The notes beneath the pieces are model-generated. The model searched no databases, was not told the origin of the DNA, and saw only the letters and a program-made list of their open reading frames with translations. The position numbers and the translations under genes are program-made. Positions 1 through 64,000 of a stretch of 64,000 nt of DNA are shown in pieces. Origin of the DNA: Paramarasmius palmivorus (taxonomy: Eukaryota; Basidiomycota; Agaricomycetes; Agaricales; Marasmiaceae); NCBI GenBank assembly GCA_037176845.1, contig JAYKXP010000167.1, forward strand, positions 27,485 through 91,484, read 5' to 3'. Numbering within the stretch: position 1 is the first letter of the stretch; each line of letters starts with the position of its first letter.

Positions 1-800
1 ATTTATCTGATGTCTATTTTATCACCGTATCTCTCTCCTGACTCTGTTTCCGTCTCTTTTCCATCTCGTTCCACAGTTATTTCAGCTCAGATTACCTATT
101 ATTTAGTTTATTCACCTTAGACAGTATAAAAACAACACTGAATGTATGGGGACTGCAGAGGATTCTGCCCCCCACTTGCATGTTACATGTTGTATGTGGC
201 TATTATACAAATAGATTGCTATTGTCAATCAGAACTCTATCCAAGTCAGGCCCTAGCCTTATTGAGAGGACTAGTTGAGATCTTACTGCACACAAGAACT
301 TGAGAGGTTGCAATAAAGACCAAGTTGTTGGCTTTGTGTATTGCCTACACTTCTCCTATTAGTGAAACTTTATACCAGTTTGTCTTGGTGACGTTCTGGA
401 AGTGTTCTTACTATTAGGTTACACTTTAGCATCATAGAGAAGGCCTCAGTTTTGGTGATTGAGCTTCCTTGCTTGCATGCTTTATAGAAGGCAGTTTCGG
501 TGGCTGTTTTCCAGCAGTTGTGCTGTAGTTTTACCTTAGAGAGAGTCAGATCACTTAAGGCAGTTTAGATCTAACCAAGATCAGCTTCATATAGCCCTTG
601 GCGCCTTATTTCCAAGCTTATAGAAGCAAGGACAACCCTACCATGCATCTATCCAGGTGTATATTCCTAGAACTTTGATGAATAGAAGTGATTTTACCCC
701 TCTTGAGACCAAGCTTGAGTAGATATCTCTAAGTGCAGCAACTCTGATCACACCTAACTATACTTGCACAACTACACCACAGTAGAGTGCTTTTGTACAC
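1..800 (+). mobile_element. Long LTR, family G, 3' part (cut by window edge)
   Basis: About 800 bp align by eye with the reverse complement of 15640-16560. Shared landmarks are 'catatagcccttgg' near 585 and 'gcaactctgatcac' near 737, followed by 'cttgcacaacta'. A TATA-like tataaaaa lies at 125-132, as expected for an LTR promoter. The 5' part of the same LTR family occurs on the same strand at 4856-5768, so these could be the two LTRs of one element whose inside is 800-4855, or two independent solo LTRs. No gag or pol is visible nearby, so assignment to Gypsy or Copia is not supported. The exact 3' terminus is uncertain. Confidence 0.6.
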
Positions 801-1280
801 TGAGAGCAGTCACAGTATTAGGTGATTTCACTGAAACTAAGTGGTATCATCATTATAGTTGCTTTGCAAGGATTGTGTGGGATTTACCTTTGAGGCATTC
901 TTTTAAAGCCACTTAGCTGCATGTTGGACATCGCACTTGGGCCATAATTCTTTGAACTGGGCCTTTTGCTTAGGTGTGGTGATTGGACCAGGACTGGGAG
1001 AGGCCATGAGATGGGCATGTCATAGTGGGTAAGAGAGCTTGGATGTTGGATCAATGGTAGATACTAAGATAAGCCCAATAGGATATTTGTGTTCATTGAA
1101 TAAAGTATCAGTAAAAGGGTGAAAGAGCAGCAGTATAGAGTATCATTAGAGGCTTATATATTATAATATTACAACATGGAAATCTACAGAGAGAAATGTG
1201 CCTGATACCAAAAATACTCTGGTGAATACAGCTACTATGTAACAAGCTAGTCATTCCCTTTTTGTCATTGGCGTAATTGT
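801..1280. other. Non-coding stretch downstream of family-G LTR
   Basis: No convincing gene is seen. A weak match to a methionine-tRNA primer-binding site (TGGTATCA) lies near 841, but it is about 40 bp past the apparent LTR end, so it is not called. Confidence 0.4.
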
Positions 1281-1289
1281 GAAAGAAAA

Positions 1290-2282
1290 ACTGACACATT
1301 GTGTCTCTGTGTTGGATGAGGAACATGTCCAGGGCAGGCTGTAGGTGTTGGCAGTGGAATGGTCCTGGGTGTGTGTTCTACCACAGGGTAAGGGAACGGA
1401 GGACGGGGGAGATTAGTTTTGAGAAACAATCAGATCCATGCAGTGTCTGCAATCTTGGTGGATGTGGTTTGCAGAGGTTGCTTGATAATGATGGTGAGAT
1501 TTTCAAGGAGGGGAAGTCATATACATGGTCTAGTATATCAATACAGGTTGCCAGCATGAGCATCTGGGCATTCAATTGTCAGTGTGGCTGAGTGTAGGCT
1601 GGGAAGGAGATAGAGAATGGGAAGAATGTTCTGCTAACTGGTGGTCAAGTGAAGTGTTGTCACTTGGAGAAGGGGTGAGGAAAACAATAGTGCTAGAGAT
1701 TGGTACTGCACCAAGGTCACAGATCCAAGGTAAGGTTACCATGGGCTCACTTTAGGAGAGAATAATAAAAAGGTGCTCTATATGGAGGTCTGTGGTGTGT
1801 GCCTCTGCTTGAATCTTAATGTGGGACAGCGAAACTAGGATGTTGTTGGAAATGAAGGTGTCAATGACCTGTGCAGCTGTCTCAGGGTTACAGTTATTAC
1901 CCTGGACTGTAAGTGTGTTCCAAGGCCTAGTGAGGAGGAGAGCAATGCATGGACATGGTGGGAAGGGGTTGAGAGTGAGGGAGTTGAAATGTATGGAGAC
2001 TTTGAGAGGTGCTCAAGCATGTTCAACAAGAAAGGCAAGGAAATTGAGAGCATTGTGGTTATGAGGACATGTGTCAATGTATATGGCAATTTGGTTGAGC
2101 GGAGCAATATGTAGTGTAGTTGTATGGAACTTCCAACAAATGCTAGTAAGATGATGGAGTATGCATTGATGTGTTGAGGTGTTGATCAATATAGGTGTAG
2201 ATAGAAGGGCATGTTGAGTTATCTTGGTGATCAACTCAGCAGGGAACATGTCTATGGTAGTGAGCCATGATATTTTGGTCAT
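1290..2282 (-). pseudogene. F-box-like protein remnant
   Basis: Reading the minus strand from the ATG at 2282 gives an N-terminus containing 'IDMFPAELITKI', then a hydrophobic stretch, 'CWKF' and a region with 'FLAFLVEHA'. This order resembles basidiomycete F-box proteins, which start with a P-x-E-L F-box of about 45 residues followed by variable leucine-rich sequence. F-box proteins are SCF ubiquitin-ligase adaptors. The frame is broken by a stop just after the 'VEHA' segment, and weakly leucine-rich pieces continue in other frames down to about 1300, so it looks decayed. The match is pattern-based and modest; the alternative is a chance leucine-rich ORF. The piece lies between the two family-G LTR fragments and may be older host DNA or captured sequence. 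Confidence 0.3.
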
Positions 2283-2419
2283 GTATTGGATCTAGGGAAG
2301 GTGCTATTCAGATAGTCTGGTATGAATGGGAGGGTATACAGACTTTGCTGGAGGAATATGTGTCAGGGGAGAATGATGGATGAGCTCAAAGAAAATTTTT
2401 GAACAATCTGGATCAACAC

Positions 2420-3000
2420 AGACAAACTGAGCATCTCAGTGTGTGTATGCTAAGTGGATAGTAGAGGTAGAAATGTCAGTGTTACAACACTGAGAGACAT
2501 GTCAGCAAGTGGAGGCTGAGATAGGAAAGGTATAACAGCTTGGTGAAGAGATGCTGAGATATTAAAGGTCAAATATCCCAGTAAGAATATGCTGAGTTGG
2601 TAGAGAGGAGACATCTCAGCAATGATATGCTGAGATATGGAAGGTATAACGACTCAGCAAAGAGACGCTGAGATGTCAAAGGTCGAATGTCCCAGCAATG
2701 GGACACTGAGTTTCGAGAGGTGAGATATCTCAGCATTGAATTACTGAGGTATAGAAGGTGTAAGAACTTAGTGAAGAGATGCTGAGAGCCATAAAGGTAA
2801 GATATGTCAGAGGTGTCAGTAATGATACACTGTGTTCTGGAAGAGGTAAAATATGTGGGTGATGAGACGCGGGGTTGGCAGAGTAGAGAATGACAGCAAG
2901 AAGATGCTGAGTTGCTTGGAGTGGTATATCTGAGCAAAGAGATGCTGAGTTCTGGCTGAGGGATGACAGTAAGAACACACTGAGTCTTGAACTGAGCAAG
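2420..3000. repeat. Degenerate hairpin minisatellite
   Basis: About ten imperfect units of roughly 50-65 bp each contain an inverted pair of the type CTCAGCA-N6-TGCTGAG, for example near 2613-2633, with a linker such as 'gaaggtataa'. Variants with CCCAGCA or CTCAGCATT show decay. Each unit could fold into a small stem-loop. ORFs across it on the minus strand are low-complexity artefacts. Confidence 0.65.
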
Positions 3001-3410
3001 TTTACCTACATTGTGTCTTAGTGTATGAACACTGAGGTCTGAACAAAGGTGGTTGTATTTGTCATGATTGTCACGTTCATGCCGCAGGGAAGACAGAGAC
3101 TACTCCATCAGAGAAGAGAGAAGATAGAGCAGTGTGAACGACACTACTAGTGGTTGATTTTCTGCCTAAAGCTACAGTACTGGAATACATGACAGTTTAT
3201 ATACTGAGTAATGTACCAGGGGCTGGAAGGGATGTGACGGCCCGGGATGATCTGATGACTACTAGGCAGAGTAGATGGAAGAGATATAGAAGTCATATGG
3301 TGCATGGAGTATAAAGGAATGTATATATGAGGAATAGATGCCAAGATGATAGGAGAAAGGTCAGGATATGGTAGATAAGTGCTCTGAGGTTCCGGAATAC
3401 TGTGGGAAAA
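3001..3410. other. Non-coding spacer
   Basis: No gene is recognised. ORFs on the minus strand are proline/serine-rich without motifs. A short GC-rich patch near 3238 interrupts otherwise AT-rich DNA. Confidence 0.35.
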
Positions 3411-3530
3411 TAGCCCGGAGGGTCCGGAAGACAAGGATAACGCTCCGGAAGGGCATGGGAAAACTCCGGAGGCAAAACATCGGAAGCAGGAAGGAAACTA
3501 GTGAAAATAGTACCGGAAGACAGGGAAATG
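3411..3530. repeat. Cluster of TCCGGA-type motifs
   Basis: Five to six copies of a CCGGA core (gtccggaag, gctccggaag, actccggagg, catcggaag, taccggaag) occur within about 120 bp. CCGGA-rich clusters recur in the CACTA arms near 53250-53460. No function is assigned. Confidence 0.45.
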
Positions 3531-4855
3531 AGTAGGAGTTTGCACGGTCATTACAATGATTGATATTACCAGTCCAAGATACATGCCAGGCATGGTATCT
3601 AATTTATGACAGGTGTGGGGAAGTTAGCTGTTTTTGTCACAGCTGCCTATCCACAGGATCACCAGTGAGGCTAATATTCTTTTTTCCCTCTTTTTTTATT
3701 AGGCTTCCCATCTCCAAGGCATGTAAACTCTCCTCGGGTCAATCTCTCTCTTTCAAGATCAGCCAATCAACAATGGTGTTGGTCTGGGTGAAGCTATGGT
3801 CTCAGGAACTTAGTACAAAATTTACATGCAAAGGTGTGTGACTGTCAAGTCCAAAAGTCTTGAGACTACTGAGAAGCTTTCTAGCAGTGTGATTAAACCA
3901 TGACCTGCAAAAGTCTAGGCATCCCCTTGAACACACCCTCTCCATTCTCCATTGAAAAATGTGCAAAACTCATTATGCTGGTGGACAGGTTTACAATATT
4001 GTGCATACTCAACTCCCTGGGAATATGCAGGTTGTGCAAGCCTTGTCTGCATGATGATTCACTTGTTCAATTATCAGCCTCTGGCCAGACTTGTTCAGTC
4101 TCTGTGGCTCACCATACCTGACATGCCAGAGAAATTATTGAATCAAGGATCCAGAGCTAGCTATGGCAACACATTTGTTGCTGGATATCCTAATCACATG
4201 GAGGTGCTTGATGATCCACCTGCCAACATATGCCTCTCAGGCCCTGTAATTATGTGTAGATACAATAGGAACACCTTGTACATTCTATCATATGAATACA
4301 TGTCTATTTTCCTCTCCACAATTATCATTGACATTGTGAACTAAACTCCTCTTGAAATGGCATGATCTGATCATAATGTGACATTATGCACTAGTGCCCA
4401 ATGTAATAAGCTTAAGCACTTGGAGCATCCCAGAATTATTTTCTTCTCTATCTTCTTCACATACTTGAGCAACCTCCAAAACATAGATATGAAGTCCTAG
4501 TAGCATTCACAACCAAATCCTAAAATCTGGGGTTAAACCAACTGAAAATGAAAAAGTCAGACACCTTTATTCCACACTCTGTTCATGATTTACTACACAC
4601 CTACAACCTAACTTCTATGCCACAGGTTGGACTCTACTGCACCAAGCCAGAAATCCATGAAGCCAACTGCCAAAAGAGTGCTAAGTCATATGAAAAGTAT
4701 GCTCTTTACTTTTATTCTCATTTACATGCTCTCATTTACATATCATTCATCTATGACAGACATAAAGTTGAGATCAGCAAGCAGTGTAAGGTCGTGTAGG
4801 AAAGAAGAAACTAACAGCTTGCTGAAAGAAGAGTGGATTGAGGAGGTATGGTAAT
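3531..4855. other. Non-coding / unrecognised interior
   Basis: ORFs of 73-130 codons on the plus strand at 3900-4344 show no domain I recognise. If 1-800 and 4856-5768 are paired LTRs, this is the 3' part of a retroelement interior without gag or pol. A purine-rich 'gaggagg' lies at about 4839-4846, just before the homology start, and could be a polypurine tract. Confidence 0.35.
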
Positions 4856-5768
4856 ATGCCTGACTTTTAAACCTTACTTTTCAATCGCATTATTGCACCT
4901 TTATCACTTTAATATTCATGAATTATGGCTATAGGAGGACTAGTATGAGCCCTGAATAGCTAGTCAAAGTCAGGATAGTCACTACTGAGGTGATATTAGT
5001 AGAGAATGGTTACATGGTATGCCACACATGGGTATCTGGCCACTACTAGTAGTCATATGAGCAGTCTAGTAATGATGATTGCCTCCTGAGACCTGTAGGG
5101 AGCAAGTACAGAGGTAATTTCACCTTGTATGACACCTTAATAACTTCCTAGACCTTATATCCAAGAGACTCTTTTATTTTGTATAGTGATTTCACTTCAT
5201 TTTGACCACCAGTGGGCTGCAAAGGTTCAGGGGACAAATCAGGATGACACACAGAATGGCAAAATCGGTCCAAGTGGTCCAATAAAGCTATGCAGGTTCA
5301 GACCAAGTCTAGACTCATGGATAAAGGTTTTTCCTATGATCAGGAAAAGCTGTACAACAATGGCAATGCCTGAATTCCAAATAAATGGAAGCAGATATGT
5401 CAGATATACCATTTATAGAGCGTTCTGCCCGATTTGGGACACTGAAATAACCTATCTAAGCCAAGGTTTTGGCTGACTAAGCACCAAGAGAGTGCTATCA
5501 CTTCAAAAATGTGTCCTATTGGTGGATAGATATCTTGGCACATGAAGAGGAAAATTTCTACAGGCTAAACAACACAGGATTCAACTCCTGCGCCTAAATA
5601 TAGAATATGATATTTATTGTCACACTCAGAACAACTTATATGGATGTTGTGACCTCTAGATTTCCCTGATATGTCTATTTCTTTGTCTTATCTCTCTCTC
5701 TGTTCCTTTTCCATTGTGTTCCATCCATTTTCTAAGTTATATTACCTATTATTCTAGTAATTTCCACC
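4856..5768 (+). mobile_element. Long LTR, family G, 5' part, truncated
   Basis: Starts at 'tgcctgactttta' and aligns with the reverse complement of 16440-17313. Shared landmarks are 'gactagtatgagc', 'agctagtcaaagtc', 'catgggtatctggccact' and 'caggattcaactcctg'. From about 5660 to 5768 it also matches window positions 1-115, so it joins the two LTR halves. Homology stops abruptly near 5768, where the inverted repeat of the KDZ composite begins. The missing 3' half is not found after 63192, so this is a truncation rather than a clean insertion. Confidence 0.65.
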
Positions 5769-6117
5769 TTTGTATCCTGGCTAGACCATCTCATCAGATG
5801 CCATCATCCAGGCATATCAAGGCATCTGATGAGATGCAACCAGGCTTAGGGAGCTGCACCTCGCTGCACCCCTCCTCTGCACCCTACTGCACCTCTTCAA
5901 CCTATCTCTAAGGCCCTTAAAAATCTTCGAAGTCCTTCAGAGTGCTTCTGGTGGAGTTTGCCGCCCATGCTTGTGACCTTCTCAGTGGCTCTGGTTCTGC
6001 AACTTCTTCTCTTGGTCACCATTCCCACCGTTGTTGTTGTCATCAAACACTTGTCGTCACCGTTGTCTCTTGCTCATTGTCGTCAGGTATGTCTTTGACT
6101 TTCTATACATGATCCCT
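5769..6117 (+). repeat. Left inverted repeat of the putative KDZ composite element
   Basis: Aligns by eye almost end to end with the reverse complement of 62863-63192. Shared landmarks are 'gaccatctcatcagatg', 'ggagctgcacctcgctgc', 'aatcttcgaagtcc' and 'gtctttgactttctatac'. The two copies lie just outside the outermost genes of the TET/JBP-KDZ group, so they are read as the long inverted ends, or subterminal repeats, of that composite. No target-site duplication was found. The left side abuts a truncated LTR. Confidence 0.55.
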
Positions 6118-6309
6118 CAGCTTATGTCTCTCAAAGTCTTTACAGTAGATTATATAGTCTTCAGCATGTATTCCAAAAGTGTTTAATACACCAGATTTCA
6201 ACAATTCCTTTGCCCGCACACAAATCTACTCATTGAGTGAAAGACTACCAGGACAAACCACTACTTTCTACTCTTTTCTTTACTCTTTAATTTACCCTCT
6301 GTCCCCTTA

Positions 6310-6889
6310 CAGTCATTGGCGCCTCCTTTAGACATGATACCTCCTTTAGACAGTCCCTCGTACCATGCCCATATGTTCATTTTTGACCTTCAAATTCTTT
6401 TGACGTATGTGTATTGCATGTATGACAGTCTTGTGATTTTTGCAGGATATTTGTGGCATTCAAAAAAATACAGAAAATCAGAAACCATCCTGGAGCCATT
6501 TTTACGATTTTTACTACAACAAGGTGAGTCCCAATGACCTCAAAAAAATTAGGATGCATGGATTATATTGTATAAAAGTGATTTGAATGCTTTCCCAAAT
6601 GTTGGGGAGGTGTGTGGAAGCACAGGAAAATGTTATGCTGAAATGCGACCTCCCATCACGCCAAATTTGGCGGAGTGTCTAAAGGACTGACGGAGCGATG
6701 ATAAGGGAATTTTTCACTGATAACACCCATCGGAGCATTCAACACAACTTGATATCATATATTATAGCCTAAGTATGTTCAAAGCAATAGTATACTGCTG
6801 ACTATGTATTTTGAATGGCGGAAAAAGCTGTAGTTTTGTGTTCCGGGACGTAACTACATTTCACTGTCCAAAGGAGGCGCCAATGACTG
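6310..6889. mobile_element. TA-flanked MITE (Tc1/mariner-like ends), 580 bp
   Basis: Perfect terminal inverted repeats begin CAGTCATTGGCGCC and run about 21 bp at each end (6310-6330 and 6869-6889). TA dinucleotides flank both ends (6308-6309, 6890-6891). This is the classic Tc1/mariner target duplication. It has no transposase ORF. The insertion is in the last coding exon of the minus-strand gene ending at 6261 and supplies a substitute eight-residue C-terminus and stop. Confidence 0.85.
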
Positions 6890-8108
6890 TACCTTTCTTT
6901 GACTTCTTAACCTGCATGTCCTCACTGTCTTCCTGTCGCTTCCACCTCTTTGAAGACTTGATTGACAGGGCAATTCTGACTTGAGGGGCTTGCTTCCTTT
7001 GGGACATCCCATTACCCATCTCAGGTACCAGACCATTATCGTCTTCTGGTCCAGGCTGGCTATCAAGGTCCATATCTAGTCCAGGCTGATTGTCCATATC
7101 TGGTGTAGGGGAGCAGGAGATATGTCCAGGAGATTTGTCAGGAATGAACAGAGGGGAATAGCCTTGGGGATCTGGGGAGAGTGGAGCACTGTGGTGAGTT
7201 GGTGGCACTTTCTTTGGTACCCGTGTAGGCTTTGGTTGTTCCTTCACAGGCTTTTTGGTTATGCATTCACCGTCAACATCCATATTGTCAGTTGCTGCAG
7301 CTTTCTTGGACATATGGCTCTTCTTGGCAACACCCTCATCTCTGGAACTGTTGGAATCATCACTGTTGGAGGTCTCTTCATCACTTGATGATGAGGACGA
7401 TTTGTCAAGTGATAACTTGTCAGCACTGAAGACCTTGTGGACTACCTTCTTGGCAGGCACTTTCTTTGCAGATCTCTTGGAACCTTTCTGGCTGAGACAA
7501 TTGCTCTCCTTCTTGCTCTCCTTTCCTTTTTCCTTCTCACCCAGCTTCTTCTCATAATCTTTCTTCCACACCTCAAGCTCATCAGAATCAAGCTGAGTGA
7601 ACCCAATGCTCCCCTTCTCAAGACTCTCAGCAAGCACCTTAAGTGAAGCAACCTTATTGCTCATCTGACTCGGGTTCTGGAACTCTCCTGGCCAGTTCCG
7701 TGGAACAATTCTATGAACCAGGGTGTACATAGATCCGAAGTTCTCCCATGATATTGTACTCACTTTCTGGCCTCCAAGTTCATTGCCTATCACAACATCA
7801 AATCGTCAAAACACTTATCAATGATTTAATTTGCAGTTTCACTTACTGAGCAATTTGTGGACCTTCTCTCGGATCTGGTATATTTCAGCGCTTTCATGGT
7901 GTCCTCTGCCTTGACTGTTAGCTTCTCTGGCCAACATCCAGCAATTGCAAATGCTTCAAGTAGATACCCAATATGATCTGTATCCCACCCCCTAAGGATA
8001 GTCTTGAGATAGGACTCAACCTTGGGGTGAGAAAAGTACCACATGGGCAGGGTAAATGAGTTGGTATGACTTCAAACAACACAGAAGAAGCCCTCAACGC
8101 CAATGCAT

Positions 8109-9831
8109 TGTGAGGATACTAGAATGAAATTGCTGAAAACCAGTCGTTTTGACACTAATTGTTGTGTTCAGAATCACACTAGTACATCATACTAAGTACT
8201 ATATGGACTTGGTATCACTGCTAGAAACCTAGTAGTGCACATATGACAAGGAATAAGATAGGCCTGTGCTGCGTAGTGAATACTAGCTATGTGTGCATAG
8301 ATGTTGATGTCATCGTTAGCCCTATATTATTGCACTAGGATACGTGTTGAAAACTGTAGACTGTATCTATACTCTATTATCAGGCTGGAACCTTATGAAG
8401 ACATGCTACTGTACATGGTAGACTTCCTAGCAGGTCATATGGCTACACTATACTTGTCCTATGGGACATATGAGATGGGATAGTGAACAAGGACCAACTA
8501 CCATGGTGTAGAAGGGACCCTAGGGGACAAATCAGAGCTATATACCAAATATGGTAGAAGCTGGAGGTGTGAGTCACCCTCAAGAGCAAAGTTGCCTGGA
8601 TTAGAAATGTCCAAGTAACTGGGTCATCGATATGGGGACCATATGGGGGCTTAACAGCTTTCCAATATCGATTGGAATATCCCTTGTGCTACGAGTTGGC
8701 ATTCCTACTGCTATTACAGACACTAGTAGGGGGATGTATAGTCCTATAGCAAGAAAACAGATAGGATTCTGGTCCAGGACTATCCTAGAAAATAGAAAAT
8801 ATATTATAGAACAATACGGGTATAGAGCCTACCTTTCTCAGATATGAATCCAAAGTGTTTCAGTCAAGATCAGACTCCTAGCAAGTTCCAAGCGGAATAA
8901 CTATGTCCTAGCACTGATATCTAAAATGCACTATGTGGAACAGCACCTCTGTGCGCCACTTCCTAGCAACCAAAAAGTAATATTACTCATAGTCCTGCAA
9001 AATAATGTTGAATTCTGACCAATATACACCCAAACATTCCTTTTCTGGTAGATACTCACTTCATATGAACAGAATCCTCTCTTCGTTCTCATTTCCTGCA
9101 TAGTTACTATTACTTTATTGTGTCCACTTTCACTTATATGTAAAATATGTATGCTCACAGGTATAAAAGCAGCAGGGTTTCCACTAGGAAGCTCTCAAGC
9201 AATTACCCTGCTATATGTAGCCCTAGTGCTCAATAGCAAAGTTCTTGTCTTCTATCATTGACCATAGAGGTGACATGTGCTTAGAAAATAAACTTAGAAA
9301 ATAAACCTTTGAAAAGCCCTTCTCTATATTGAACTAGAGTTGTGAAATTAGAACTTTGAGATACCCATAGGACAGAGCTAGTTCATCTAGTCTCTTTGGA
9401 TAGGATTAATTGTTTCAGGACTAGTGTGAAGCCCCACTAGATCCCTTTTCACTTGGTGTGGAGCCCCACTAGCTTATAGGTGGCCTGGTTGTTGTACTAG
9501 TTCAGCTAGTGTAACCAGTGGCTTTCATAGGAACAATAGGTCTTTACCCTTGTCAGGTTCGATAGGTTATTTTGTGTCATAGGAACATATAGGAATAGTT
9601 TTAGATAGGTTTATAGGTTGGCTCGCATTGTCTTGATTATATCAAGGCCATATTATCATATTACATTGTTTCATTCATCACTCATACACTTCCCTTGTGT
9701 CCTAGTGATTTGTAGATGTTCAACTAGTGTGCTAGTTGATTTCTTGTGTTGATTGTATGGATCCTTTGACAACATTGAACCCTGCTTGCACAACTTGGCA
9801 TATATATTTCGCTTGTTCACAAGCGTTCACA
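8109..9831 (+). mobile_element. Solo LTR A (family L)
   Basis: Starts TGTGAGG and ends TTCACA. Direct 4-bp duplications GCAT flank it at 8105-8108 and 9832-9835. It is a 1723 bp copy homologous along its whole length to LTR B (14827-39778 minus its insert) and LTR C (54030-56379 minus its insert). A promoter-like tataaaagcagcag lies near 9162. The last few bases differ from B and C (a short deletion before CACA). No internal retroelement sequence is attached, so it is a solo LTR left by recombination. Confidence 0.85.
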
Positions 9832-9959
9832 GCATTTTTTGAACGTGTCAAACTAGATCAACGTTCAATAATGTAGACCCTGCTGAAGATAGTTGGCATA
9901 CCATTTCCACAATACTCAATGTACTTTTTGCAAACATCTGAGCTTGAGCCTTGGCTGAA

Positions 9960-11569
9960 GGCAGACACATTTGACTGTAACAAACTCATTTATTCAGCTG
10001 GTGATACCACTTTATCATCTGGTGCATGAGGGATCTGTTCTCTGGACATTGTAGGAGGCGGTATTTCTTTCCGTATTTCCTGGCAATTAGAACCACATTC
10101 ATATCTCTAACACCACCTTGAAAAAGAGGCACGTTAACTCAATACAATATTAGAAGGGCATTGACTCACTTTCTCTTAGATCATGGGACATAGGTCTCCA
10201 GCTTTTCCATCTCCTTCATGCGGTTACGATTTTCTGAGTTGTGTGCCACACGTTCTTCTTGCTGCTGTTTGGTGAGAACAAGTCAAGTTGGTTGACAGTG
10301 GTGAAGATGAGGTCGTGTGGTGGCATTGGCAGGAATGAATGAGTATTTTGTTTGATGTTTGTCAGTATGAGCAAAAGTGAATGCAGTAGGAATTTTCACT
10401 GGAATTGCCATCATGCCCCAGAGATGAAGAGAAACAAATTGAGGGATGTGACAGGTTGCAACTAACCATATGACTGTATGACAGTATGCAACTATGACAG
10501 TGGCCAAAAATTATTTGTCTGATTCAGGGTCCATTCAGGTAAAGGTATTTTTGCTATCTAACAGTTTTTAATATTCCACTTAACTACAAATACCCATATA
10601 TTCTACATTCTGTCGCAGAGAAGGGAAAACAGCATCATCATAGGAATATGCTTTGCTGAAGTCCGAATTTCCTTAACCTGCACCATAAATTGGTCAAAGT
10701 CCTTATTGCACTTGTCAAACACTAGCACCACCTGATGTCCCCTTGTAGCACCATAACCATATGTCAATAGATAAAGCCAGCTGTATTTTCCAATAGCCAA
10801 ACCTGCCATCTGTGCATCCCAGTTGTCATCCACAGTTGACCCTCAACGACGTGTGCTGAGTGTTAGAATTGGCAAGACTGGAGCTGAAGAGGTGAAAGCT
10901 TTATTGCTAGGTTCAGGTGCTTCTGCAGGTGGAGTTGCCGTATGACGCAAAGGTGAATCAGCTGGCAATTCAGGGGTAGGAATCCTTCAGTACCAGGTGG
11001 ATGTTGCATTGCTGGATTCTGCAGCAGTAGAAACAGGTCCTGACCCGGTGTTGGCACCCATCTCCGAGGTACATGCAGCTTCTTCAAGTTGGCTAGAGGT
11101 GAAGTCATCGACGTGATCCCAATACATCTCATCTAAATTCAAATTATATAAGAACCAATCAATTATTAAAGAGAAAATGAGCTCACCATCTGTGAGCTGT
11201 TTCTCAACGTTGCAAGGACTGCTCAGACACCTGTTTGGCAGGAGTTTCCACAGACTGCTGAGAACCTCCATTTGAACAGTTAGCTGAACAAGATGATGGT
11301 TGACAAGTAACAACTGCCTGCTGAGCTCTCCACTGTGACTGGGCTCCAGCATTTGCCATTGTATTCAGCCTAGTTATCTGAGCTGGTGCTGGGGCACTTG
11401 AAGGGAGATAGTGGGGAAGTGGGTCATGTCTAGGGTCTGGTTGTGTGTAAATAGCTGTACAATATAAAGGTGGTTCAACCAGCTGCATAATGTCAGCCTC
11501 AATATAGCCATAATCCCCTAGGATGGCAGAGATAAGCAAGTGCAAAGGATCAGATCCCTTTGTAACCAT
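9960..11569 (-). pseudogene. Minus-strand coding remnants, probably upstream exons of the unknown gene
   Basis: A series of minus-strand segments looks like decayed exons. 11569-11204 starts 'MVTKGSDPLHLLIS' and then has a proline/alanine/serine-rich stretch. 11131-10980 contains 'MYWDHVDDFTSSQLEE'. 10833-10603 contains 'AIGKYSWLYLLTYGYG' and 'VVLVFDKCNKDFDQF'. About 10300-10180 contains 'RMKEMEKLETYVP' preceded by a charged helix. About 10120-9990 contains 'ARKYGKKYRLLQ'. Stops and frame changes separate them; at least two stops fit C-to-T change of CGA. No function is recognised. They are collinear with the gene that continues past LTR A, so one gene of about 5 kb is likely, but two genes cannot be excluded. 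Confidence 0.4.
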
Positions 11570-11599
11570 TGCAAAAAAGCTGCCTGCAAAGCCGTCGTG

Positions 11600-12449
11600 G
11601 ATCGTTACATGACAAGGTTTCTGAACAATGAAGTTCCGGACTACAGTAATTCTAATGCACCAAGTGAGAAAATGCTAAGTAAATCATACCATACTGCTGC
11701 ATACACCTGTTGTAGTATAGTGCATCATGAAACATGTAAAAATATTGCAATTGTTAATTCATCTCCCAGCAAACCTCCTGAAAGTCCTCAGAACATTCTA
11801 AGTATTCAATCATTCCAGTTAAATCTAAGTTGAACTCAAGTGATGCATTGATAACATTCTGGAGGCACAACAGCAGTTGGAGAGCCTTTTCAGCAGTGGG
11901 TACTTCAAATGAAATTGGCTAAACAGTACTTGTCAGAGTATGACCCATACAAGTGGGTACACAGGAACTAAAAGGCTGATCAGCACAATAGACGTTCTGG
12001 CTGTGGGCAGTTGGTACCTCGTAGATCTCTGTGTTGGGGATACAGAATGTGAATGCAGGCATATTGGCGATGAGAGCGGAAGTCATGGCTAGAAAGCTGA
12101 ACAAAGAGGGAAAAGTGGCAGGAATGATAAGAAAGCAAAGTGGAAAGAAGACAGCAGCTGGCAGTTGTCCTGCACACATGTTTGTCACCTGGTGCAATTC
12201 AACCAATTTCAACTCTTGATTTCTCCCTTCATCAGCACAACTTGAGGCCTGACAACTGATATTGGTAAGATGTTCTTTTTCACTTTGCGGCAACAAAGGT
12301 TGGGCTATGAGATGCTGCTGCATATGGACTCATCATAGAACTGTTAATACTCAAAGCCCAGGAATCTTCAGGTCTGAGCTCAAAGCAACAACTCTTATAG
12401 TCATACCATTTATTCTTTTTTCCCTCTTTGCATTTCAAATAAAACTCAT
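11600..12449. other. Region between divergent genes
   Basis: Lies between the minus-strand unknown gene and the plus-strand dioxygenase gene, so it should hold both promoters. A minus-strand ORF of 134 codons (11919-12323) has no recognisable motif. I see no other structure. Confidence 0.35.
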
Positions 12450-12615
12450 GGCTCCACAAATCACCAGGTCCCAAATGGCTTCCTGTTCTCAGGTTAAGCC
12501 AATTCTCATTGATACCTCTACTGACATTGATGCCTTCATTCAGCAGGTGTTCAACAATGAGAACTTCCATGATCCCATCTTCTCAGAATCCCCCCTTTCA
12601 TCAGCTGCTTCCTCT

Positions 12616-12623
12616 CCAACAGC
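12616..12623. repeat. Left 8-bp target-site duplication of hAT-2
   Basis: CCAACAGC, repeated exactly at 40293-40300, immediately outside the hAT-2 termini. Eight base pairs is the hAT-typical length. Confidence 0.88.
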
Positions 12624-15335
12624 TAGTGTTGTTGGCAATGGCAGTATATTCTGCCAAGAGCGTCAGCAGTATTGGCAGGCAGATGGCAGTATTGAAATTT
12701 GTTGGGCAGTATCTGGCAGAATAAAATTAGTAATACAGTAATCACAACATTTTGTACCTACTATCAATTCTTTTTTTTTTGCTTCTGCACGCTGCTATGG
12801 CTCAAGACCACCACCCATTCATTCTCCAGCACTTCGACAAGCTTGAGGGCATCAAAAACAAGTCTCAGCGCTATTACTTCAAGTGCAAATACTGTGGAGA
12901 CAACCCCAATTCAAAGGGAGCGTCAATTGAGCACTGTGACAGTGCTCTTGCCAATTACATCACATCAATCAAAGAGTGTCCTAATGCCGACCAATCTGCA
13001 TGCTCACATGCTCATTGATATATGGAGGAGAAGAAGCAGCAGGACGCATCAAAGTCTAAAAATGTTGCTGAGAGGTTTCAGGAGAATCTGGCTCAAAAAA
13101 GCGGAAGGTTGGGGTGCAGGGAACATTGGATGGTGTTGTTGATGTGCCCATGACAGAGACCCAGAAGAACAGAGCAGACCTGAAGCTTCTGAGGTAAGTT
13201 GGTGTTGAATTATGACATGAAAGGCATGGTAAAGACTAAATTCATTAGGTACATCATCCATTCAAACTCAGCCTTCAAATGTAGCGAAGATTGGTATCTT
13301 CAGGACTTTTGCTACGAATTATGTCCATCTTATGAATGCCTGTCTCATTATGTGATTTCACATACCCTGCTGGATAGCGAAGTGAGTTCGGTTCATCTAT
13401 ATGATGTCGATGTACTCATCAAACTGGAGAGAATTGCGACCTTTCTTATTGATGGATGGGATGATAATTTGTGGCATTCACTTTATGGAAGTGTTGCATC
13501 CCAAGTTGATGAGCTTCCACTTATCCTTGGTCTAGCCAATTTGACAGGACATTGTGGCAATGCAGAGAAGATTTTCCAGACTGCCCTTCAAGCAATGAAG
13601 AACAAGGGCATTGAGGAAGCTTAGTGCTTCATTGCTGCCTGCACTGATAACCCCATGGTGATGCAGTTAGTGCGAAGAAAGCTTGAAGGAAAATTCCCAT
13701 GGCTCATTGTAAGCGTTCCAATTTCATGTGGACTCAGAATTGTAGTTAATGACAGCAACCAGACTCTCGCCTGTTTCCTCCATCAGGTGAACACATTGGT
13801 TGGAGAGACATGTGCATATCCCCAGGTGAAGAAGAGCTTGAGTAAAGGGAACTGTATAGTAACCTTTTTCGATGGTTCTCATTACTAGGGTGGGCAGCTC
13901 AAGGAAGAGGCAAAATGCAACAATGTCTCTCGCAGACTAAAGAAGAACTGCGAGTCAAGGTGGTATGCCATCATCCTCCTCGCGATTAGCATGATCATGC
14001 ATCGCACACCACTTGGTCTCATTTGTGTTCGGCCTGAGGCTAGACAGTCCAAAGGCGGCCTCTCTGTAGTGTCACCAGATGTTGTTGCAACCATTCTTTC
14101 TGATGATGTGTACTGGAACTATCTAAACCAAATGGTCAAAGTAGTAAAGTCAATTGTTGACGTAATCGGAAACTGCGAATCATGACAGACTACACTTGCC
14201 AACTGTATGCTACAGCTTTTAGGTGTTGCAAGAACACTTACAGACATGAAATGTGAGGGTGACGATGACCAGGCCTTTCTAGACCATGCTCAGGCAGTCT
14301 TCAACAAACATTTCTGGAAAATCGCAATTCCAATTCACAAACTTGCCCTCTTTCTTCATCCTCTCTGTCATCAGCTTGCGGTATGTGATAAAGTTGGGTT
14401 CAAGCTAGGGGACATGAAACGGACAGCACTTGGATTGGCAAAGAAGTGGAATTGGAATCAAGGGGAAGCAAAGGCATTAGCAGAGGACATTGACAGGTAC
14501 TACAAATGTAAAGAACCATTCATGGGTGGGGATGAAAATGCTCATAACTGGTGGAAGTCTCTGCCCCTCAACTCGAAGAAACACCCTATCAAATCCCTTG
14601 CCATTATCATTCACTCTATTGTTCCACATACAGCTGATGTTGAGAGGCTGTTCTTGCAGTTGGGGGGTGTTCAGTCTCCAAAGTGTAGCAACTTGTCTGT
14701 CCTGGTCTTCGAAAAACTAGCTACAGTCCGAAATTCCCTTGTTAACGAGCTTACATGGAAAGGAATAGCAGCAGGGAAGTCAACTCACTGTAAACATGCC
14801 CATATGCACACGAAAGAAGGCCCTGCTGTGAGGGTACCAGAACAAAATCACTGAAAAACAGTCATTTTGACACTAATTGTTGTGTTCAGGATTGCACTAG
14901 TACATCATACTAAGTACTATATGGACTTGGTATTAGGGGTGCCAACGGTTCGGCTGGCTCACCAGCTAAGCTGGTCCGGAGCGGGCACGGACCTACCCGG
15001 TTCATGGTAACGGCTCAGCTGGACCCGGTAGCACGAACCGGTTCGACCTGGGTCAAAGCAGGTTTAGCAGGGCGTAGCCATAACTTTTGAGCACAAAGAG
15101 AACATGTCCAGAGTAGTTTATTGCTGAGTAGAAATACAATTTAGATGTATATACGCTACAGTACTGCTAATACGATACATTATAAGTAATACGATATATT
15201 GTGAGTAATACAACTTGAATATGATACAAATTTCGTGTGGCGTCAATACACGGTAAACTATACATAGTAGTAACGAGCGAGCGACTAGACTAAAAAAATT
15301 GCTTGAATTTCAATACAGTTCCAATACAACAAAGT

Positions 15336-17452
15336 TCAATTTCCTCCCATCTCCTCCTCCAATCCCTTGATCACCTCCCCAATAATCTCCATCGTTCGAC
15401 TATCGTTGTAAGGACTCCAAAAAAGTTCCCTGTGTCGTTTGCCACCTGTTGGTACAGGCGGATTAGCGATAAGAAACAGAAATAAGAAAAAACTTACACC
15501 CAGAGCAACAAAAAATGAGACGACGAAACCCAAGATCCATGAGTGCAAGGTGAACACATTGCTCTACTATGCATTAGCGTGATAAAAAAGAGTAAGTAGA
15601 CAAATACGCACCCATTCTACCAGCACACTAGTGACTAGTTGTGCAAGTGTGGTTCGACGTGATCAGAGTTGCCGTACTTAGAATAGTACACAAACTATAG
15701 ATCTGAGAGTGATGATACGCTCTTTGTTACTTCAAAAGCAATCTAGATACACCTTATATTAGGGTCACAATAAGGGTTCAAAGGCTTATATAAGGGGTAG
15801 GAACAGTCCCAAGGGCTATATGTAGCAATCTTGAGTTCAACCAATACTGCCTCAAGTGTATTGACCCTGATAGAATCAAATCAACAAACTGTGCGCAAGC
15901 AGGAATCCAACTGACTCTCCAAATGGTCAATCTGGGCCTCTCTACGTCACTAGAGCTTATAAAAGCTAGTCTGAGGTCTAATCTCTACACAGGAACGCAA
16001 TGCAACCAATGCCTAATGCTGCAGATCACAAGCCAAATACTTGATCTCTGCCAATACAACTTAAGCTCTTGTCTACAGCAAGGTCTCAACTAGACTTTCA
16101 ATCTAGGGCCTGTCCTGAGGAAGTGGAAGCGAATGCAAAGGTCACTAATAGATCAACTAGGCCTGATCAAATGTCTTCTAAGCATGAACACCACTGGATC
16201 AACTTATATAAGAGGTCCAATCGAAATGCACAGATGCCAGTAGAGCAAATATCAGATCAAAGAGGTCTATTCAACTGACAGCCACATACAACCTAATGAT
16301 ATGGGCTACAGAGCACTCTCCCTTCGTCTTCTCTGCCCTTCTACCTACAAACTGCAAGCCTATATATACTGTCCAGGAAAGATAAGTAAGAAATTAGCTA
16401 ATATAAGGCGAAAAACAAGCGGAACATCAATGGAATAAGTGAGGAACAGAGATAATCCATAAGGAATATACAAAACAGGGAAATATGACAGTCACAACGT
16501 CCATATAAGTTGTTTATGTGTGACCAATAAATAATATATCTATCTTTAGACTCAGGAGTTGAATCCTGTGCCTGCGGGTTGGCATTTAGCCTGTTTGAAA
16601 TTTATCTTTTTCATGTGCCAAGGCACTTATCCACTAATAAGAGTCATTTCCGACATCTCCGAGCACCGGAATGGCTCAGTCATCCATGCTCTAGACCTGG
16701 GATATCTTTTACCAGTCTCCATGACCATATGGGACCCTACTATAAGGGGTATATCAAGCTTATCTGCTTCCATACTAAGTGTTTCAGGTGTTGCCACCGT
16801 TTTAACAGCTTTGCCTCCATGTCCGATCATCAGGAACAGCCTTTGCCAACATTCTGGGTTCGGCAAATGCCTTATATAAGCCCTCGGATCATTTCTGCCG
16901 ATGGAGCCGTCCTCTGCATCAACTTGGATCGTTCCCTTGAACCCACATTCTCTTTGGTTGGTCATGAAAAGGTATTAAAAGTATTTTAAAAGCAAATAGT
17001 CCCTTTAATATGTCTTAGACCTTGCACAGACGGTGTACCAGTCGTGATCCAACATAGTACAGCTCCCTACAGTTTTCAGGAAAGGGTCTGCATTGACAGA
17101 ACCACTAATATAAGCTATAGCAGTGGCCAGATACCCATGTGAGGCATACCATGTAACCATATACCTGCTAATATAAGTGCGTCTGACAAGTCCTTGACTT
17201 TGACTAGCTATTCAGAGCTCATACTAGTCCTTCAGAGTCCCAATTATAGCATAACAGAATATAAAAGTGCAATAATGTGTTAGAATAAAAGGTATTAAAA
17301 GTCAGGCGTATCATCGGTACACAATTCGACCTTCCAACCTTCCAAAGTCTCCCAGTTCCTTCCTTCCTCTCCAAGACGTAAATCGAGCCGCGTTTGTCGG
17401 CTTTGCTGGGCTTCATCTTCATCTTGTGGCGGAGCGCTCTTGATCTTGCCAT
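15336..17452 (-). pseudogene. GIY-YIG / T5orf172-domain protein, split by a family-G LTR
   Basis: The N-terminal part (17452-17314) reads 'MARSRALRHK', then 'KRGSIYVLE', then 'RLWKVGRS' and 'NCVP', the beta-strand/helix core of GIY-YIG nuclease-like domains. The C-terminal exons are 15575-15485 with 'EQCVHLALMDLGFRR', then after an intron 15435-15336 with 'CGKRHRELFW', ending at TGA 15336-15338. This order (GIY core, then Cys/His motif CxGC-GKRHRE) matches the fungal T5orf172-like proteins I know, abundant in some Agaricomycetes; their role is unknown, perhaps DNA binding or cleavage. Upstream sequence to 17722 could add spliced N-terminal exons. The family-G LTR (15640-17313) separates the two parts. 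It is minus strand, at the left end of hAT-1, and probably cargo. Confidence 0.65.
15640..17313 (-). mobile_element. Long LTR, family G, near-complete copy (solo)
   Basis: On the minus strand it starts TGATACGCCTGAC at 17313 and runs about 1.67 kb to about 15640. It overlaps both family-G fragments at 1-800 and 4856-5768 and bridges them, which defines the full LTR. Protein-like ORFs within it (16627-16965 minus) align with the ORF at 5186-5476 only because both are the same repeat. I could not find a matching target duplication, so the low-coordinate end is approximate. It interrupts the GIY-YIG gene. Confidence 0.65.
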
Positions 17453-17792
17453 TGGGAGCGAGAGTGAGTGGTGGAGGATGAAGATGAAGTTGGAATGACG
17501 AAGTTGGGAAGAAGGTGGACGTGTTTGTAGTAGTCGAAGAGAGCTAGAGTACGAGAAATAGAAGAGAGATAAGATAATTGACGAGGATGCTCGAGAAAAA
17601 TGAGTACTCACCGTCGTATGAGAAGAAGTCGTGTTGATAGAGACGATGCTGGAAGAGTGCACAGCTGGACAAAGAAGGGTGAGAAGGGTGAGAAAAAGGA
17701 ATGTACGCAGGCCAAAGGTCACTCACAGTCGTAGGTAGAACAAGAAACAAGGTGAAATGAGGTGAAAGGACTTGATGGATAAGAAGTGGTAG

Positions 17793-18240
17793 CTAGATTG
17801 CGTGAAAAAAGAGATTAGATAGCGGCTTAAGATACTTGGACAAATACTCACCGACGAGACCAATGAGTGACATAAGCCTCAACGTAGAAGAGGTACCATA
17901 GTTCTGCAGGGTGCAACAATGACTCGCGACCTTTGGGACTAGGAGACACTTTGACATTTTTGGCGCTTTGAGTTTCAACCCGGCGCCAAAGCACCTAGTA
18001 TACAAAAGCGCCCACGCCAATGCAATAGTGTAAACTATAGATCGTGTATCCCGAGGCGTGTATTCCGTGGTGTTTATTCCGAGGCAGCATGCGATGTAGC
18101 AGATCGTCGTGGTGGAGGTATGGTTGTCCCCACGCATGTCCCCGTAGGAATCCTCTTGATTCCCCATTGGCGAGTAACGACTCTGAATCTGTGATCCTAG
18201 GTCGCAATAATAGCCTCAGCGTGCTTGGTATTCTCATCCC
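17793..18240 (-). other. Possible exons upstream of GIY-YIG gene
   Basis: Several good donor/acceptor pairs (gtgagt...ctag) occur on the minus strand near 17860, 17720 and 17600, and short open segments such as 'SPKGRESLLHPAELWYLF' lie between them. No frame links them convincingly to the GIY-YIG core, so they may be its non-conserved 5' exons or a separate small gene. Confidence 0.3.
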
Positions 18241-18268
18241 TTAGTTCATAGGCGAGTTACGACTATCT

Positions 18269-19620
18269 TTAGCGTACTTCTTGGCGTAGCGAGTGAAGCC
18301 CTACTCCGTGTCGAACCAGCCACCTGGGCAGTAGAGTAGTGAAGTAGCAAATATGCGTGACGCTCTGATATGATCTGTACTTCGGTAGGAAGAGAGCGAA
18401 TGCGGAGGTTGTAATGCTATTATATGACTTGTACTTCGAACGGTGCGAATGGCAGGTCGCGCTGAAGGGACTACAACGGGGAGTGGGGAGGTTTGATTTG
18501 GTGGCATCGACAGTGAATGCGGATAACGAATTGGAGGTCGTGAAGATATTATATGATCTATACTTCAGTAGGAAGAGAACATACAACAGCGGGGCTGAGT
18601 GGGGGATATTCACTTCAGATATCGCTGATAGCGAATGCAGAGGTTGTGATGCTATTATATGACTTGTACTTCGAATGGTACGAATACCGCCCACGCTGAA
18701 GAGACTATACAGCAACGGGAAGTCTGATCTGGTGGCACCAATAGCGAGTGCGAGGGTCCTGATGCTATTATATGATCTGTACTTCGAATAGAGCGACGAG
18801 CGAACATAAAGAATGCCGCGGAAATTGTAGAGCAGGAGCGAGAGATGGTGAGTATCTCGTAGTAGAAGACGAGGCACGTCTTTCGGAGGGGGCTTGGGGG
18901 CAGTGGCATCAAACACAGCTCTGTAAGCTTCATGCCCTTTCGATGCTGCCTTCCGCTTGTTGTTAGTGGCGAATTTGGCACGGTACGGGTGGAAGTCATC
19001 CAACCTGACAGGCGAGTTAGGACGTAGGCTTAGAGCTGCAAGATACACACTCACATCAACCTTCAACCCATTTGATATAGCAGAATGAATGGGGTGCTTG
19101 CCAAGGGTGTCGAGGATATCGTCGTGCTTGGACTCAATATCTTTTGTAGTACATGTCAATCTCTGTTCCTTCTGCTCGATCAGATCACCTCAACGATGTT
19201 CCTGGTCTGATGAGGCGACATGTTCCATGTCTTTGACCATCTCTATAGAAGTTCATGAGGATCTGCTGCTCGGTAGTTGCAAGAGGAATTGCAGACCTTC
19301 GTAACGCTCAGTCAGCTTGACAAAGTAGGTCTTCGCAGGATTTAGGCACCAAGAAGCGAATTCAGCTGAGCCTTGTTACTCTTCTTTTGCTCGATCGAAG
19401 AGGTGATTCTCTGCGACTCTAGCGCCAATTTCTTGTATACGACAGAGAGCAAGTTGCACCCCTCAACGATGAGTCCTTGGTCTCACAAGACGACCTGTTT
19501 TGTAGGATTTCAAGGTGCGAAGCGTAGAGGAGAGCGTGCCGCATGGACCCAGCAAAGTCATATCTTCATCAGCCACCGCTGGACTCTGCCTATTTCTTTT
19601 GAGCGGTAACCAGGATTCGG
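18269..19620 (-). pseudogene. Decayed coiled-coil-like cargo gene
   Basis: The longest open piece is 19159-18269. Before it, in the same frame, lie 'EQKEQRLTCTTKDIESKHDD', 'MVKDMEHVASSDQEH' and 'YKKLALESQRITSSIEQKK', interrupted by several stops up to about 19600. The composition (charged, heptad-like) suggests a former coiled-coil protein. A relatively conserved patch contains 'LRPNSPVRLDDFHPYRAKF' and 'KRKAASKGHEAYRAVF'. The C-terminal half is translated minisatellite and should not be read as protein. I do not recognise the family. It is on the minus strand, like the other hAT-1 cargo. Confidence 0.4.
18340..18800. repeat. Minisatellite of about 115-125 bp units
   Basis: Four to five imperfect copies share 'gctattatatga(c/t)ctgtacttcgaa' and 'agcgaatgcggaggt', at about 18365, 18418, 18548, 18652 and 18766. 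Spacing alternates between short and long units, suggesting a higher-order unit. The array lies inside the decayed coiled-coil gene. Confidence 0.6.
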
Positions 19621-19624
19621 TCAT

Positions 19625-20095
19625 GCGTATTCAGCTCTGGCTTGGAATGACTGTATCAAGCTAGTTTAGTTTTATTTCCTTAGAACAGTTTAAAATCAAC
19701 GTACCGGAGGCATAGGTTGAAAAGACATGCAGGACCTATTACCATTTGCAATAACGACATTCTTTGGCATGATGGGAGCTAAAGTGTTTGTGAGTGAGAT
19801 CCTAGCATGTATCTTGAGGGCTTACGGGTATAAGTGACAATGAGACCTGGACCAAGGTCCATGAATGTTGCTTACATGTCTGTTGGCTTCCCCACAACAG
19901 CGGGTACTAATCCCTTGAGCCACGAAGAGGCCAGACATATTCAAGGGGTAGATTTGTATTCAGCATTGAGATATTTAACGCACAATGTTTTTATAGCTCA
20001 ACGGCATTAAGATGCAATCATCAAACATAGCTTACAAAGCCACAAGAAAGGATACGATGTCGAAGCTACGGACTTGAATCGGACGACTACATTGC
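19625..20095. other. Spacer 3' of the RGG gene
   Basis: No gene is seen. A stretch near 19906-19945 ('cccttgagcc' ... 'gaggccagacat') recurs in the same orientation near 22918-22955, a small direct duplication within hAT-1. Confidence 0.4.
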
Positions 20096-20289
20096 TTAGT
20101 TTCCACCTCTACCTCTACCCCTTCCTCTGTTTCCAGTCCCTGTACCTCTACTGTTGACAGAAACACCTCGACTGAGATTTTTGCCTCGGTGACTACGCAC
20201 TTCAGTCACCCCCCATACAGGACCTAATAGGTCCATCCCTTGAGGTGAGCAGTTGGGCCTCTTAGGTGGGTTTTTTAGTTGTGGTTACC

Positions 20290-21140
20290 TCAATAGGCAA
20301 CTACCTCTACCTTAAGCCTGCAATAGGGTATTTTCCTGGAATTCAGCTAAATTGAGCTTTAGGCAGCTACCTATATAGTATAAAAGATTTCAAGCTATTG
20401 CCTGGGCTTTTATTGGTAAATACCATATTTGTGTGACAGAGGGTGTCAGGGGTCCTGATTCTGAAAAATAGGCTATAAAATAGGCATTTATGCTCTGATA
20501 TTGCTTTCAATTATTCTATTGATGCCTTTATCTTGTTTTAAGTGTTTATAAGACTTGGATAGTGTAAATCCTATATAATTGTGCCTATTTCTCATTAAAT
20601 AGCATGCTCTCCAATATAGGCTATACAAATGTAAATGTGACATATAAAATGCTATTGAGTATTGATATTAGACATAATAATCAGAGTAAAATAATATAAA
20701 ACTCTAACCACAAAAAGCAGCACAGTATTTACTATTAGTAGCTTAAAATATAGATGCTAACACTATAAAACTGTAATCTTATCAATTTGGTGAGTATTAT
20801 AGGTAGCTATCTGTAAATTGAAAGCAGATATCTGATTCCATATAACTTAAGAATCTCTATCTATCATTTAAAAATAAGATAGGTAGCAACTTGTATCCTC
20901 TAGGCACTTGCTTTAATATAAATGGTGTCTACCATAGCTCATAGGTATATACCTTGAGTTAGTCTATACTATAGGTAATTACCTGAAAGTGATATGGGTA
21001 ACAGGTAGTAACCTATATCTTTCAGGTATCTGCCCTAACATCAATGTATCTACCACAGATCTCAGGTAGTTGCCTCAGGCTCTTTTAGACTACAGGTAAT
21101 TACCTCAAAGCTATATAAGTGACAGGTGTTTGCCTGAGAT
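20290..21140. repeat. Dispersed AGGTA-N-TACCT hyphenated palindromes
   Basis: At least eight short palindromes of the form AGGTA(R/A)NTACCT occur, for example near 20290, 20350, 20972, 21003, 21064, 21100 and 21122. They are separated by 30-60 bp of AT-rich DNA, most densely between 20940 and 21140. Regular reuse of one short palindrome suggests a protein-binding array or a decayed tandem repeat. Confidence 0.5.
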
Positions 21141-21246
21141 AGATATATAAAATAATACATATATTATTATACTTTCTATAATCCAAAACAGGCAAGGACC
21201 CAGAGGAATTCATGAATTAATTTTTTACATACTTTATGGCGCTTTT

Positions 21247-21390
21247 TTGGGCACTTTTTTAACAGGAAAATAATTCCCACCCCTTCTGACATCATTTAAA
21301 CATTATTTTAAAGTTATTTTAGAGTTTTTGAGCGCTTTTTGAGCGCTTTTTTTAATGGAAAATTATTCCCACCCCTTCTGACATCATTTG
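21247..21390. repeat. Approximate 92-bp tandem duplication
   Basis: 'attcccaccccttctgacat' occurs at about 21273 and 21367, each preceded by a T-run and 'gcgctttt' or 'gcactttt'. It is a two-copy direct duplication in the AT-rich element. Confidence 0.6.
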
Positions 21391-24300
21391 AGATCTTCTC
21401 CACTCCGCTTTTTTGGTCCCAAAATAGAAGGTGCTCTTACCTCACTATTTTCTACCTGGAATCAATGCATTGGGGGGCTATTGGGGCATGCTGGGGGGCT
21501 ATAAAAATCACATTTTTGAGGGAATATGTTCTAATATGTTCTAAAAGCATGCTACTGCAATTGGGGGGCAGGAGAATGCAAAAAAAGCAGTCCAAATATG
21601 GTAATTCAGGAAAATGGCATATTGGATCTTGGGCTACAGGGCAGATATTGACATGGGGTAAGTTGGAGGACCTAGATACATTAAATACAAGGCTGGAGAC
21701 ACCAAATAGTACATAGATTAGTGGGATAATGGTGTTTAAATATCAAAAATACTGAAAATCTCCGAAATTGGGGGAATAAGATTACAGGATGGGATGTAAT
21801 GCAGCTAGGGCTTAGATGTTGTGGAACAGAGATGATATATATGTCTCCTTGATGGGTTTACAATCCTGGAGAGCTGCCTATTTTTCCAGATTTATTACAG
21901 CTAAATTCGCTTTTTTTGGACATTGGTAATACTATACCACAGGGAATGATTGGGATAGGCTAATTCTTGTTCATAACCCACTCTATGGTATACAGATGAC
22001 GAATATATACTTGCCCAAGCACTCCTGTATGTGCAACACCTTGTTCAATCCAATGTATTGTACAGTTATGTAACACAGGCAGTAATACATGAATAGCACC
22101 TCAGGGAAGCATCCCAGCACCAAGGAGAGTTGAGAATCGAGTTCAGGCACTCAAAATACACTTTCCTACTTGACCACAACCAGCACCACGACTTCCACCA
22201 TGGGGATGGTGAGCTTGAGCTCTACCAGGCATGCTACCTCGGTGACTACGAATTGGGGGGGCTCCACGAGCAGGAATGATGACTCCATGACCACGGCCAG
22301 TGCCACGATTTCCATCAAGACCTGTACCACGAATAACAGCGGTGATTCCACCTGGTACATTCCCGCGGCCACGTCCAACGACAGCTACGTGTTGACCTTG
22401 AATTCCTCGACCAACTCTGCCCAACAACTCTGTGCCATCTGAGAATAATGGGTCTGTCGTTCTGGCAGAGTCACGTTCCCGGTGCAACCATGGGTGAAAG
22501 GGGCCTTTGGTTTCGGGGATCATGTCATTGCTTTCAATGGATGTATCGGCGTCGGCACCTTCGATATCAACGAGAGAGGTTTCTGTATTCAAAAGGTGAG
22601 TAAATATCGATGAATAAGTTGATACAATTACCTGTGTCGCTGTTTGCCATTGATATGGGGGTAGACGGGCTGTTCCGTCTGCTAAAAGCGTCGTTTAAAT
22701 ATGTCCTACACCAACACCCTGAATGGCAACCTAAAGGCCGTGATGTAAACAATTCAGCCTCGAAGTTAACTCGTGGTGATGTCAGCCTTGATAATGAAAA
22801 ACCTAAAATCGTAAATGAAACCACAAGAATATGTCAAAGGCACGAAAAGATACAAACAAAGATTGCAGGCAGCAGAGTGATGTCTGTTAGCTTCACCGTC
22901 AAGACAGTTACTGGTCCCTTGAGCCGTGTAGAGGCCAGACATCTTTCAAGGGTTCAAGGTATTCAGAAGATTTATCATTACGCGCGATCTATCTATAATG
23001 TAATAATAAACATCCAAGGTAAGTTAAGAAAATACAGATACATAATACCGTCGATAATTAGCAATATGATAATCTAAGTCTCGGTCGTCTTCCGTCTCTT
23101 CTGGTTGCGCTGAACGCCTTTCTTTTCTTTGATCTCTTGTGCCTCTTTGTCCATGCGAGTGAAAGCCTCCTTCTCAAGCTCTATCTGACACACGTCTGAA
23201 GCCCGCAACTTATACTCTACATTCTCATCTACAGCTCCAGTTTCGCTGTCGACAGAGCAACACGCATACATGGCTTCGGATTGACTGGCCAAGTTGCGAG
23301 GAACAGTAGCAATGCCAAAAAAAACGTATTCCCCGGCATGGTCTCCCTTTAGCACATACAGTGCCTTCTTCATCTGAACAGCGATTCCCCGCATTTCAAT
23401 TTGCATGGCATTGGGAAGAATGCGATCTTGTTTTTTGTGCCGATAGAAAATACAGCAATCTCCGAGTTCCGTGTAGCCCACTTTGACCGTCCGTTCGAGA
23501 CCTTTGAATGTATAGCGAAACTGGCCATCTTTACCGAAGAGTTTAACCCAAAACAGGAGTCTGACGGGTTTCCCCTGAAGCTCATAAAGCCAACGATGGC
23601 TTGGATGTGCATTATTGGACCACGTTCGGCGACACCGCACATTAACTGGTGACTCTAGGAACTTCAACATCTTCTGGATGTCTTCTGGAGTTACTACCGG
23701 CATCGGTCTTGTTGCTGGCTTGTCAATGACCAATTCATCCGATATCGCTATGTGCTTGTAGCTCGTGCGACCCATGATACGGTCTCTCATCTCTGCAATG
23801 CTACCGGTTTCCTTGTTGCTAGGGTCATTATCGATGTCACAAGCCCAAGACGAGGAATGCAGCCGGTTATCGGGTTCGTGGAGGTAACAGGATGATGAAG
23901 AAGACCCGTAATATGTTGGAGGATTGAATTTCGGATGAGAGTATCCAACGCGAACTACAAATGGTGGCTGGGCTGCTTCGACAACATGTAGGGGCATCTG
24001 CGAGCTGAATGAAGTCAGTCATCTTCGACACACCACTTATGATAAGCACATACTCAAGGTCAAGAACGAAGTCATAATCCACTTCGAACCTGTCACCGAC
24101 AGACCCTTGCACAATCCATTCCATCTGTATCATCAAACTGCTTGCTGTCTGGCACCCATATCTGACATCTGTCACCCGCGCTCTACCTCTATATCCCCGA
24201 GAAAAGACGTTGACCTCTCTGAACATCCAAGGAATACTGTGAACATGGCCATTGCGAACTTCTCGATCAATTTGCACTGGAGTGAGGAGTTCGGGGTGTT

Positions 24301-25620
24301 TCTCCGCCAAGATATGTCGGACATCCTTTGGATCGGTTTTGAGAAACGATGTCTGATACTCAGCAGCTTCCATCCAGGGAATGCTGGGTACGGATTGAGA
24401 GAATATGCTCCGCTGCGGTGGTGTGTAGCGAACCAGAAAATTCGGCTCCACCAACACCTGGATATGTTCCTTTTCCTTCAGAGTACAAGAACCTTTCTGA
24501 ATCTCTATGATGTTCCTGGTGTGGACGAGAGTCTGAAGATGTCCGCAACCATGGAATTCACTCTGCTCGACCACAAACCCATCCCATCCATGAATCGTGT
24601 GCTGAACCAAATCGCCGGTCTTCCAAGACTTCTGGACACCCCAGCCAACATGTCTTCGTATGTTATCCGTGTCTACGGTGTAGAGACCATCCTGTTCCAC
24701 TGCTACCACCTCTCCCAAGATGCCAGAGATTCTGGTTACGACACGCTCACCCACTTGAAAGTCCCAACCAGCTACACGCAGGAAGTGGTCCGTGAGGATA
24801 GGATGACTGCAAGAATAGAAGAGCATGCCTTCCCGTGGCGTAAGAGGACGATGGAGGGGTTTGACGAATTCGGTAGAGACAACTTCTACGCGAAGACCAT
24901 GATCGACGTTGTATCTGCAAGTAGACAAAAACTCTCGGGATAGAGACTCGACATCATGCAAGCATTGCACTACCTCATCATGCAAGCTCACTTGGTACGC
25001 ACTGCTGGTCTGTATTGCCTTCACTGGCACACGCGGAATGAGGAGAACAGTGAGCTCTTTGCAACCAGATGACACCACTATTGCGGCATCACCATGATAG
25101 TGTCTCAAGCTATCGCATCGCTTGAGTGTCTCTGGTGGTATCGAGTGTTTGGAATGCGTATGTTGAGGGATGGCGTCTCGTGTTTCGTCCTTGCAAGCAA
25201 TTGGCTCTTCAGGAGGAGCATTCGTGGCTAACTCCTCTTCTGATATTGACCATGTAGCGTCTGGGAGTTCTGAAGGAGGAGGTGGAGGCGTTGTGTAACG
25301 ACATTCGTTTTTCCTGACTTTGTGAGGTGGATTGGTGTATAAACACACCCAGCTACCAGTTGAATGCTCGAGAGCAGCTCTTTGATAGTGTTCAATTAGT
25401 AGCTGCAAGGACAGAGGTGTCTCGTAGACGTCCATCTGTACCATTTTGATGCTGTTGAGGCCTGTTGGACTCCTAACGACATGCCGACACATGCTCAAAG
25501 CGAGTGCGGTTAAAGCTGGATTTTGGGTTTCCACATAGAGGAAATTGTCCTTCGGCCGCCTGGCATAGAGAGTCACATTGCAGTCTGCTGGCCTCTTGGT
25601 CTGAAAAATTTTGCAGAATT

Positions 25621-25625
25621 CCTTC
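25621..25625. repeat. Target-site duplication of Copia-1 (left)
   Basis: CCTTC, repeated exactly at 30626-30630 outside the other LTR. Five base pairs fits LTR-retrotransposon integrases. Confidence 0.85.
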
Positions 25626-26038
25626 TGTTAGCAGCAATAATCCTTAGCGACGGGTAAGCACGTAACACTTGATGTCAAAGCAAGTGGACCGTGATCAACG
25701 CCTAAGTGAATCAACTAGGTCAAGGATAGAGATGATGATCGAAAGACTTGTGAAAAGCCTTGAGACTGTGTTTAGCAGTGCTGGTACAAGACAATAGCAA
25801 GAGACGATGATATTCGATGTAGAGAGTACACAGTTTATATAGTGGAAAGTTCAATAGCATAAAGGACAAGTAAGTATAAATGAATATGCCACACCGATAC
25901 GATGGTATGAGAATAAGAAGCATAAAGACCACAATGAACAGATAAGACTACAAAGGAAAGTCCAGATAGAGAACAAGGACAATAGAGTAGCTGAAAAGAT
26001 AATCAAATGATACCATAAAAGGATTAATTATTCTAACA
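25626..26038 (-). repeat. 3' LTR of Copia-1 (413 bp)
   Basis: On the minus strand it begins TGTTAGAATAATTAATCC and ends with a near-inverted copy, AAGGATTATTGCTGCTAACA. The final 27 bp (plus-strand 25626-25652) are absent from the 5' LTR. A TATA-like 'tatataaac' is near 25832 (read on minus). Confidence 0.9.
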
Positions 26039-26045
26039 CTCCCCT

Positions 26046-29000
26046 TCAAACCGAGCATAGTCCCATTTGACTTGCGAAGTGTTTGACCTTTGCAGAGGGT
26101 AATCCTTTTGTCAACGGATCAGCCAACATGTCTTCGGTTGGACAATACCCCAGCACAATTTTCCCCTTTTCGACCGTATAACAGATAAAATGGAACCGTA
26201 TGTCGATGTGTTTCGTTCTCGCATGGAAGCAGTCTCCTAGAGATAAGGAAATCGCTCCTTGGTTGTCTGTTTTTAACAGCAGTGGTTCCTCCTTTCCTCC
26301 AAAAATTTCGGACATAAAAGACCGAATCCATAAGGCCTCCTTTGCCGCGTGCATGAGCGCGACGTATTCGGCTTCTGTTGTGGAGAGAGCTACTAGAGGT
26401 TGCCTTTTCGACGACCATGATAGAGCCCCACCGTTGAGCATGAACACGTATCCTGAGATAGCTCTCCGTCCCTCTGTAGTCATTCCATCCGCATCCGAAT
26501 ACCCTACTACCCTTTGATGGTCTTCCGTCTTTTCATTTGTTTGCCTGTATGATAGCCAATAGTGCATGGTCCCCTTTAAATATCCGCAAATCCTCAGCAA
26601 CGCATTCCAGTCCTCTCTTGTCGGTTGTTGTAGATTGGTAGAGGACTGTGAGAGCGCATATGTGATGTCTGGCCTGGTTGCTATGGATATATACTGTAGT
26701 GCTCCGACTAATTCTCGAAATGGCATTGGGAAGGGAGCATTCATGGTACTGGTCCCAGTTTCGAAGGATGGGTTCGAGTGTTTTCCAGCATTCTTTGCAT
26801 TCAGTTCCCTGTGGATGGTCGCATCTGTTGACACGCCAGTCTTTGTCTCCGTAGAGAAGGGCTGCTTGGGCCGTTCTGTGGTCGAATGATGGATTTCGTC
26901 GTTTGGCAGCTTTAACAAGCCAGGTAATGGGGGAATAGACAAAGGGACTGCGGGAGTTGAGATCTTCGAGTTGTTGGGTAGACATGATTTTGGTTTGAAG
27001 GGGGCAGAAGTTGGTTTGATGTTGCTTAGACCGAAGCGTTCCAATACTGCTTTTATGTATGATGTTTGGCATAGCCGAATTATCCCATGTTCCTGCTGGA
27101 TCTCAATGCCTAGTAACCAATTGATTTGTCCTTCATCAGTGACTTCCATTTTGGATTTAATTTTGCTCTTGGCTTTCATCATTTTCTTTTCATCTTCTGC
27201 CACAATGGTCATGTCGTCGACGTGGATGAATATGATGGTGAAGGGATTTTTCCGGTAGAACACTGCGTGATCATGTTCGGATCGTGTGTATCCTAGTTCT
27301 TTCATCCATTGGACAAATTTTTCGTTCCATCGTTTTCCTGCTTGGTGGAGTCCATACAATGCCACTTTTAGCTCCATTGCTTCTCCTGGTTTGGCTCCAA
27401 TGTCTAATCCTGGTGGGAGTTTCATGAATACCCTTTCTTCGGGTTTTAATCTTCCATAAAGGTATGCGGATTTTACGTCCATCTGATGGATGGTCATATT
27501 GTGATGTGCCGCTACTGACAGAATGGTTCTGATGGAAGTGAATTTTGCCACTGATGCGAATGTGTCATCCAGCAAGTAATCTATCCCTGGTATTTGGCGA
27601 AACCCTTTTACCACAAGTCTGGCTCTGTACCTGTCTACGTTGCCTTCCTTGTTGCGCTTAGATCTGTATACCCATTTGTTTGGAAGAATGTCCGTTCCGG
27701 GAGGAGGCATGGATAGGGAGTACGAATCTTGGTTCTTTAGTTGGGTGATTTCATCTTTCATCGCTTCCAACCATTTTTCCTTGTTTGGTCCTTCTAGCGC
27801 TTGTTGGTGTGTGAAAGGATCTGATTTTTCCATCTTGCTAGTGACTTTGGCTATGCTGGCGGTTAGATGTTTTTCGGTGATTCGGATTTCTTTCCCTCCC
27901 TCTGCAGTTCCTTGCTGAATTTGTTTTACTTTGTCTGTGGGTTGTCGTCTTCGTTTTCCGACTATTACTTCAGGATCAAGGAATTCCATTTCTTCTTGTG
28001 TTGCTTCGTTGATAGGGGGACCAGTTTCAGCGACAGATTTTAACAATCCTTCTAATTGTTCTTGCTCCCCTTCGCTGATACTTGTCTTCCTATCTGAGAA
28101 GTATATGCTCCGTTCCACCGTTATGGATCTGGTCTTTGGCCAGTAAACTCTGAATCCATTGGATTCTTTGTCTGGACCTAACCAGTGTCCATCTACGGTC
28201 ATTGGTCCAAGCTTGTCTGGTTGGTCATCCCGTTTTACGAAGACGTTGCATCCCCATGATCTGATGTATAACCCATTTGGATGTTGTTTGTATCTTCTCC
28301 AGTAAGGTGTTTCTCCTTGTATAGCTTTATGGGGAACTCTATTCCATAGGAATACTCCATAGTCAACGGCATATCCCCATAGCCACTTTGGTAGCGATGA
28401 TCCGATTAACATCACTCTGACGTAATTGAGTAATGTGAGATGTGCACGTTCAGCGTCTCCATTGTGTTCGGATGTATCGTGAACTGTCAGCCTTCGGATA
28501 GTGCCTTTGCTTTCCAAGTATTCGGCAAATTCTTCTGATAAGAATTCTCCTCCTCGGTCGGAATGTAAGATTTTAATCTTTATGTCTTCCTGTGTGAGAA
28601 GTCGTTCTTGGTGAATGACGTATTTGGCGAAGGCTTCTCCTTTGGATCGTAGGAGCACTTCTGTTAACCAATGTGTGTGACTGTCTAGGAGAGTTAAAGC
28701 ATATTCCCCTCCTTTGTATGTTTTGATTGAGGCGGGTCCCCACACATCCATGTGAATAATGTCACCGAACTTTTCAGCAACTGGATGTTCGTTTGATTTT
28801 CCTACAGGATGACGTTTGCCTTTTGCAGCTAGGCAGATGTCACATGTTCTCGGTTGTTCCATTTTCTTGTGGTCAAGTTTTAGTCCTGTGATTTTTCCTT
28901 CGGTGATCAATCTGGTGACATATTCGTAATTTGTATGTCCAAAAATGTCGTGAGCTTCTTGTAGTGATATGACATGTATCTTGGTTGCTGATAACGCGTA

Positions 29001-29768
29001 TTCATTGTGGCTGTTCCATTGATATAATCCATCTATTTTGGGAATTTGTTGAATTAAACGCCCCTTTTGGTAGATGTTCATTTTCCCATGCTCTATGATA
29101 ATGTGGTGGCCATCATCATCTAGCATTCCAAGGCTGACTAATGTGCATTCCATTTTGGGAACTAGCATTGTATTTGGGAGTTTCAGGTTTCCGAAAAACA
29201 TCGTTCCTTCTTGTGATGACTTTAAAATACCTCCATTAGCTGCTGTGATGCATTTATCTTCTGTTGGTGAGATGTTGGAAAGGAAATTGGGATTGGGGGT
29301 CATATGTTTTGAAGCTCCTGAGTTGAATAGAGTTGTTTCTCCAATATGGTCACTCGAGGCATAGGCTGAAATGATGGAATTGGAGGCACTCTTAGGTGCT
29401 GCGGAATCTACAGTTCTGTGTGCTATGTTTGTATGAGAAAATGTCCCCTCGGTGTCGGCGTCATCTATATTGCTACTATTTTCACTCCCACCCTCATATT
29501 CTACTGTAATGGCCCTTTCCGTGGATGTTGTGCTTTCTTCCCATTGAACTGCTGGTCCGAATGTAGCTGAGTTGTCCCATGGGGTAGCGACGTAGCTTGG
29601 CCATGCTTCAGAATTGTTCCATGGGTCGTCAGGCATGTCGTCCCATTCGGAAGGAGGAAGAGGGGCTAATGGTGGGTTGTCAATTTCGCGAATGAGTGAT
29701 CGATGTTTTTCGTCCTCGTACCAGTCGGCTACAAGCTGTTTGATGTAGGCATCAGAGTGCTCTTCCAT
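26046..29768 (-). CDS. Copia-type polyprotein (protease-integrase-RT-RNase H), 1240 aa
   Basis: One uninterrupted frame. The protease active-site motif is at residues 147-153 but reads FNSGAS, with Asn149 where the family has the catalytic Asp. The integrase has the zinc-binding 'HDIFGH'/'CDIC' (about 273-312) and catalytic D341, D404 and E440. The reverse transcriptase (about 700-900) has 'QMDVKSAYL' and 'IHVDDM' (D851, D852 in the YVDD position). RNase H (about 1085-1220) has 'GYSDAD', 'TEAEYVAL' and 'KTDNQGA'. An unusual Ser/Thr/Pro-rich linker of about 85 residues separates RT from 'FRELVGALQYIS'. The function is reverse transcription and integration of element RNA. Except for Asn149 it looks intact. 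No Gag lies upstream in frame. Confidence 0.93.
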   Translation of the reverse strand: MEEHSDAYIKQLVADWYEDEKHRSLIREIDNPPLAPLPPSEWDDMPDDPWNNSEAWPSYVATPWDNSATFGPAVQWEESTTSTERAITVEYEGGSENSSNIDDADTEGTFSHTNIAHRTVDSAAPKSASNSIISAYASSDHIGETTLFNSGASKHMTPNPNFLSNISPTEDKCITAANGGILKSSQEGTMFFGNLKLPNTMLVPKMECTLVSLGMLDDDGHHIIIEHGKMNIYQKGRLIQQIPKIDGLYQWNSHNEYALSATKIHVISLQEAHDIFGHTNYEYVTRLITEGKITGLKLDHKKMEQPRTCDICLAAKGKRHPVGKSNEHPVAEKFGDIIHMDVWGPASIKTYKGGEYALTLLDSHTHWLTEVLLRSKGEAFAKYVIHQERLLTQEDIKIKILHSDRGGEFLSEEFAEYLESKGTIRRLTVHDTSEHNGDAERAHLTLLNYVRVMLIGSSLPKWLWGYAVDYGVFLWNRVPHKAIQGETPYWRRYKQHPNGLYIRSWGCNVFVKRDDQPDKLGPMTVDGHWLGPDKESNGFRVYWPKTRSITVERSIYFSDRKTSISEGEQEQLEGLLKSVAETGPPINEATQEEMEFLDPEVIVGKRRRQPTDKVKQIQQGTAEGGKEIRITEKHLTASIAKVTSKMEKSDPFTHQQALEGPNKEKWLEAMKDEITQLKNQDSYSLSMPPPGTDILPNKWVYRSKRNKEGNVDRYRARLVVKGFRQIPGIDYLLDDTFASVAKFTSIRTILSVAAHHNMTIHQMDVKSAYLYGRLKPEERVFMKLPPGLDIGAKPGEAMELKVALYGLHQAGKRWNEKFVQWMKELGYTRSEHDHAVFYRKNPFTIIFIHVDDMTIVAEDEKKMMKAKSKIKSKMEVTDEGQINWLLGIEIQQEHGIIRLCQTSYIKAVLERFGLSNIKPTSAPFKPKSCLPNNSKISTPAVPLSIPPLPGLLKLPNDEIHHSTTERPKQPFSTETKTGVSTDATIHRELNAKNAGKHSNPSFETGTSTMNAPFPMPFRELVGALQYISIATRPDITYALSQSSTNLQQPTREDWNALLRICGYLKGTMHYWLSYRQTNEKTEDHQRVVGYSDADGMTTEGRRAISGYVFMLNGGALSWSSKRQPLVALSTTEAEYVALMHAAKEALWIRSFMSEIFGGKEEPLLLKTDNQGAISLSLGDCFHARTKHIDIRFHFICYTVEKGKIVLGYCPTEDMLADPLTKGLPSAKVKHFASQMGLCSV

Positions 29769-29774
29769 CTGAGC

Positions 29775-30155
29775 TCAATATGGGACTGCTGTACCGTCCC
29801 TAGCTTCCTCTGTTGTTTGTCCCTTCTTGTATGGTGTCCTGGCGATGACCTGTCCACCCATCAAGGTCTTATTGGCCGACCTGTAACACGTTTTGCAGCA
29901 GTGGAATTCCATGAAATCGTCATCGCCATCGTCGTCCATGCTGTCGTCGAAGAGGACTCTGATGATCCCTACTGGTCTGCGATCTCCTCCTTTGGGGGTG
30001 TGGCAAGTGCCACAGTCGCACTCTAGACTCATGTGGGGAAGGTGGCTGTTGTTGTTGTTGGATGACGTCCAGAGATCTTCTGCTGGTGGATTCGCAAAAG
30101 AGTAAGTGGTCTGTGAAGGGATTGGACTTTGGGTCCTTTTGTTGGTTGTTTCCAC
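29775..30155 (-). CDS. Hypothetical 126-aa ORF in the Gag position of Copia-1
   Basis: Lies between the 5' LTR and pol, same strand, with its stop 6 bp before the pol ATG. It has Cys pairs ('CDCGTCH', 'CCKTCY') around an acidic Asp-rich patch, which might bind a metal, but the spacing is not a retroviral CCHC knuckle and there is no UBN2-type Gag helix pattern. It could be a remnant or replacement of Gag, or host sequence picked up with a 5' deletion. I assign no function. Confidence 0.4.
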   Translation of the reverse strand: METTNKRTQSPIPSQTTYSFANPPAEDLWTSSNNNNSHLPHMSLECDCGTCHTPKGGDRRPVGIIRVLFDDSMDDDGDDDFMEFHCCKTCYRSANKTLMGGQVIARTPYKKGQTTEEARDGTAVPY

Positions 30156-30239
30156 TTGAAGTTGGTTCGTGCTGTCTGATCCAGTCCAACGTGTTTCATC
30201 GAGGTTGATGTGAGGGAATGGGTTGGTTGGGGAAATGGT

Positions 30240-30625
30240 GGTAAGCGCGTAACACTTGATGTCAAAGCAAGTGGACCGTGATCAACGCCTAAGTGAATCA
30301 ACTAGGTCAAGGATAGAGATGATGATCGAAAGACTTGTGAAAAGCCTTGAGACTGTGTTTAGCAGTGCTGGTACAAGACAATAGCAAGAGACGATGATAT
30401 TCGATGTAGAGAGTACACAGTTTATATAGTGGAAAGTTCAATAGCATAAAGGACAAGTAAGTATAAATGAATATGCCACACCGATACGATGGTATGAGAA
30501 TAAGAAGCATAAAGACCACAATGAACAGATAAGACTACAAAGGAAAGTCCAGATAGAGAACAAGGACAATAGAGTAGCTGAAAAGATAATCAAATGATAC
30601 CATAAAAGGATTAATTATTCTAACA
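30240..30625 (-). repeat. 5' LTR of Copia-1 (386 bp, lacks the last 27 bp)
   Basis: Matches 25653-26038 with one mismatch (gtaagcGcg against gtaagcAcg). The U5 tail ending CTAACA and a recognisable tRNA primer-binding site are missing at the inner junction, where 'gcttac' is followed directly by 'caccatttcccc' (minus strand). Confidence 0.88.
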
Positions 30626-31606
30626 CCTTCCACCAACATATGACATCACGCTGGCGTTTGGACTGATTGGTGGTCAGTTTCGGATGGAAGTTATTATAAG
30701 GTATGACTTACGTGGACATACACAAGCCATATTGACTGTAACCCATGCTTTTGACGTGTTTTCTCTCTGCGTTCAGCAGCTTCGCTGTTTGGTTCGTTAT
30801 AGAGTGTCATCATTACTTTGTCCACGTAATTGTAAGTCCTGGAGTCGAGTTTCTTCTTTCCAAAGTCTACGAATGGTATGCTGGGCTTGGATATCCTTTC
30901 CTTGTCTGGTCTGAGCTTCGTTGTGATAGTGTGATAGTTGATAGAAGGACTAGCGTCCTCGTCATCTCCAACAATGAATCCATCTGTCCAAACAGTTAGG
31001 ATAAGTAATGTGTAAGACTATCAGAACATACCCATATCCTCGTCACCCTCGTCATCCTCTTCATCGTGGCTGACCTCTGCTTCCAGGTCAAGGAAGCCCG
31101 AGACACCATCCATATCCCCCCTATTGCGCTTTCGCTTCTTCGACATTCTTTGGGTGGGCGATACTTCTCCTGTCGACTCTGCAGCACAGATACCAGGAGG
31201 CGACGGCGGATGAGAGGAGATAAACCGTGGTGAGGAGCACGTCTCTGTATTTGAGGAAAGCTCAACATCCTGAAATGATTAACTCGCTGACAAAGGCCCA
31301 TCTTCAATGCGTTTAGGGCTTGTGATGAATTCGGGGGTTTTCGCAGTCATTGGCCCGTCTATATGGCGAAATGGACGTGGTGAAACGGACTGGAAAGTGA
31401 AGGTTTCCCCTTCAACATACTCAGGCGTTTGCGCCCCTTGAAAACGTGTGGTCTCTATCTCTTCAGTTGTTGTATCTTGGATCCCAGGGCCTGTTTGAAT
31501 CGCCCCAACTGTGATCAGAGCATCGTCGTTGCATTCGTGTATCGTATTCGTTGTCGAAACCTCAAAATCCATCGTATTACAATCGATGCATAAGGTGCTG
31601 TCCATA

Positions 31607-31922
31607 TATTCGTCTCTCCGTCTGGGTATTGTGGATTCCTAGCATAAAAAAACATGGCTTCAGCATGCGTATTTGAAGCTTCATTTTGGAGGTTTAAACT
31701 TGAACTCGTATCTCATTTTTTTTCAGTATATCTTATATCCTTCATTGTTATTTGTCTTATACTATTGATAGTGTACTCTATACTACGAGGAGGAAAGTAA
31801 TTTACCTTAGAGATTATCCGCAGTGTCATAGACACTGCCTCGTTGTGGTTTGATGCAAAGTCCAAAATTACGTACCCATCCAGAAAGGCCGAGCCTTGAG
31901 GCAGGCATGAGGAGCACATGTA
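31607..31922. other. Upstream region of the Spt5-like gene
   Basis: No gene is seen. It is likely the 5' leader and promoter side of the minus-strand Spt5-like gene. The minus-strand ORF at 31713-31919 has no recognisable motif. Confidence 0.35.
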
Positions 31923-31956
31923 CGAGGGTCTGTGCTCATGTGAGCACAGACCCTCG
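31923..31956. repeat. Perfect 34-bp hyphenated palindrome
   Basis: CGAGGGTCTGTGCTCA, two bases, then its exact reverse complement. A 16-bp perfect stem with a 2-nt centre would extrude as a strong hairpin. It stands next to a tRNA-like fragment. Confidence 0.9.
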
Positions 31957-31984
31957 CAGGCAACACTGAATCACGCAACACAAG

Positions 31985-32016
31985 TTAGCGCTCTGAGCGG
32001 ACTTTGAATCCGGTTG
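31985..32016 (+). pseudogene. tRNA-Gln(UUG)-like fragment
   Basis: 'GTTAGCGCTCTGAG' followed by 'CGGACTTTGAATCCG' has the layout of a D-arm 3' side plus an anticodon arm with loop CTTTGAA (anticodon TTG, glutamine). No T-arm/B-box follows, and no acceptor stem pairs, so it is a half-tRNA rather than a gene. It may derive from a retroelement primer or a SINE head. Confidence 0.5.
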
Positions 32017-32179
32017 CTCCTTCTCTTGTACCTCCATCATCCCTATGTCCCTACACATCCCTATGTTATCCCTCCCCTCCTTAGCCTCATATGTATTAGT
32101 GTCAATAATGTACATGTTAATTAGTATGAAAAATGTATTTAAATCAATGAAATTCCAATGTAAGTACACCCAAAAATTA

Positions 32180-33240
32180 TGAAGAAAAATTATGAAGACC
32201 GAGATGGCACCATGCTACTCATTCTTCAAGTATTGTCACGATTATTAATGCAACTCTGCAGGGCATGCGTTTACGCTCCTTGTTCCTGCAATCGGCATCC
32301 AGGATGCCCACCGAAACACAAGACAGAGAAGAACGACGGAGAACTCGTAGAGTCGTGGTAGTGGCGTCTTTGGCGAGCACGATTAGGAAAGTGGGCTACA
32401 GTCGCACCAAAGCTACGGATCCTGGTGAGTAACAGACCCTTTTTTTTTTTTGCGTGACTCATCCTCCATCCCTGACAGAGATTCGATCTCGTTGGTCAAG
32501 TCATACATGTCACGTACGTCAATATCTTTTGCTGTTGAAGATCAACATCGCATATCAATACTCCTTCACAGTTACAGGATCCGCACCGTGCACGTAAGAA
32601 GGCCGAACGTGTTCTTTGGAACGAAACATGCTATGTCCTTATCCGAGTCTTCCGTGAAGTTCATATCCGTTACTTTGATGGTATGTATCCTATTTTATGA
32701 TTGGTTTATCATTCTGATTTGCACCAGCATGAGCGTCATCATTAATCACAATGAGCTCGGTCCAAAGAATCCAAGCCCATGGCCCCATTTCTTGGATATT
32801 AACGCGTTCTTCCAGTCGTTCGGCTTTTGCCTCGCATCGTTGGTGTAGAGATCCAATGCCTCCCGTACGTCACAATACTTGTATTCACTCTACTGCCCTA
32901 ACTTTCGCGTCTTCACAGGTACAGGCCCCACATCACGTATGTAACAGGGTGAACGCGTTTTTGGAACGATAATCCCAGATCCAACTTTTCATGTCAGCAT
33001 TATGGAAAAGTCCGTATTCTATGTTTTTCTTGTTTATTTTTGCTAATTCCATGTTAACCTATTTTCTGATTGGTTCTAGTAGGTGACGCCGCCTTACTTC
33101 AACAAAAACGCGCTTCGGGCGATGAATTCGAGTTCATACATGATCATTCTTCAGGTATGAATGCGTTTTTTCAAACTTCTGCATTTGCCTACTGATTCGG
33201 CACTTCCAGCTACAAATAACGGGTGTAACTCACAGCTAGT
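32180..33240 (+). other. Partly duplicated region, possible short exons
   Basis: Two blocks resemble each other. About 32568-32625 ('cacagttacagg' ... 'gaacgtgttctttggaacg') matches about 32917-32970 ('cacaggtacagg' ... 'gaacgcgtttttggaacg'). In the first, an open segment 'RKKAERVLWNETCYVLIRVF' leads to a good donor (gtatgt at about 32681). No family is recognised. It may be a decayed gene between the divergent Spt5-like and transposase genes. Confidence 0.3.
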
Positions 33241-33251
33241 TACCCAGAGAA

Positions 33252-33395
33252 ATGGCAAAATATCGCTTTCAACGAGGCCAGAAATTGAGGCGCGCGCGAC
33301 GAACTAAGAAGAAAGGCAAAAGCTCTCCTTCACCCAGCCCCTCACCGCCTTCACCTCCCAGTCCCTTACCCTTGGTAGCCATACCCCAACGTTAG
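33252..33395 (+). CDS. Small basic proline-rich ORF
   Basis: From ATG 33252: 'MAKYRFQRGQKLRRARRTKKK', then a Ser/Pro-rich run, ending at a good donor (gttagt at about 33392) with an acceptor 'cgttag' near 33440. The strongly basic start suggests nucleic-acid binding or a nuclear-localisation region. It could be a 5' exon of an unrecognised hAT-1 cargo gene; no homologue is known to me. Confidence 0.35.
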   Translation: MAKYRFQRGQKLRRARRTKKKGKSSPSPSPSPPSPPSPLPLVAIPQR

Positions 33396-33444
33396 TTTAC
33401 TTTCCTCTATCTGCACTATCTTTACTGAAATCTTATCGTTAGCT

Positions 33445-34014
33445 TCAATCCCACCAACCGTCGTAGACCAAGCTGTGCGACACTTCAGGGAGATTTTATG
33501 CGTGTACGACGCGTTTTCTACGTCCTCTAGGCTTTATGCTCACTAATTCAACAGCTCACGGGTCTCTCACACTTACACCGATGCAAACGGCGTCAGCCAT
33601 ACAATTAGTCGTCTTGTTATGGACACATTTGTTTTGCGAAACTGTTAATTACCTATATGTCTTATCACTTCAATCAGTATTTTGTTTCCCCTGAGCTTTT
33701 AAACGATGCGGCAATGCCTTCAAAGGGTCAACGTGTTCTTGATTTAATACGATTAAATCGGTGCCGCATGGTTTAAGGTTCATTCTTTCGCATTTTGTCA
33801 AGGTAATGACTTTAGGCGCTCAAACCTATCGCGTTAAAGTTTCCTTTTTAGATTGTTACTCCACCTTGAACGTGTTTAGGCACAGCAGAGTAGGCCATTG
33901 CTTGGTATGTTCATTCCTGTAATAAGCTCTCGGACATGTTACTTACGTTGTCATGCGTTGCAGGACATATAAACTTACTATTCTACGAAATCAACACTGC
34001 AAACCCCACTAACA
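33445..34014. promoter_or_regulatory. Presumed promoter region of the hAT-1 transposase
   Basis: No ORF is convincing. It lies immediately upstream of the candidate transposase start at 34015. A pair of 'gattaaat'/'atttaata' motifs occurs near 33745. No defined box can be named. Confidence 0.3.
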
Positions 34015-37000
34015 TGGCTGGAACAAGGAGGAAGAAAGCAAACAGGAAAGGTACGGATGATACTTCTCATCGTCTAGCGTGTAACTGATGTGCTCTCGAC
34101 AGAGAACAACCCAGAGCCCCCAATTGACACAGCTGTCGTGGTGGAACCTCAAGTTGCGACTCAGGTTGAGCCTCAAGTTGCGCCTCAGGTCAACCCTCAA
34201 GTGATGGATCAGGTTCGCCCTCGTACATATGAGAACTTCTCTGCAACTACTTTGAATTCTCATGCTTCGACAGGTCCTGAACCCGCATCCAATGACTCCA
34301 CTGTAGAGATTCGGTCAGTAAACGCAACTCTAGCCCCAGTGGTGGCCAATAGCAGTGATGGCCAAGAGTCTTCAGGAGAGAACAACGGTGAGCATTTACT
34401 CGATTCATCTCAATCAAGTCTCATTTAGTTGGAAGCTGCTTGTGGTCGGTCACTAGTCACCCCAACATCACGCCCTGCCACTCGTTCCTCGACTCGTACA
34501 CGAACGCCAAGCAGACTTCCACTCCCTCAGACTGTAACTCCCCAGCCTCCAAGCAACCCTTGACGTCGCCGCTCCAAGAAGAAAGATACTGAGCAAGGTA
34601 CTGCAGCTGAAAACCAAGAAGTCATTGCACACTGTGAGTTCTATTTTGTCTAGTATACCTGATCTCTGTTGACAGATGCCGATGACCCTCAGGAAGTAGC
34701 ATTCTTCAATCAGCCAATTGCTCAATCAACTCCGTTAGTTTCTGCGTTCCGAAGGGCTGGATCTCAAAGCTGTGAACAGACCAATGTTCACTTTGATGTC
34801 TCTTCTTTGGGAGAGTACATCAATGTCGAACAGATCTCTATCTCTATGGACGACGACCTGACTATATCACTCTCAGTTGCAGCTCCACCAACCAGGACGA
34901 CGCAGGCTACATCATGCAAGAACATGGGAGGTAAGTTGTCGATTTCCCTTTGTATCCGTGCAATACTCATCACATTTATCTTAGGGGCCGTAGACAAACT
35001 CAACAAGGCAAAAGCTTGAGGTCGCAAGAACACTTCGCGTCGAGACAGTATCTCACGTCGCCAGCGAGACTTTGACGCCGCCGTCCAGAGGCCTTTGGTC
35101 GACTTTACTACCTCTCCACCAACGAGGATGGCTGGCACAGGATCACAGCGTTCCAAGCGCGCAGCCGATGTCCATGAGTTCTTTACTTTCAAAGACAGAT
35201 ATTATAGATGCAACTATTGCCTTCAGTAAGTCCCATTCTTACTTCGTGTGATGTCCTACTAATCAAAACTATAAATAGGAAAAGAGAGGAGTCAGCAGTC
35301 CCAGAAGCTGTAACTGTTCACCCCTACACACTGGGCACTGGGAACACGAATATGCAAAAGCACTTGGTAGCTGCGCATTTTCCTGAATGGATAGACGACT
35401 GCGATGCTTGTGGAATCCCCGTAACCGCTGATTGCGCCGCCAATAAAGCCAAGTTGTACCGAGATAAGAACAATCGACCAGATCCCACCGTTTCCCTTGA
35501 GTTCGCCTCATTCAGTATAGAAGGGTTAGTCGATTGCTTGATGGAATTGATTGTGAAGGACGATCTTGTAAGTTTACATGATCTATATGTTGTTCAAAGT
35601 TCAATGCTCACCTCTTGTCTCAGCCCATTAGTCTTGTTGAGTCAGAAAGCTTTGTTCGGCTAATACTCTACCTAAAGCGAGACCTTCGAGAGAAGGATAT
35701 ACTCGGGCGCACGACGATGAGGAAGGTTATCATTCAAGCTTGGTACCTTCATATGCACGAGATCGCCAAAGAATTCGAGGTTAGTTTCTACCTTTTCCCG
35801 CAATATGGGCTGTTGTATTGATCTACCTGTACTAGAATGCGATCAGCAGAATTTCCTTTACGACCGATTGCTGGACAGATTCGACTCTTTATCCCTTCCT
35901 TGCCCTCACTGCCCACTGGGTGGCTGAAACTATTGTTACTGAGAAGGCGTCGAACGGTACCATAACGACTCGCAGCGTCTTGAAGATGCGCTCAGAGGTC
36001 ATAGGCTTCCATGAGGTTCCAGTGTCGCACACTGGTGTGCATCTAGCACAGGCCATCAAGTACCTACTTCGTAGGATTGGTATTGAGAAGGATGTACGTA
36101 TGCAGCATGTGCATCATTGAGATTGACTAACAGCTAGCATTACCAGGTCGGCTATTTCACGACGGATAACGCTTCTAACAATGACACTATGGTCGAACAT
36201 CTTGCTTCGCACTTTAAGGCTATCGATGTCGAGTTTGACGCGCATAAGAATCACATGTGGTAAGTCCAGTTGTTGCCTTAGTAGTACCTAAACCTGACTG
36301 TCTTTAGGTGCTTCGCACATATTCTCCATCTGGCTGTGACACCTATACTCGAAGAGATGGACAACATAGACATCGCTTCATTGATCGCCGCAGAACATGG
36401 CGAGATAGTTTGTTCAACAGAAGGTATTCTCACAAGAACTCGAGGCATGGTTCGTGAGGTGTGATGTCTATTTCTCTGTTTCATAAAAATAAATCTAATC
36501 ACGCTGGCAGTCTCGCGCATCTAGTCAAAGACGAATCGCCTTCGAAGAAATGGTCAGAGCTGCGCGAAACAGAAGAGAACTCTTACTGACACGCAATATC
36601 CCTAACCGTTGGAGCTCTGCGCATCTAATGGTCCATAGAACCATACTCCTTCGTCCAGTGAGTCTTTGATTATTTTCCTCGATAATTCGTGCTAAGCTCT
36701 GCTCAGCAACTGGATGCATTCCGCGTACATTCTGCTCATGGAAACGAGATGACGCCTCATATCTTGAGCAAGTACGAGTTCAAAGGCTTGGTACAATGCG
36801 AGGAAATTCTTAGGGTATATCACATCAATATTCACACTTTGCTTGCTTGTTCATCATTCTTTTTAGGTACCTCACGCATTCCAACATTTTCTGTCTCAAG
36901 AAGATACACCATCCCTTGCCTATGCCATCCCTGCGTTCTATGCTGTCGTGGACCAATGGCTCGCGCTACAGGACAAGTACCCAGATCTCTATGACGTTAT

Positions 37001-37882
37001 CGAGCCAGGAATTGCAAAGCTGCAGGCTTATCTAGCAAAGATTGACAACATTCCGGCGTATTTATTTTCCATGAGTAAGTTGCTCCTGTCTTAAGCACTA
37101 AGTGCCATTCTGAAAGCTTTTCAGTTATCAATCCCCTCGTCAAAATGCGGTGTATCGATGAAAGAATGCCCCGACGCAGGAACGAGATACTTGAGATGCT
37201 CTATAAGGAGGTATAGTGTGCTTTTCAATCTCTCTCGCTCAAGTCTAATGACGCATCATAGATGCGTGCATACCAAGACGACTCACCTTCCCCATCCTCA
37301 GGACCTACTGATACGTCGGCGACATTCGAGTTGGGTGCCAATTGGGTAACTCAGGCTCTGGCAATGGACACCAATGTGAAGCGCACCAATGGAAGCATGG
37401 AAGAAGAGGTGTCCTTGTATCTTCAGGACAACACCCCGGTTCCTCCTGGTAAAGATGGGCTATTGCAATATTGGGAGGTATGCCTATCAGCCGTCTCTTC
37501 ATATCGTCTTCTCTCAACTTAGTTGTAGGCTGCACGCGCAAAATATCCTAACCTCTTTTGGGTGGCCATCGATCTCCTTCCCATTCAAGGAACTTCTGTA
37601 CCCTGTGAGCGGCTATTCTCTTCTTCAAGGCGAACAAAAACTGATCTACGAACTCGTTTGGGGAACGAATTAATGGAAGCAATTCAGATCTTGAAGAATA
37701 CCCTCAAGAAGAATGGCCCACTCCAGTTCACGCGGCACCTTAACTTCGAACGGGAGGCTCAGGAGTTCGAAGCCTGGCAGGATGAAGAGGATGATCACGT
37801 ACTGGAAACAGAGGATCCATACTTATTCGCTGTGAACTTGTCGACAATATCATTTGTAAATTCCGCTCTGGTTTTAGCTTAG
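34015..37882 (+). pseudogene. hAT-1 transposase, multi-exon, core intact
   Basis: Exon 1 starts 'MAGTRRKKANRK' and is followed by Pro/Val-rich and Ser/Thr-rich exons. A BED finger follows ('YYRCNYC', intron, 'NMQKHLVAAHF', 35200-35390). The catalytic core has 'FTTDCWTDSTLYPFLALTAHW' (about 35856-35918, first Asp), 'YFTTDNASNNDTM' (about 36150-36190) and 'CFAHILHLAV' (about 36310). The C-terminal dimerisation domain has 'PNLFWVAIDLLPIQGTSVPCERLFSSS' (37550-37630), ending at TAG 37880-37882. About ten introns of 45-60 bp have clean GT-AG ends. Two in-frame TGA codons (34562-34564, 35017-35019), each one C-to-T from CGA, lie only in the N-terminal linker. An ATG near 35130, just before the BED finger, could still give a nearly full enzyme. 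It catalyses cut-and-paste transposition with 8-bp duplications. Confidence 0.82.
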
Positions 37883-40114
37883 TATCACACATTAGAACTT
37901 GTTATCTTGATTTCTTGTATTGTATATCATCTGCGACTTTAAATACAGGTCTATACACACGTTTACATCTTTACTTCACTGCCTGGAACTTTGTAAGGAA
38001 AAAGGTGGTCAAGCCGACGGCTTGACCGGTTGAACCCGGTAAAATGCCGAGCGGCTCACCACTTATCGGGTCCGACCCGTGACCCATGCCAAGGCTCTGG
38101 GTCAGGACCGTTAGCGGCCCGACCCGACCCGTTGGCATCTCTACTTGGTATCACTGCTAGGAACCTAGTAGTGCACATATGACGAAGAATAAGATAGGCA
38201 TGCACTGCGTAGTGAATACTAGCCGTGCGCGCATAGACGTTGATGTCGTTGTTAGCCCTATATGATTGCGCTAGGATACGTGTCAAAACCTGTAGACCGT
38301 ATCTATACTCTATTACCAGGCTGGAACCTTACAAGGACATGCTACTGTACATGGTAGACTTCCTAGTAGGTCATATGGCTACACTATAATCGCGCTAGGG
38401 GACATATGAGATGGGATAGTGAACGAGGACCAACTACCACAGCGTAGAAGGACCCTAGGGGACGAATCAGAGCTATATACCAAATACGGTAGAAGCTGGA
38501 GGTGCGAGTCACCTTCGAGAGCAGAGTTACCTGGATTAGAAATGTCTGAGTGACCGGGTCATCAATACGAGGACCATATGGGGGCTTAACAGCTTTCCAT
38601 ATCGATCGGAATATCCCTCGAGCTTCGAGTTGGGATTCCTACTGCTAGTACAGACACTAGTGAAGGGCATATAGTCCTATAACAAGGAAACAGATAGGAT
38701 TCTGTGCCAGGACTGTCCTAGGACATAGAAAATATAATATAGAACTACAAGGGCATAGAGCCTACCTTCCTCGGATACGAATCTGAAGCGTTTCGGTCGA
38801 GATTGGACTCCTAGCAAGTTCCGAGCGGAATAACTATGTCCTAGCACCAATATCCAAAACGTACCATGCAGAACAGTGCCTCCACGTGCCACTTCCTAGC
38901 AACCAAAAAGTAATATGACTCGCAGTCCTGCAAAATAATGTCGAATTCCAACCAATATATACCCAAACCTTCTTTTTCTGGTAGATACTTACTTCATATG
39001 GACAGAATCCTCTCCTTGTTTTCATTTCTTGCATAGTTACTATTACTTTATTGTGTCCACTCTCACTTATATGTAAAATATGTACGCTCACGGGTATATA
39101 AGCAGCAGGGTTTCCACTAGGAAGCTCTCAAGCAATTACCCTGCTATACATAGCCCTAGTGCACCAATAGCAGAGTTCTTGTCTTCTATCGTTGACCATA
39201 GAGGCAACGTGTGCTTAGAAAATTAACTTAGAAAATAAACCTTTGAAAAGCCCTTTTCTATATTGAACTAGAGTCGTGAAATTAGAACCTTGAGATACCC
39301 ATAGGACAGAGCTAGTTCATCTAGACTCTTTGGATAGGATTGATTGTTTCAGGACTAGTGTGGAGCCCCACTAGATCCCTTTTCACTTGGTGTGGAGCCC
39401 CACTAGCTTATAGGTGGCCTGGTTGTTGTGCTAGTTCGACTAGTGTAACCAGTGCTGCCTTTCATAGGAACAATAGGTCTTTACCCTTGTCAGGTTCGAT
39501 AGGTTATTTTGCGTCATAGGAACATATAGGAATAGTTTTAAATAGGTTTATAGGTTGGCTCGCGTTGTCTTGATCATATCGAGACCATATTATCATATTA
39601 CATTGTTTCATTCATCACTCGTACACTTCCCTTGTGTCCTAGTGCTTTGTAGACGTTCCACTAGTGTGCTAGTTGATTTCTTGTGTCGATTGTATGGATC
39701 CTTTGACAACGTCGAACCCCGCTCGCACAACTTGGCATATATATTTCGCTCGTTCACAAGCGTTTTATAAGCCTCACACCGCTATCACCATTGACATTGT
39801 GAAGGACCTGGAGGACTCTATGACATGGGAACCACCTATTGGAACCACCAAAAACCCAGCTAATTCATCTGAAGAGAGTGCCGTTGATGCAGCATTCCGG
39901 AGTCTTGAGAAGGAACTAGAGAAAGAACTGTCAGTGGAAGGTGTCGATACAGAAGACAATGGATTTTTGGTTACCAGTGGAGATGTCTTTAATTTTGACG
40001 AAATCAGACATGCACTTGAGGGTATTGCACCAGCTCCATATGCAGATGAAATTGAGGTTGTACGTGAGGGCAGTGGAGGAAGCTGGTCAATCTCAGACAT
40101 CGTTGGGAACTAGA

Positions 40115-40200
40115 GTTGAATTTCATGTATTAGAACCTCATTTCATCTACAGCTACATAAAAAAATGATGTGTTGATATGAGAGAAATAAAGTTCAGTCA
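40115..40200. other. 3' untranslated end of hAT-2
   Basis: A short AT-rich stretch between the hAT-2 transposase stop and the right subterminal CTGCC repeats. Confidence 0.5.
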
Positions 40201-41529
40201 GAGTTTCTGCCAGAGTCGGATACTGCTGGGCAGAATCATTCTGCTGTTCTGCCTGGCAGTATCGGTCCAAAATTGTTCTGCCATCTACATTACCAACAGC
40301 ATCTCCACCTCCTTCTCCAACACTCTTGCCTGCTGAACCACTGCTGCCTTCAGAACAACACCTTAGCCGTGGAAAGGTGAAAAGCAAAATCTGCTGAAAG
40401 TAGAAATGAGCTGAAGAGAAAGAAGACTTGGCATTGTATGACCTGCCATCACCAACCAAGCGGAGACACATCGAGCTATCCCTGGATCTTGGTGAAGTTT
40501 GTGTGGTGAGAAATGGCTTCACAGGGTTACATTCTCACTGAGGCTGTATATCTGGTGAATATACCCTCCAACAGATGTGTGGACCTGGTTCCTTGTTCAA
40601 CTTTGAGTACATACAATGGGATGCATCATGAGTTTCTTTTTTTTGCAGTACTCTGGGCTTGAGATTGATTGATGTTTAGATTTACACTTCTGGTTCTCAA
40701 CCATAGTAACCAAATCCTGTTGATCTGTGTCAGCAATCCATGGGATCCACAGTGGTCTGCTGTAACAGAATGAGCTGCTGACAAGCTGGATCACTGGTGC
40801 AATGAAGTCTTGTTCACAGCTCAACAGCTCAGAGGAAGTCAACGTGGGCAGCTTTTTACCCTTAACTCAGGTGTGGTCAATGGATTAGGCTTGAAGGTCA
40901 GCTTTATACTCATGTTTGGTTGATTCTGACTTTGGCTGTAGGCTCCAGCTACATGAAAGCAAGCAAACCTCACAAGTGCTGAGGTCATCAACAAGCTCCA
41001 GCAAGATTCAGACTTTTGGCACATTGCTGGCCATGGGTCTGCTGCTTTTGCCACATAGCAAAGTAAGCTTTTTCAGTTGTACCTCCAGAACAAACACAAT
41101 CTATGCAGATATGACCCCAGCCTTTGCTGGAACTATCCCAATAGTGTGTTTGCTGATGCCGCATTCAATTTTGAACCTCGTGTAGTATCTCAAGATCATG
41201 CAGACTATAAGAATCGGCCAGACAGGTTTTGTGCTATTACTGCACTTTGCCCCAGTCAAGGAGGATATGACTATACGAAGGGCGGTCATCTGATTCTTTG
41301 GGACCTACGCCTCGTAATTGAATTTCCACCAGGCTCAACTATTCTTCTTCCTTCTGCTATCTTTCATCATTCAAATGTTGTGATTGCTCCTCACAAACAC
41401 AGGATGTCTTTTGCACAATACACATCTGGTCACCTCTTTTGCTTTGTAGCGCATGGCTATTGTACTGAAGAGGCATTCTATTCCTCTCTCACACCTCAAG
41501 AACAGGTCAAGGAAGAAGAGAGCGATTGA

Positions 41530-42500
41530 GGGTGATGGAAAGAAGTGTTGAAGCAGTTCTCCACATTAGATGATGTGATGAAGTTAGCAGCAGTGGCATC
41601 ATCTAAGTCAAGAAAGTAGTTAGCATCTGCTGTATACTGTTGAGTTGAATCAGAACATTTGTTGTTAAACCTTAGAATGAGCTCTCAGAATCGTGCTCAT
41701 GCAATTGAATTTGTTAGATGAACATGCTAAGCAAATGCACCAATACCCAATGTATTTACTGTTTAGAACAGATCTCCCCAACACTGTCGATCTACAGACT
41801 CCAAGACTTGTAGTCATGTACAGTCACTTGGTAAGATATCAACGTGGTGAGTTTCTCATTGTGGGTTGTTGAACTGACTTACAGTCTGTCCTAAGTTGGT
41901 ACAACATACACAGTGCTGCATGTGGAATGCTCACATTCACTTAGGACTGGGTATTCTGCTTAATTGACCACTGATCATCTCATATGTCAGTTATCCATGC
42001 AGACGTCCAGGAGTTTATTGAAGGACTATCAAAAAAGAGTGCCTATCTCGGTTTGGTGGTGAGTTTCTCATCGTTGAAAGGTGTAAATGCCAATTTCTGA
42101 AACATTACACAAACCAATGCAGACCAAATGTATATAGTGTATTCAGATACTTATTATGAATATTCCAGGGCATTTTTGGAGAAGGAAGTGGACCTCCTCA
42201 GCTAGTACATGCCGATTTCAGCTCTCAAGAGGGTCTTCACCATTTTCAGTGATATGTCCCTTTTGGGAAACCTCCTCCTTGAGATTTGATGGTGACCTTT
42301 TTTGTCCTTTTCCGTCGTCCTGGATGGACTATTCACCCCAGTCAAGCCCACTTCCGCTATCTAGCCCCCTTCTCCATCAAGTCCATTATATGAAGAGCAC
42401 AGCAGTCCTTCAAGAGTGCTTGAAAACCAACCCTCATATTGTTCTCATTCACCTCAGACCAGTCATCACTGGGTGTCACCCTAAAACCTTGAGTCAACGT
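41530..42500. other. Spacer with no recognised gene
   Basis: Plus-strand ORF 42156-42536 has no family pattern. It may contain decayed exons of the coiled-coil ORF that follows. Nothing else is visible. Confidence 0.35.
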
Positions 42501-42504
42501 TACT

Positions 42505-42917
42505 TTGGTGTGTGTTTCGAAGCTAGATCTGTATAGACCTATCACAATACCTTTAGATGATGACTATAATAAAATCACCCTTGAGAAATGGTTGTATCTA
42601 GAGTGGGAGCAAGAAGCCACACGACGCAGAGAGGAAGAGGAGAGGAAAGAGATGCGTCGGCAAGCTTATCGTCAGTTCAATTTTCAGCATTGGTTCAACA
42701 CATTCTAACTCAAACATAGTTGACTATCAAGAGATTCTGGTCAAGCAGTATTGTGAAAAGCAGAAGAAAGAGAGGAAGATGGCAAGAGAGTGGGCCAAGT
42801 GGAAGAAAGAGCAGGAAAGACGGCAGGAAGTAAAAGCAAAGAGGGCTGAAGAGGAGAAAGCAAGGGTAGAGAATCTGTGTCAGAAGAAACTTGCAAGGCA
42901 ATGCATTAACACAAAGT
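42505..42917 (+). pseudogene. Charged coiled-coil ORF between dioxygenase and KDZ genes
   Basis: 42505-42708 reads 'DDYNKITLEKWLYLEWEQEATRRREEEERKEMRRQ', and 42710-42917 in another frame reads 'EKQKKERKMAREWAKWKKEQERRQEVKAKRAEEEKARVE'. Both are long Lys/Glu/Arg helices, so one small coiled-coil protein broken by a frameshift or intron near 42708 is likely. It sits on the dioxygenase strand, convergent to the KDZ gene. Function is not recognised; it may be an accessory protein of the composite. Confidence 0.4.
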
Positions 42918-43862
42918 GAAGTTACTAACAGAGAGCAGACACGCTGAGAGAAAAGGCCAAACAGCGTAAACACGAGTATGTTGTTGTACTACACCATGTA
43001 TTCCCCCACTCACTACCTACCTGTAGACTCTCAGCCCAGCTCAACATACTCTCTGAGTCACAGTGAATAGAGAGGAAAAAACAGCAGCGCACTCAACAAA
43101 ATATTTATGGTCGCCGACACCAGGAAAAACACTGTAATGTTGTCAATGCCAGGAAGAGACCACAAGCAACGTATGCATAAAGAAGTTGTCTATAATCACT
43201 AGCTTACTTAAAACTTAATTGAATGTTTATAATTTTAGTTTGATGTACATGGCCAAGAAGAGTCCTGCACCTTTGCCAACTGATGTTTTCTCTTCTGTTC
43301 TCTCTCCCATTTTTCCCATTCTCGCTCTGCTTCTTCATCAAATCGCTTGCGCCAGCACATCTGTGCTGGAGTGTATCCACCCTGACAACCTGGTACAACC
43401 ATGAGAATTACCTAGACAATGAATGGTTGAAGACAAACCTGTTTCAGGAGTTGAATTTTGCAGGCAGAGCTTTGGAGCTTGGCTAGCATGCAGCTCTGAA
43501 TGTTCACTGGCAGTCATGTTGTTGTTACTGGTGACTATTTCCTCATCAGGCAACCTATTGCTTGTGGTTTCGGATTCACTTCTGTCTTCTTCATAGTGTT
43601 CAAGTTGATATATCGTAGTTTGGTCTAACTTTATTTAAGCAGCAGAGTCAGTGCCATGAATGACGGGTATGAATGAATGGATGACTGGCCTTTTTTCTCT
43701 TTGGCTGTGGACCTTTTGGGATTCAGCTGTAAGGCCACCATTCTGAGTCACTCATGAGTGGAATTCTGATATTAAGCTCAGGTTTGTGGAATGATCTACT
43801 TAAGCCAAAAGGGCTCCGAGTCCAGATGAAAGGAGAAACAAAAATCAAATTTCTGTACACAA
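42918..43862. other. Spacer at the convergent end of the KDZ gene
   Basis: Contains minus-strand ORF 43338-43553 without motifs. No gene is supported. It is the likely 3' untranslated region of both neighbours. Confidence 0.35.
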
Positions 43863-45961
43863 CTATTGCTTAGAAATGACTATCTTCTCTGCAAATGCAG
43901 CCAATTCTTCTCCATACAGCTCATCATCATCATCTGTCTGTCTATGAGTATCCACGTCGTCTGGGGCAGTAGGGACATCGTCTGTCCTACAAATCCCAAG
44001 CACCTGTGTAGCCCAATCTGGAAGTGGGACTGAGTCGGTGATGCTCTGATTGTGGTTTTATTGGTGACCTGGAAGGAGTGTTTCTGCAGAACTGGGAGTA
44101 AGTTTCCAAGAAGAGTGCTATTCCAGATTAGCCATACCTTTCTTAAACATGTCAGAGAGCTTGGGAATTGATGCTAGCTGCTCTGCAATGCAACCATGGA
44201 TAGCAGCATGATATTTTTGCTGCCGACATAACTCACTAGCGAGTGCATCCTTGCAGCTGTTGATAGCATGCACATTGTCCACATGGTCATCAATCATGAA
44301 CATCACTAGGTGGTGCGTTTCCACATCCAGTCGGTGAATCTCCTCCTTAGCGTGTTTGATTCCAAAGTAGAGCTGCATCATATGACAATTTTGAGGCTTG
44401 GTCCAAGTGAGCTTGGTTATGTTGATGTGTGAGTTCTTGAGGAGATCGAAGTTGGCAATTTCAACCATCTTGACTATCTCAGCAAAATCCAGCTGGTCAC
44501 ATCCTACAACCTGTGCAACTCAGTTGTATTCATCAAGGGTGGTGCAGATAGCTGATGAACATGCCTTGAGGGCTTCAGTGATCTTGGTGTATTGCCTGTA
44601 TCCTAGATGCCACATGGAGATTGTAAACACTTCACATATTGGGATTACTGAGACACCACTTACCAACTTCACTACTATTGAGTTTGGTAAGTTCAAAAAG
44701 CCTTTGAACCACAAGCTGCTCAAGCTTCTCCAATGTGTGGCGACAATTGCGATGAACCAAACCGTCAAGGGCTTTGGTGTATCACTTTGAACCCTCTTTC
44801 CAACAATCAGCAATACTATACTCAATTTCATAATCTGCAACCTGTTCCTCAAGCTTCTCATAGAGCTTGTATGCTATGTGATTGCGTGCCTGGATACACT
44901 GTTGCTTCAAGTCTGATAGAAGTTTGCCTTCATCAGTCTGAAGGGATTGGAATTTCAAACAAGCATCATGTGCCTTTACCCTGTACAGGATTAGTTGGAG
45001 TTCACATGGAGCTGAGGCAATGTACTCAGCAGTCCACAGCTTTTGAAGAAGCTCAGCATAGTCCAAATCCCACGACACATTTAGGAGGCTCCTCAAAATC
45101 AGCATTGAAATGTTCACACTCGGCAGTGAGGAATTCCTCACAGTCCTCAGGTTGAATCTCATGCTGGTAACAGAGTTCCTCCAGAAGTGGTACATCTGTC
45201 ACAAGGCGGCCAAATGCTTGCCGGTAGTTCTGATGAAGAAGGTTGCCTAGCAATATTGTCATCAGTCAAATTCACAAATTGAACATTTTTAATTTTGTAC
45301 ATACCCAAAGCTGCATGTTTATCTTCATCATGAAATCTGTTATGTTCTTGAATTGCCTGGCAACGATAGAACTCTGTAGTGAGCTGGGTAGTAGAGGCAA
45401 GCACATTGGACAATGAAAATGTCTGTTTGCACTCCTCAAAGTCCTCCAGACCAACTCCCTCGAAGTATTGAGGGTGAAACCATAGTTGACACTTACAGTT
45501 GTGAGCATGACCATGGAACAAAGGAACAACCCTCACAAATTGGTTCTTGGCCACCTTCTCCTTGAGCTTGGGACTATGTTCCAACATCTTCAAGAACGCA
45601 CACATGATGTTGTATGCAATGCCAAGGTCCTCACCAAATTGGTTGATAAGGTTGTTGATGACTGAAAACGGATATTTCATCCTAAATTGGGATGGTGAGC
45701 CTGGAGCATGAAAAGTATGATGAAGGGAACATACATCCCACCACTCCAGATCATATCACAGATAACAAGAGTGTGCCCATGTCAACATGCAAGAAAGATA
45801 CCTGAGATGGCGAACAAGGCAAACATGTTTTTGTGTGAATCTGGAGCTGCTGCTTTCCACCTTTCCACACAGGTGTCGATACATGAGTGTAGCTCCTCAC
45901 TATCAACCAGTTCACCTTCAAGATTCAAGGGTTCTGTCTTGGTAGCCTCAGCTGATGTCTC

Positions 45962-46345
45962 TGTTGGAATTCTAAATATAGACATCACTAGACAAGTTAT
46001 TTTCCACTTTATTCCACCTATGCCACAGTTACTAAGAAAGCAGATATACATAGAACAGTTGCTTTAACCTGCTTGTACCACCACCTACTGACAGTTACTG
46101 ACACTGACTGTGCAGTTATTTCTAGTTCACTTAGTGTCTATTCTCATACATTTAGCATTATCTTTTATCCCCTACTCATGTATAAAAGCTAGACAGAAAA
46201 CCCTACATACAACATTGAATCGAATCATATAGAAGAACATCAGTTGGTTCACTCACTTCTATCTCAACCCCTCTGGTCATCTGCTATTGTTTATCGCGCT
46301 TTCTGCACTATCGCTGCTAACAGAGTTCAATCTAAAACTCTAACA
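45962..46345 (+). repeat. 5' LTR of the gag-only element
   Basis: TGTTGG...CTAACA, 384 bp. 'atgtataaaagctag' near 46180 is a TATA-type promoter. Confidence 0.9.
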
Positions 46346-46364
46346 GGTTATGGGCCCCAGTCTA
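46346..46364 (+). promoter_or_regulatory. Primer-binding site, initiator-Met half-tRNA type
   Basis: GGTTATGGGCCCCAG starts directly after the LTR. It complements the anticodon region of initiator methionine tRNA, the primer used by Copia-like elements such as Drosophila copia. Confidence 0.75.
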
Positions 46365-46569
46365 TAAACCTTAGCTGAACCAGAGTAATACCAATTTCAT
46401 ATTGGTATAGTGGCAAGCAGGGACGCCGTAATATCCCCAAGGAATATTACAAGGATCTAGGAACTCTAGCAGGAATCCTAGCAGGATACCTACACCAGTA
46501 GGAAGTAGAACAGGCAGTCCATCGGGACAGCAACAGAGCATTCCCACCAGTTGGGACATCAGATTCAGC

Positions 46570-47724
46570 AAAGGAAACAAAGGACGAAGAATCTGGTGAA
46601 GAAGATATTGAACTTGGTGAAGAGTTTGATTAGGAACACAGATTTTGTGAAGAAGAACAGGACCTAGAACAGGAACAAGAGCAGGATAAAGAAGACTCAG
46701 AACAGGCATCAGAAGGTGAAACTGATAAACCTGTATCTGAAGAAGACAAAGGAACACCTGCTGAAGAAGAGAAGGATGATCCACCAAAGTCACCCAGCAT
46801 AGGTCCCAAACCAAGAGCACCATCTCCCAAGAGAGCATCACCAAAGGAAGAATCATTTGATTCAGACGAAGAAGAAGACAACATGTCTAAAGCAGTTAAA
46901 GCATTCGACAAATGTACCCAGTTAAAGGACGATGGTTCAAACTGGGGCATGTGGGCAATGCGTGTAGAACTTGCAGCAAAGTCAATAGGGTATGGGAAGT
47001 ACCTGACTACTGCAGAAGAAGGAGACACAGATGCCAATCTCATGAATGCAATCATTGGAAGATTGCCGGATACTATTTTTCAAAGATATCAAAATGCGGA
47101 GACATCACAAGAATTATGGACAGGATTAAAGAAGGATTACAACACAAAGAATCCTTTAACAGAAGCACACCTGGAACACAAGCTATACAATCTATCTTGC
47201 AACGACGTTGGCAAAGTCAATGAACACATTGATGAACTCCTTAATATCCAAAACCAACTCACATCACGAAACATCACTATTTCGGATGATCAGTTCAAGA
47301 ATGCATTAATTGCATCAGTTCTCCAATCATTGAATTCCACAATCACAGCTGTCATGACCGTATACAGTGAATCAAACAAGGATTTAACTGTTGACAAGCT
47401 GATTGCTGCTATTCGAGCTGAAGCAAATGGACAAACAATGCGCCGAGGCAAAGTCAAGAAGGAGGAAGCCAATTATTCCTGAGATCATTCCAATAATAGA
47501 GGCCGAGGATTCAATAACCAAGGAAGAGGCCAGAGATTTAATGATCGACAGGGCGGAGATAACAGAGAACGCAAGGAAATCACGTGTTTCAGATGTCAAG
47601 GAAAAGGGCATATCGCCGCAGGATGTTGTTCAAAGCTGAAATCCAGGAAATCAGATGATGAATCTGAAGAAGACAGACAAACCATGGAGAAAGGCAAAGG
47701 AAAAGAATTGCAGTGCAAATGAAA
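46570..47724 (+). pseudogene. Copia-type Gag with CCHC zinc knuckle
   Basis: An acidic N-terminal stretch (46570-46880, rich in Glu/Asp, with one TAG at about 46631) precedes 'MSKAVKAFDKC' at 46883. The UBN2-type Gag core follows: 'NWGMWAMRVELAAKSIGY', 'LWTGLKKDYN', 'LTEAHLEHKLYNLSC', 'INEHIDELLNIQNQL'-like helices and 'VDKLIAAIRAEA'. After a single TGA (47480-47482) the same frame runs through Gly/Arg/Asn-rich 'RGRGFNNQGRGQRF' to the knuckle CFRCQGKGHIAAGC (47590-47631). Gag packages element RNA into particles. In another frame, 47655-47984 continues an acidic tail. Because pol is missing, movement would need enzymes from a related element. Confidence 0.8.
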
Positions 47725-47984
47725 GTGCTGTGAAAGCCAAAGAAAAGGAAATATGGGAAGAAGGCACATGGTTAGCAAGGGAAATACAGGCAGTAGAAGA
47801 ATATGTTCCATGGACAAAGTGGACATATGAAGAAGAAGAGCCTGAAAGCCCTGCTCAACAGGAAACAGCATACATAGCAATAGAAGAAGCATCCACAAGT
47901 CATTACTTGCACACCACAATGGCCACAATAGTCGATTTGCAGACACCAATTGATAGCAAAGTGATCATATGCAGAGAAAATTGA

Positions 47985-48430
47985 ATGGATTCTCAACAAC
48001 GCCATCAAGAAAGCTATACAGGACTACCAAAGAATTAACCACAGGCAACTACAGAGACCAAGGACCATGAAATCCATGGAGGACAGACATTGACAGAGCA
48101 CCATTGATGCCAAATATGTCACCAATTTATCCAGCACATACTTATGGGGGAGAAATTACATCCAGAATGGCTAATAAAAGTCATAGGCCAGAAGAAAGAA
48201 ACAAAGGAAATTACCCCAAGGGATGGAGAAATTAATCAGGAAAATGGAACAGATCAGACATTGGCACACTAGGAGAACTTGGGAATTCAAGCCTGCACTC
48301 AAGAGTGCAGTCAGGCACGAATTCGTAAAAAGACTTAATTATATATGTCAAAGCTATCTTTTTGTTGTTAATATGTATCTTTGGTTGGTGTGTTTCTTTG
48401 ACTTAATATTTTGTTCTGATATATAAAGCA
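47985..48430 (+). pseudogene. Decayed post-Gag sequence
   Basis: Short segments such as 'LHPEWLIKVIGQKKETKEI' and 'QACTQECSQARI' are broken by stops. They may be a protease-proximal remnant, but no D-S/T-G motif is seen. Confidence 0.3.
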
Positions 48431-51400
48431 CTATTTTAGTAATGCTGTTAAACAGTCCATATTAGGGTATAAGTAACCCATATTGGGTATATTACCATAA
48501 GGTACCATACTGATTGGCCCATGATAACGCAAATCCTTGTGATCTGATACTACTCTGTAGAAGCCTGTTATTCCTTCACAATTCTGATAGGTTTCCACTT
48601 TTCCGTGTCTTTTCTATGTCTTTTCTGACCAGAAAATCTCTGCTACCAGTATCAGAACAGTTCATCATGCTTACTGTCTCTGCTCATCAGCTTCACAAAT
48701 GAACATACTCCTAGACAGTAGAGCATACTCTTGTGCCAAGCAGTCCCAGTTAACCTACTAGATACAGTTAAGAGTGATTTAGTGTGTCAAAATCTACTTT
48801 CAAGAAAGGTATTAACACAGCTATATCTCAGATCCTTTGTTTCTGTCTACTTTTTCAGAGTAAATGCTGGTTTTAAATACTTTGGGAAGATACCAAGAAC
48901 CTATTTCATCTAAGCTTATTGGTGGCAGGGACAAGTCCTCACCCTTTAATAAACATAATCTAGATGTGTCTCTCTATTACGAGAGAGATTCAAACTTATA
49001 CATGTTTCTAAGTCCTAGATCCCATGTCATTTAGCTGACTTATCTCATGATCTAGACACAAAAAATGCATGTTTCCACATTGTGCCAAAACAAGGCACAT
49101 CATTGGGACCTAGCTATTCAGACAAAATTACTCTCACCTCTCCATAACCCCATAGCCAGTTATAGCAGGTTAATGGGTGGTTAAGAGGGGGTTTAAACCA
49201 CCCTTTACTGGTATGTACCAGTATTAAAAAAGTTATGACATTGATTACCTAGACTAACTAGTTTTACAAGATTGTACTATGAATACAACATCATACAAAA
49301 TGACAAGTGGTCATGACCTGGATAGTACCCCCCTTACCTGATAAAACCTGCAGATACCCTGATGTGCCAGGTTAGAGAGATTAAGCCCAAGGTACCCCTC
49401 TCCATCATGACCTCCCAATACTTGCCATTACCTCACCTAAACTCATCACAACAAGTTTACCAAGTTTACTGCAAGTCAAGGGAGAGCTTAACTGGTGAAG
49501 ATGGGTTAAGGGGGTTATGAATGGTTTAGGATGTAATAAGTGGTTAAGGTAGTTGTGTCAAGTTAACAAGTTTATGTCTGTACTTTTTTTTGTAGCACAA
49601 AAGATATCCTAATATTCCTCATGATAGATAATGCACACAGCAGCAAATAAGAAACTGATAGAAATTTATATTGGTGTTTTATCTATGTATTACATGACTA
49701 TATAACATTATTCTATATAGCTCAATGCAAAATACGATGTTGTACTTGTACCCAACCTGAAAGTGAACTCATATTAGTAAAGAATCAAGCTCAGGAGTAG
49801 AAATCATATGCATAATCAATCACATCCATATACATTCAAGTTGGGCAAATGCTTGTCTATACTATATGAAATTTAGAATGGGAGATAAACAGCCTACACA
49901 AAGAACGTTCTTGAAAGTTCTAGAATTGGTGAGGCTGTGCAGGCACCTTTTCATGGGCCAGGCAGGTATGGAAAGCAATGGGAAAGCTACCAAAATTTCT
50001 GTCCTTTTCTTCTTCACTCCTAGACTTTACCTACCCTTGCAGGATCAGTGAGTGCATGGTATGTTCTGTGTAAGCATACAATCTACCATTTCAAAGACTT
50101 ATGCTGCCAAGTCAGATTCATAGTTTCCAGAATTGTTCCATGATTATTACAGGCAAATTGTTTCTAGAGTCATTGATAAGTATGTACAGGTTTCTTAGAG
50201 TGTGCCTGGCCATTTTAAATTATTCAACATCTCTGAGCCTGATGAGGGAGACAGAATGTGATACATTGGCATCCTTTATGTCTATTTTACTCATATCTCA
50301 AAGCTACAGCTCCTGTGCCCATCAATAATGTAAATTATGTGACACCTTCAGAAGCTTTGGTTCAAGTAAACCCCCACAGCACAATGTGCAGGCTCCACTT
50401 CCACCATCTAGCCAATCCCATCTCCATGATTCCTCTTTTCTTTTGGAGACAGAGTTGATAGTCATGTACAATTCAAATTCATAAGGGTGGAGGATGGTTA
50501 GAGAAAGAGGCAGAAATGGAGATAGGTTCAAAAATGTGCTTGAGAGCCCTTTTGTTACTCAGCATGCATATATTGTATTACTGACTTGGACTATCCATCA
50601 CTGTGCAAAGCATGGGTAGCTTGCTGGTATTATATCCATCAAATGCAGAAGGAAGCATAAAGGTTTTGGCTTACTAGTGTGTAGGTATGGTGCATATATA
50701 CACACCTAGGTCCTGCTGGTTGAGGTATAACACTGACAACAACAATCAGATGATCAGCCCGATACCCTTAACACAAGAAGATATAACAAACCTTAGGCCC
50801 TACACAATAATGAAGCCTTTGTCAATGGAAACACAGATGTTGAGAACAGTGAGCACAGTACTAAGCCATAGTGGGCTGACAGGACTGGAAGTGATGACAA
50901 TGGGTGATGATTGTGGGCTATAGTGATGATGACAGCAAGTACACCAGCAGTGAGAAGTGAAGACAGTAATGGTAATGAGCAATGACAATGAGTGATGATG
51001 GCAGTGGCAGTAATAAGTGGTGACAGTGTCAATGGCAATGGAAATGATAACGACAAAGAGTGATGATGATGATGACAGTGATGATAGTGACAACAGTAGT
51101 ATCAATAATGTCAAGGAGAAACTGAGGGTGAGGGTAGTTAGGATGACACAAGATAATGGTGAGTACACTGAGAACAATGTTGAGGGGGGTGATGAGATGT
51201 TGAGGATGATGAGGATGATGTTGGTGACAGTGACAGCACCAGTAGTATGGTCTGTGGAGATGGTGGTTCAAGGTTAAGATGTAAAAAAGTGAAGTTTGAA
51301 ATTTTTGGGGTTTAAATATATCATGTTGAAGGGGTCTTGCCCTATGTGACTGTCCAGAATCTAGACAATTTTGCTCTGCTCACATGCTCCCTTATCTGCA

Positions 51401-52675
51401 ACAATGTCATTACACTGGACAGGATTTTTGTTTATTCCTCAAGACAGAAATCCTGAGAAAATCACCCTAAACCCTTACAACTCCTGTAACCAGTTATGAT
51501 AAGTCAGGGGGAGGTTATGAGGAGGTTGAAACTACCTGTTTACAAAGTTATGCTATGGTTACAACATCCAACTACCAGGCACCATTGGGATATAGGTGAG
51601 TGCATCCACCCTTAACTGGTTATGCCAATTTGACATTTTGTGTGATGAGTTGGTACCTGACAGCATTGGAATATAGATGAGTGTATCTACCTATAACCTA
51701 ACTTGTCATCTTGACATTTTGTGTGATGATAGACTGGTATAGAGAGGTGTGTCCTTGAAGTGCTGAGGCCATTGGCCTCTATATACTCTGACCCAGGTGA
51801 TAATTGTACAGCAAAAGAGAACTTCTAGACACTGCTCAATACCAACACAAACATACCTGCAAGAGTGGAATATCCTTGTTGGTTACAGACAGTAGTTGTG
51901 CCTGCTCATTGCTAGCATTCTGCTGGCTCCTTACAGGCTCAGTGTGTGGAATCTTGGGTGAATGCAACAAGCATTGTAAACTGAAAAGAAAAAAGTGTAA
52001 ATGACACTGGAACATCATTGTGGCCCAGAAGGGCCCAGATATAGCTGTTCTTACAGAGGTAGTAAATATAGAAGGTAGTTCACATTCCCATCCTTTAACT
52101 TGTTAAAAATCAATGTAACAGGACAAGTCCAAGGTATGATGTTGAATTCCAGCACCTTCTTATTGGACAGCTACATCTACTGTTGACTGTATTGGGGAGA
52201 TTTACAGGTTGGTATAACTGACTCTAACCTGACATGCTGTCTCATATCCTAATATGGGCACCTGTAACTTGATATGCCAGGTTATGGGTAGTTACAGTGA
52301 CAGGGTTATGCCCTACTGCAACTTAACATCTCTACTACAACTGGATACAGTGTATTTCCAGATGTAGTGGGTATAATTTAAGGACAGGACATTATAGCTG
52401 ATTAATACTAGCTCAAGAACATTTTTTCCATTACTCAGTTCTTTGGAATAATATCTACATAAGCCAATATAGCTATATAACCTTTTGTGTGATGGATATA
52501 AGTATTTACATGTTACACTTGAATACTTTATGCTATCTAATTATGTATTAATTGTTGAGATATACAATACATAGGTTATAATATATGATTAACTTACAGT
52601 AATGTGTCTTGAATACACACTAGAATCTTTGTCTATGATGAGGTATAGTGTATTGTATCAGTTGAGTATACAAAG
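48431..52675. other. AT-rich non-coding interior of the gag-only element
   Basis: No gene is recognised over 4.2 kb. Diffuse repeats with 'aggttatgg', 'ggttaaggg', 'taaccagttat' and 'tgccaggtta' recur near 49150-49200, 49330-49540, 51480-51530 and 52200-52330, suggesting an old dispersed repeat of about 200 bp. They have a flavour similar to the AGGTA/TACCT region at 20290-21140. Confidence 0.4.
50880..51250. repeat. Imperfect (GATGAN)n-type microsatellite
   Basis: Long run of gatgat, gatgac, aatgag and gacagt units on the plus strand. It produces spurious Asp/Ser-rich and His-rich ORFs on the two strands. Confidence 0.8.
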
Positions 52676-52740
52676 ACACAATGGTATAGTGGTTAGCAAT
52701 GGCCTCGGAAATTGTTGATTACAAGCACAGGGCAAGGCCC
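52676..52740 (+). mobile_element. tRNA-like SINE head, 5' part (A box), split by CACTA
   Basis: TGGTATAGTGGTTAGCA at 52682-52698 is an RNA polymerase III A box of tRNA type. Bridging the CACTA element with one ATG copy brings the B-box GGTTCAATCCC (56628-56638) to about 50 bp downstream. No acceptor-stem pairing is evident, so this is read as a tRNA-derived SINE head rather than a functional tRNA. Confidence 0.5.
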
Positions 52741-54029
52741 ATGCACTACGGTCGTCTGATTAATTTGAATGCCTTGTTTCGGTTGAATAATCTGGTGAGA
52801 ATTTGATGTAATAGACAGCCAGAAATGGAATAAAAATGAGTTGAGAATTTGTGATTGTACGGTCTTTGTGGGAATGCCAGAATATCACCAAAACAGTGAA
52901 TTACATAGCCATTTTAGGCTTATTTTAGTTAAAGAATAACTGGAATTTTTCACCTAGTCATAGCCATAGAAAAACCTACAATTTTGTGGACACTTTCAAC
53001 TATATACAATGGGCACATAATTTTGATTTCTAGCATGATAGTTCTTGTGTCAAAACAGTAGTCAAATATACTATTTTGGAGATGTTTTGTGCAGAGTATG
53101 GTCAGCACAAAATTATGATTTGTAAATGAGGTAGAAGTTCTCTACAATATGGTGACAATATGTGATTTTGCAAGTGTTCTGGGGATGCAAAAATGTGTCT
53201 ACAACACCCTGTTCTCCCAAAATTTTCTCCGTGGCCAAAATGCCACCAAATCCGGATGTCCGGAGAGCCAGATCCAGATTTGCTGTTGTCCGGATCTGGT
53301 AATCCGGCAAATGTTGGCATGTCCGAACATCTGAGGAGTGATCTCCGCCATAGATAACAAATGTCTGGATTAATTGTTATCTTATCGGACATCCAACTGC
53401 GGCCTCGAGGTTTGATGTCCACTCAAGAAAATAAAATCCGGATTACTACACATAATCCGGAAAAAATTGGCACCCATATGCTGCATTCCTGAGCTGGTTA
53501 GACAAAATTGGTGTACTCAGAAGCATCAAATATCAGTATAGGCACCAATTTTTTCCGGATTATGTGTAGTAATCCGGATTTTATTTTCTTGAGTGGACAT
53601 CAAACCTCGAGGCCGCAGTTGGATGTCCGATAAGATAACAATTAATCCAGACATTTGTTATCTATGGCGGAGATCACTCCTCAGATGTTTGGACACGCCA
53701 ACATTTGCCGGATTACCAGATCCGGACAACAGCAAATCTGGATCCGGCTCTCTGGACATCCGGATTTGGTGGCATTTTGGCCACGGAGAAAATTTTGGGA
53801 GAACAGGGTGTTGTAGACACATTTTTGCATCCCCAGAACACTCGCAAAATCACATATTGTTACCATATTGTAGAGAGCTTCTACCTCATTTACAAATCGT
53901 AATTTTGCACTGACCATAATCTGCACAAAACATCTCTAAAATTGTATATTTGACCACTGTTTTGGCATAAGGACTATCATGTTAGAACTCTAGCTTATGT
54001 GCCTATTTTACATAGTCAAAAGTGTCCGC

Positions 54030-56379
54030 TGTGAGGGTACCAGAACGAAATCGCTGAAAAACAGTCATTTTGACACCAATTGTTGTGTTCAGAATCGCAC
54101 TAGTACATCGTACTAAGTACTATATGGACTTGGTAGCACTACTACAGTGCCGGAAGTCACATCACGGTACGCGGGTTTAGTGTAAATAGTCGAAAATAAA
54201 ACTTTTTTTTCTGCAACAGCACAGGTTAGTCTTTTGTATCGAAGATATAAGAAATAGAAAGCTAATACCCATAAGTAACTAGGGTGTAAGCCACTAGCGG
54301 CTGGGGTGAGGTTTGACCTTGACCGACCTCAGAAAAGTGAAACACCTTCCTTTTTAGGTATGTAACGCGTGACTGTGACTACCAAATCAGGAAGTAACAG
54401 TCACCCTATCAGCAGCCAAGGCAGCGTGGGCGACCTCGTACATCACGGATTTGCATTTTTACTATTGTCAACCAACTCTGGGAAGCCATTGGGACCAGAA
54501 ATTCCAGGTTCTGGGAGGGTCGAGGTCAGGCTGACCCTCAAAAAAGTGAAACACCGTGGGAAAAAATGCAAACTCAACGGCAATCGCATTTTTTCATCGG
54601 GTTTCTATACTAATCCAAAAAATCTCCATCGGTTGTATACAAAATTCGCCCAAAAACGGCGTGTCAGTGAAGTGACTTCCGGCACTGTAGGAACCTAGTA
54701 GTGCGCATATGACGAAGAATAAGATAGGCATGCACTGCGTAGTGAATACTAGCTGCGCGCGCATAGACGTTGATGTCGTCGTTAGCCCTATATGATTGCG
54801 CTAGGATACGCGTCGAAACCTGTAGACCGTATCCATACTCTATTACCCGGCTGGAACTTTACGAGAACATGCTACTGTACATGGTAGACTTCCTAGTAGG
54901 TCATATGGCTACACTATACTCGCGCTATGGGACATATGAGATGGGATAGTGAACGAGGACCAACTACCACAGCGTAGAAGGACCCTAGGGGACGAATCAG
55001 AGCTATATACCAAATACGGTAGAAGCTGGAGGTGCGAGTCACCTTCGAGAGCGGAGTTATCAGGATTAGAAATGTCCGAGTAACCGGGTCATCGATACGA
55101 GGACCATATGGGGGCTTAACAGCTTTCCATATCGATCGGAATATCCCTCGAGCTTCGAGTTTGGGATTCCTACTGCTAGTACAGACACTAGTGAGGGACA
55201 TATAGTCCTATAACCAGGGAACAGATAGGTTCTGTTCCAGGACTGTCCTAGGACATAGAAAATATAATATAGAACTACAAAGGCATAGAGCCTACCTTCC
55301 TCAGATACAAATCCGAAGCGTATCGGTCGAGATTGGACTCCTAGCAAGTTCCGAGCGGAATAACTATGTCCTAGCACCAATATCCAAAACGCACCATGTG
55401 GAACAGCGCCTCCGCGTGCCACTTCCTAGCAACCCAAAAAGTAATATGACTCGCAGTCCTGCAAAATAATGTCGAATTCCGACCAATATATATCCAAACC
55501 TTCCTTTTCTGGTAGATACTTACTTCATATGGACAGAATCCTCTCCTCGTTCTCATTTCTTGCATAGTTACTATTACTTTATCGTGTCCACTTTCACTTA
55601 TATGTAAAATATGTACGCTCGCGGGTATATAAGCAGCAGGGTTTCCCCTAGGAAGCTCTCAAGCAATTACCCCGCTATATACGTAGCCCTAGTGCACCAA
55701 TAGCAGAGTTCTTGTCTTCTATCGTTGACCATAGAGGCAACGTGTGCTTAGAAAATAACTTAGAAAATAAAACCTTGAAAAGCCCTTCTCTATATTGAAC
55801 TAGAGTCGTGAAATTAAGAACTTTGAGATACCCATAGGACAGAGCTAGTTCATCTAGACTCTTTGGATAGGATTGATTGTTTCAGGACTAGTGTGGAGCC
55901 CCACTAGATCCATTTTCACTTGGTGTGGAGCCCCACCAGTGATCGTTAAAGCTTAGTGTGGAGCCCCACTAGCTTATAGGTGGCCTGGTTGTCGTGCTAG
56001 TTCGACTAGTGTAATCAGTGCCTTTGGTTGTCATGCTAGCTCGACTAGTGTAACCATAGCCTTCATAGGAACAATAGGTCTTTACCCTTGTTGGGTTCAA
56101 TAGGTTATTTTGCGTTATAGGAACATATAGGAATAGTTATAGATAGGTTTATAAGTTGGCTCGCATTGTCTTGATCATATTGAGACTATATATTCATATT
56201 ACATTGTTTCATTCATCGCTCGTACACTTCCCTTGTGTCCTAGTGATTTGTAGACGTTCAACTAGTGTGCTAGTTGATTTCTTGTGTCGATTGTATGGAT
56301 CCTTTGACAACGTCGAACCCCGCTCGCACAACTTGGCATATATATTTCGCTCGTTCACAAGCGTTTTATAAGCCTCACA
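54030..56379 (+). mobile_element. Solo LTR C (family L), containing a MITE
   Basis: TGTGAGGGTACC at 54030 to CCTCACA at 56379, with exact 4-bp duplications CCGC (54026-54029 and 56380-56383). About 1.8 kb without the MITE; homologous to LTR A and B. A TATA-like 'tatataagcagcag' is near 55625. A small internal direct duplication, 'gtgtggagccccac', occurs three times near 55900-55970, one more than in A and B. Confidence 0.88.
54145..54687. mobile_element. TA-flanked MITE (Tc1/mariner-like), 543 bp
   Basis: Terminal inverted repeats CAGTGCCGGAAGTCAC at both ends; TA at 54143-54144 and 54688-54689. The empty site is preserved in LTR A and LTR B ('cactgctag'), which proves the TA duplication. 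Internally 'aaaagtgaaacacc' occurs twice (about 54335 and 54543). The 109-codon ORF across it has no domain. Confidence 0.88.
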
Positions 56380-56625
56380 CCGCAAAAATGTAACTTTTAG
56401 TACAACTACAACTAGGCTACAAATTCTAGTCATTCTTTAGCCAAAACAAGCCTGAAACAGGTATGGAATTCACTGTTTTGGTAGTATTCTGGTATTTCCC
56501 CAAAGGTTGTACAATCAAAAATTCTCAACTCATTTTTATTCTATTTCTGGCTGTCTATTACATCAAATTCTCACCAGATTATTCAACCGAAACAAGGCAT
56601 TCAAATTAACCAGACGACCGTAGTG

Positions 56626-56645
56626 ATGGTTCAATCCCTTCTAGA
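56626..56645 (+). mobile_element. tRNA-like SINE head, 3' part (B box)
   Basis: GGTTCAATCCC at 56628-56638 fits the polymerase III B-box consensus and directly follows the CACTA duplication. See the A-box entry at 52676. The body of the element may continue into 56640-56800. Confidence 0.45.
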
Positions 56646-57539
56646 AACACTATACCAAAATGTTTTCTATCTATCAAATGCTGAGTAAGACTGTGCACAA
56701 TCTGAGTGGGATCACGCACATTCTTACTAATCCTGTTGAAATTACCCATTAGGGCCAGCAAGCGGCAGAGCCCACTACGTGTACAAGACCAGATAATGTA
56801 ACAGAAATAGTGGTGATCACTACTAGTTGCCAGTACTACTTATGAACAGTACTTCATCATCAGACAGCCAAATCAAGCCAGACTTCTTCATCAGTTACGA
56901 TGAAACAAGAGATAGATATTAATGGTCAGCTGGAAGACGATGAAGGTAACGCGCCTGCTCGTCGCCCCGCCTGCGGCGGGCTCCTTACAGGCGCTAATCA
57001 AATGTTTGGGAAGTGCAACGTTCTCAAAAAGTAGTGTCACCTAAAGGTTCAGCAACCAGGAAGTAAGAATCGCTCACATCCTTCGTATACTTCGTCACAA
57101 ATCATGTAGACGCAAAGCCAAAGGGGACCGTGACTGCTGTGTGAAGCCATTCAGAGAATAAATATGCGCACCAGCTATCAGCGAGAGGGATAGTGTTTGC
57201 GAGCATATTGCGGTAAAATTTTGAGGTCCATGGTGCTATACATAAGAATCTATAAAGAGCAACGACCAAAAGAGAAAAGGTTGTTGGGACAGGTAAAAAC
57301 CGATGGTGGATGTTGGAGGAGAGCTTGGGGAACTCGGAAATGGCAAAGAGCTGCGCTGACTAAGGATTCCTAAATGATGACTAATGATTACTAATGAACA
57401 GACGAAAGTTTTGACCCCATAACCCACTACTTATCGTAGCGGGAATTATTTTATCTTATCAACAATCAAGAACTTCTCCTTATATCTGAGCTACTCTTTT
57501 ATATGATAATATGTGAGTTGTTATCAACAATGTTTGCAG
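56646..57539. other. Unrecognised interior of the gag-only element
   Basis: No ORF of note is present. A short GC-rich island near 56950-56990 contains an inverted pair (cgcgcctg ... caggcgc) with a CGCCTGCGGCG core. Otherwise nothing is seen. Confidence 0.35.
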
Positions 57540-58190
57540 AAGACTATAGCCTAATGTGCTCTAGAAGTGGTCCTCTACCATTAGGGAGTAGAAAAATGCA
57601 AAACAAGTAGCTGAAGTAGCAGGTACAAGGAGAACCATATCTTAGATCATGAGATATAGGCCAGATATTGACATGGGGTAAGTTGGAGGACCTAGATACA
57701 TTGAATACAAGCCTGGGGACACCAAATAGTACATAGATTGGTGGGATAATGGTGCTTAAATATCAAAAATACTGAAAATCTCTGAAATTGGGGAAATAAA
57801 ATTACAGGATGGGATGTAGTGCAGCTAGGGCTTAGATATTGTGAATCAGAGATGATATATATGTCCCCTTGATGGGTTTACAATCCTGGAGAGCTGCCTA
57901 TTTTTCCAGACTTATTACAGCTAAATTCGCTTTTTTTGGACATTGGTAATACTATACCACAGGGAATGATTGGGATGGGCTAATTCTTGTTCATAACCCA
58001 CTCTATGGTGTATAGATGATGAATATATACTTGCCCAAGCACTCCTGTATGTGCAACACCTTGTTCAATCCAATGTATTGTACAGTTATGTAACACAGGT
58101 AGTAATACATGAATAGCACCTTAGGGAAGCATTCCAGCACCAAGGGAAGTTCAGAATTAAGTTTGGGCACCTGAAATACACTTTCCTACC
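57540..58190 (+). repeat. Copy of the AT-rich repeat shared with 21500-22168
   Basis: Strong similarity from 'gacatggggtaagttggagg' (57667) to 'cactttcctac' (58190), with weaker similarity back to about 57540. It shares its 3' boundary with the insertion in the RGG gene. Confidence 0.8.
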
Positions 58191-58639
58191 ATGAAAGCAC
58201 ATTTTTTGAATACATCTGTATGTTGCTATATAAAAAATCACATTTTTAGGGGTTTTTTTTGTACTGGAGCATGGGGATTGCTCCTAAAATCACCAAAAAT
58301 GAATGAGAGACTGTTCACTATGCATAGAACAGGAATATCAATTGCCTCCATGAACCCCATGACAGTAATCCTTATGCCAGACTGATTAATTCTTGCACAA
58401 TTACAGAAAACATGTAATATGAATGTAGTATTTCAGGGAGTGAACTGGGAGCTTGGAGAGCCTCAAAATCACATTCAGAATGAAAAATCAGTCAAGAATA
58501 CATCCAGAGTTGAAGGAAATCCATCCACAATTGACTTCAATATGCATACCTCAATTTAAATGCACAAGTCTATGTGCAATATATGTTTACTTTAAACATA
58601 AAACTTGTCAGATACATATATCAAGATTGTAATCCCACC
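58191..58639. other. Spacer between inverted repeat copies
   Basis: AT-rich. A short match to 21478-21510 ('aaaaatcacattttt') suggests it belongs to the same repeat family. No gene is seen. Confidence 0.35.
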
Positions 58640-58990
58640 CAGAGAACATATATATCATCTCTCATGCACAATATCTAAGCTCCAGCTTCCTTACATCTTA
58701 TACTGTAATTTTATTCCCCCAATTTTGGAGATTTTCAGTATTTTAGATATTTAAACACCATTATCCCACTAAACTATGTACTATTTGATATGCCCAGGCT
58801 TGTATTTAATGTATCTAGGTCCTCCAACTTACCCCATGCCAATATCTGCCCTGTATCCCATGATTCAAAAGCTTATTTTCCAGTTACACTCTGTTTACAC
58901 TTTTTGTACTGCTTTTCTGCATATAATATTATTACCAAATAGAGTGGGAATGTCTCTTAAGTATAGGAGAGTTCAATACACTCCAGTAGT
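58640..58990 (-). repeat. Inverted partial copy of the same AT-rich repeat
   Basis: Reverse complement of the 57540-57850 type sequence ('aggtcctccaacttacccca' at about 58811). With 57540-58190 it forms a 1.45 kb inverted arrangement. Confidence 0.75.
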
Positions 58991-59282
58991 CCCAAAATCC
59001 AATCCTTAGCATCTTAATTTACACTATAATAGTGTACCAGTAGCTGAACTGCAGGTCTAGAGGGCGTGGGAATTATTCAAAACCTAAGAAAGGCCAGCCC
59101 CTTTAACTTTATTTTGATAGCTGGTTACTTGCAACACTGATATATAACCCAGATTTAAGCTATCAAGCAGTATATTTGTACTCCTCCTGTGAGGTTTACT
59201 CATAACAACTGGGTAGCACATTGGAATCAGCACTTATCATTAGGCGCTTATCATCAGGCACTAATCACCTTCGGACATAAAA

Positions 59283-59752
59283 TTGCCGATTATCATCGGA
59301 TCATCGGAGGCCCTCTTAACGTCTGAATTTTTTTGGCTGGGACTTGGTGATAAAGAACGAATTCTCATTTCATGTCGAATTTGTAACAAGACAGATCCAG
59401 AAAGTCTTGAACCATTGCAGATATCACTCGTCGAGGGGGAGTACAAAAACTCAATCAACAACATTTCAGAACAAGTCACCAAGATGAATCTCAATGAAGG
59501 AAACAGGTCAAGGACAGAAAAACAAGTTGGACCTAAACAACTTATAAATGTCAATCCAACAGAAGAATATTCAGGAACAATCAAAGAAGCGGAACCACCA
59601 TATCACCAATACTACCACCGACAGAAGATTAAACACCGAGATCAACAGAACATCGCCACCAGATCACACACTGGAATCACTGAACAGAACACACAGACAA
59701 AGAATCAGAGTCAAACTCTGGATAATACCATCATCCAAGGGTTGAGGGGGAG
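59283..59752 (+). other. 3' interior and polypurine tract of the gag-only element
   Basis: An open 160-codon stretch rich in Gln/Asn/Thr ('SLVEGEYKNSINNIS', 'EAEPPYHQYYH') leads to the 3' LTR. It has no RNase H or other pol motif. The polypurine tract GAGGGGGAG (about 59744-59752) lies directly before the LTR. Confidence 0.5.
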
Positions 59753-60136
59753 TGTTGGAATTCTAAATATAAACATCACTAGATAAGTCATTTTCCACTT
59801 TATTCCACCTATGCCACAGTTACTAAGAAAGCAGATATACATAGAACAGTTGCTTTAACCTGCTTGTACCACCACCTACTGACAGTTACTGACACTGACT
59901 GTGCAGTTATTTCTAGTTCACTTAGTGTCTATTCTCATACATTTAGCATTATCTTTTATCCCCTACTCATGTATAAAAGCTAGACAGAAAACCCTACATA
60001 CAACATTGAATCGAATCATATAGAAGAACATCAGTTGGTTCACTCACTTCTATCTCAACCCCTCTGGTCATCTGCTATTGTTTATCGCGCTTTCTGCACT
60101 ATCGCTGCTAACAGAGTTCAATCTAAAACTCTGACA
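59753..60136 (+). repeat. 3' LTR of the gag-only element
   Basis: 384 bp; matches 45962-46345 with about four transitions. The flanking GTCTC duplication at 60137-60141 matches 45957-45961. Confidence 0.9.
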
Positions 60137-60599
60137 GTCTCTGCCTCCTGTAGAAAGATAAGCAGTGTTGTTAGGACTGAACATATCAACGGACCTTGGG
60201 GTTTGATGTCTTCTTTTTCTGGGCACCATGAACCTCATGTGCAAACTCATCAACCTCATTTCTTGGTAGCCAACAATACAAAGGCAGTACATGTGAGTCC
60301 TCCTGCTTCTGTCCGGCTTTGAAAGATGGGTCAAAGAGCTTCAGCAATGCATTTCCATCCATGCAGCCTAGCATAGACGGTACTAGAGCTGGTTCTCCGT
60401 CCAGGTGATACATATATGGTGGACACAGTAGCTGATTGTAGACCATTTCGTCAGTGTGGCTGAGTGCTAACAATGTGAGTTGTTCAACATAGGGATGCCA
60501 ACGGGTCGGGTGGGTCAGATACGGGTCCAAACCCAAACCTGACCCGGAACCCGCAGGTTCGACCCGGTATTTTTTATTTTATTTTTGACACTTTTACAA

Positions 60600-61297
60600 C
60601 AGTGGATGTAGCTTCATTATTTTGATTTCCACAGCCTGTCTAAACCGTCATTATTTTGATACCACTATATAGTGTGAGCTTGAGGGTCAATATTTTGACG
60701 GGTCTGACCATCTCGTAAGGTAAGTAGAGGCTCAAAATAACGACTAATAAAAGCAACGCGGCTGAATTGAACTGTGAACTATAAAATTATGATGCATTAC
60801 CTTCAACAATTAGATTCAAACTGAGGCGTACAACTAACTCAGCCATCACATCTGTAAAGGGAACTGCGCCGAAGGCGCCCAGGTTAGGGGTTTAGGTTAG
60901 GGTTCGGGTTAGGTCACTGCGCCGCAGGCGCTCCGGTTAGGGGTTAGGGTTAGAGGGGGGGTACGGGGGGGAACGCCCCGTGGTTAGGGTTAGGGGATAT
61001 GAAAGTATTTTTAAGGGGGGGTGCGGGGGGGAACGCCCCGCGGTTAGGGGTTAGGGTCTAGGAACCTGAAATTTCTATGTATCTTCTTAGTCTAGTGGCT
61101 TGTGGTTCAGTTTACCTGCACCGCTAGCTTGTTAGCTTTAGGTCTGGAGTTCAATTTTTGATGCCGGCGTTATTTTTCTCTTAGCCGAATTAGTCCCGTC
61201 AAAATATTGAGCCTCAAGCTGTCACGGTTAGCGGCATCAAAATAATGACGCTTGTGGACAGTCCATGGGTTTCAAAATTTTGAAGCTACATGGACTC
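60600..61297. mobile_element. TIR element nested in hAT-3
   Basis: Inverted repeats of about 100 bp (60600-60702 and about 61190-61297) share 'catgtagcttc' or 'gatgtagcttc', 'gtcattattttgat' and 'tcaatattttgacggg'. There is no ORF. The exact termini and duplication are not resolved. The core holds telomere-like repeats. Confidence 0.6.
60875..61065. repeat. Interstitial TTAGGG-like and G-run repeats
   Basis: Several degenerate TTAGGG units (gttagggtt, gtttaggttaggg) alternate with G-runs and palindromic modules 'gcgccg(a/c)aggcgc' and 'gaacgccccg'. Two units of about 80 bp are recognisable (about 60945-60990 and 61014-61060). TTAGGG is the usual basidiomycete telomere repeat, but here the tract is internal to a transposon. 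Confidence 0.75.
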
Positions 61298-62862
61298 CTC
61301 ACTTTTATCATACTTTATTATATTATAGAAATACTTAACAGAGTACATAGGAATATTTATAGCTAAATACTATCATTTCCAGTGCTGAATTGGTCATTGA
61401 GAGGGTAGTGATTGGGCTGGTCAGGTGACGTTATATTTAAGCGACCATGGATCCGGTCTACGAAACTTGTTGAAATCCTACATTTTACATGTATTTCAAT
61501 TCAATCTGTATATAAAGGTAAACTAGGGCACCATATCTATTAGTTTGAATGTAATACATGTTGAGAATCTTGAAAATAAAAATTTTTATATTGGAGCCGT
61601 TGGCTTAGCAGGTCTAGCCATGACCCAATGCAACCTGCTAAGCCAACAGGTCGACCCAACCTGTTGGCACCCCTAGTTCAGCATCACACATGATCTGGAG
61701 GTATGCATCATATGCAATGCAGAGTTGGTCTTCAAGATGTTGAGCTCTGGGCATCTATCACAACAGGAATTAGAGAGATTCTAGAGTATTCTAGAGTCGA
61801 ATGATGATGTGTACCTCGTGGATATGTTGTAAAGAACATGCAAGCCCATCAACACTAAATTTCAGACATACTCAATGTATCTGCCAGTATATGTGGAGTA
61901 ATGAGAAGGAGAACACAATTGTTGGGTTTTCCAGGCTACTGCCAATGTAACCATGTCAAGCAAGCAATTCGTTGGCTGTCCATGAGCCTGAGGGGTGAAA
62001 CAATTCCTTGAGACCAGTAGCTGAGAACTTATCAGATGACATGGTATTATAGACAGAATGAACACTCACATTGGAAATCCATAACATTGATTGAGAAATG
62101 ATCAACATTCAAGTCAACAGGAGGTCCATGTGCCTTGAATTCAAGATAAGCCTGGACTATGAGCAGTTGCTGTGCATCCCACAAAGAATTCTGGAGCTCT
62201 ATATGGTCTTCCCAAGTTTGTTGGTCTCCAAGTCTATGAAGTGACAGCAAATTCAGACATTGATGACTCAGGAAAAGGCAGGAGGGAAAGAGAGACATAC
62301 CTGTCAGAGTGGTTCATGGTGGAGGCATACAAACTGTGGTACTGAAACTCTCCACTGGCATTACTATTCAGTATGCCTTCTTCCCCTGCTGGAATGATTA
62401 GGGATGCCAGATTGGGTCTCTCGTCGCCGCTGCCACCGCCATCATTGTGGTAGTGAATTGGACCTGCTTCAATGCCAGTTTGATTTTCTATGTCAACATC
62501 CTCTTGTATCATATCACGGGCCACATATCCAAGCCCTGCAGAAAGTTAGTAAGACAATCTACAAGAAAACAAACAGCCAATACACACCTCGTAACATGTT
62601 CTCATACTCAGCCTGCTAACTTGCTTCATGTTTTTCACCAGATCGAATGAAAAATGTAGCTATATTCAATATAGTTTATAAAACTACAACTCAGTCCTAT
62701 GCTACAAGTTTAGCTACGGAATGGAAGAAAAGGAGTAAAATTCACCTTCCAAAGACGAAAGCATCTGTGGGCCTATGCAGAGAGCATACAGGAGTAGAAT
62801 AAATAGAAAATAAGGGATCAGCAGCTTTGTAAAGATATCAGTAGAGATATTGTATAGAAAGT

Positions 62863-63192
62863 CAAAGACGTACCTGACGACGGCGACAATGAGTGTTTGA
62901 TGACAACAACAACAGTGGGAACGGTGACCAAGAGAAGAAGTCATGGAACTGGAGCCACTGAGAAGGTCACGAGTGTGGGCAGCAAACTCCGCCAGAAGCA
63001 CTCTGAAGGACTTCGAAGATTTTTAAGGGCCTTAGAGATAGGTTGGAGAGGTGCAGTGGGGTGCAGAGGAGGGGTGCAGCGAGGTGCAGCTCCCTGAGCC
63101 TGGTTGTGTCTCATCAGACGCCTTGATATGCCTGGATGATGGCATCTGATGAGATGGTCTAGCTGGGACACAAAGGTGAAGGTTGCATTTCC
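62863..63192 (-). repeat. Right inverted repeat of the putative KDZ composite
   Basis: Reverse complement of the 5769-6117 sequence, with a gap near 62880-62900. It lies upstream of the KDZ gene. A minus-strand ORF crossing it (62941-63294) contains 'LTLLDLDFANPGGNATF', which may be coding in some copies, but no family is recognised. Confidence 0.55.
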
Positions 63193-63311
63193 TCCTGGAT
63201 TAGCAAAGTCCAAATCCAGTAAGGTCAAGACTCCTTGCCACCAGCTCATGGCCCCAGAGAGTTGCTCATGTGACTGCCAAGGGGTTCTGCACAAGCAGGA
63301 ATGCTACTCCA

Positions 63312-63330
63312 AAAAAAAAAAACAAAAAAA
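63312..63330. repeat. A-rich tract
   Basis: Two A-runs separated by one C. It could be the tail of a retroposon, but no body was identified. Confidence 0.5.
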
Positions 63331-63399
63331 GGTGACTCCAGAATAGATGGTATGTAGAGTTGTACAGGTGTGGGTATCTTTTTGGGCTTTATGGCTATC

Positions 63400-63484
63400 T
63401 GTTTTTGGCTGTCTATCATATCAAATTCTCACTAGGTTATTCAACTGAAACAAGGCATTCAGATTAACCAGATGGCTGTAGTCT
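63400..63484. mobile_element. CACTA element remnant, right end
   Basis: Matches 56540-56625, including 'aacaaggcattca' and 'attaaccaga', and ends 'gctgtagtc', a mutated TAGTG terminus. The rest of that copy is not recognised. Confidence 0.65.
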
Positions 63485-64000
63485 AATGTCCAGTCTAACA
63501 TGGACCAAGATACTGAAATGATGGTTGGAGATAAGGACAACAAACCTGGCAATCCTCATAGCACTCATGGCTGAGGAATTACTTGCCCTAATGTACAAAA
63601 AATTTATTGCATACATAATTGCACACAGTGGGGACATGGTCTGAGGTCTCACAACTTTCAGCAGACCCAAGTAATCTGGTTCAATTAATTCAGACTGAAA
63701 ATATTATAGTGAATTGAATGGGAGGAGGAAGAGGAATGGTGCAAGCTTATTGGTTTTCATTTGATTCAACAGAAAAAAGGCATCACATGTAACTACTGAC
63801 ACCACACTTTTGAAATCTCGACAGGCTTGGAGTTCTCAGAGGACCACGAAAACTGCAATTGCAAATATGGTCTAGTGTGGCACCAGTCTTTGACTAGCAC
63901 ACGGCAGGATGTCACAATATCAGTTCCATTATTGTCACTCACTAGTCATATAAGGTTACATAAAAAGGTTGTCAAAGCTGCAAAAAGCTGCAGCTTTTTC
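63485..64000. other. Unrecognised right margin
   Basis: No gene, repeat or RNA is recognised in the last 0.5 kb. Confidence 0.4.

Follow-up and report, generated by a model that had tools for sequence, protein, structure and literature searches.

A hAT transposon of Paramarasmius palmivorus with an accessory gene set and RNA motifs of the HDV ribozyme class

A DNA transposon is usually viewed as a transposase between two ends. A 23,210-bp span with hAT-type ends in the 68-Mb genome of the basidiomycete Paramarasmius palmivorus raises the question whether such an element can travel with several further genes, and what these might do. The locus lies in a 64,000-nucleotide stretch of contig JAYKXP010000167.1 (here the window; its contig is C167), and coordinates given below are window positions. 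Our reading, which we consider probable as a whole, is that positions 14934-38143 hold one copy of a 14.4-14.6 kb hAT DNA transposon whose accessory cargo comprises GIY-YIG, RGG-rich and Spt5-like genes. A short way 3' of two of the stop codons, those of the Spt5-like and RGG genes, stand HDV-class RNA motifs; these are predicted to be self-cleaving and would likely sever the accessory transcripts immediately after the coding regions. Because an Spt5-like cargo gene is accompanied by predicted self-cutting RNA motifs behind two genes, the element is likely equipped with its own means of RNA control.

Ends, copies and size of the element

The matching ends and exact 8-bp duplications claimed in the initial annotation were found as described, with short terminal inverted repeats (TIRs) as in hAT elements (Table 1). 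An empty site on contig C261, in a related repeat about 96% identical, joins the flanks by a single copy of the duplication with 1 base different. The size claim, 23 kb and about 14.6 kb minus later insertions, held as well: copies C145 and C79 are without 15628-17313, 20198-22165 and 25626-30625, which leaves a core of about 14,556 bp, so that the 23-kb length results from three later insertions. Each of these interrupts one of the GIY-YIG, RGG and Spt5-like genes, and all four genes of the window copy are broken; an intact window transposase was not borne out, as it contains a premature TGA. The end repeats of the Copia insertion measure 387 nt each and differ from each other at 1 site.

Table 1. 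Features of the element copy and its insertions (window positions)
Feature	Positions	Strand	Remarks
Left target-site duplication CTTGGTAT	14926..14933		exact 8 bp
Left terminal inverted repeat TAGGGGTGCCAACGG	14934..14948	+	
GIY-YIG (T5orf172) gene	15339..17452	-	pieces 17452-17315 + 15570-15339, split by insertion 15628-17313
Later insertion	15628..17313		not in C145 or C79; about 72-85% relatives on C80, C1, C97
HDV-class ribozyme-like RNA m1	19875..19948	-	about 148 nt 3' of RGG stop codon
RGG-rich gene	20096..22650	-	read directly; cut by insertion 20198-22165
Later insertion	20198..22165		not in C145 or C79; 21332-22169 recurs at about 92% on C1, C185
HDV-class ribozyme-like RNA m2	22879..22952	-	about 121 nt 3' of Spt5-like stop codon
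Spt5-like gene, 4 exons	23074..31572	-	cut in exon 3 by Copia insertion
Copia LTR retrotransposon	25626..30625	-	5-bp duplication CCTTC; absent from C145 and C79
Weak extra gene candidate	32304..33300	+	between Spt5-like gene and transposase; only short stretches conserved with C87
hAT transposase gene	34014..37882	+	premature TGA at 34561-34563 in window copy; C145 model open there
Right terminal inverted repeat TAGAGATGCCAACGG	38129..38143	-	reversed end
Right target-site duplication CTTGGTAT	38144..38151		exact 8 bp, same as left

A genome-wide search with the element ends gave 25 exact matches vs. 0 in a reversed control. As to whether other copies share the cargo, the answer was divided: some of these ends belong to large copies with the same genes, others to short derivatives (483 bp on C33, C52 and C102; 651 bp with its own duplication on C4). 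The GIY-YIG, Spt5-like and oppositely oriented transposase genes occur in the same order in six copies (C167, C145, C79+C219, C87, C250 and C9), down to about 54-63% Spt5-like protein identity; a seventh large copy, C114, is cut by the contig end and retains a partial order. We read the RGG gene in three copies: the window copy, C145 and C87. Identical 8-mers (TTTCGGGG) stand at the left end on C79 and the right end on C219, which are probably a single copy split over two contigs. The ends of C145 are flanked by unlike 8-mers without a match to each other, and this copy has an internal duplication; in C114, indels are frequent in a stretch close to the end of the contig.

It could be argued that no single transposon is present and that the 23 kb represent unrelated elements nested in one another or an error of assembly, as the three insertions are truly nested and C145 and C114 show the irregularities just described. 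This explanation, which we regard as very improbable, is largely refuted by C87, a diverged relative with an uninterrupted element of 14,401 bp, TIRs and an 8-bp duplication (ACTCTTTG) on both sides, read except for C87:110100-110899 (about 0.8 kb); for the window copy, too, there is a duplication of its own as well as an empty site. Nor does the cargo lie inside separate elements, since C145 and C79 hold the genes without the nested insertions, and the existence of short forms does not alter the presence of the genes in the six large copies. We infer that the transposase moves the whole unit by a cut-and-paste route.

Transposase and accessory genes

As initially annotated, the GIY-YIG, RGG and Spt5-like genes all lie on the strand opposite to the transposase. 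The Pfam queries for the GIY-YIG protein and the transposase were hand-spliced, mainly from copy C145. With these, the GIY-YIG gene, whose model is open in C145, matched T5orf172 (E 7.8e-12), and the transposase matched Dimer_Tnp_hAT (PF05699; E 5.6e-12, 45.7 bits, cut-off 21.4). Of the core motifs claimed for the transposase, the dimerisation domain was confirmed; for the BED finger the hand-spliced protein gave no Pfam match, only HTH_Tnp_Tc5 at E 0.024, under the cut-off. A frame at 18269-19189, between m1 and the GIY-YIG gene, was rejected as a gene, the frames preceding it being full of stops; just about 100 bp of it were matched (93%) in the C87 stretches compared.

The Spt5-like product is 1114 AA long in copies C145 and C79, and NCBI protein entries of 1114, 1149 and 1153 AA come from contigs as long as C79, C87 and C9. 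We computed dN/dS for two coding regions, this gene and part of the transposase. For C145 vs. C87 the Spt5-like value was 0.205 over 1104 codons (about the central 95% of 200 bootstraps, 0.17-0.25), which by codon comparison indicates that the gene is under purifying selection. The transposase gave 0.22 over 709 codons. As dS is higher for the Spt5-like gene (1.29) than for the transposase (0.69), exchange between elements is possible.

The label Spt5-like was itself a claim of the initial annotation, and it has Pfam support that stays below threshold and fold-search support from a low-confidence model. Spt5_N scored E 0.024 (P0003), 0.021 (P0004) and 1.9 (P0002), and Spt5-NGN E 0.005-0.035 in P0006-P0008, all under the cut-off. 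The genome searched with Pfam Spt5-NGN yielded only C49 and C41 and none of the element genes, so that sequence evidence does not, in our view, establish the NGN domain. Searches of PDB sequences, run both with a single protein and with a profile of 13 rows, found no Spt5; the sole match, CTP synthase (E 0.046 and above), was taken as chance. A structure model built from 2 sequences (pLDDT 29) was set aside, and the model used had a mean pLDDT of 38.8, which is low confidence. Foldseek with this model gave 25 matches at E<=0.001, with low TM-scores (0.15-0.26 by target): 23 were chains from entries titled as Pol II transcription complexes, and the remaining two were influenza polymerase cap-snatching complexes. 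The element is predicted to encode a relative of the transcription factor Spt5, an apparent paralogue of the Pol II elongation factor.

A second Spt5-like family (C246, C270, C45, C106 and C31) carries the RNA motif described below and shows no match to the hAT transposase, and it has a 41% relative in Marasmius oreades; seven Spt5-like loci have no RNA motif on their contig. The second family would fit a separate mobile or host module, an Spt5-like gene with its ribozyme, that a hAT ancestor acquired a single time and that has since been a passive passenger. We consider this unlikely: in divergent copies (the window group, C87, C250 and C9) the order of the searched genes is the same, and passive cargo should decay, yet the Spt5-like gene has a dN/dS of 0.21 between C145 and C87. 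Despite its deep divergence, the hAT lineage has retained a set of several accessory genes, of which at least one is subject to purifying selection.

RNA motifs behind the stop codons

The ribozyme-like RNAs had no place in the initial annotation. The motif is 74 nt long, with HDV-ribozyme architecture and covarying helices. At all eight loci measured it lies on the sense strand of the preceding gene, and behind the Spt5-like stop codon its distance is 51-121 nt (8/8 loci measured); behind the RGG stop it is about 135-150 nt. A third motif lies upstream of the transposase in C87, C9 and C250, so that the position behind a cargo stop is not the sole placement; upstream of the window transposase it was looked for and not found. 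No occurrence of the pattern was found in the viral contigs searched (0).

The nested HDV pseudoknot is present with P1 (7 bp), P2, P3 and P4 in HDV order. P1, P2 and P3 are paired in 13/13 sequences and P4 in 96.8% of cells; pairing overall reached 99.3% of 284 cells vs. 27-43% in slid controls. Nine of 22 base pairs have changed on both sides in the 13 sequences, with all three changed P1 pairs coming from a single sequence (C87 m3), and further pair types were not above control, being reached by 69 of 500 shuffles. Single-strand folding energy was unremarkable in three of four sequences (z -0.94, 0.17 and -0.27) and -2.01 in one, perhaps because the program cannot draw the pseudoknot. All 13 sequences share three features: the GCNAA junction between P4 and P2 with its conserved C, which we take to be catalytic; a C-G pair at the P1 base, where cleavage would occur; and AGUA and GAA on the two sides of P4, presumably the letters of a loop E motif. 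The RNAs are predicted to self-cleave at the base of P1.

In the fungal HDV variants of Li and Breaker (2017), two of which were shown to cleave, a C-G at the cleavage position, loop E in P4 and an extra nucleotide between P2 and P3 are described (PMC5640933). The present motif has the HDV architecture and two of these three traits (C-G and the loop-E-like AGUA/GAA); P2 and P3 are adjacent in 13/13 sequences, and because the extra nucleotide is missing we file it as a relative, not as the exact fungal variant. It further differs in being tied to accessory genes of a transposon, while the main text of that report describes widely variable gene associations and has 0 occurrences of 'transpos' (PMC5640933).

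The RNA might also be structured and real and still not catalytic here, a 3'-UTR element for stability, localisation or protein binding derived from an HDV-like ribozyme, for instance as a target of the RGG protein. High conservation that extends outside the helical regions (37 of the 74 columns do not vary among the 13 sequences), the constant sense orientation and the absence of any relevant match in Rfam scans of the element and of m2 would all agree with such an element. Set against it are the invariant GCNAA junction and the agreement of the C-G pair, and of AGUA/GAA if these are the letters of loop E, with the self-cleaving fungal variants (PMC5640933), and we hold it to be rather unlikely.

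Proposed role and comparison with known elements

Under our preferred reading of the RNAs as cleaving, a cut right after the coding region would deprive the accessory mRNA of its poly(A) tail and detach it from read-through RNA of the gene that follows. Cleavage would hold production from the Spt5-like and RGG genes at a low level and make the tandem genes independent of each other, and the Spt5-like protein would ride Pol II and could change the speed of RNA folding and cutting. A self-contained circuit at the RNA level, with HDV-class ribozymes as switches and the element's own Spt5 paralogue setting timely folding and cutting via Pol II elongation, is a speculative extension that we consider unlikely. 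If true, a DNA transposon would own an elongation factor and gate its gene expression by ribozymes, for which no precedent was found in the open-licence literature searched; nor did that literature yield an account of any hAT element that has ribozymes or Spt5. The earlier proposal of a self-contained accessory system finds agreement in the conserved order and the purifying selection on the Spt5-like gene, its function being inferred. In this set, what appears to be a paralogue of a Pol II elongation factor is combined with RNA motifs that belong to a self-cleaving class. With location, partner gene and diverged replicates all available, it offers a natural test system for the biological role of fungal HDV ribozymes.

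R2 and other non-LTR retrotransposons are mobile elements with an HDV-like ribozyme, which in R2 stands at the 5' end of the retroelement RNA. The present element likewise has an HDV-type ribozyme, here predicted, but as two or three motifs between the genes of a DNA transposon. Starships are large cargo-bearing fungal elements with a tyrosine recombinase, known from Pezizomycotina. Ours is also a large fungal element with cargo and differs in its hAT transposase and basidiomycete host; Pfam found no tyrosine recombinase captain among 8 window ORFs and 3 element proteins. The range of fungal giant cargo elements is thereby widened to basidiomycete hATs.

Terminons, giant rotifer retroelements, are described as having accessory genes, including stand-alone GIY-YIG nucleases, and hammerhead motifs (PMC6431247). 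Size, accessory genes with GIY-YIG and a ribozyme-type motif are shared, on that description; Terminons are retroelements with hammerheads and without a hAT transposase, whereas ours is a hAT DNA transposon with an HDV-class motif. The statement that hAT elements normally carry only a transposase needs a caveat, since ToxhAT of Parastagonospora, Pyrenophora and Bipolaris is a cargo-bearing precedent: a unit of about 14 kb with TIRs, a hAT-like transposase gene and several others, for which no target duplications were found and which was termed a composite of at least two transposons (PMC6737239). Its eight genes include ToxA, patatin-TPR and MFS, and the sections of that source at hand mention neither a ribozyme nor Spt5 (PMC6737239); a ToxA domain was not found among the proteins we scanned with Pfam. 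By that account the two are alike in being fungal, about 14 kb long and bounded by TIRs, with a hAT-type transposase plus cargo, whereas in P. palmivorus 8-bp duplications flank the copies and gene order is kept across divergent ones.

Copies of the hAT unit and their ends

Re-reading of the window bore out the initial annotation of the hAT element with respect to its matching ends and exact 8-bp duplication. A related repeat on contig C261 (approximately 96% identical; C-numbers denote contigs of the P. palmivorus genome) provides an empty site, as it joins window 14827-14932 directly to 38143 onward. The window was blasted against 20 stretches taken around genome matches to the element ends, and three segments (see table) were absent from copies C145 and C79. 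Their subtraction leaves a core of approximately 14,556 bp, in agreement with the size of about 14.6 kb proposed for the element without later insertions. One of the three, a Copia element with 386/387 identical end-repeat positions (one site differs), is young. Its presence in copy C114 as well means that the element moved after this enlargement or that sequence was exchanged among copies.

Features of the hAT unit and of related elements (window positions unless a contig is named)
Feature	Position	Context	Remarks
hAT element	14934-38143
Segment	15628-17313		absent from C145 and C79
Segment	20198-22165		absent from C145 and C79
Copia element	25626-30625	inside Spt5-like exon 3	absent from C145 and C79; CCTTC duplication, 387-nt end repeats
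74-nt motif	22952-22879 and 19948-19875	non-coding
Second element	60490-61675		1,186 bp
C87 copy	C87:109470-123870		14,401 bp (all but ~0.8 kb read)

The genome search for the element ends, suggested at the outset as a check, gave 25 exact ends vs. 0 for the reversed control, and short derivatives as well as large copies were among them. Elements of 483 bp each with the same ends lie on C33, C52, C102 and C261, and further ones on C4 (651 bp), C59 (485 bp), C185 (3.5 kb) and C97 (6.7 kb); exact 8-bp duplications flank those on C4, C59, C185, C261 and C97. Both flanks of the C87 copy are ACTCTTTG, and its left and right ends match those of the window at 72% and 80%, respectively. C79 and C219 are probably one copy, since they have TTTCGGGG in common (C79 left, C219 right) and each contig breaks off within the element. 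The C145 copy contains an internal duplication of its ribozyme-Spt5 part (approximately 7 kb, stretches L009-L011) and has mismatched 8-mers (left GTCTGGAC, right TGGTAGAC); the left one reappears at the right end of C114 rather than at that of C145, which makes recombination or misassembly at C145 likely. The C250 contig terminates precisely on an end-like sequence, in which 2 positions are mismatched. The Spt5-like stretch C114:157632-159394 (L036, L037, L040), near a contig end, shows 186 gap positions in 4.5 kb vs. the window, with matches in several frames, and is likely poorly assembled. The second element in the window has the same kind of ends, and its flanking 8-mers, GTTCAACA and GTTCAGCA, differ at one base.

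Gene order and the Spt5-like gene

Position searches gave 25 matches for the Spt5-like protein, 60 exon matches for the transposase and 20 for GIY-YIG, and the search with the pattern of the 74-nt ribozyme-like motif gave 27 (23 exact, 2 with a single mismatch, and another 2 that had three mismatches and were set aside). Spt5-like gene, transposase, GIY-YIG and ribozyme pattern stand in one order in the window (C167), C145, C79+C219, C87, C250 and C9; the GIY-YIG and Spt5-like cargo claimed from the window alone thus recurs with the transposase in the other copies. Direct reading showed the RGG gene in the window, C145 and C87. C114, cut by the contig end, retains transposase, Copia and Spt5-like parts. 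No such gene set was found by position searches beside transposase matches on C1, C185, C158, C171, C213 and C347, and GIY-YIG matches outside the element occur on C139, C69, C169, C42, C185 and C166.

Nei-Gojobori comparison of C145 with C87 gave dN 0.265 and dS 1.29 for the Spt5-like gene (ratio 0.205 over 1104 codons; about the central 95% of 200 bootstraps, 0.17-0.25), and dN 0.152 and dS 0.686 for the transposase (ratio 0.22 over 709 codons, to which the comparison is limited because the C87 model stops early). The Spt5-like accessory gene is under about the same constraint as the transposase. As the two dS values differ, elements may have exchanged sequence.

The Spt5-like models of 1114 (C145) and 1149 AA (C87) agree with NCBI protein lengths of 1114 and 1149 AA. 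Pfam Spt5_N and Spt5-NGN match at the expected places, at sub-threshold scores only; a genome-wide NGN search did not recover the element's Spt5-like genes, and PDB sequence searches were negative. A structure model of the 1114-AA protein, built from seven sequences, has a mean pLDDT of 38.8, and Foldseek with this model returned 25 matches at E<=0.001 (best 8.9e-11) with low TM-scores of 0.15-0.26 by target. Most matches (23/25) are chains, which we take to be Spt5, from entries whose titles name Pol II transcription complexes; the remaining 2/25 are from influenza polymerase cap-snatching complex entries.

The 74-nt RNA motif

The motif recurs at 79-87% identity beside Spt5-like genes that encode proteins of only about 25% identity. 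Its sequence fits helices in the HDV order (P1 7 bp, P2 7 bp, P3 3 bp, P4), with AGUA, GAA and GCNAA invariant. Across 13 distinct sequences, some of which are nearly the same, pairing holds in 99.3% of 284 cells vs. 27-43% in slid controls, and 9 of 22 pairs carry changes on both sides. None of 500 shuffles reached the observed paired percentage, changed-pair number or covariation score; the number of pair types was reached by 69. All three changed P1 pairs come from the third motif of C87 alone, each compensated. Rfam gave no match for the motif. For HDV, the double pseudoknot and the site of cleavage at P1 are described in PMC4908430, and Li and Breaker (PMC5640933) report 230 variants from fungi in which the cleavage site has C-G and P4 has a loop E, with cleavage by two constructs. 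The present RNA shares both features, whereas the variants described there have an extra nucleotide between P2 and P3 that it lacks. Self-cleavage is predicted; the main alternative, that the motif is a non-catalytic RNA element, we regard as rather unlikely.

Of 25 genomic copies, 16 lie in hAT elements, 5 behind other Spt5-like genes and 4 elsewhere. P1 starts 51-121 nt 3′ of the Spt5-like stop in 8/8 loci measured (C145, C87, C250, C9, C246, C270, C45 and C31; the window, C79 and C106 are outside this count). Counted from reading frames, it starts approximately 148 nt behind the RGG stop in the window and C145, and about 137 nt in C87. C87, C9 and C250 each have a third motif, which is upstream of the transposase and on the same strand. 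The ribozyme-pattern search found no motif on the contigs of Spt5-like loci C105, C76, C11, C176, C68, C240 and the degenerate C169. Four motifs (C7:2241, C179:12244, C296:13472 and 14497) are on contigs with no Spt5-like match.

Our results show one hAT unit with conserved gene order, RNA architecture and RNA placement. The hAT transposase would move it by cut-and-paste. The predicted self-cleavage would detach accessory mRNAs from their tail and from any read-through sequence, by which we propose that accessory expression is limited and separated, and the Spt5-like protein may act as a modulator through Pol II speed. Among known systems, ToxhAT is described as a hAT-like unit of approximately 14 kb that carries cargo and lacks target duplications (PMC6737239), and Terminons as retroelements with giant size, GIY-YIG and hammerhead motifs (PMC6431247).

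The other Spt5-like genes with a motif behind them, at L042 (C246), L043 (C270), L045 (C45), L046 (C106) and L044 (C31), form a second family, approximately 25% identical, and the element's hAT transposase had no match at these loci. A 41% relative of this family is found in Marasmius oreades.
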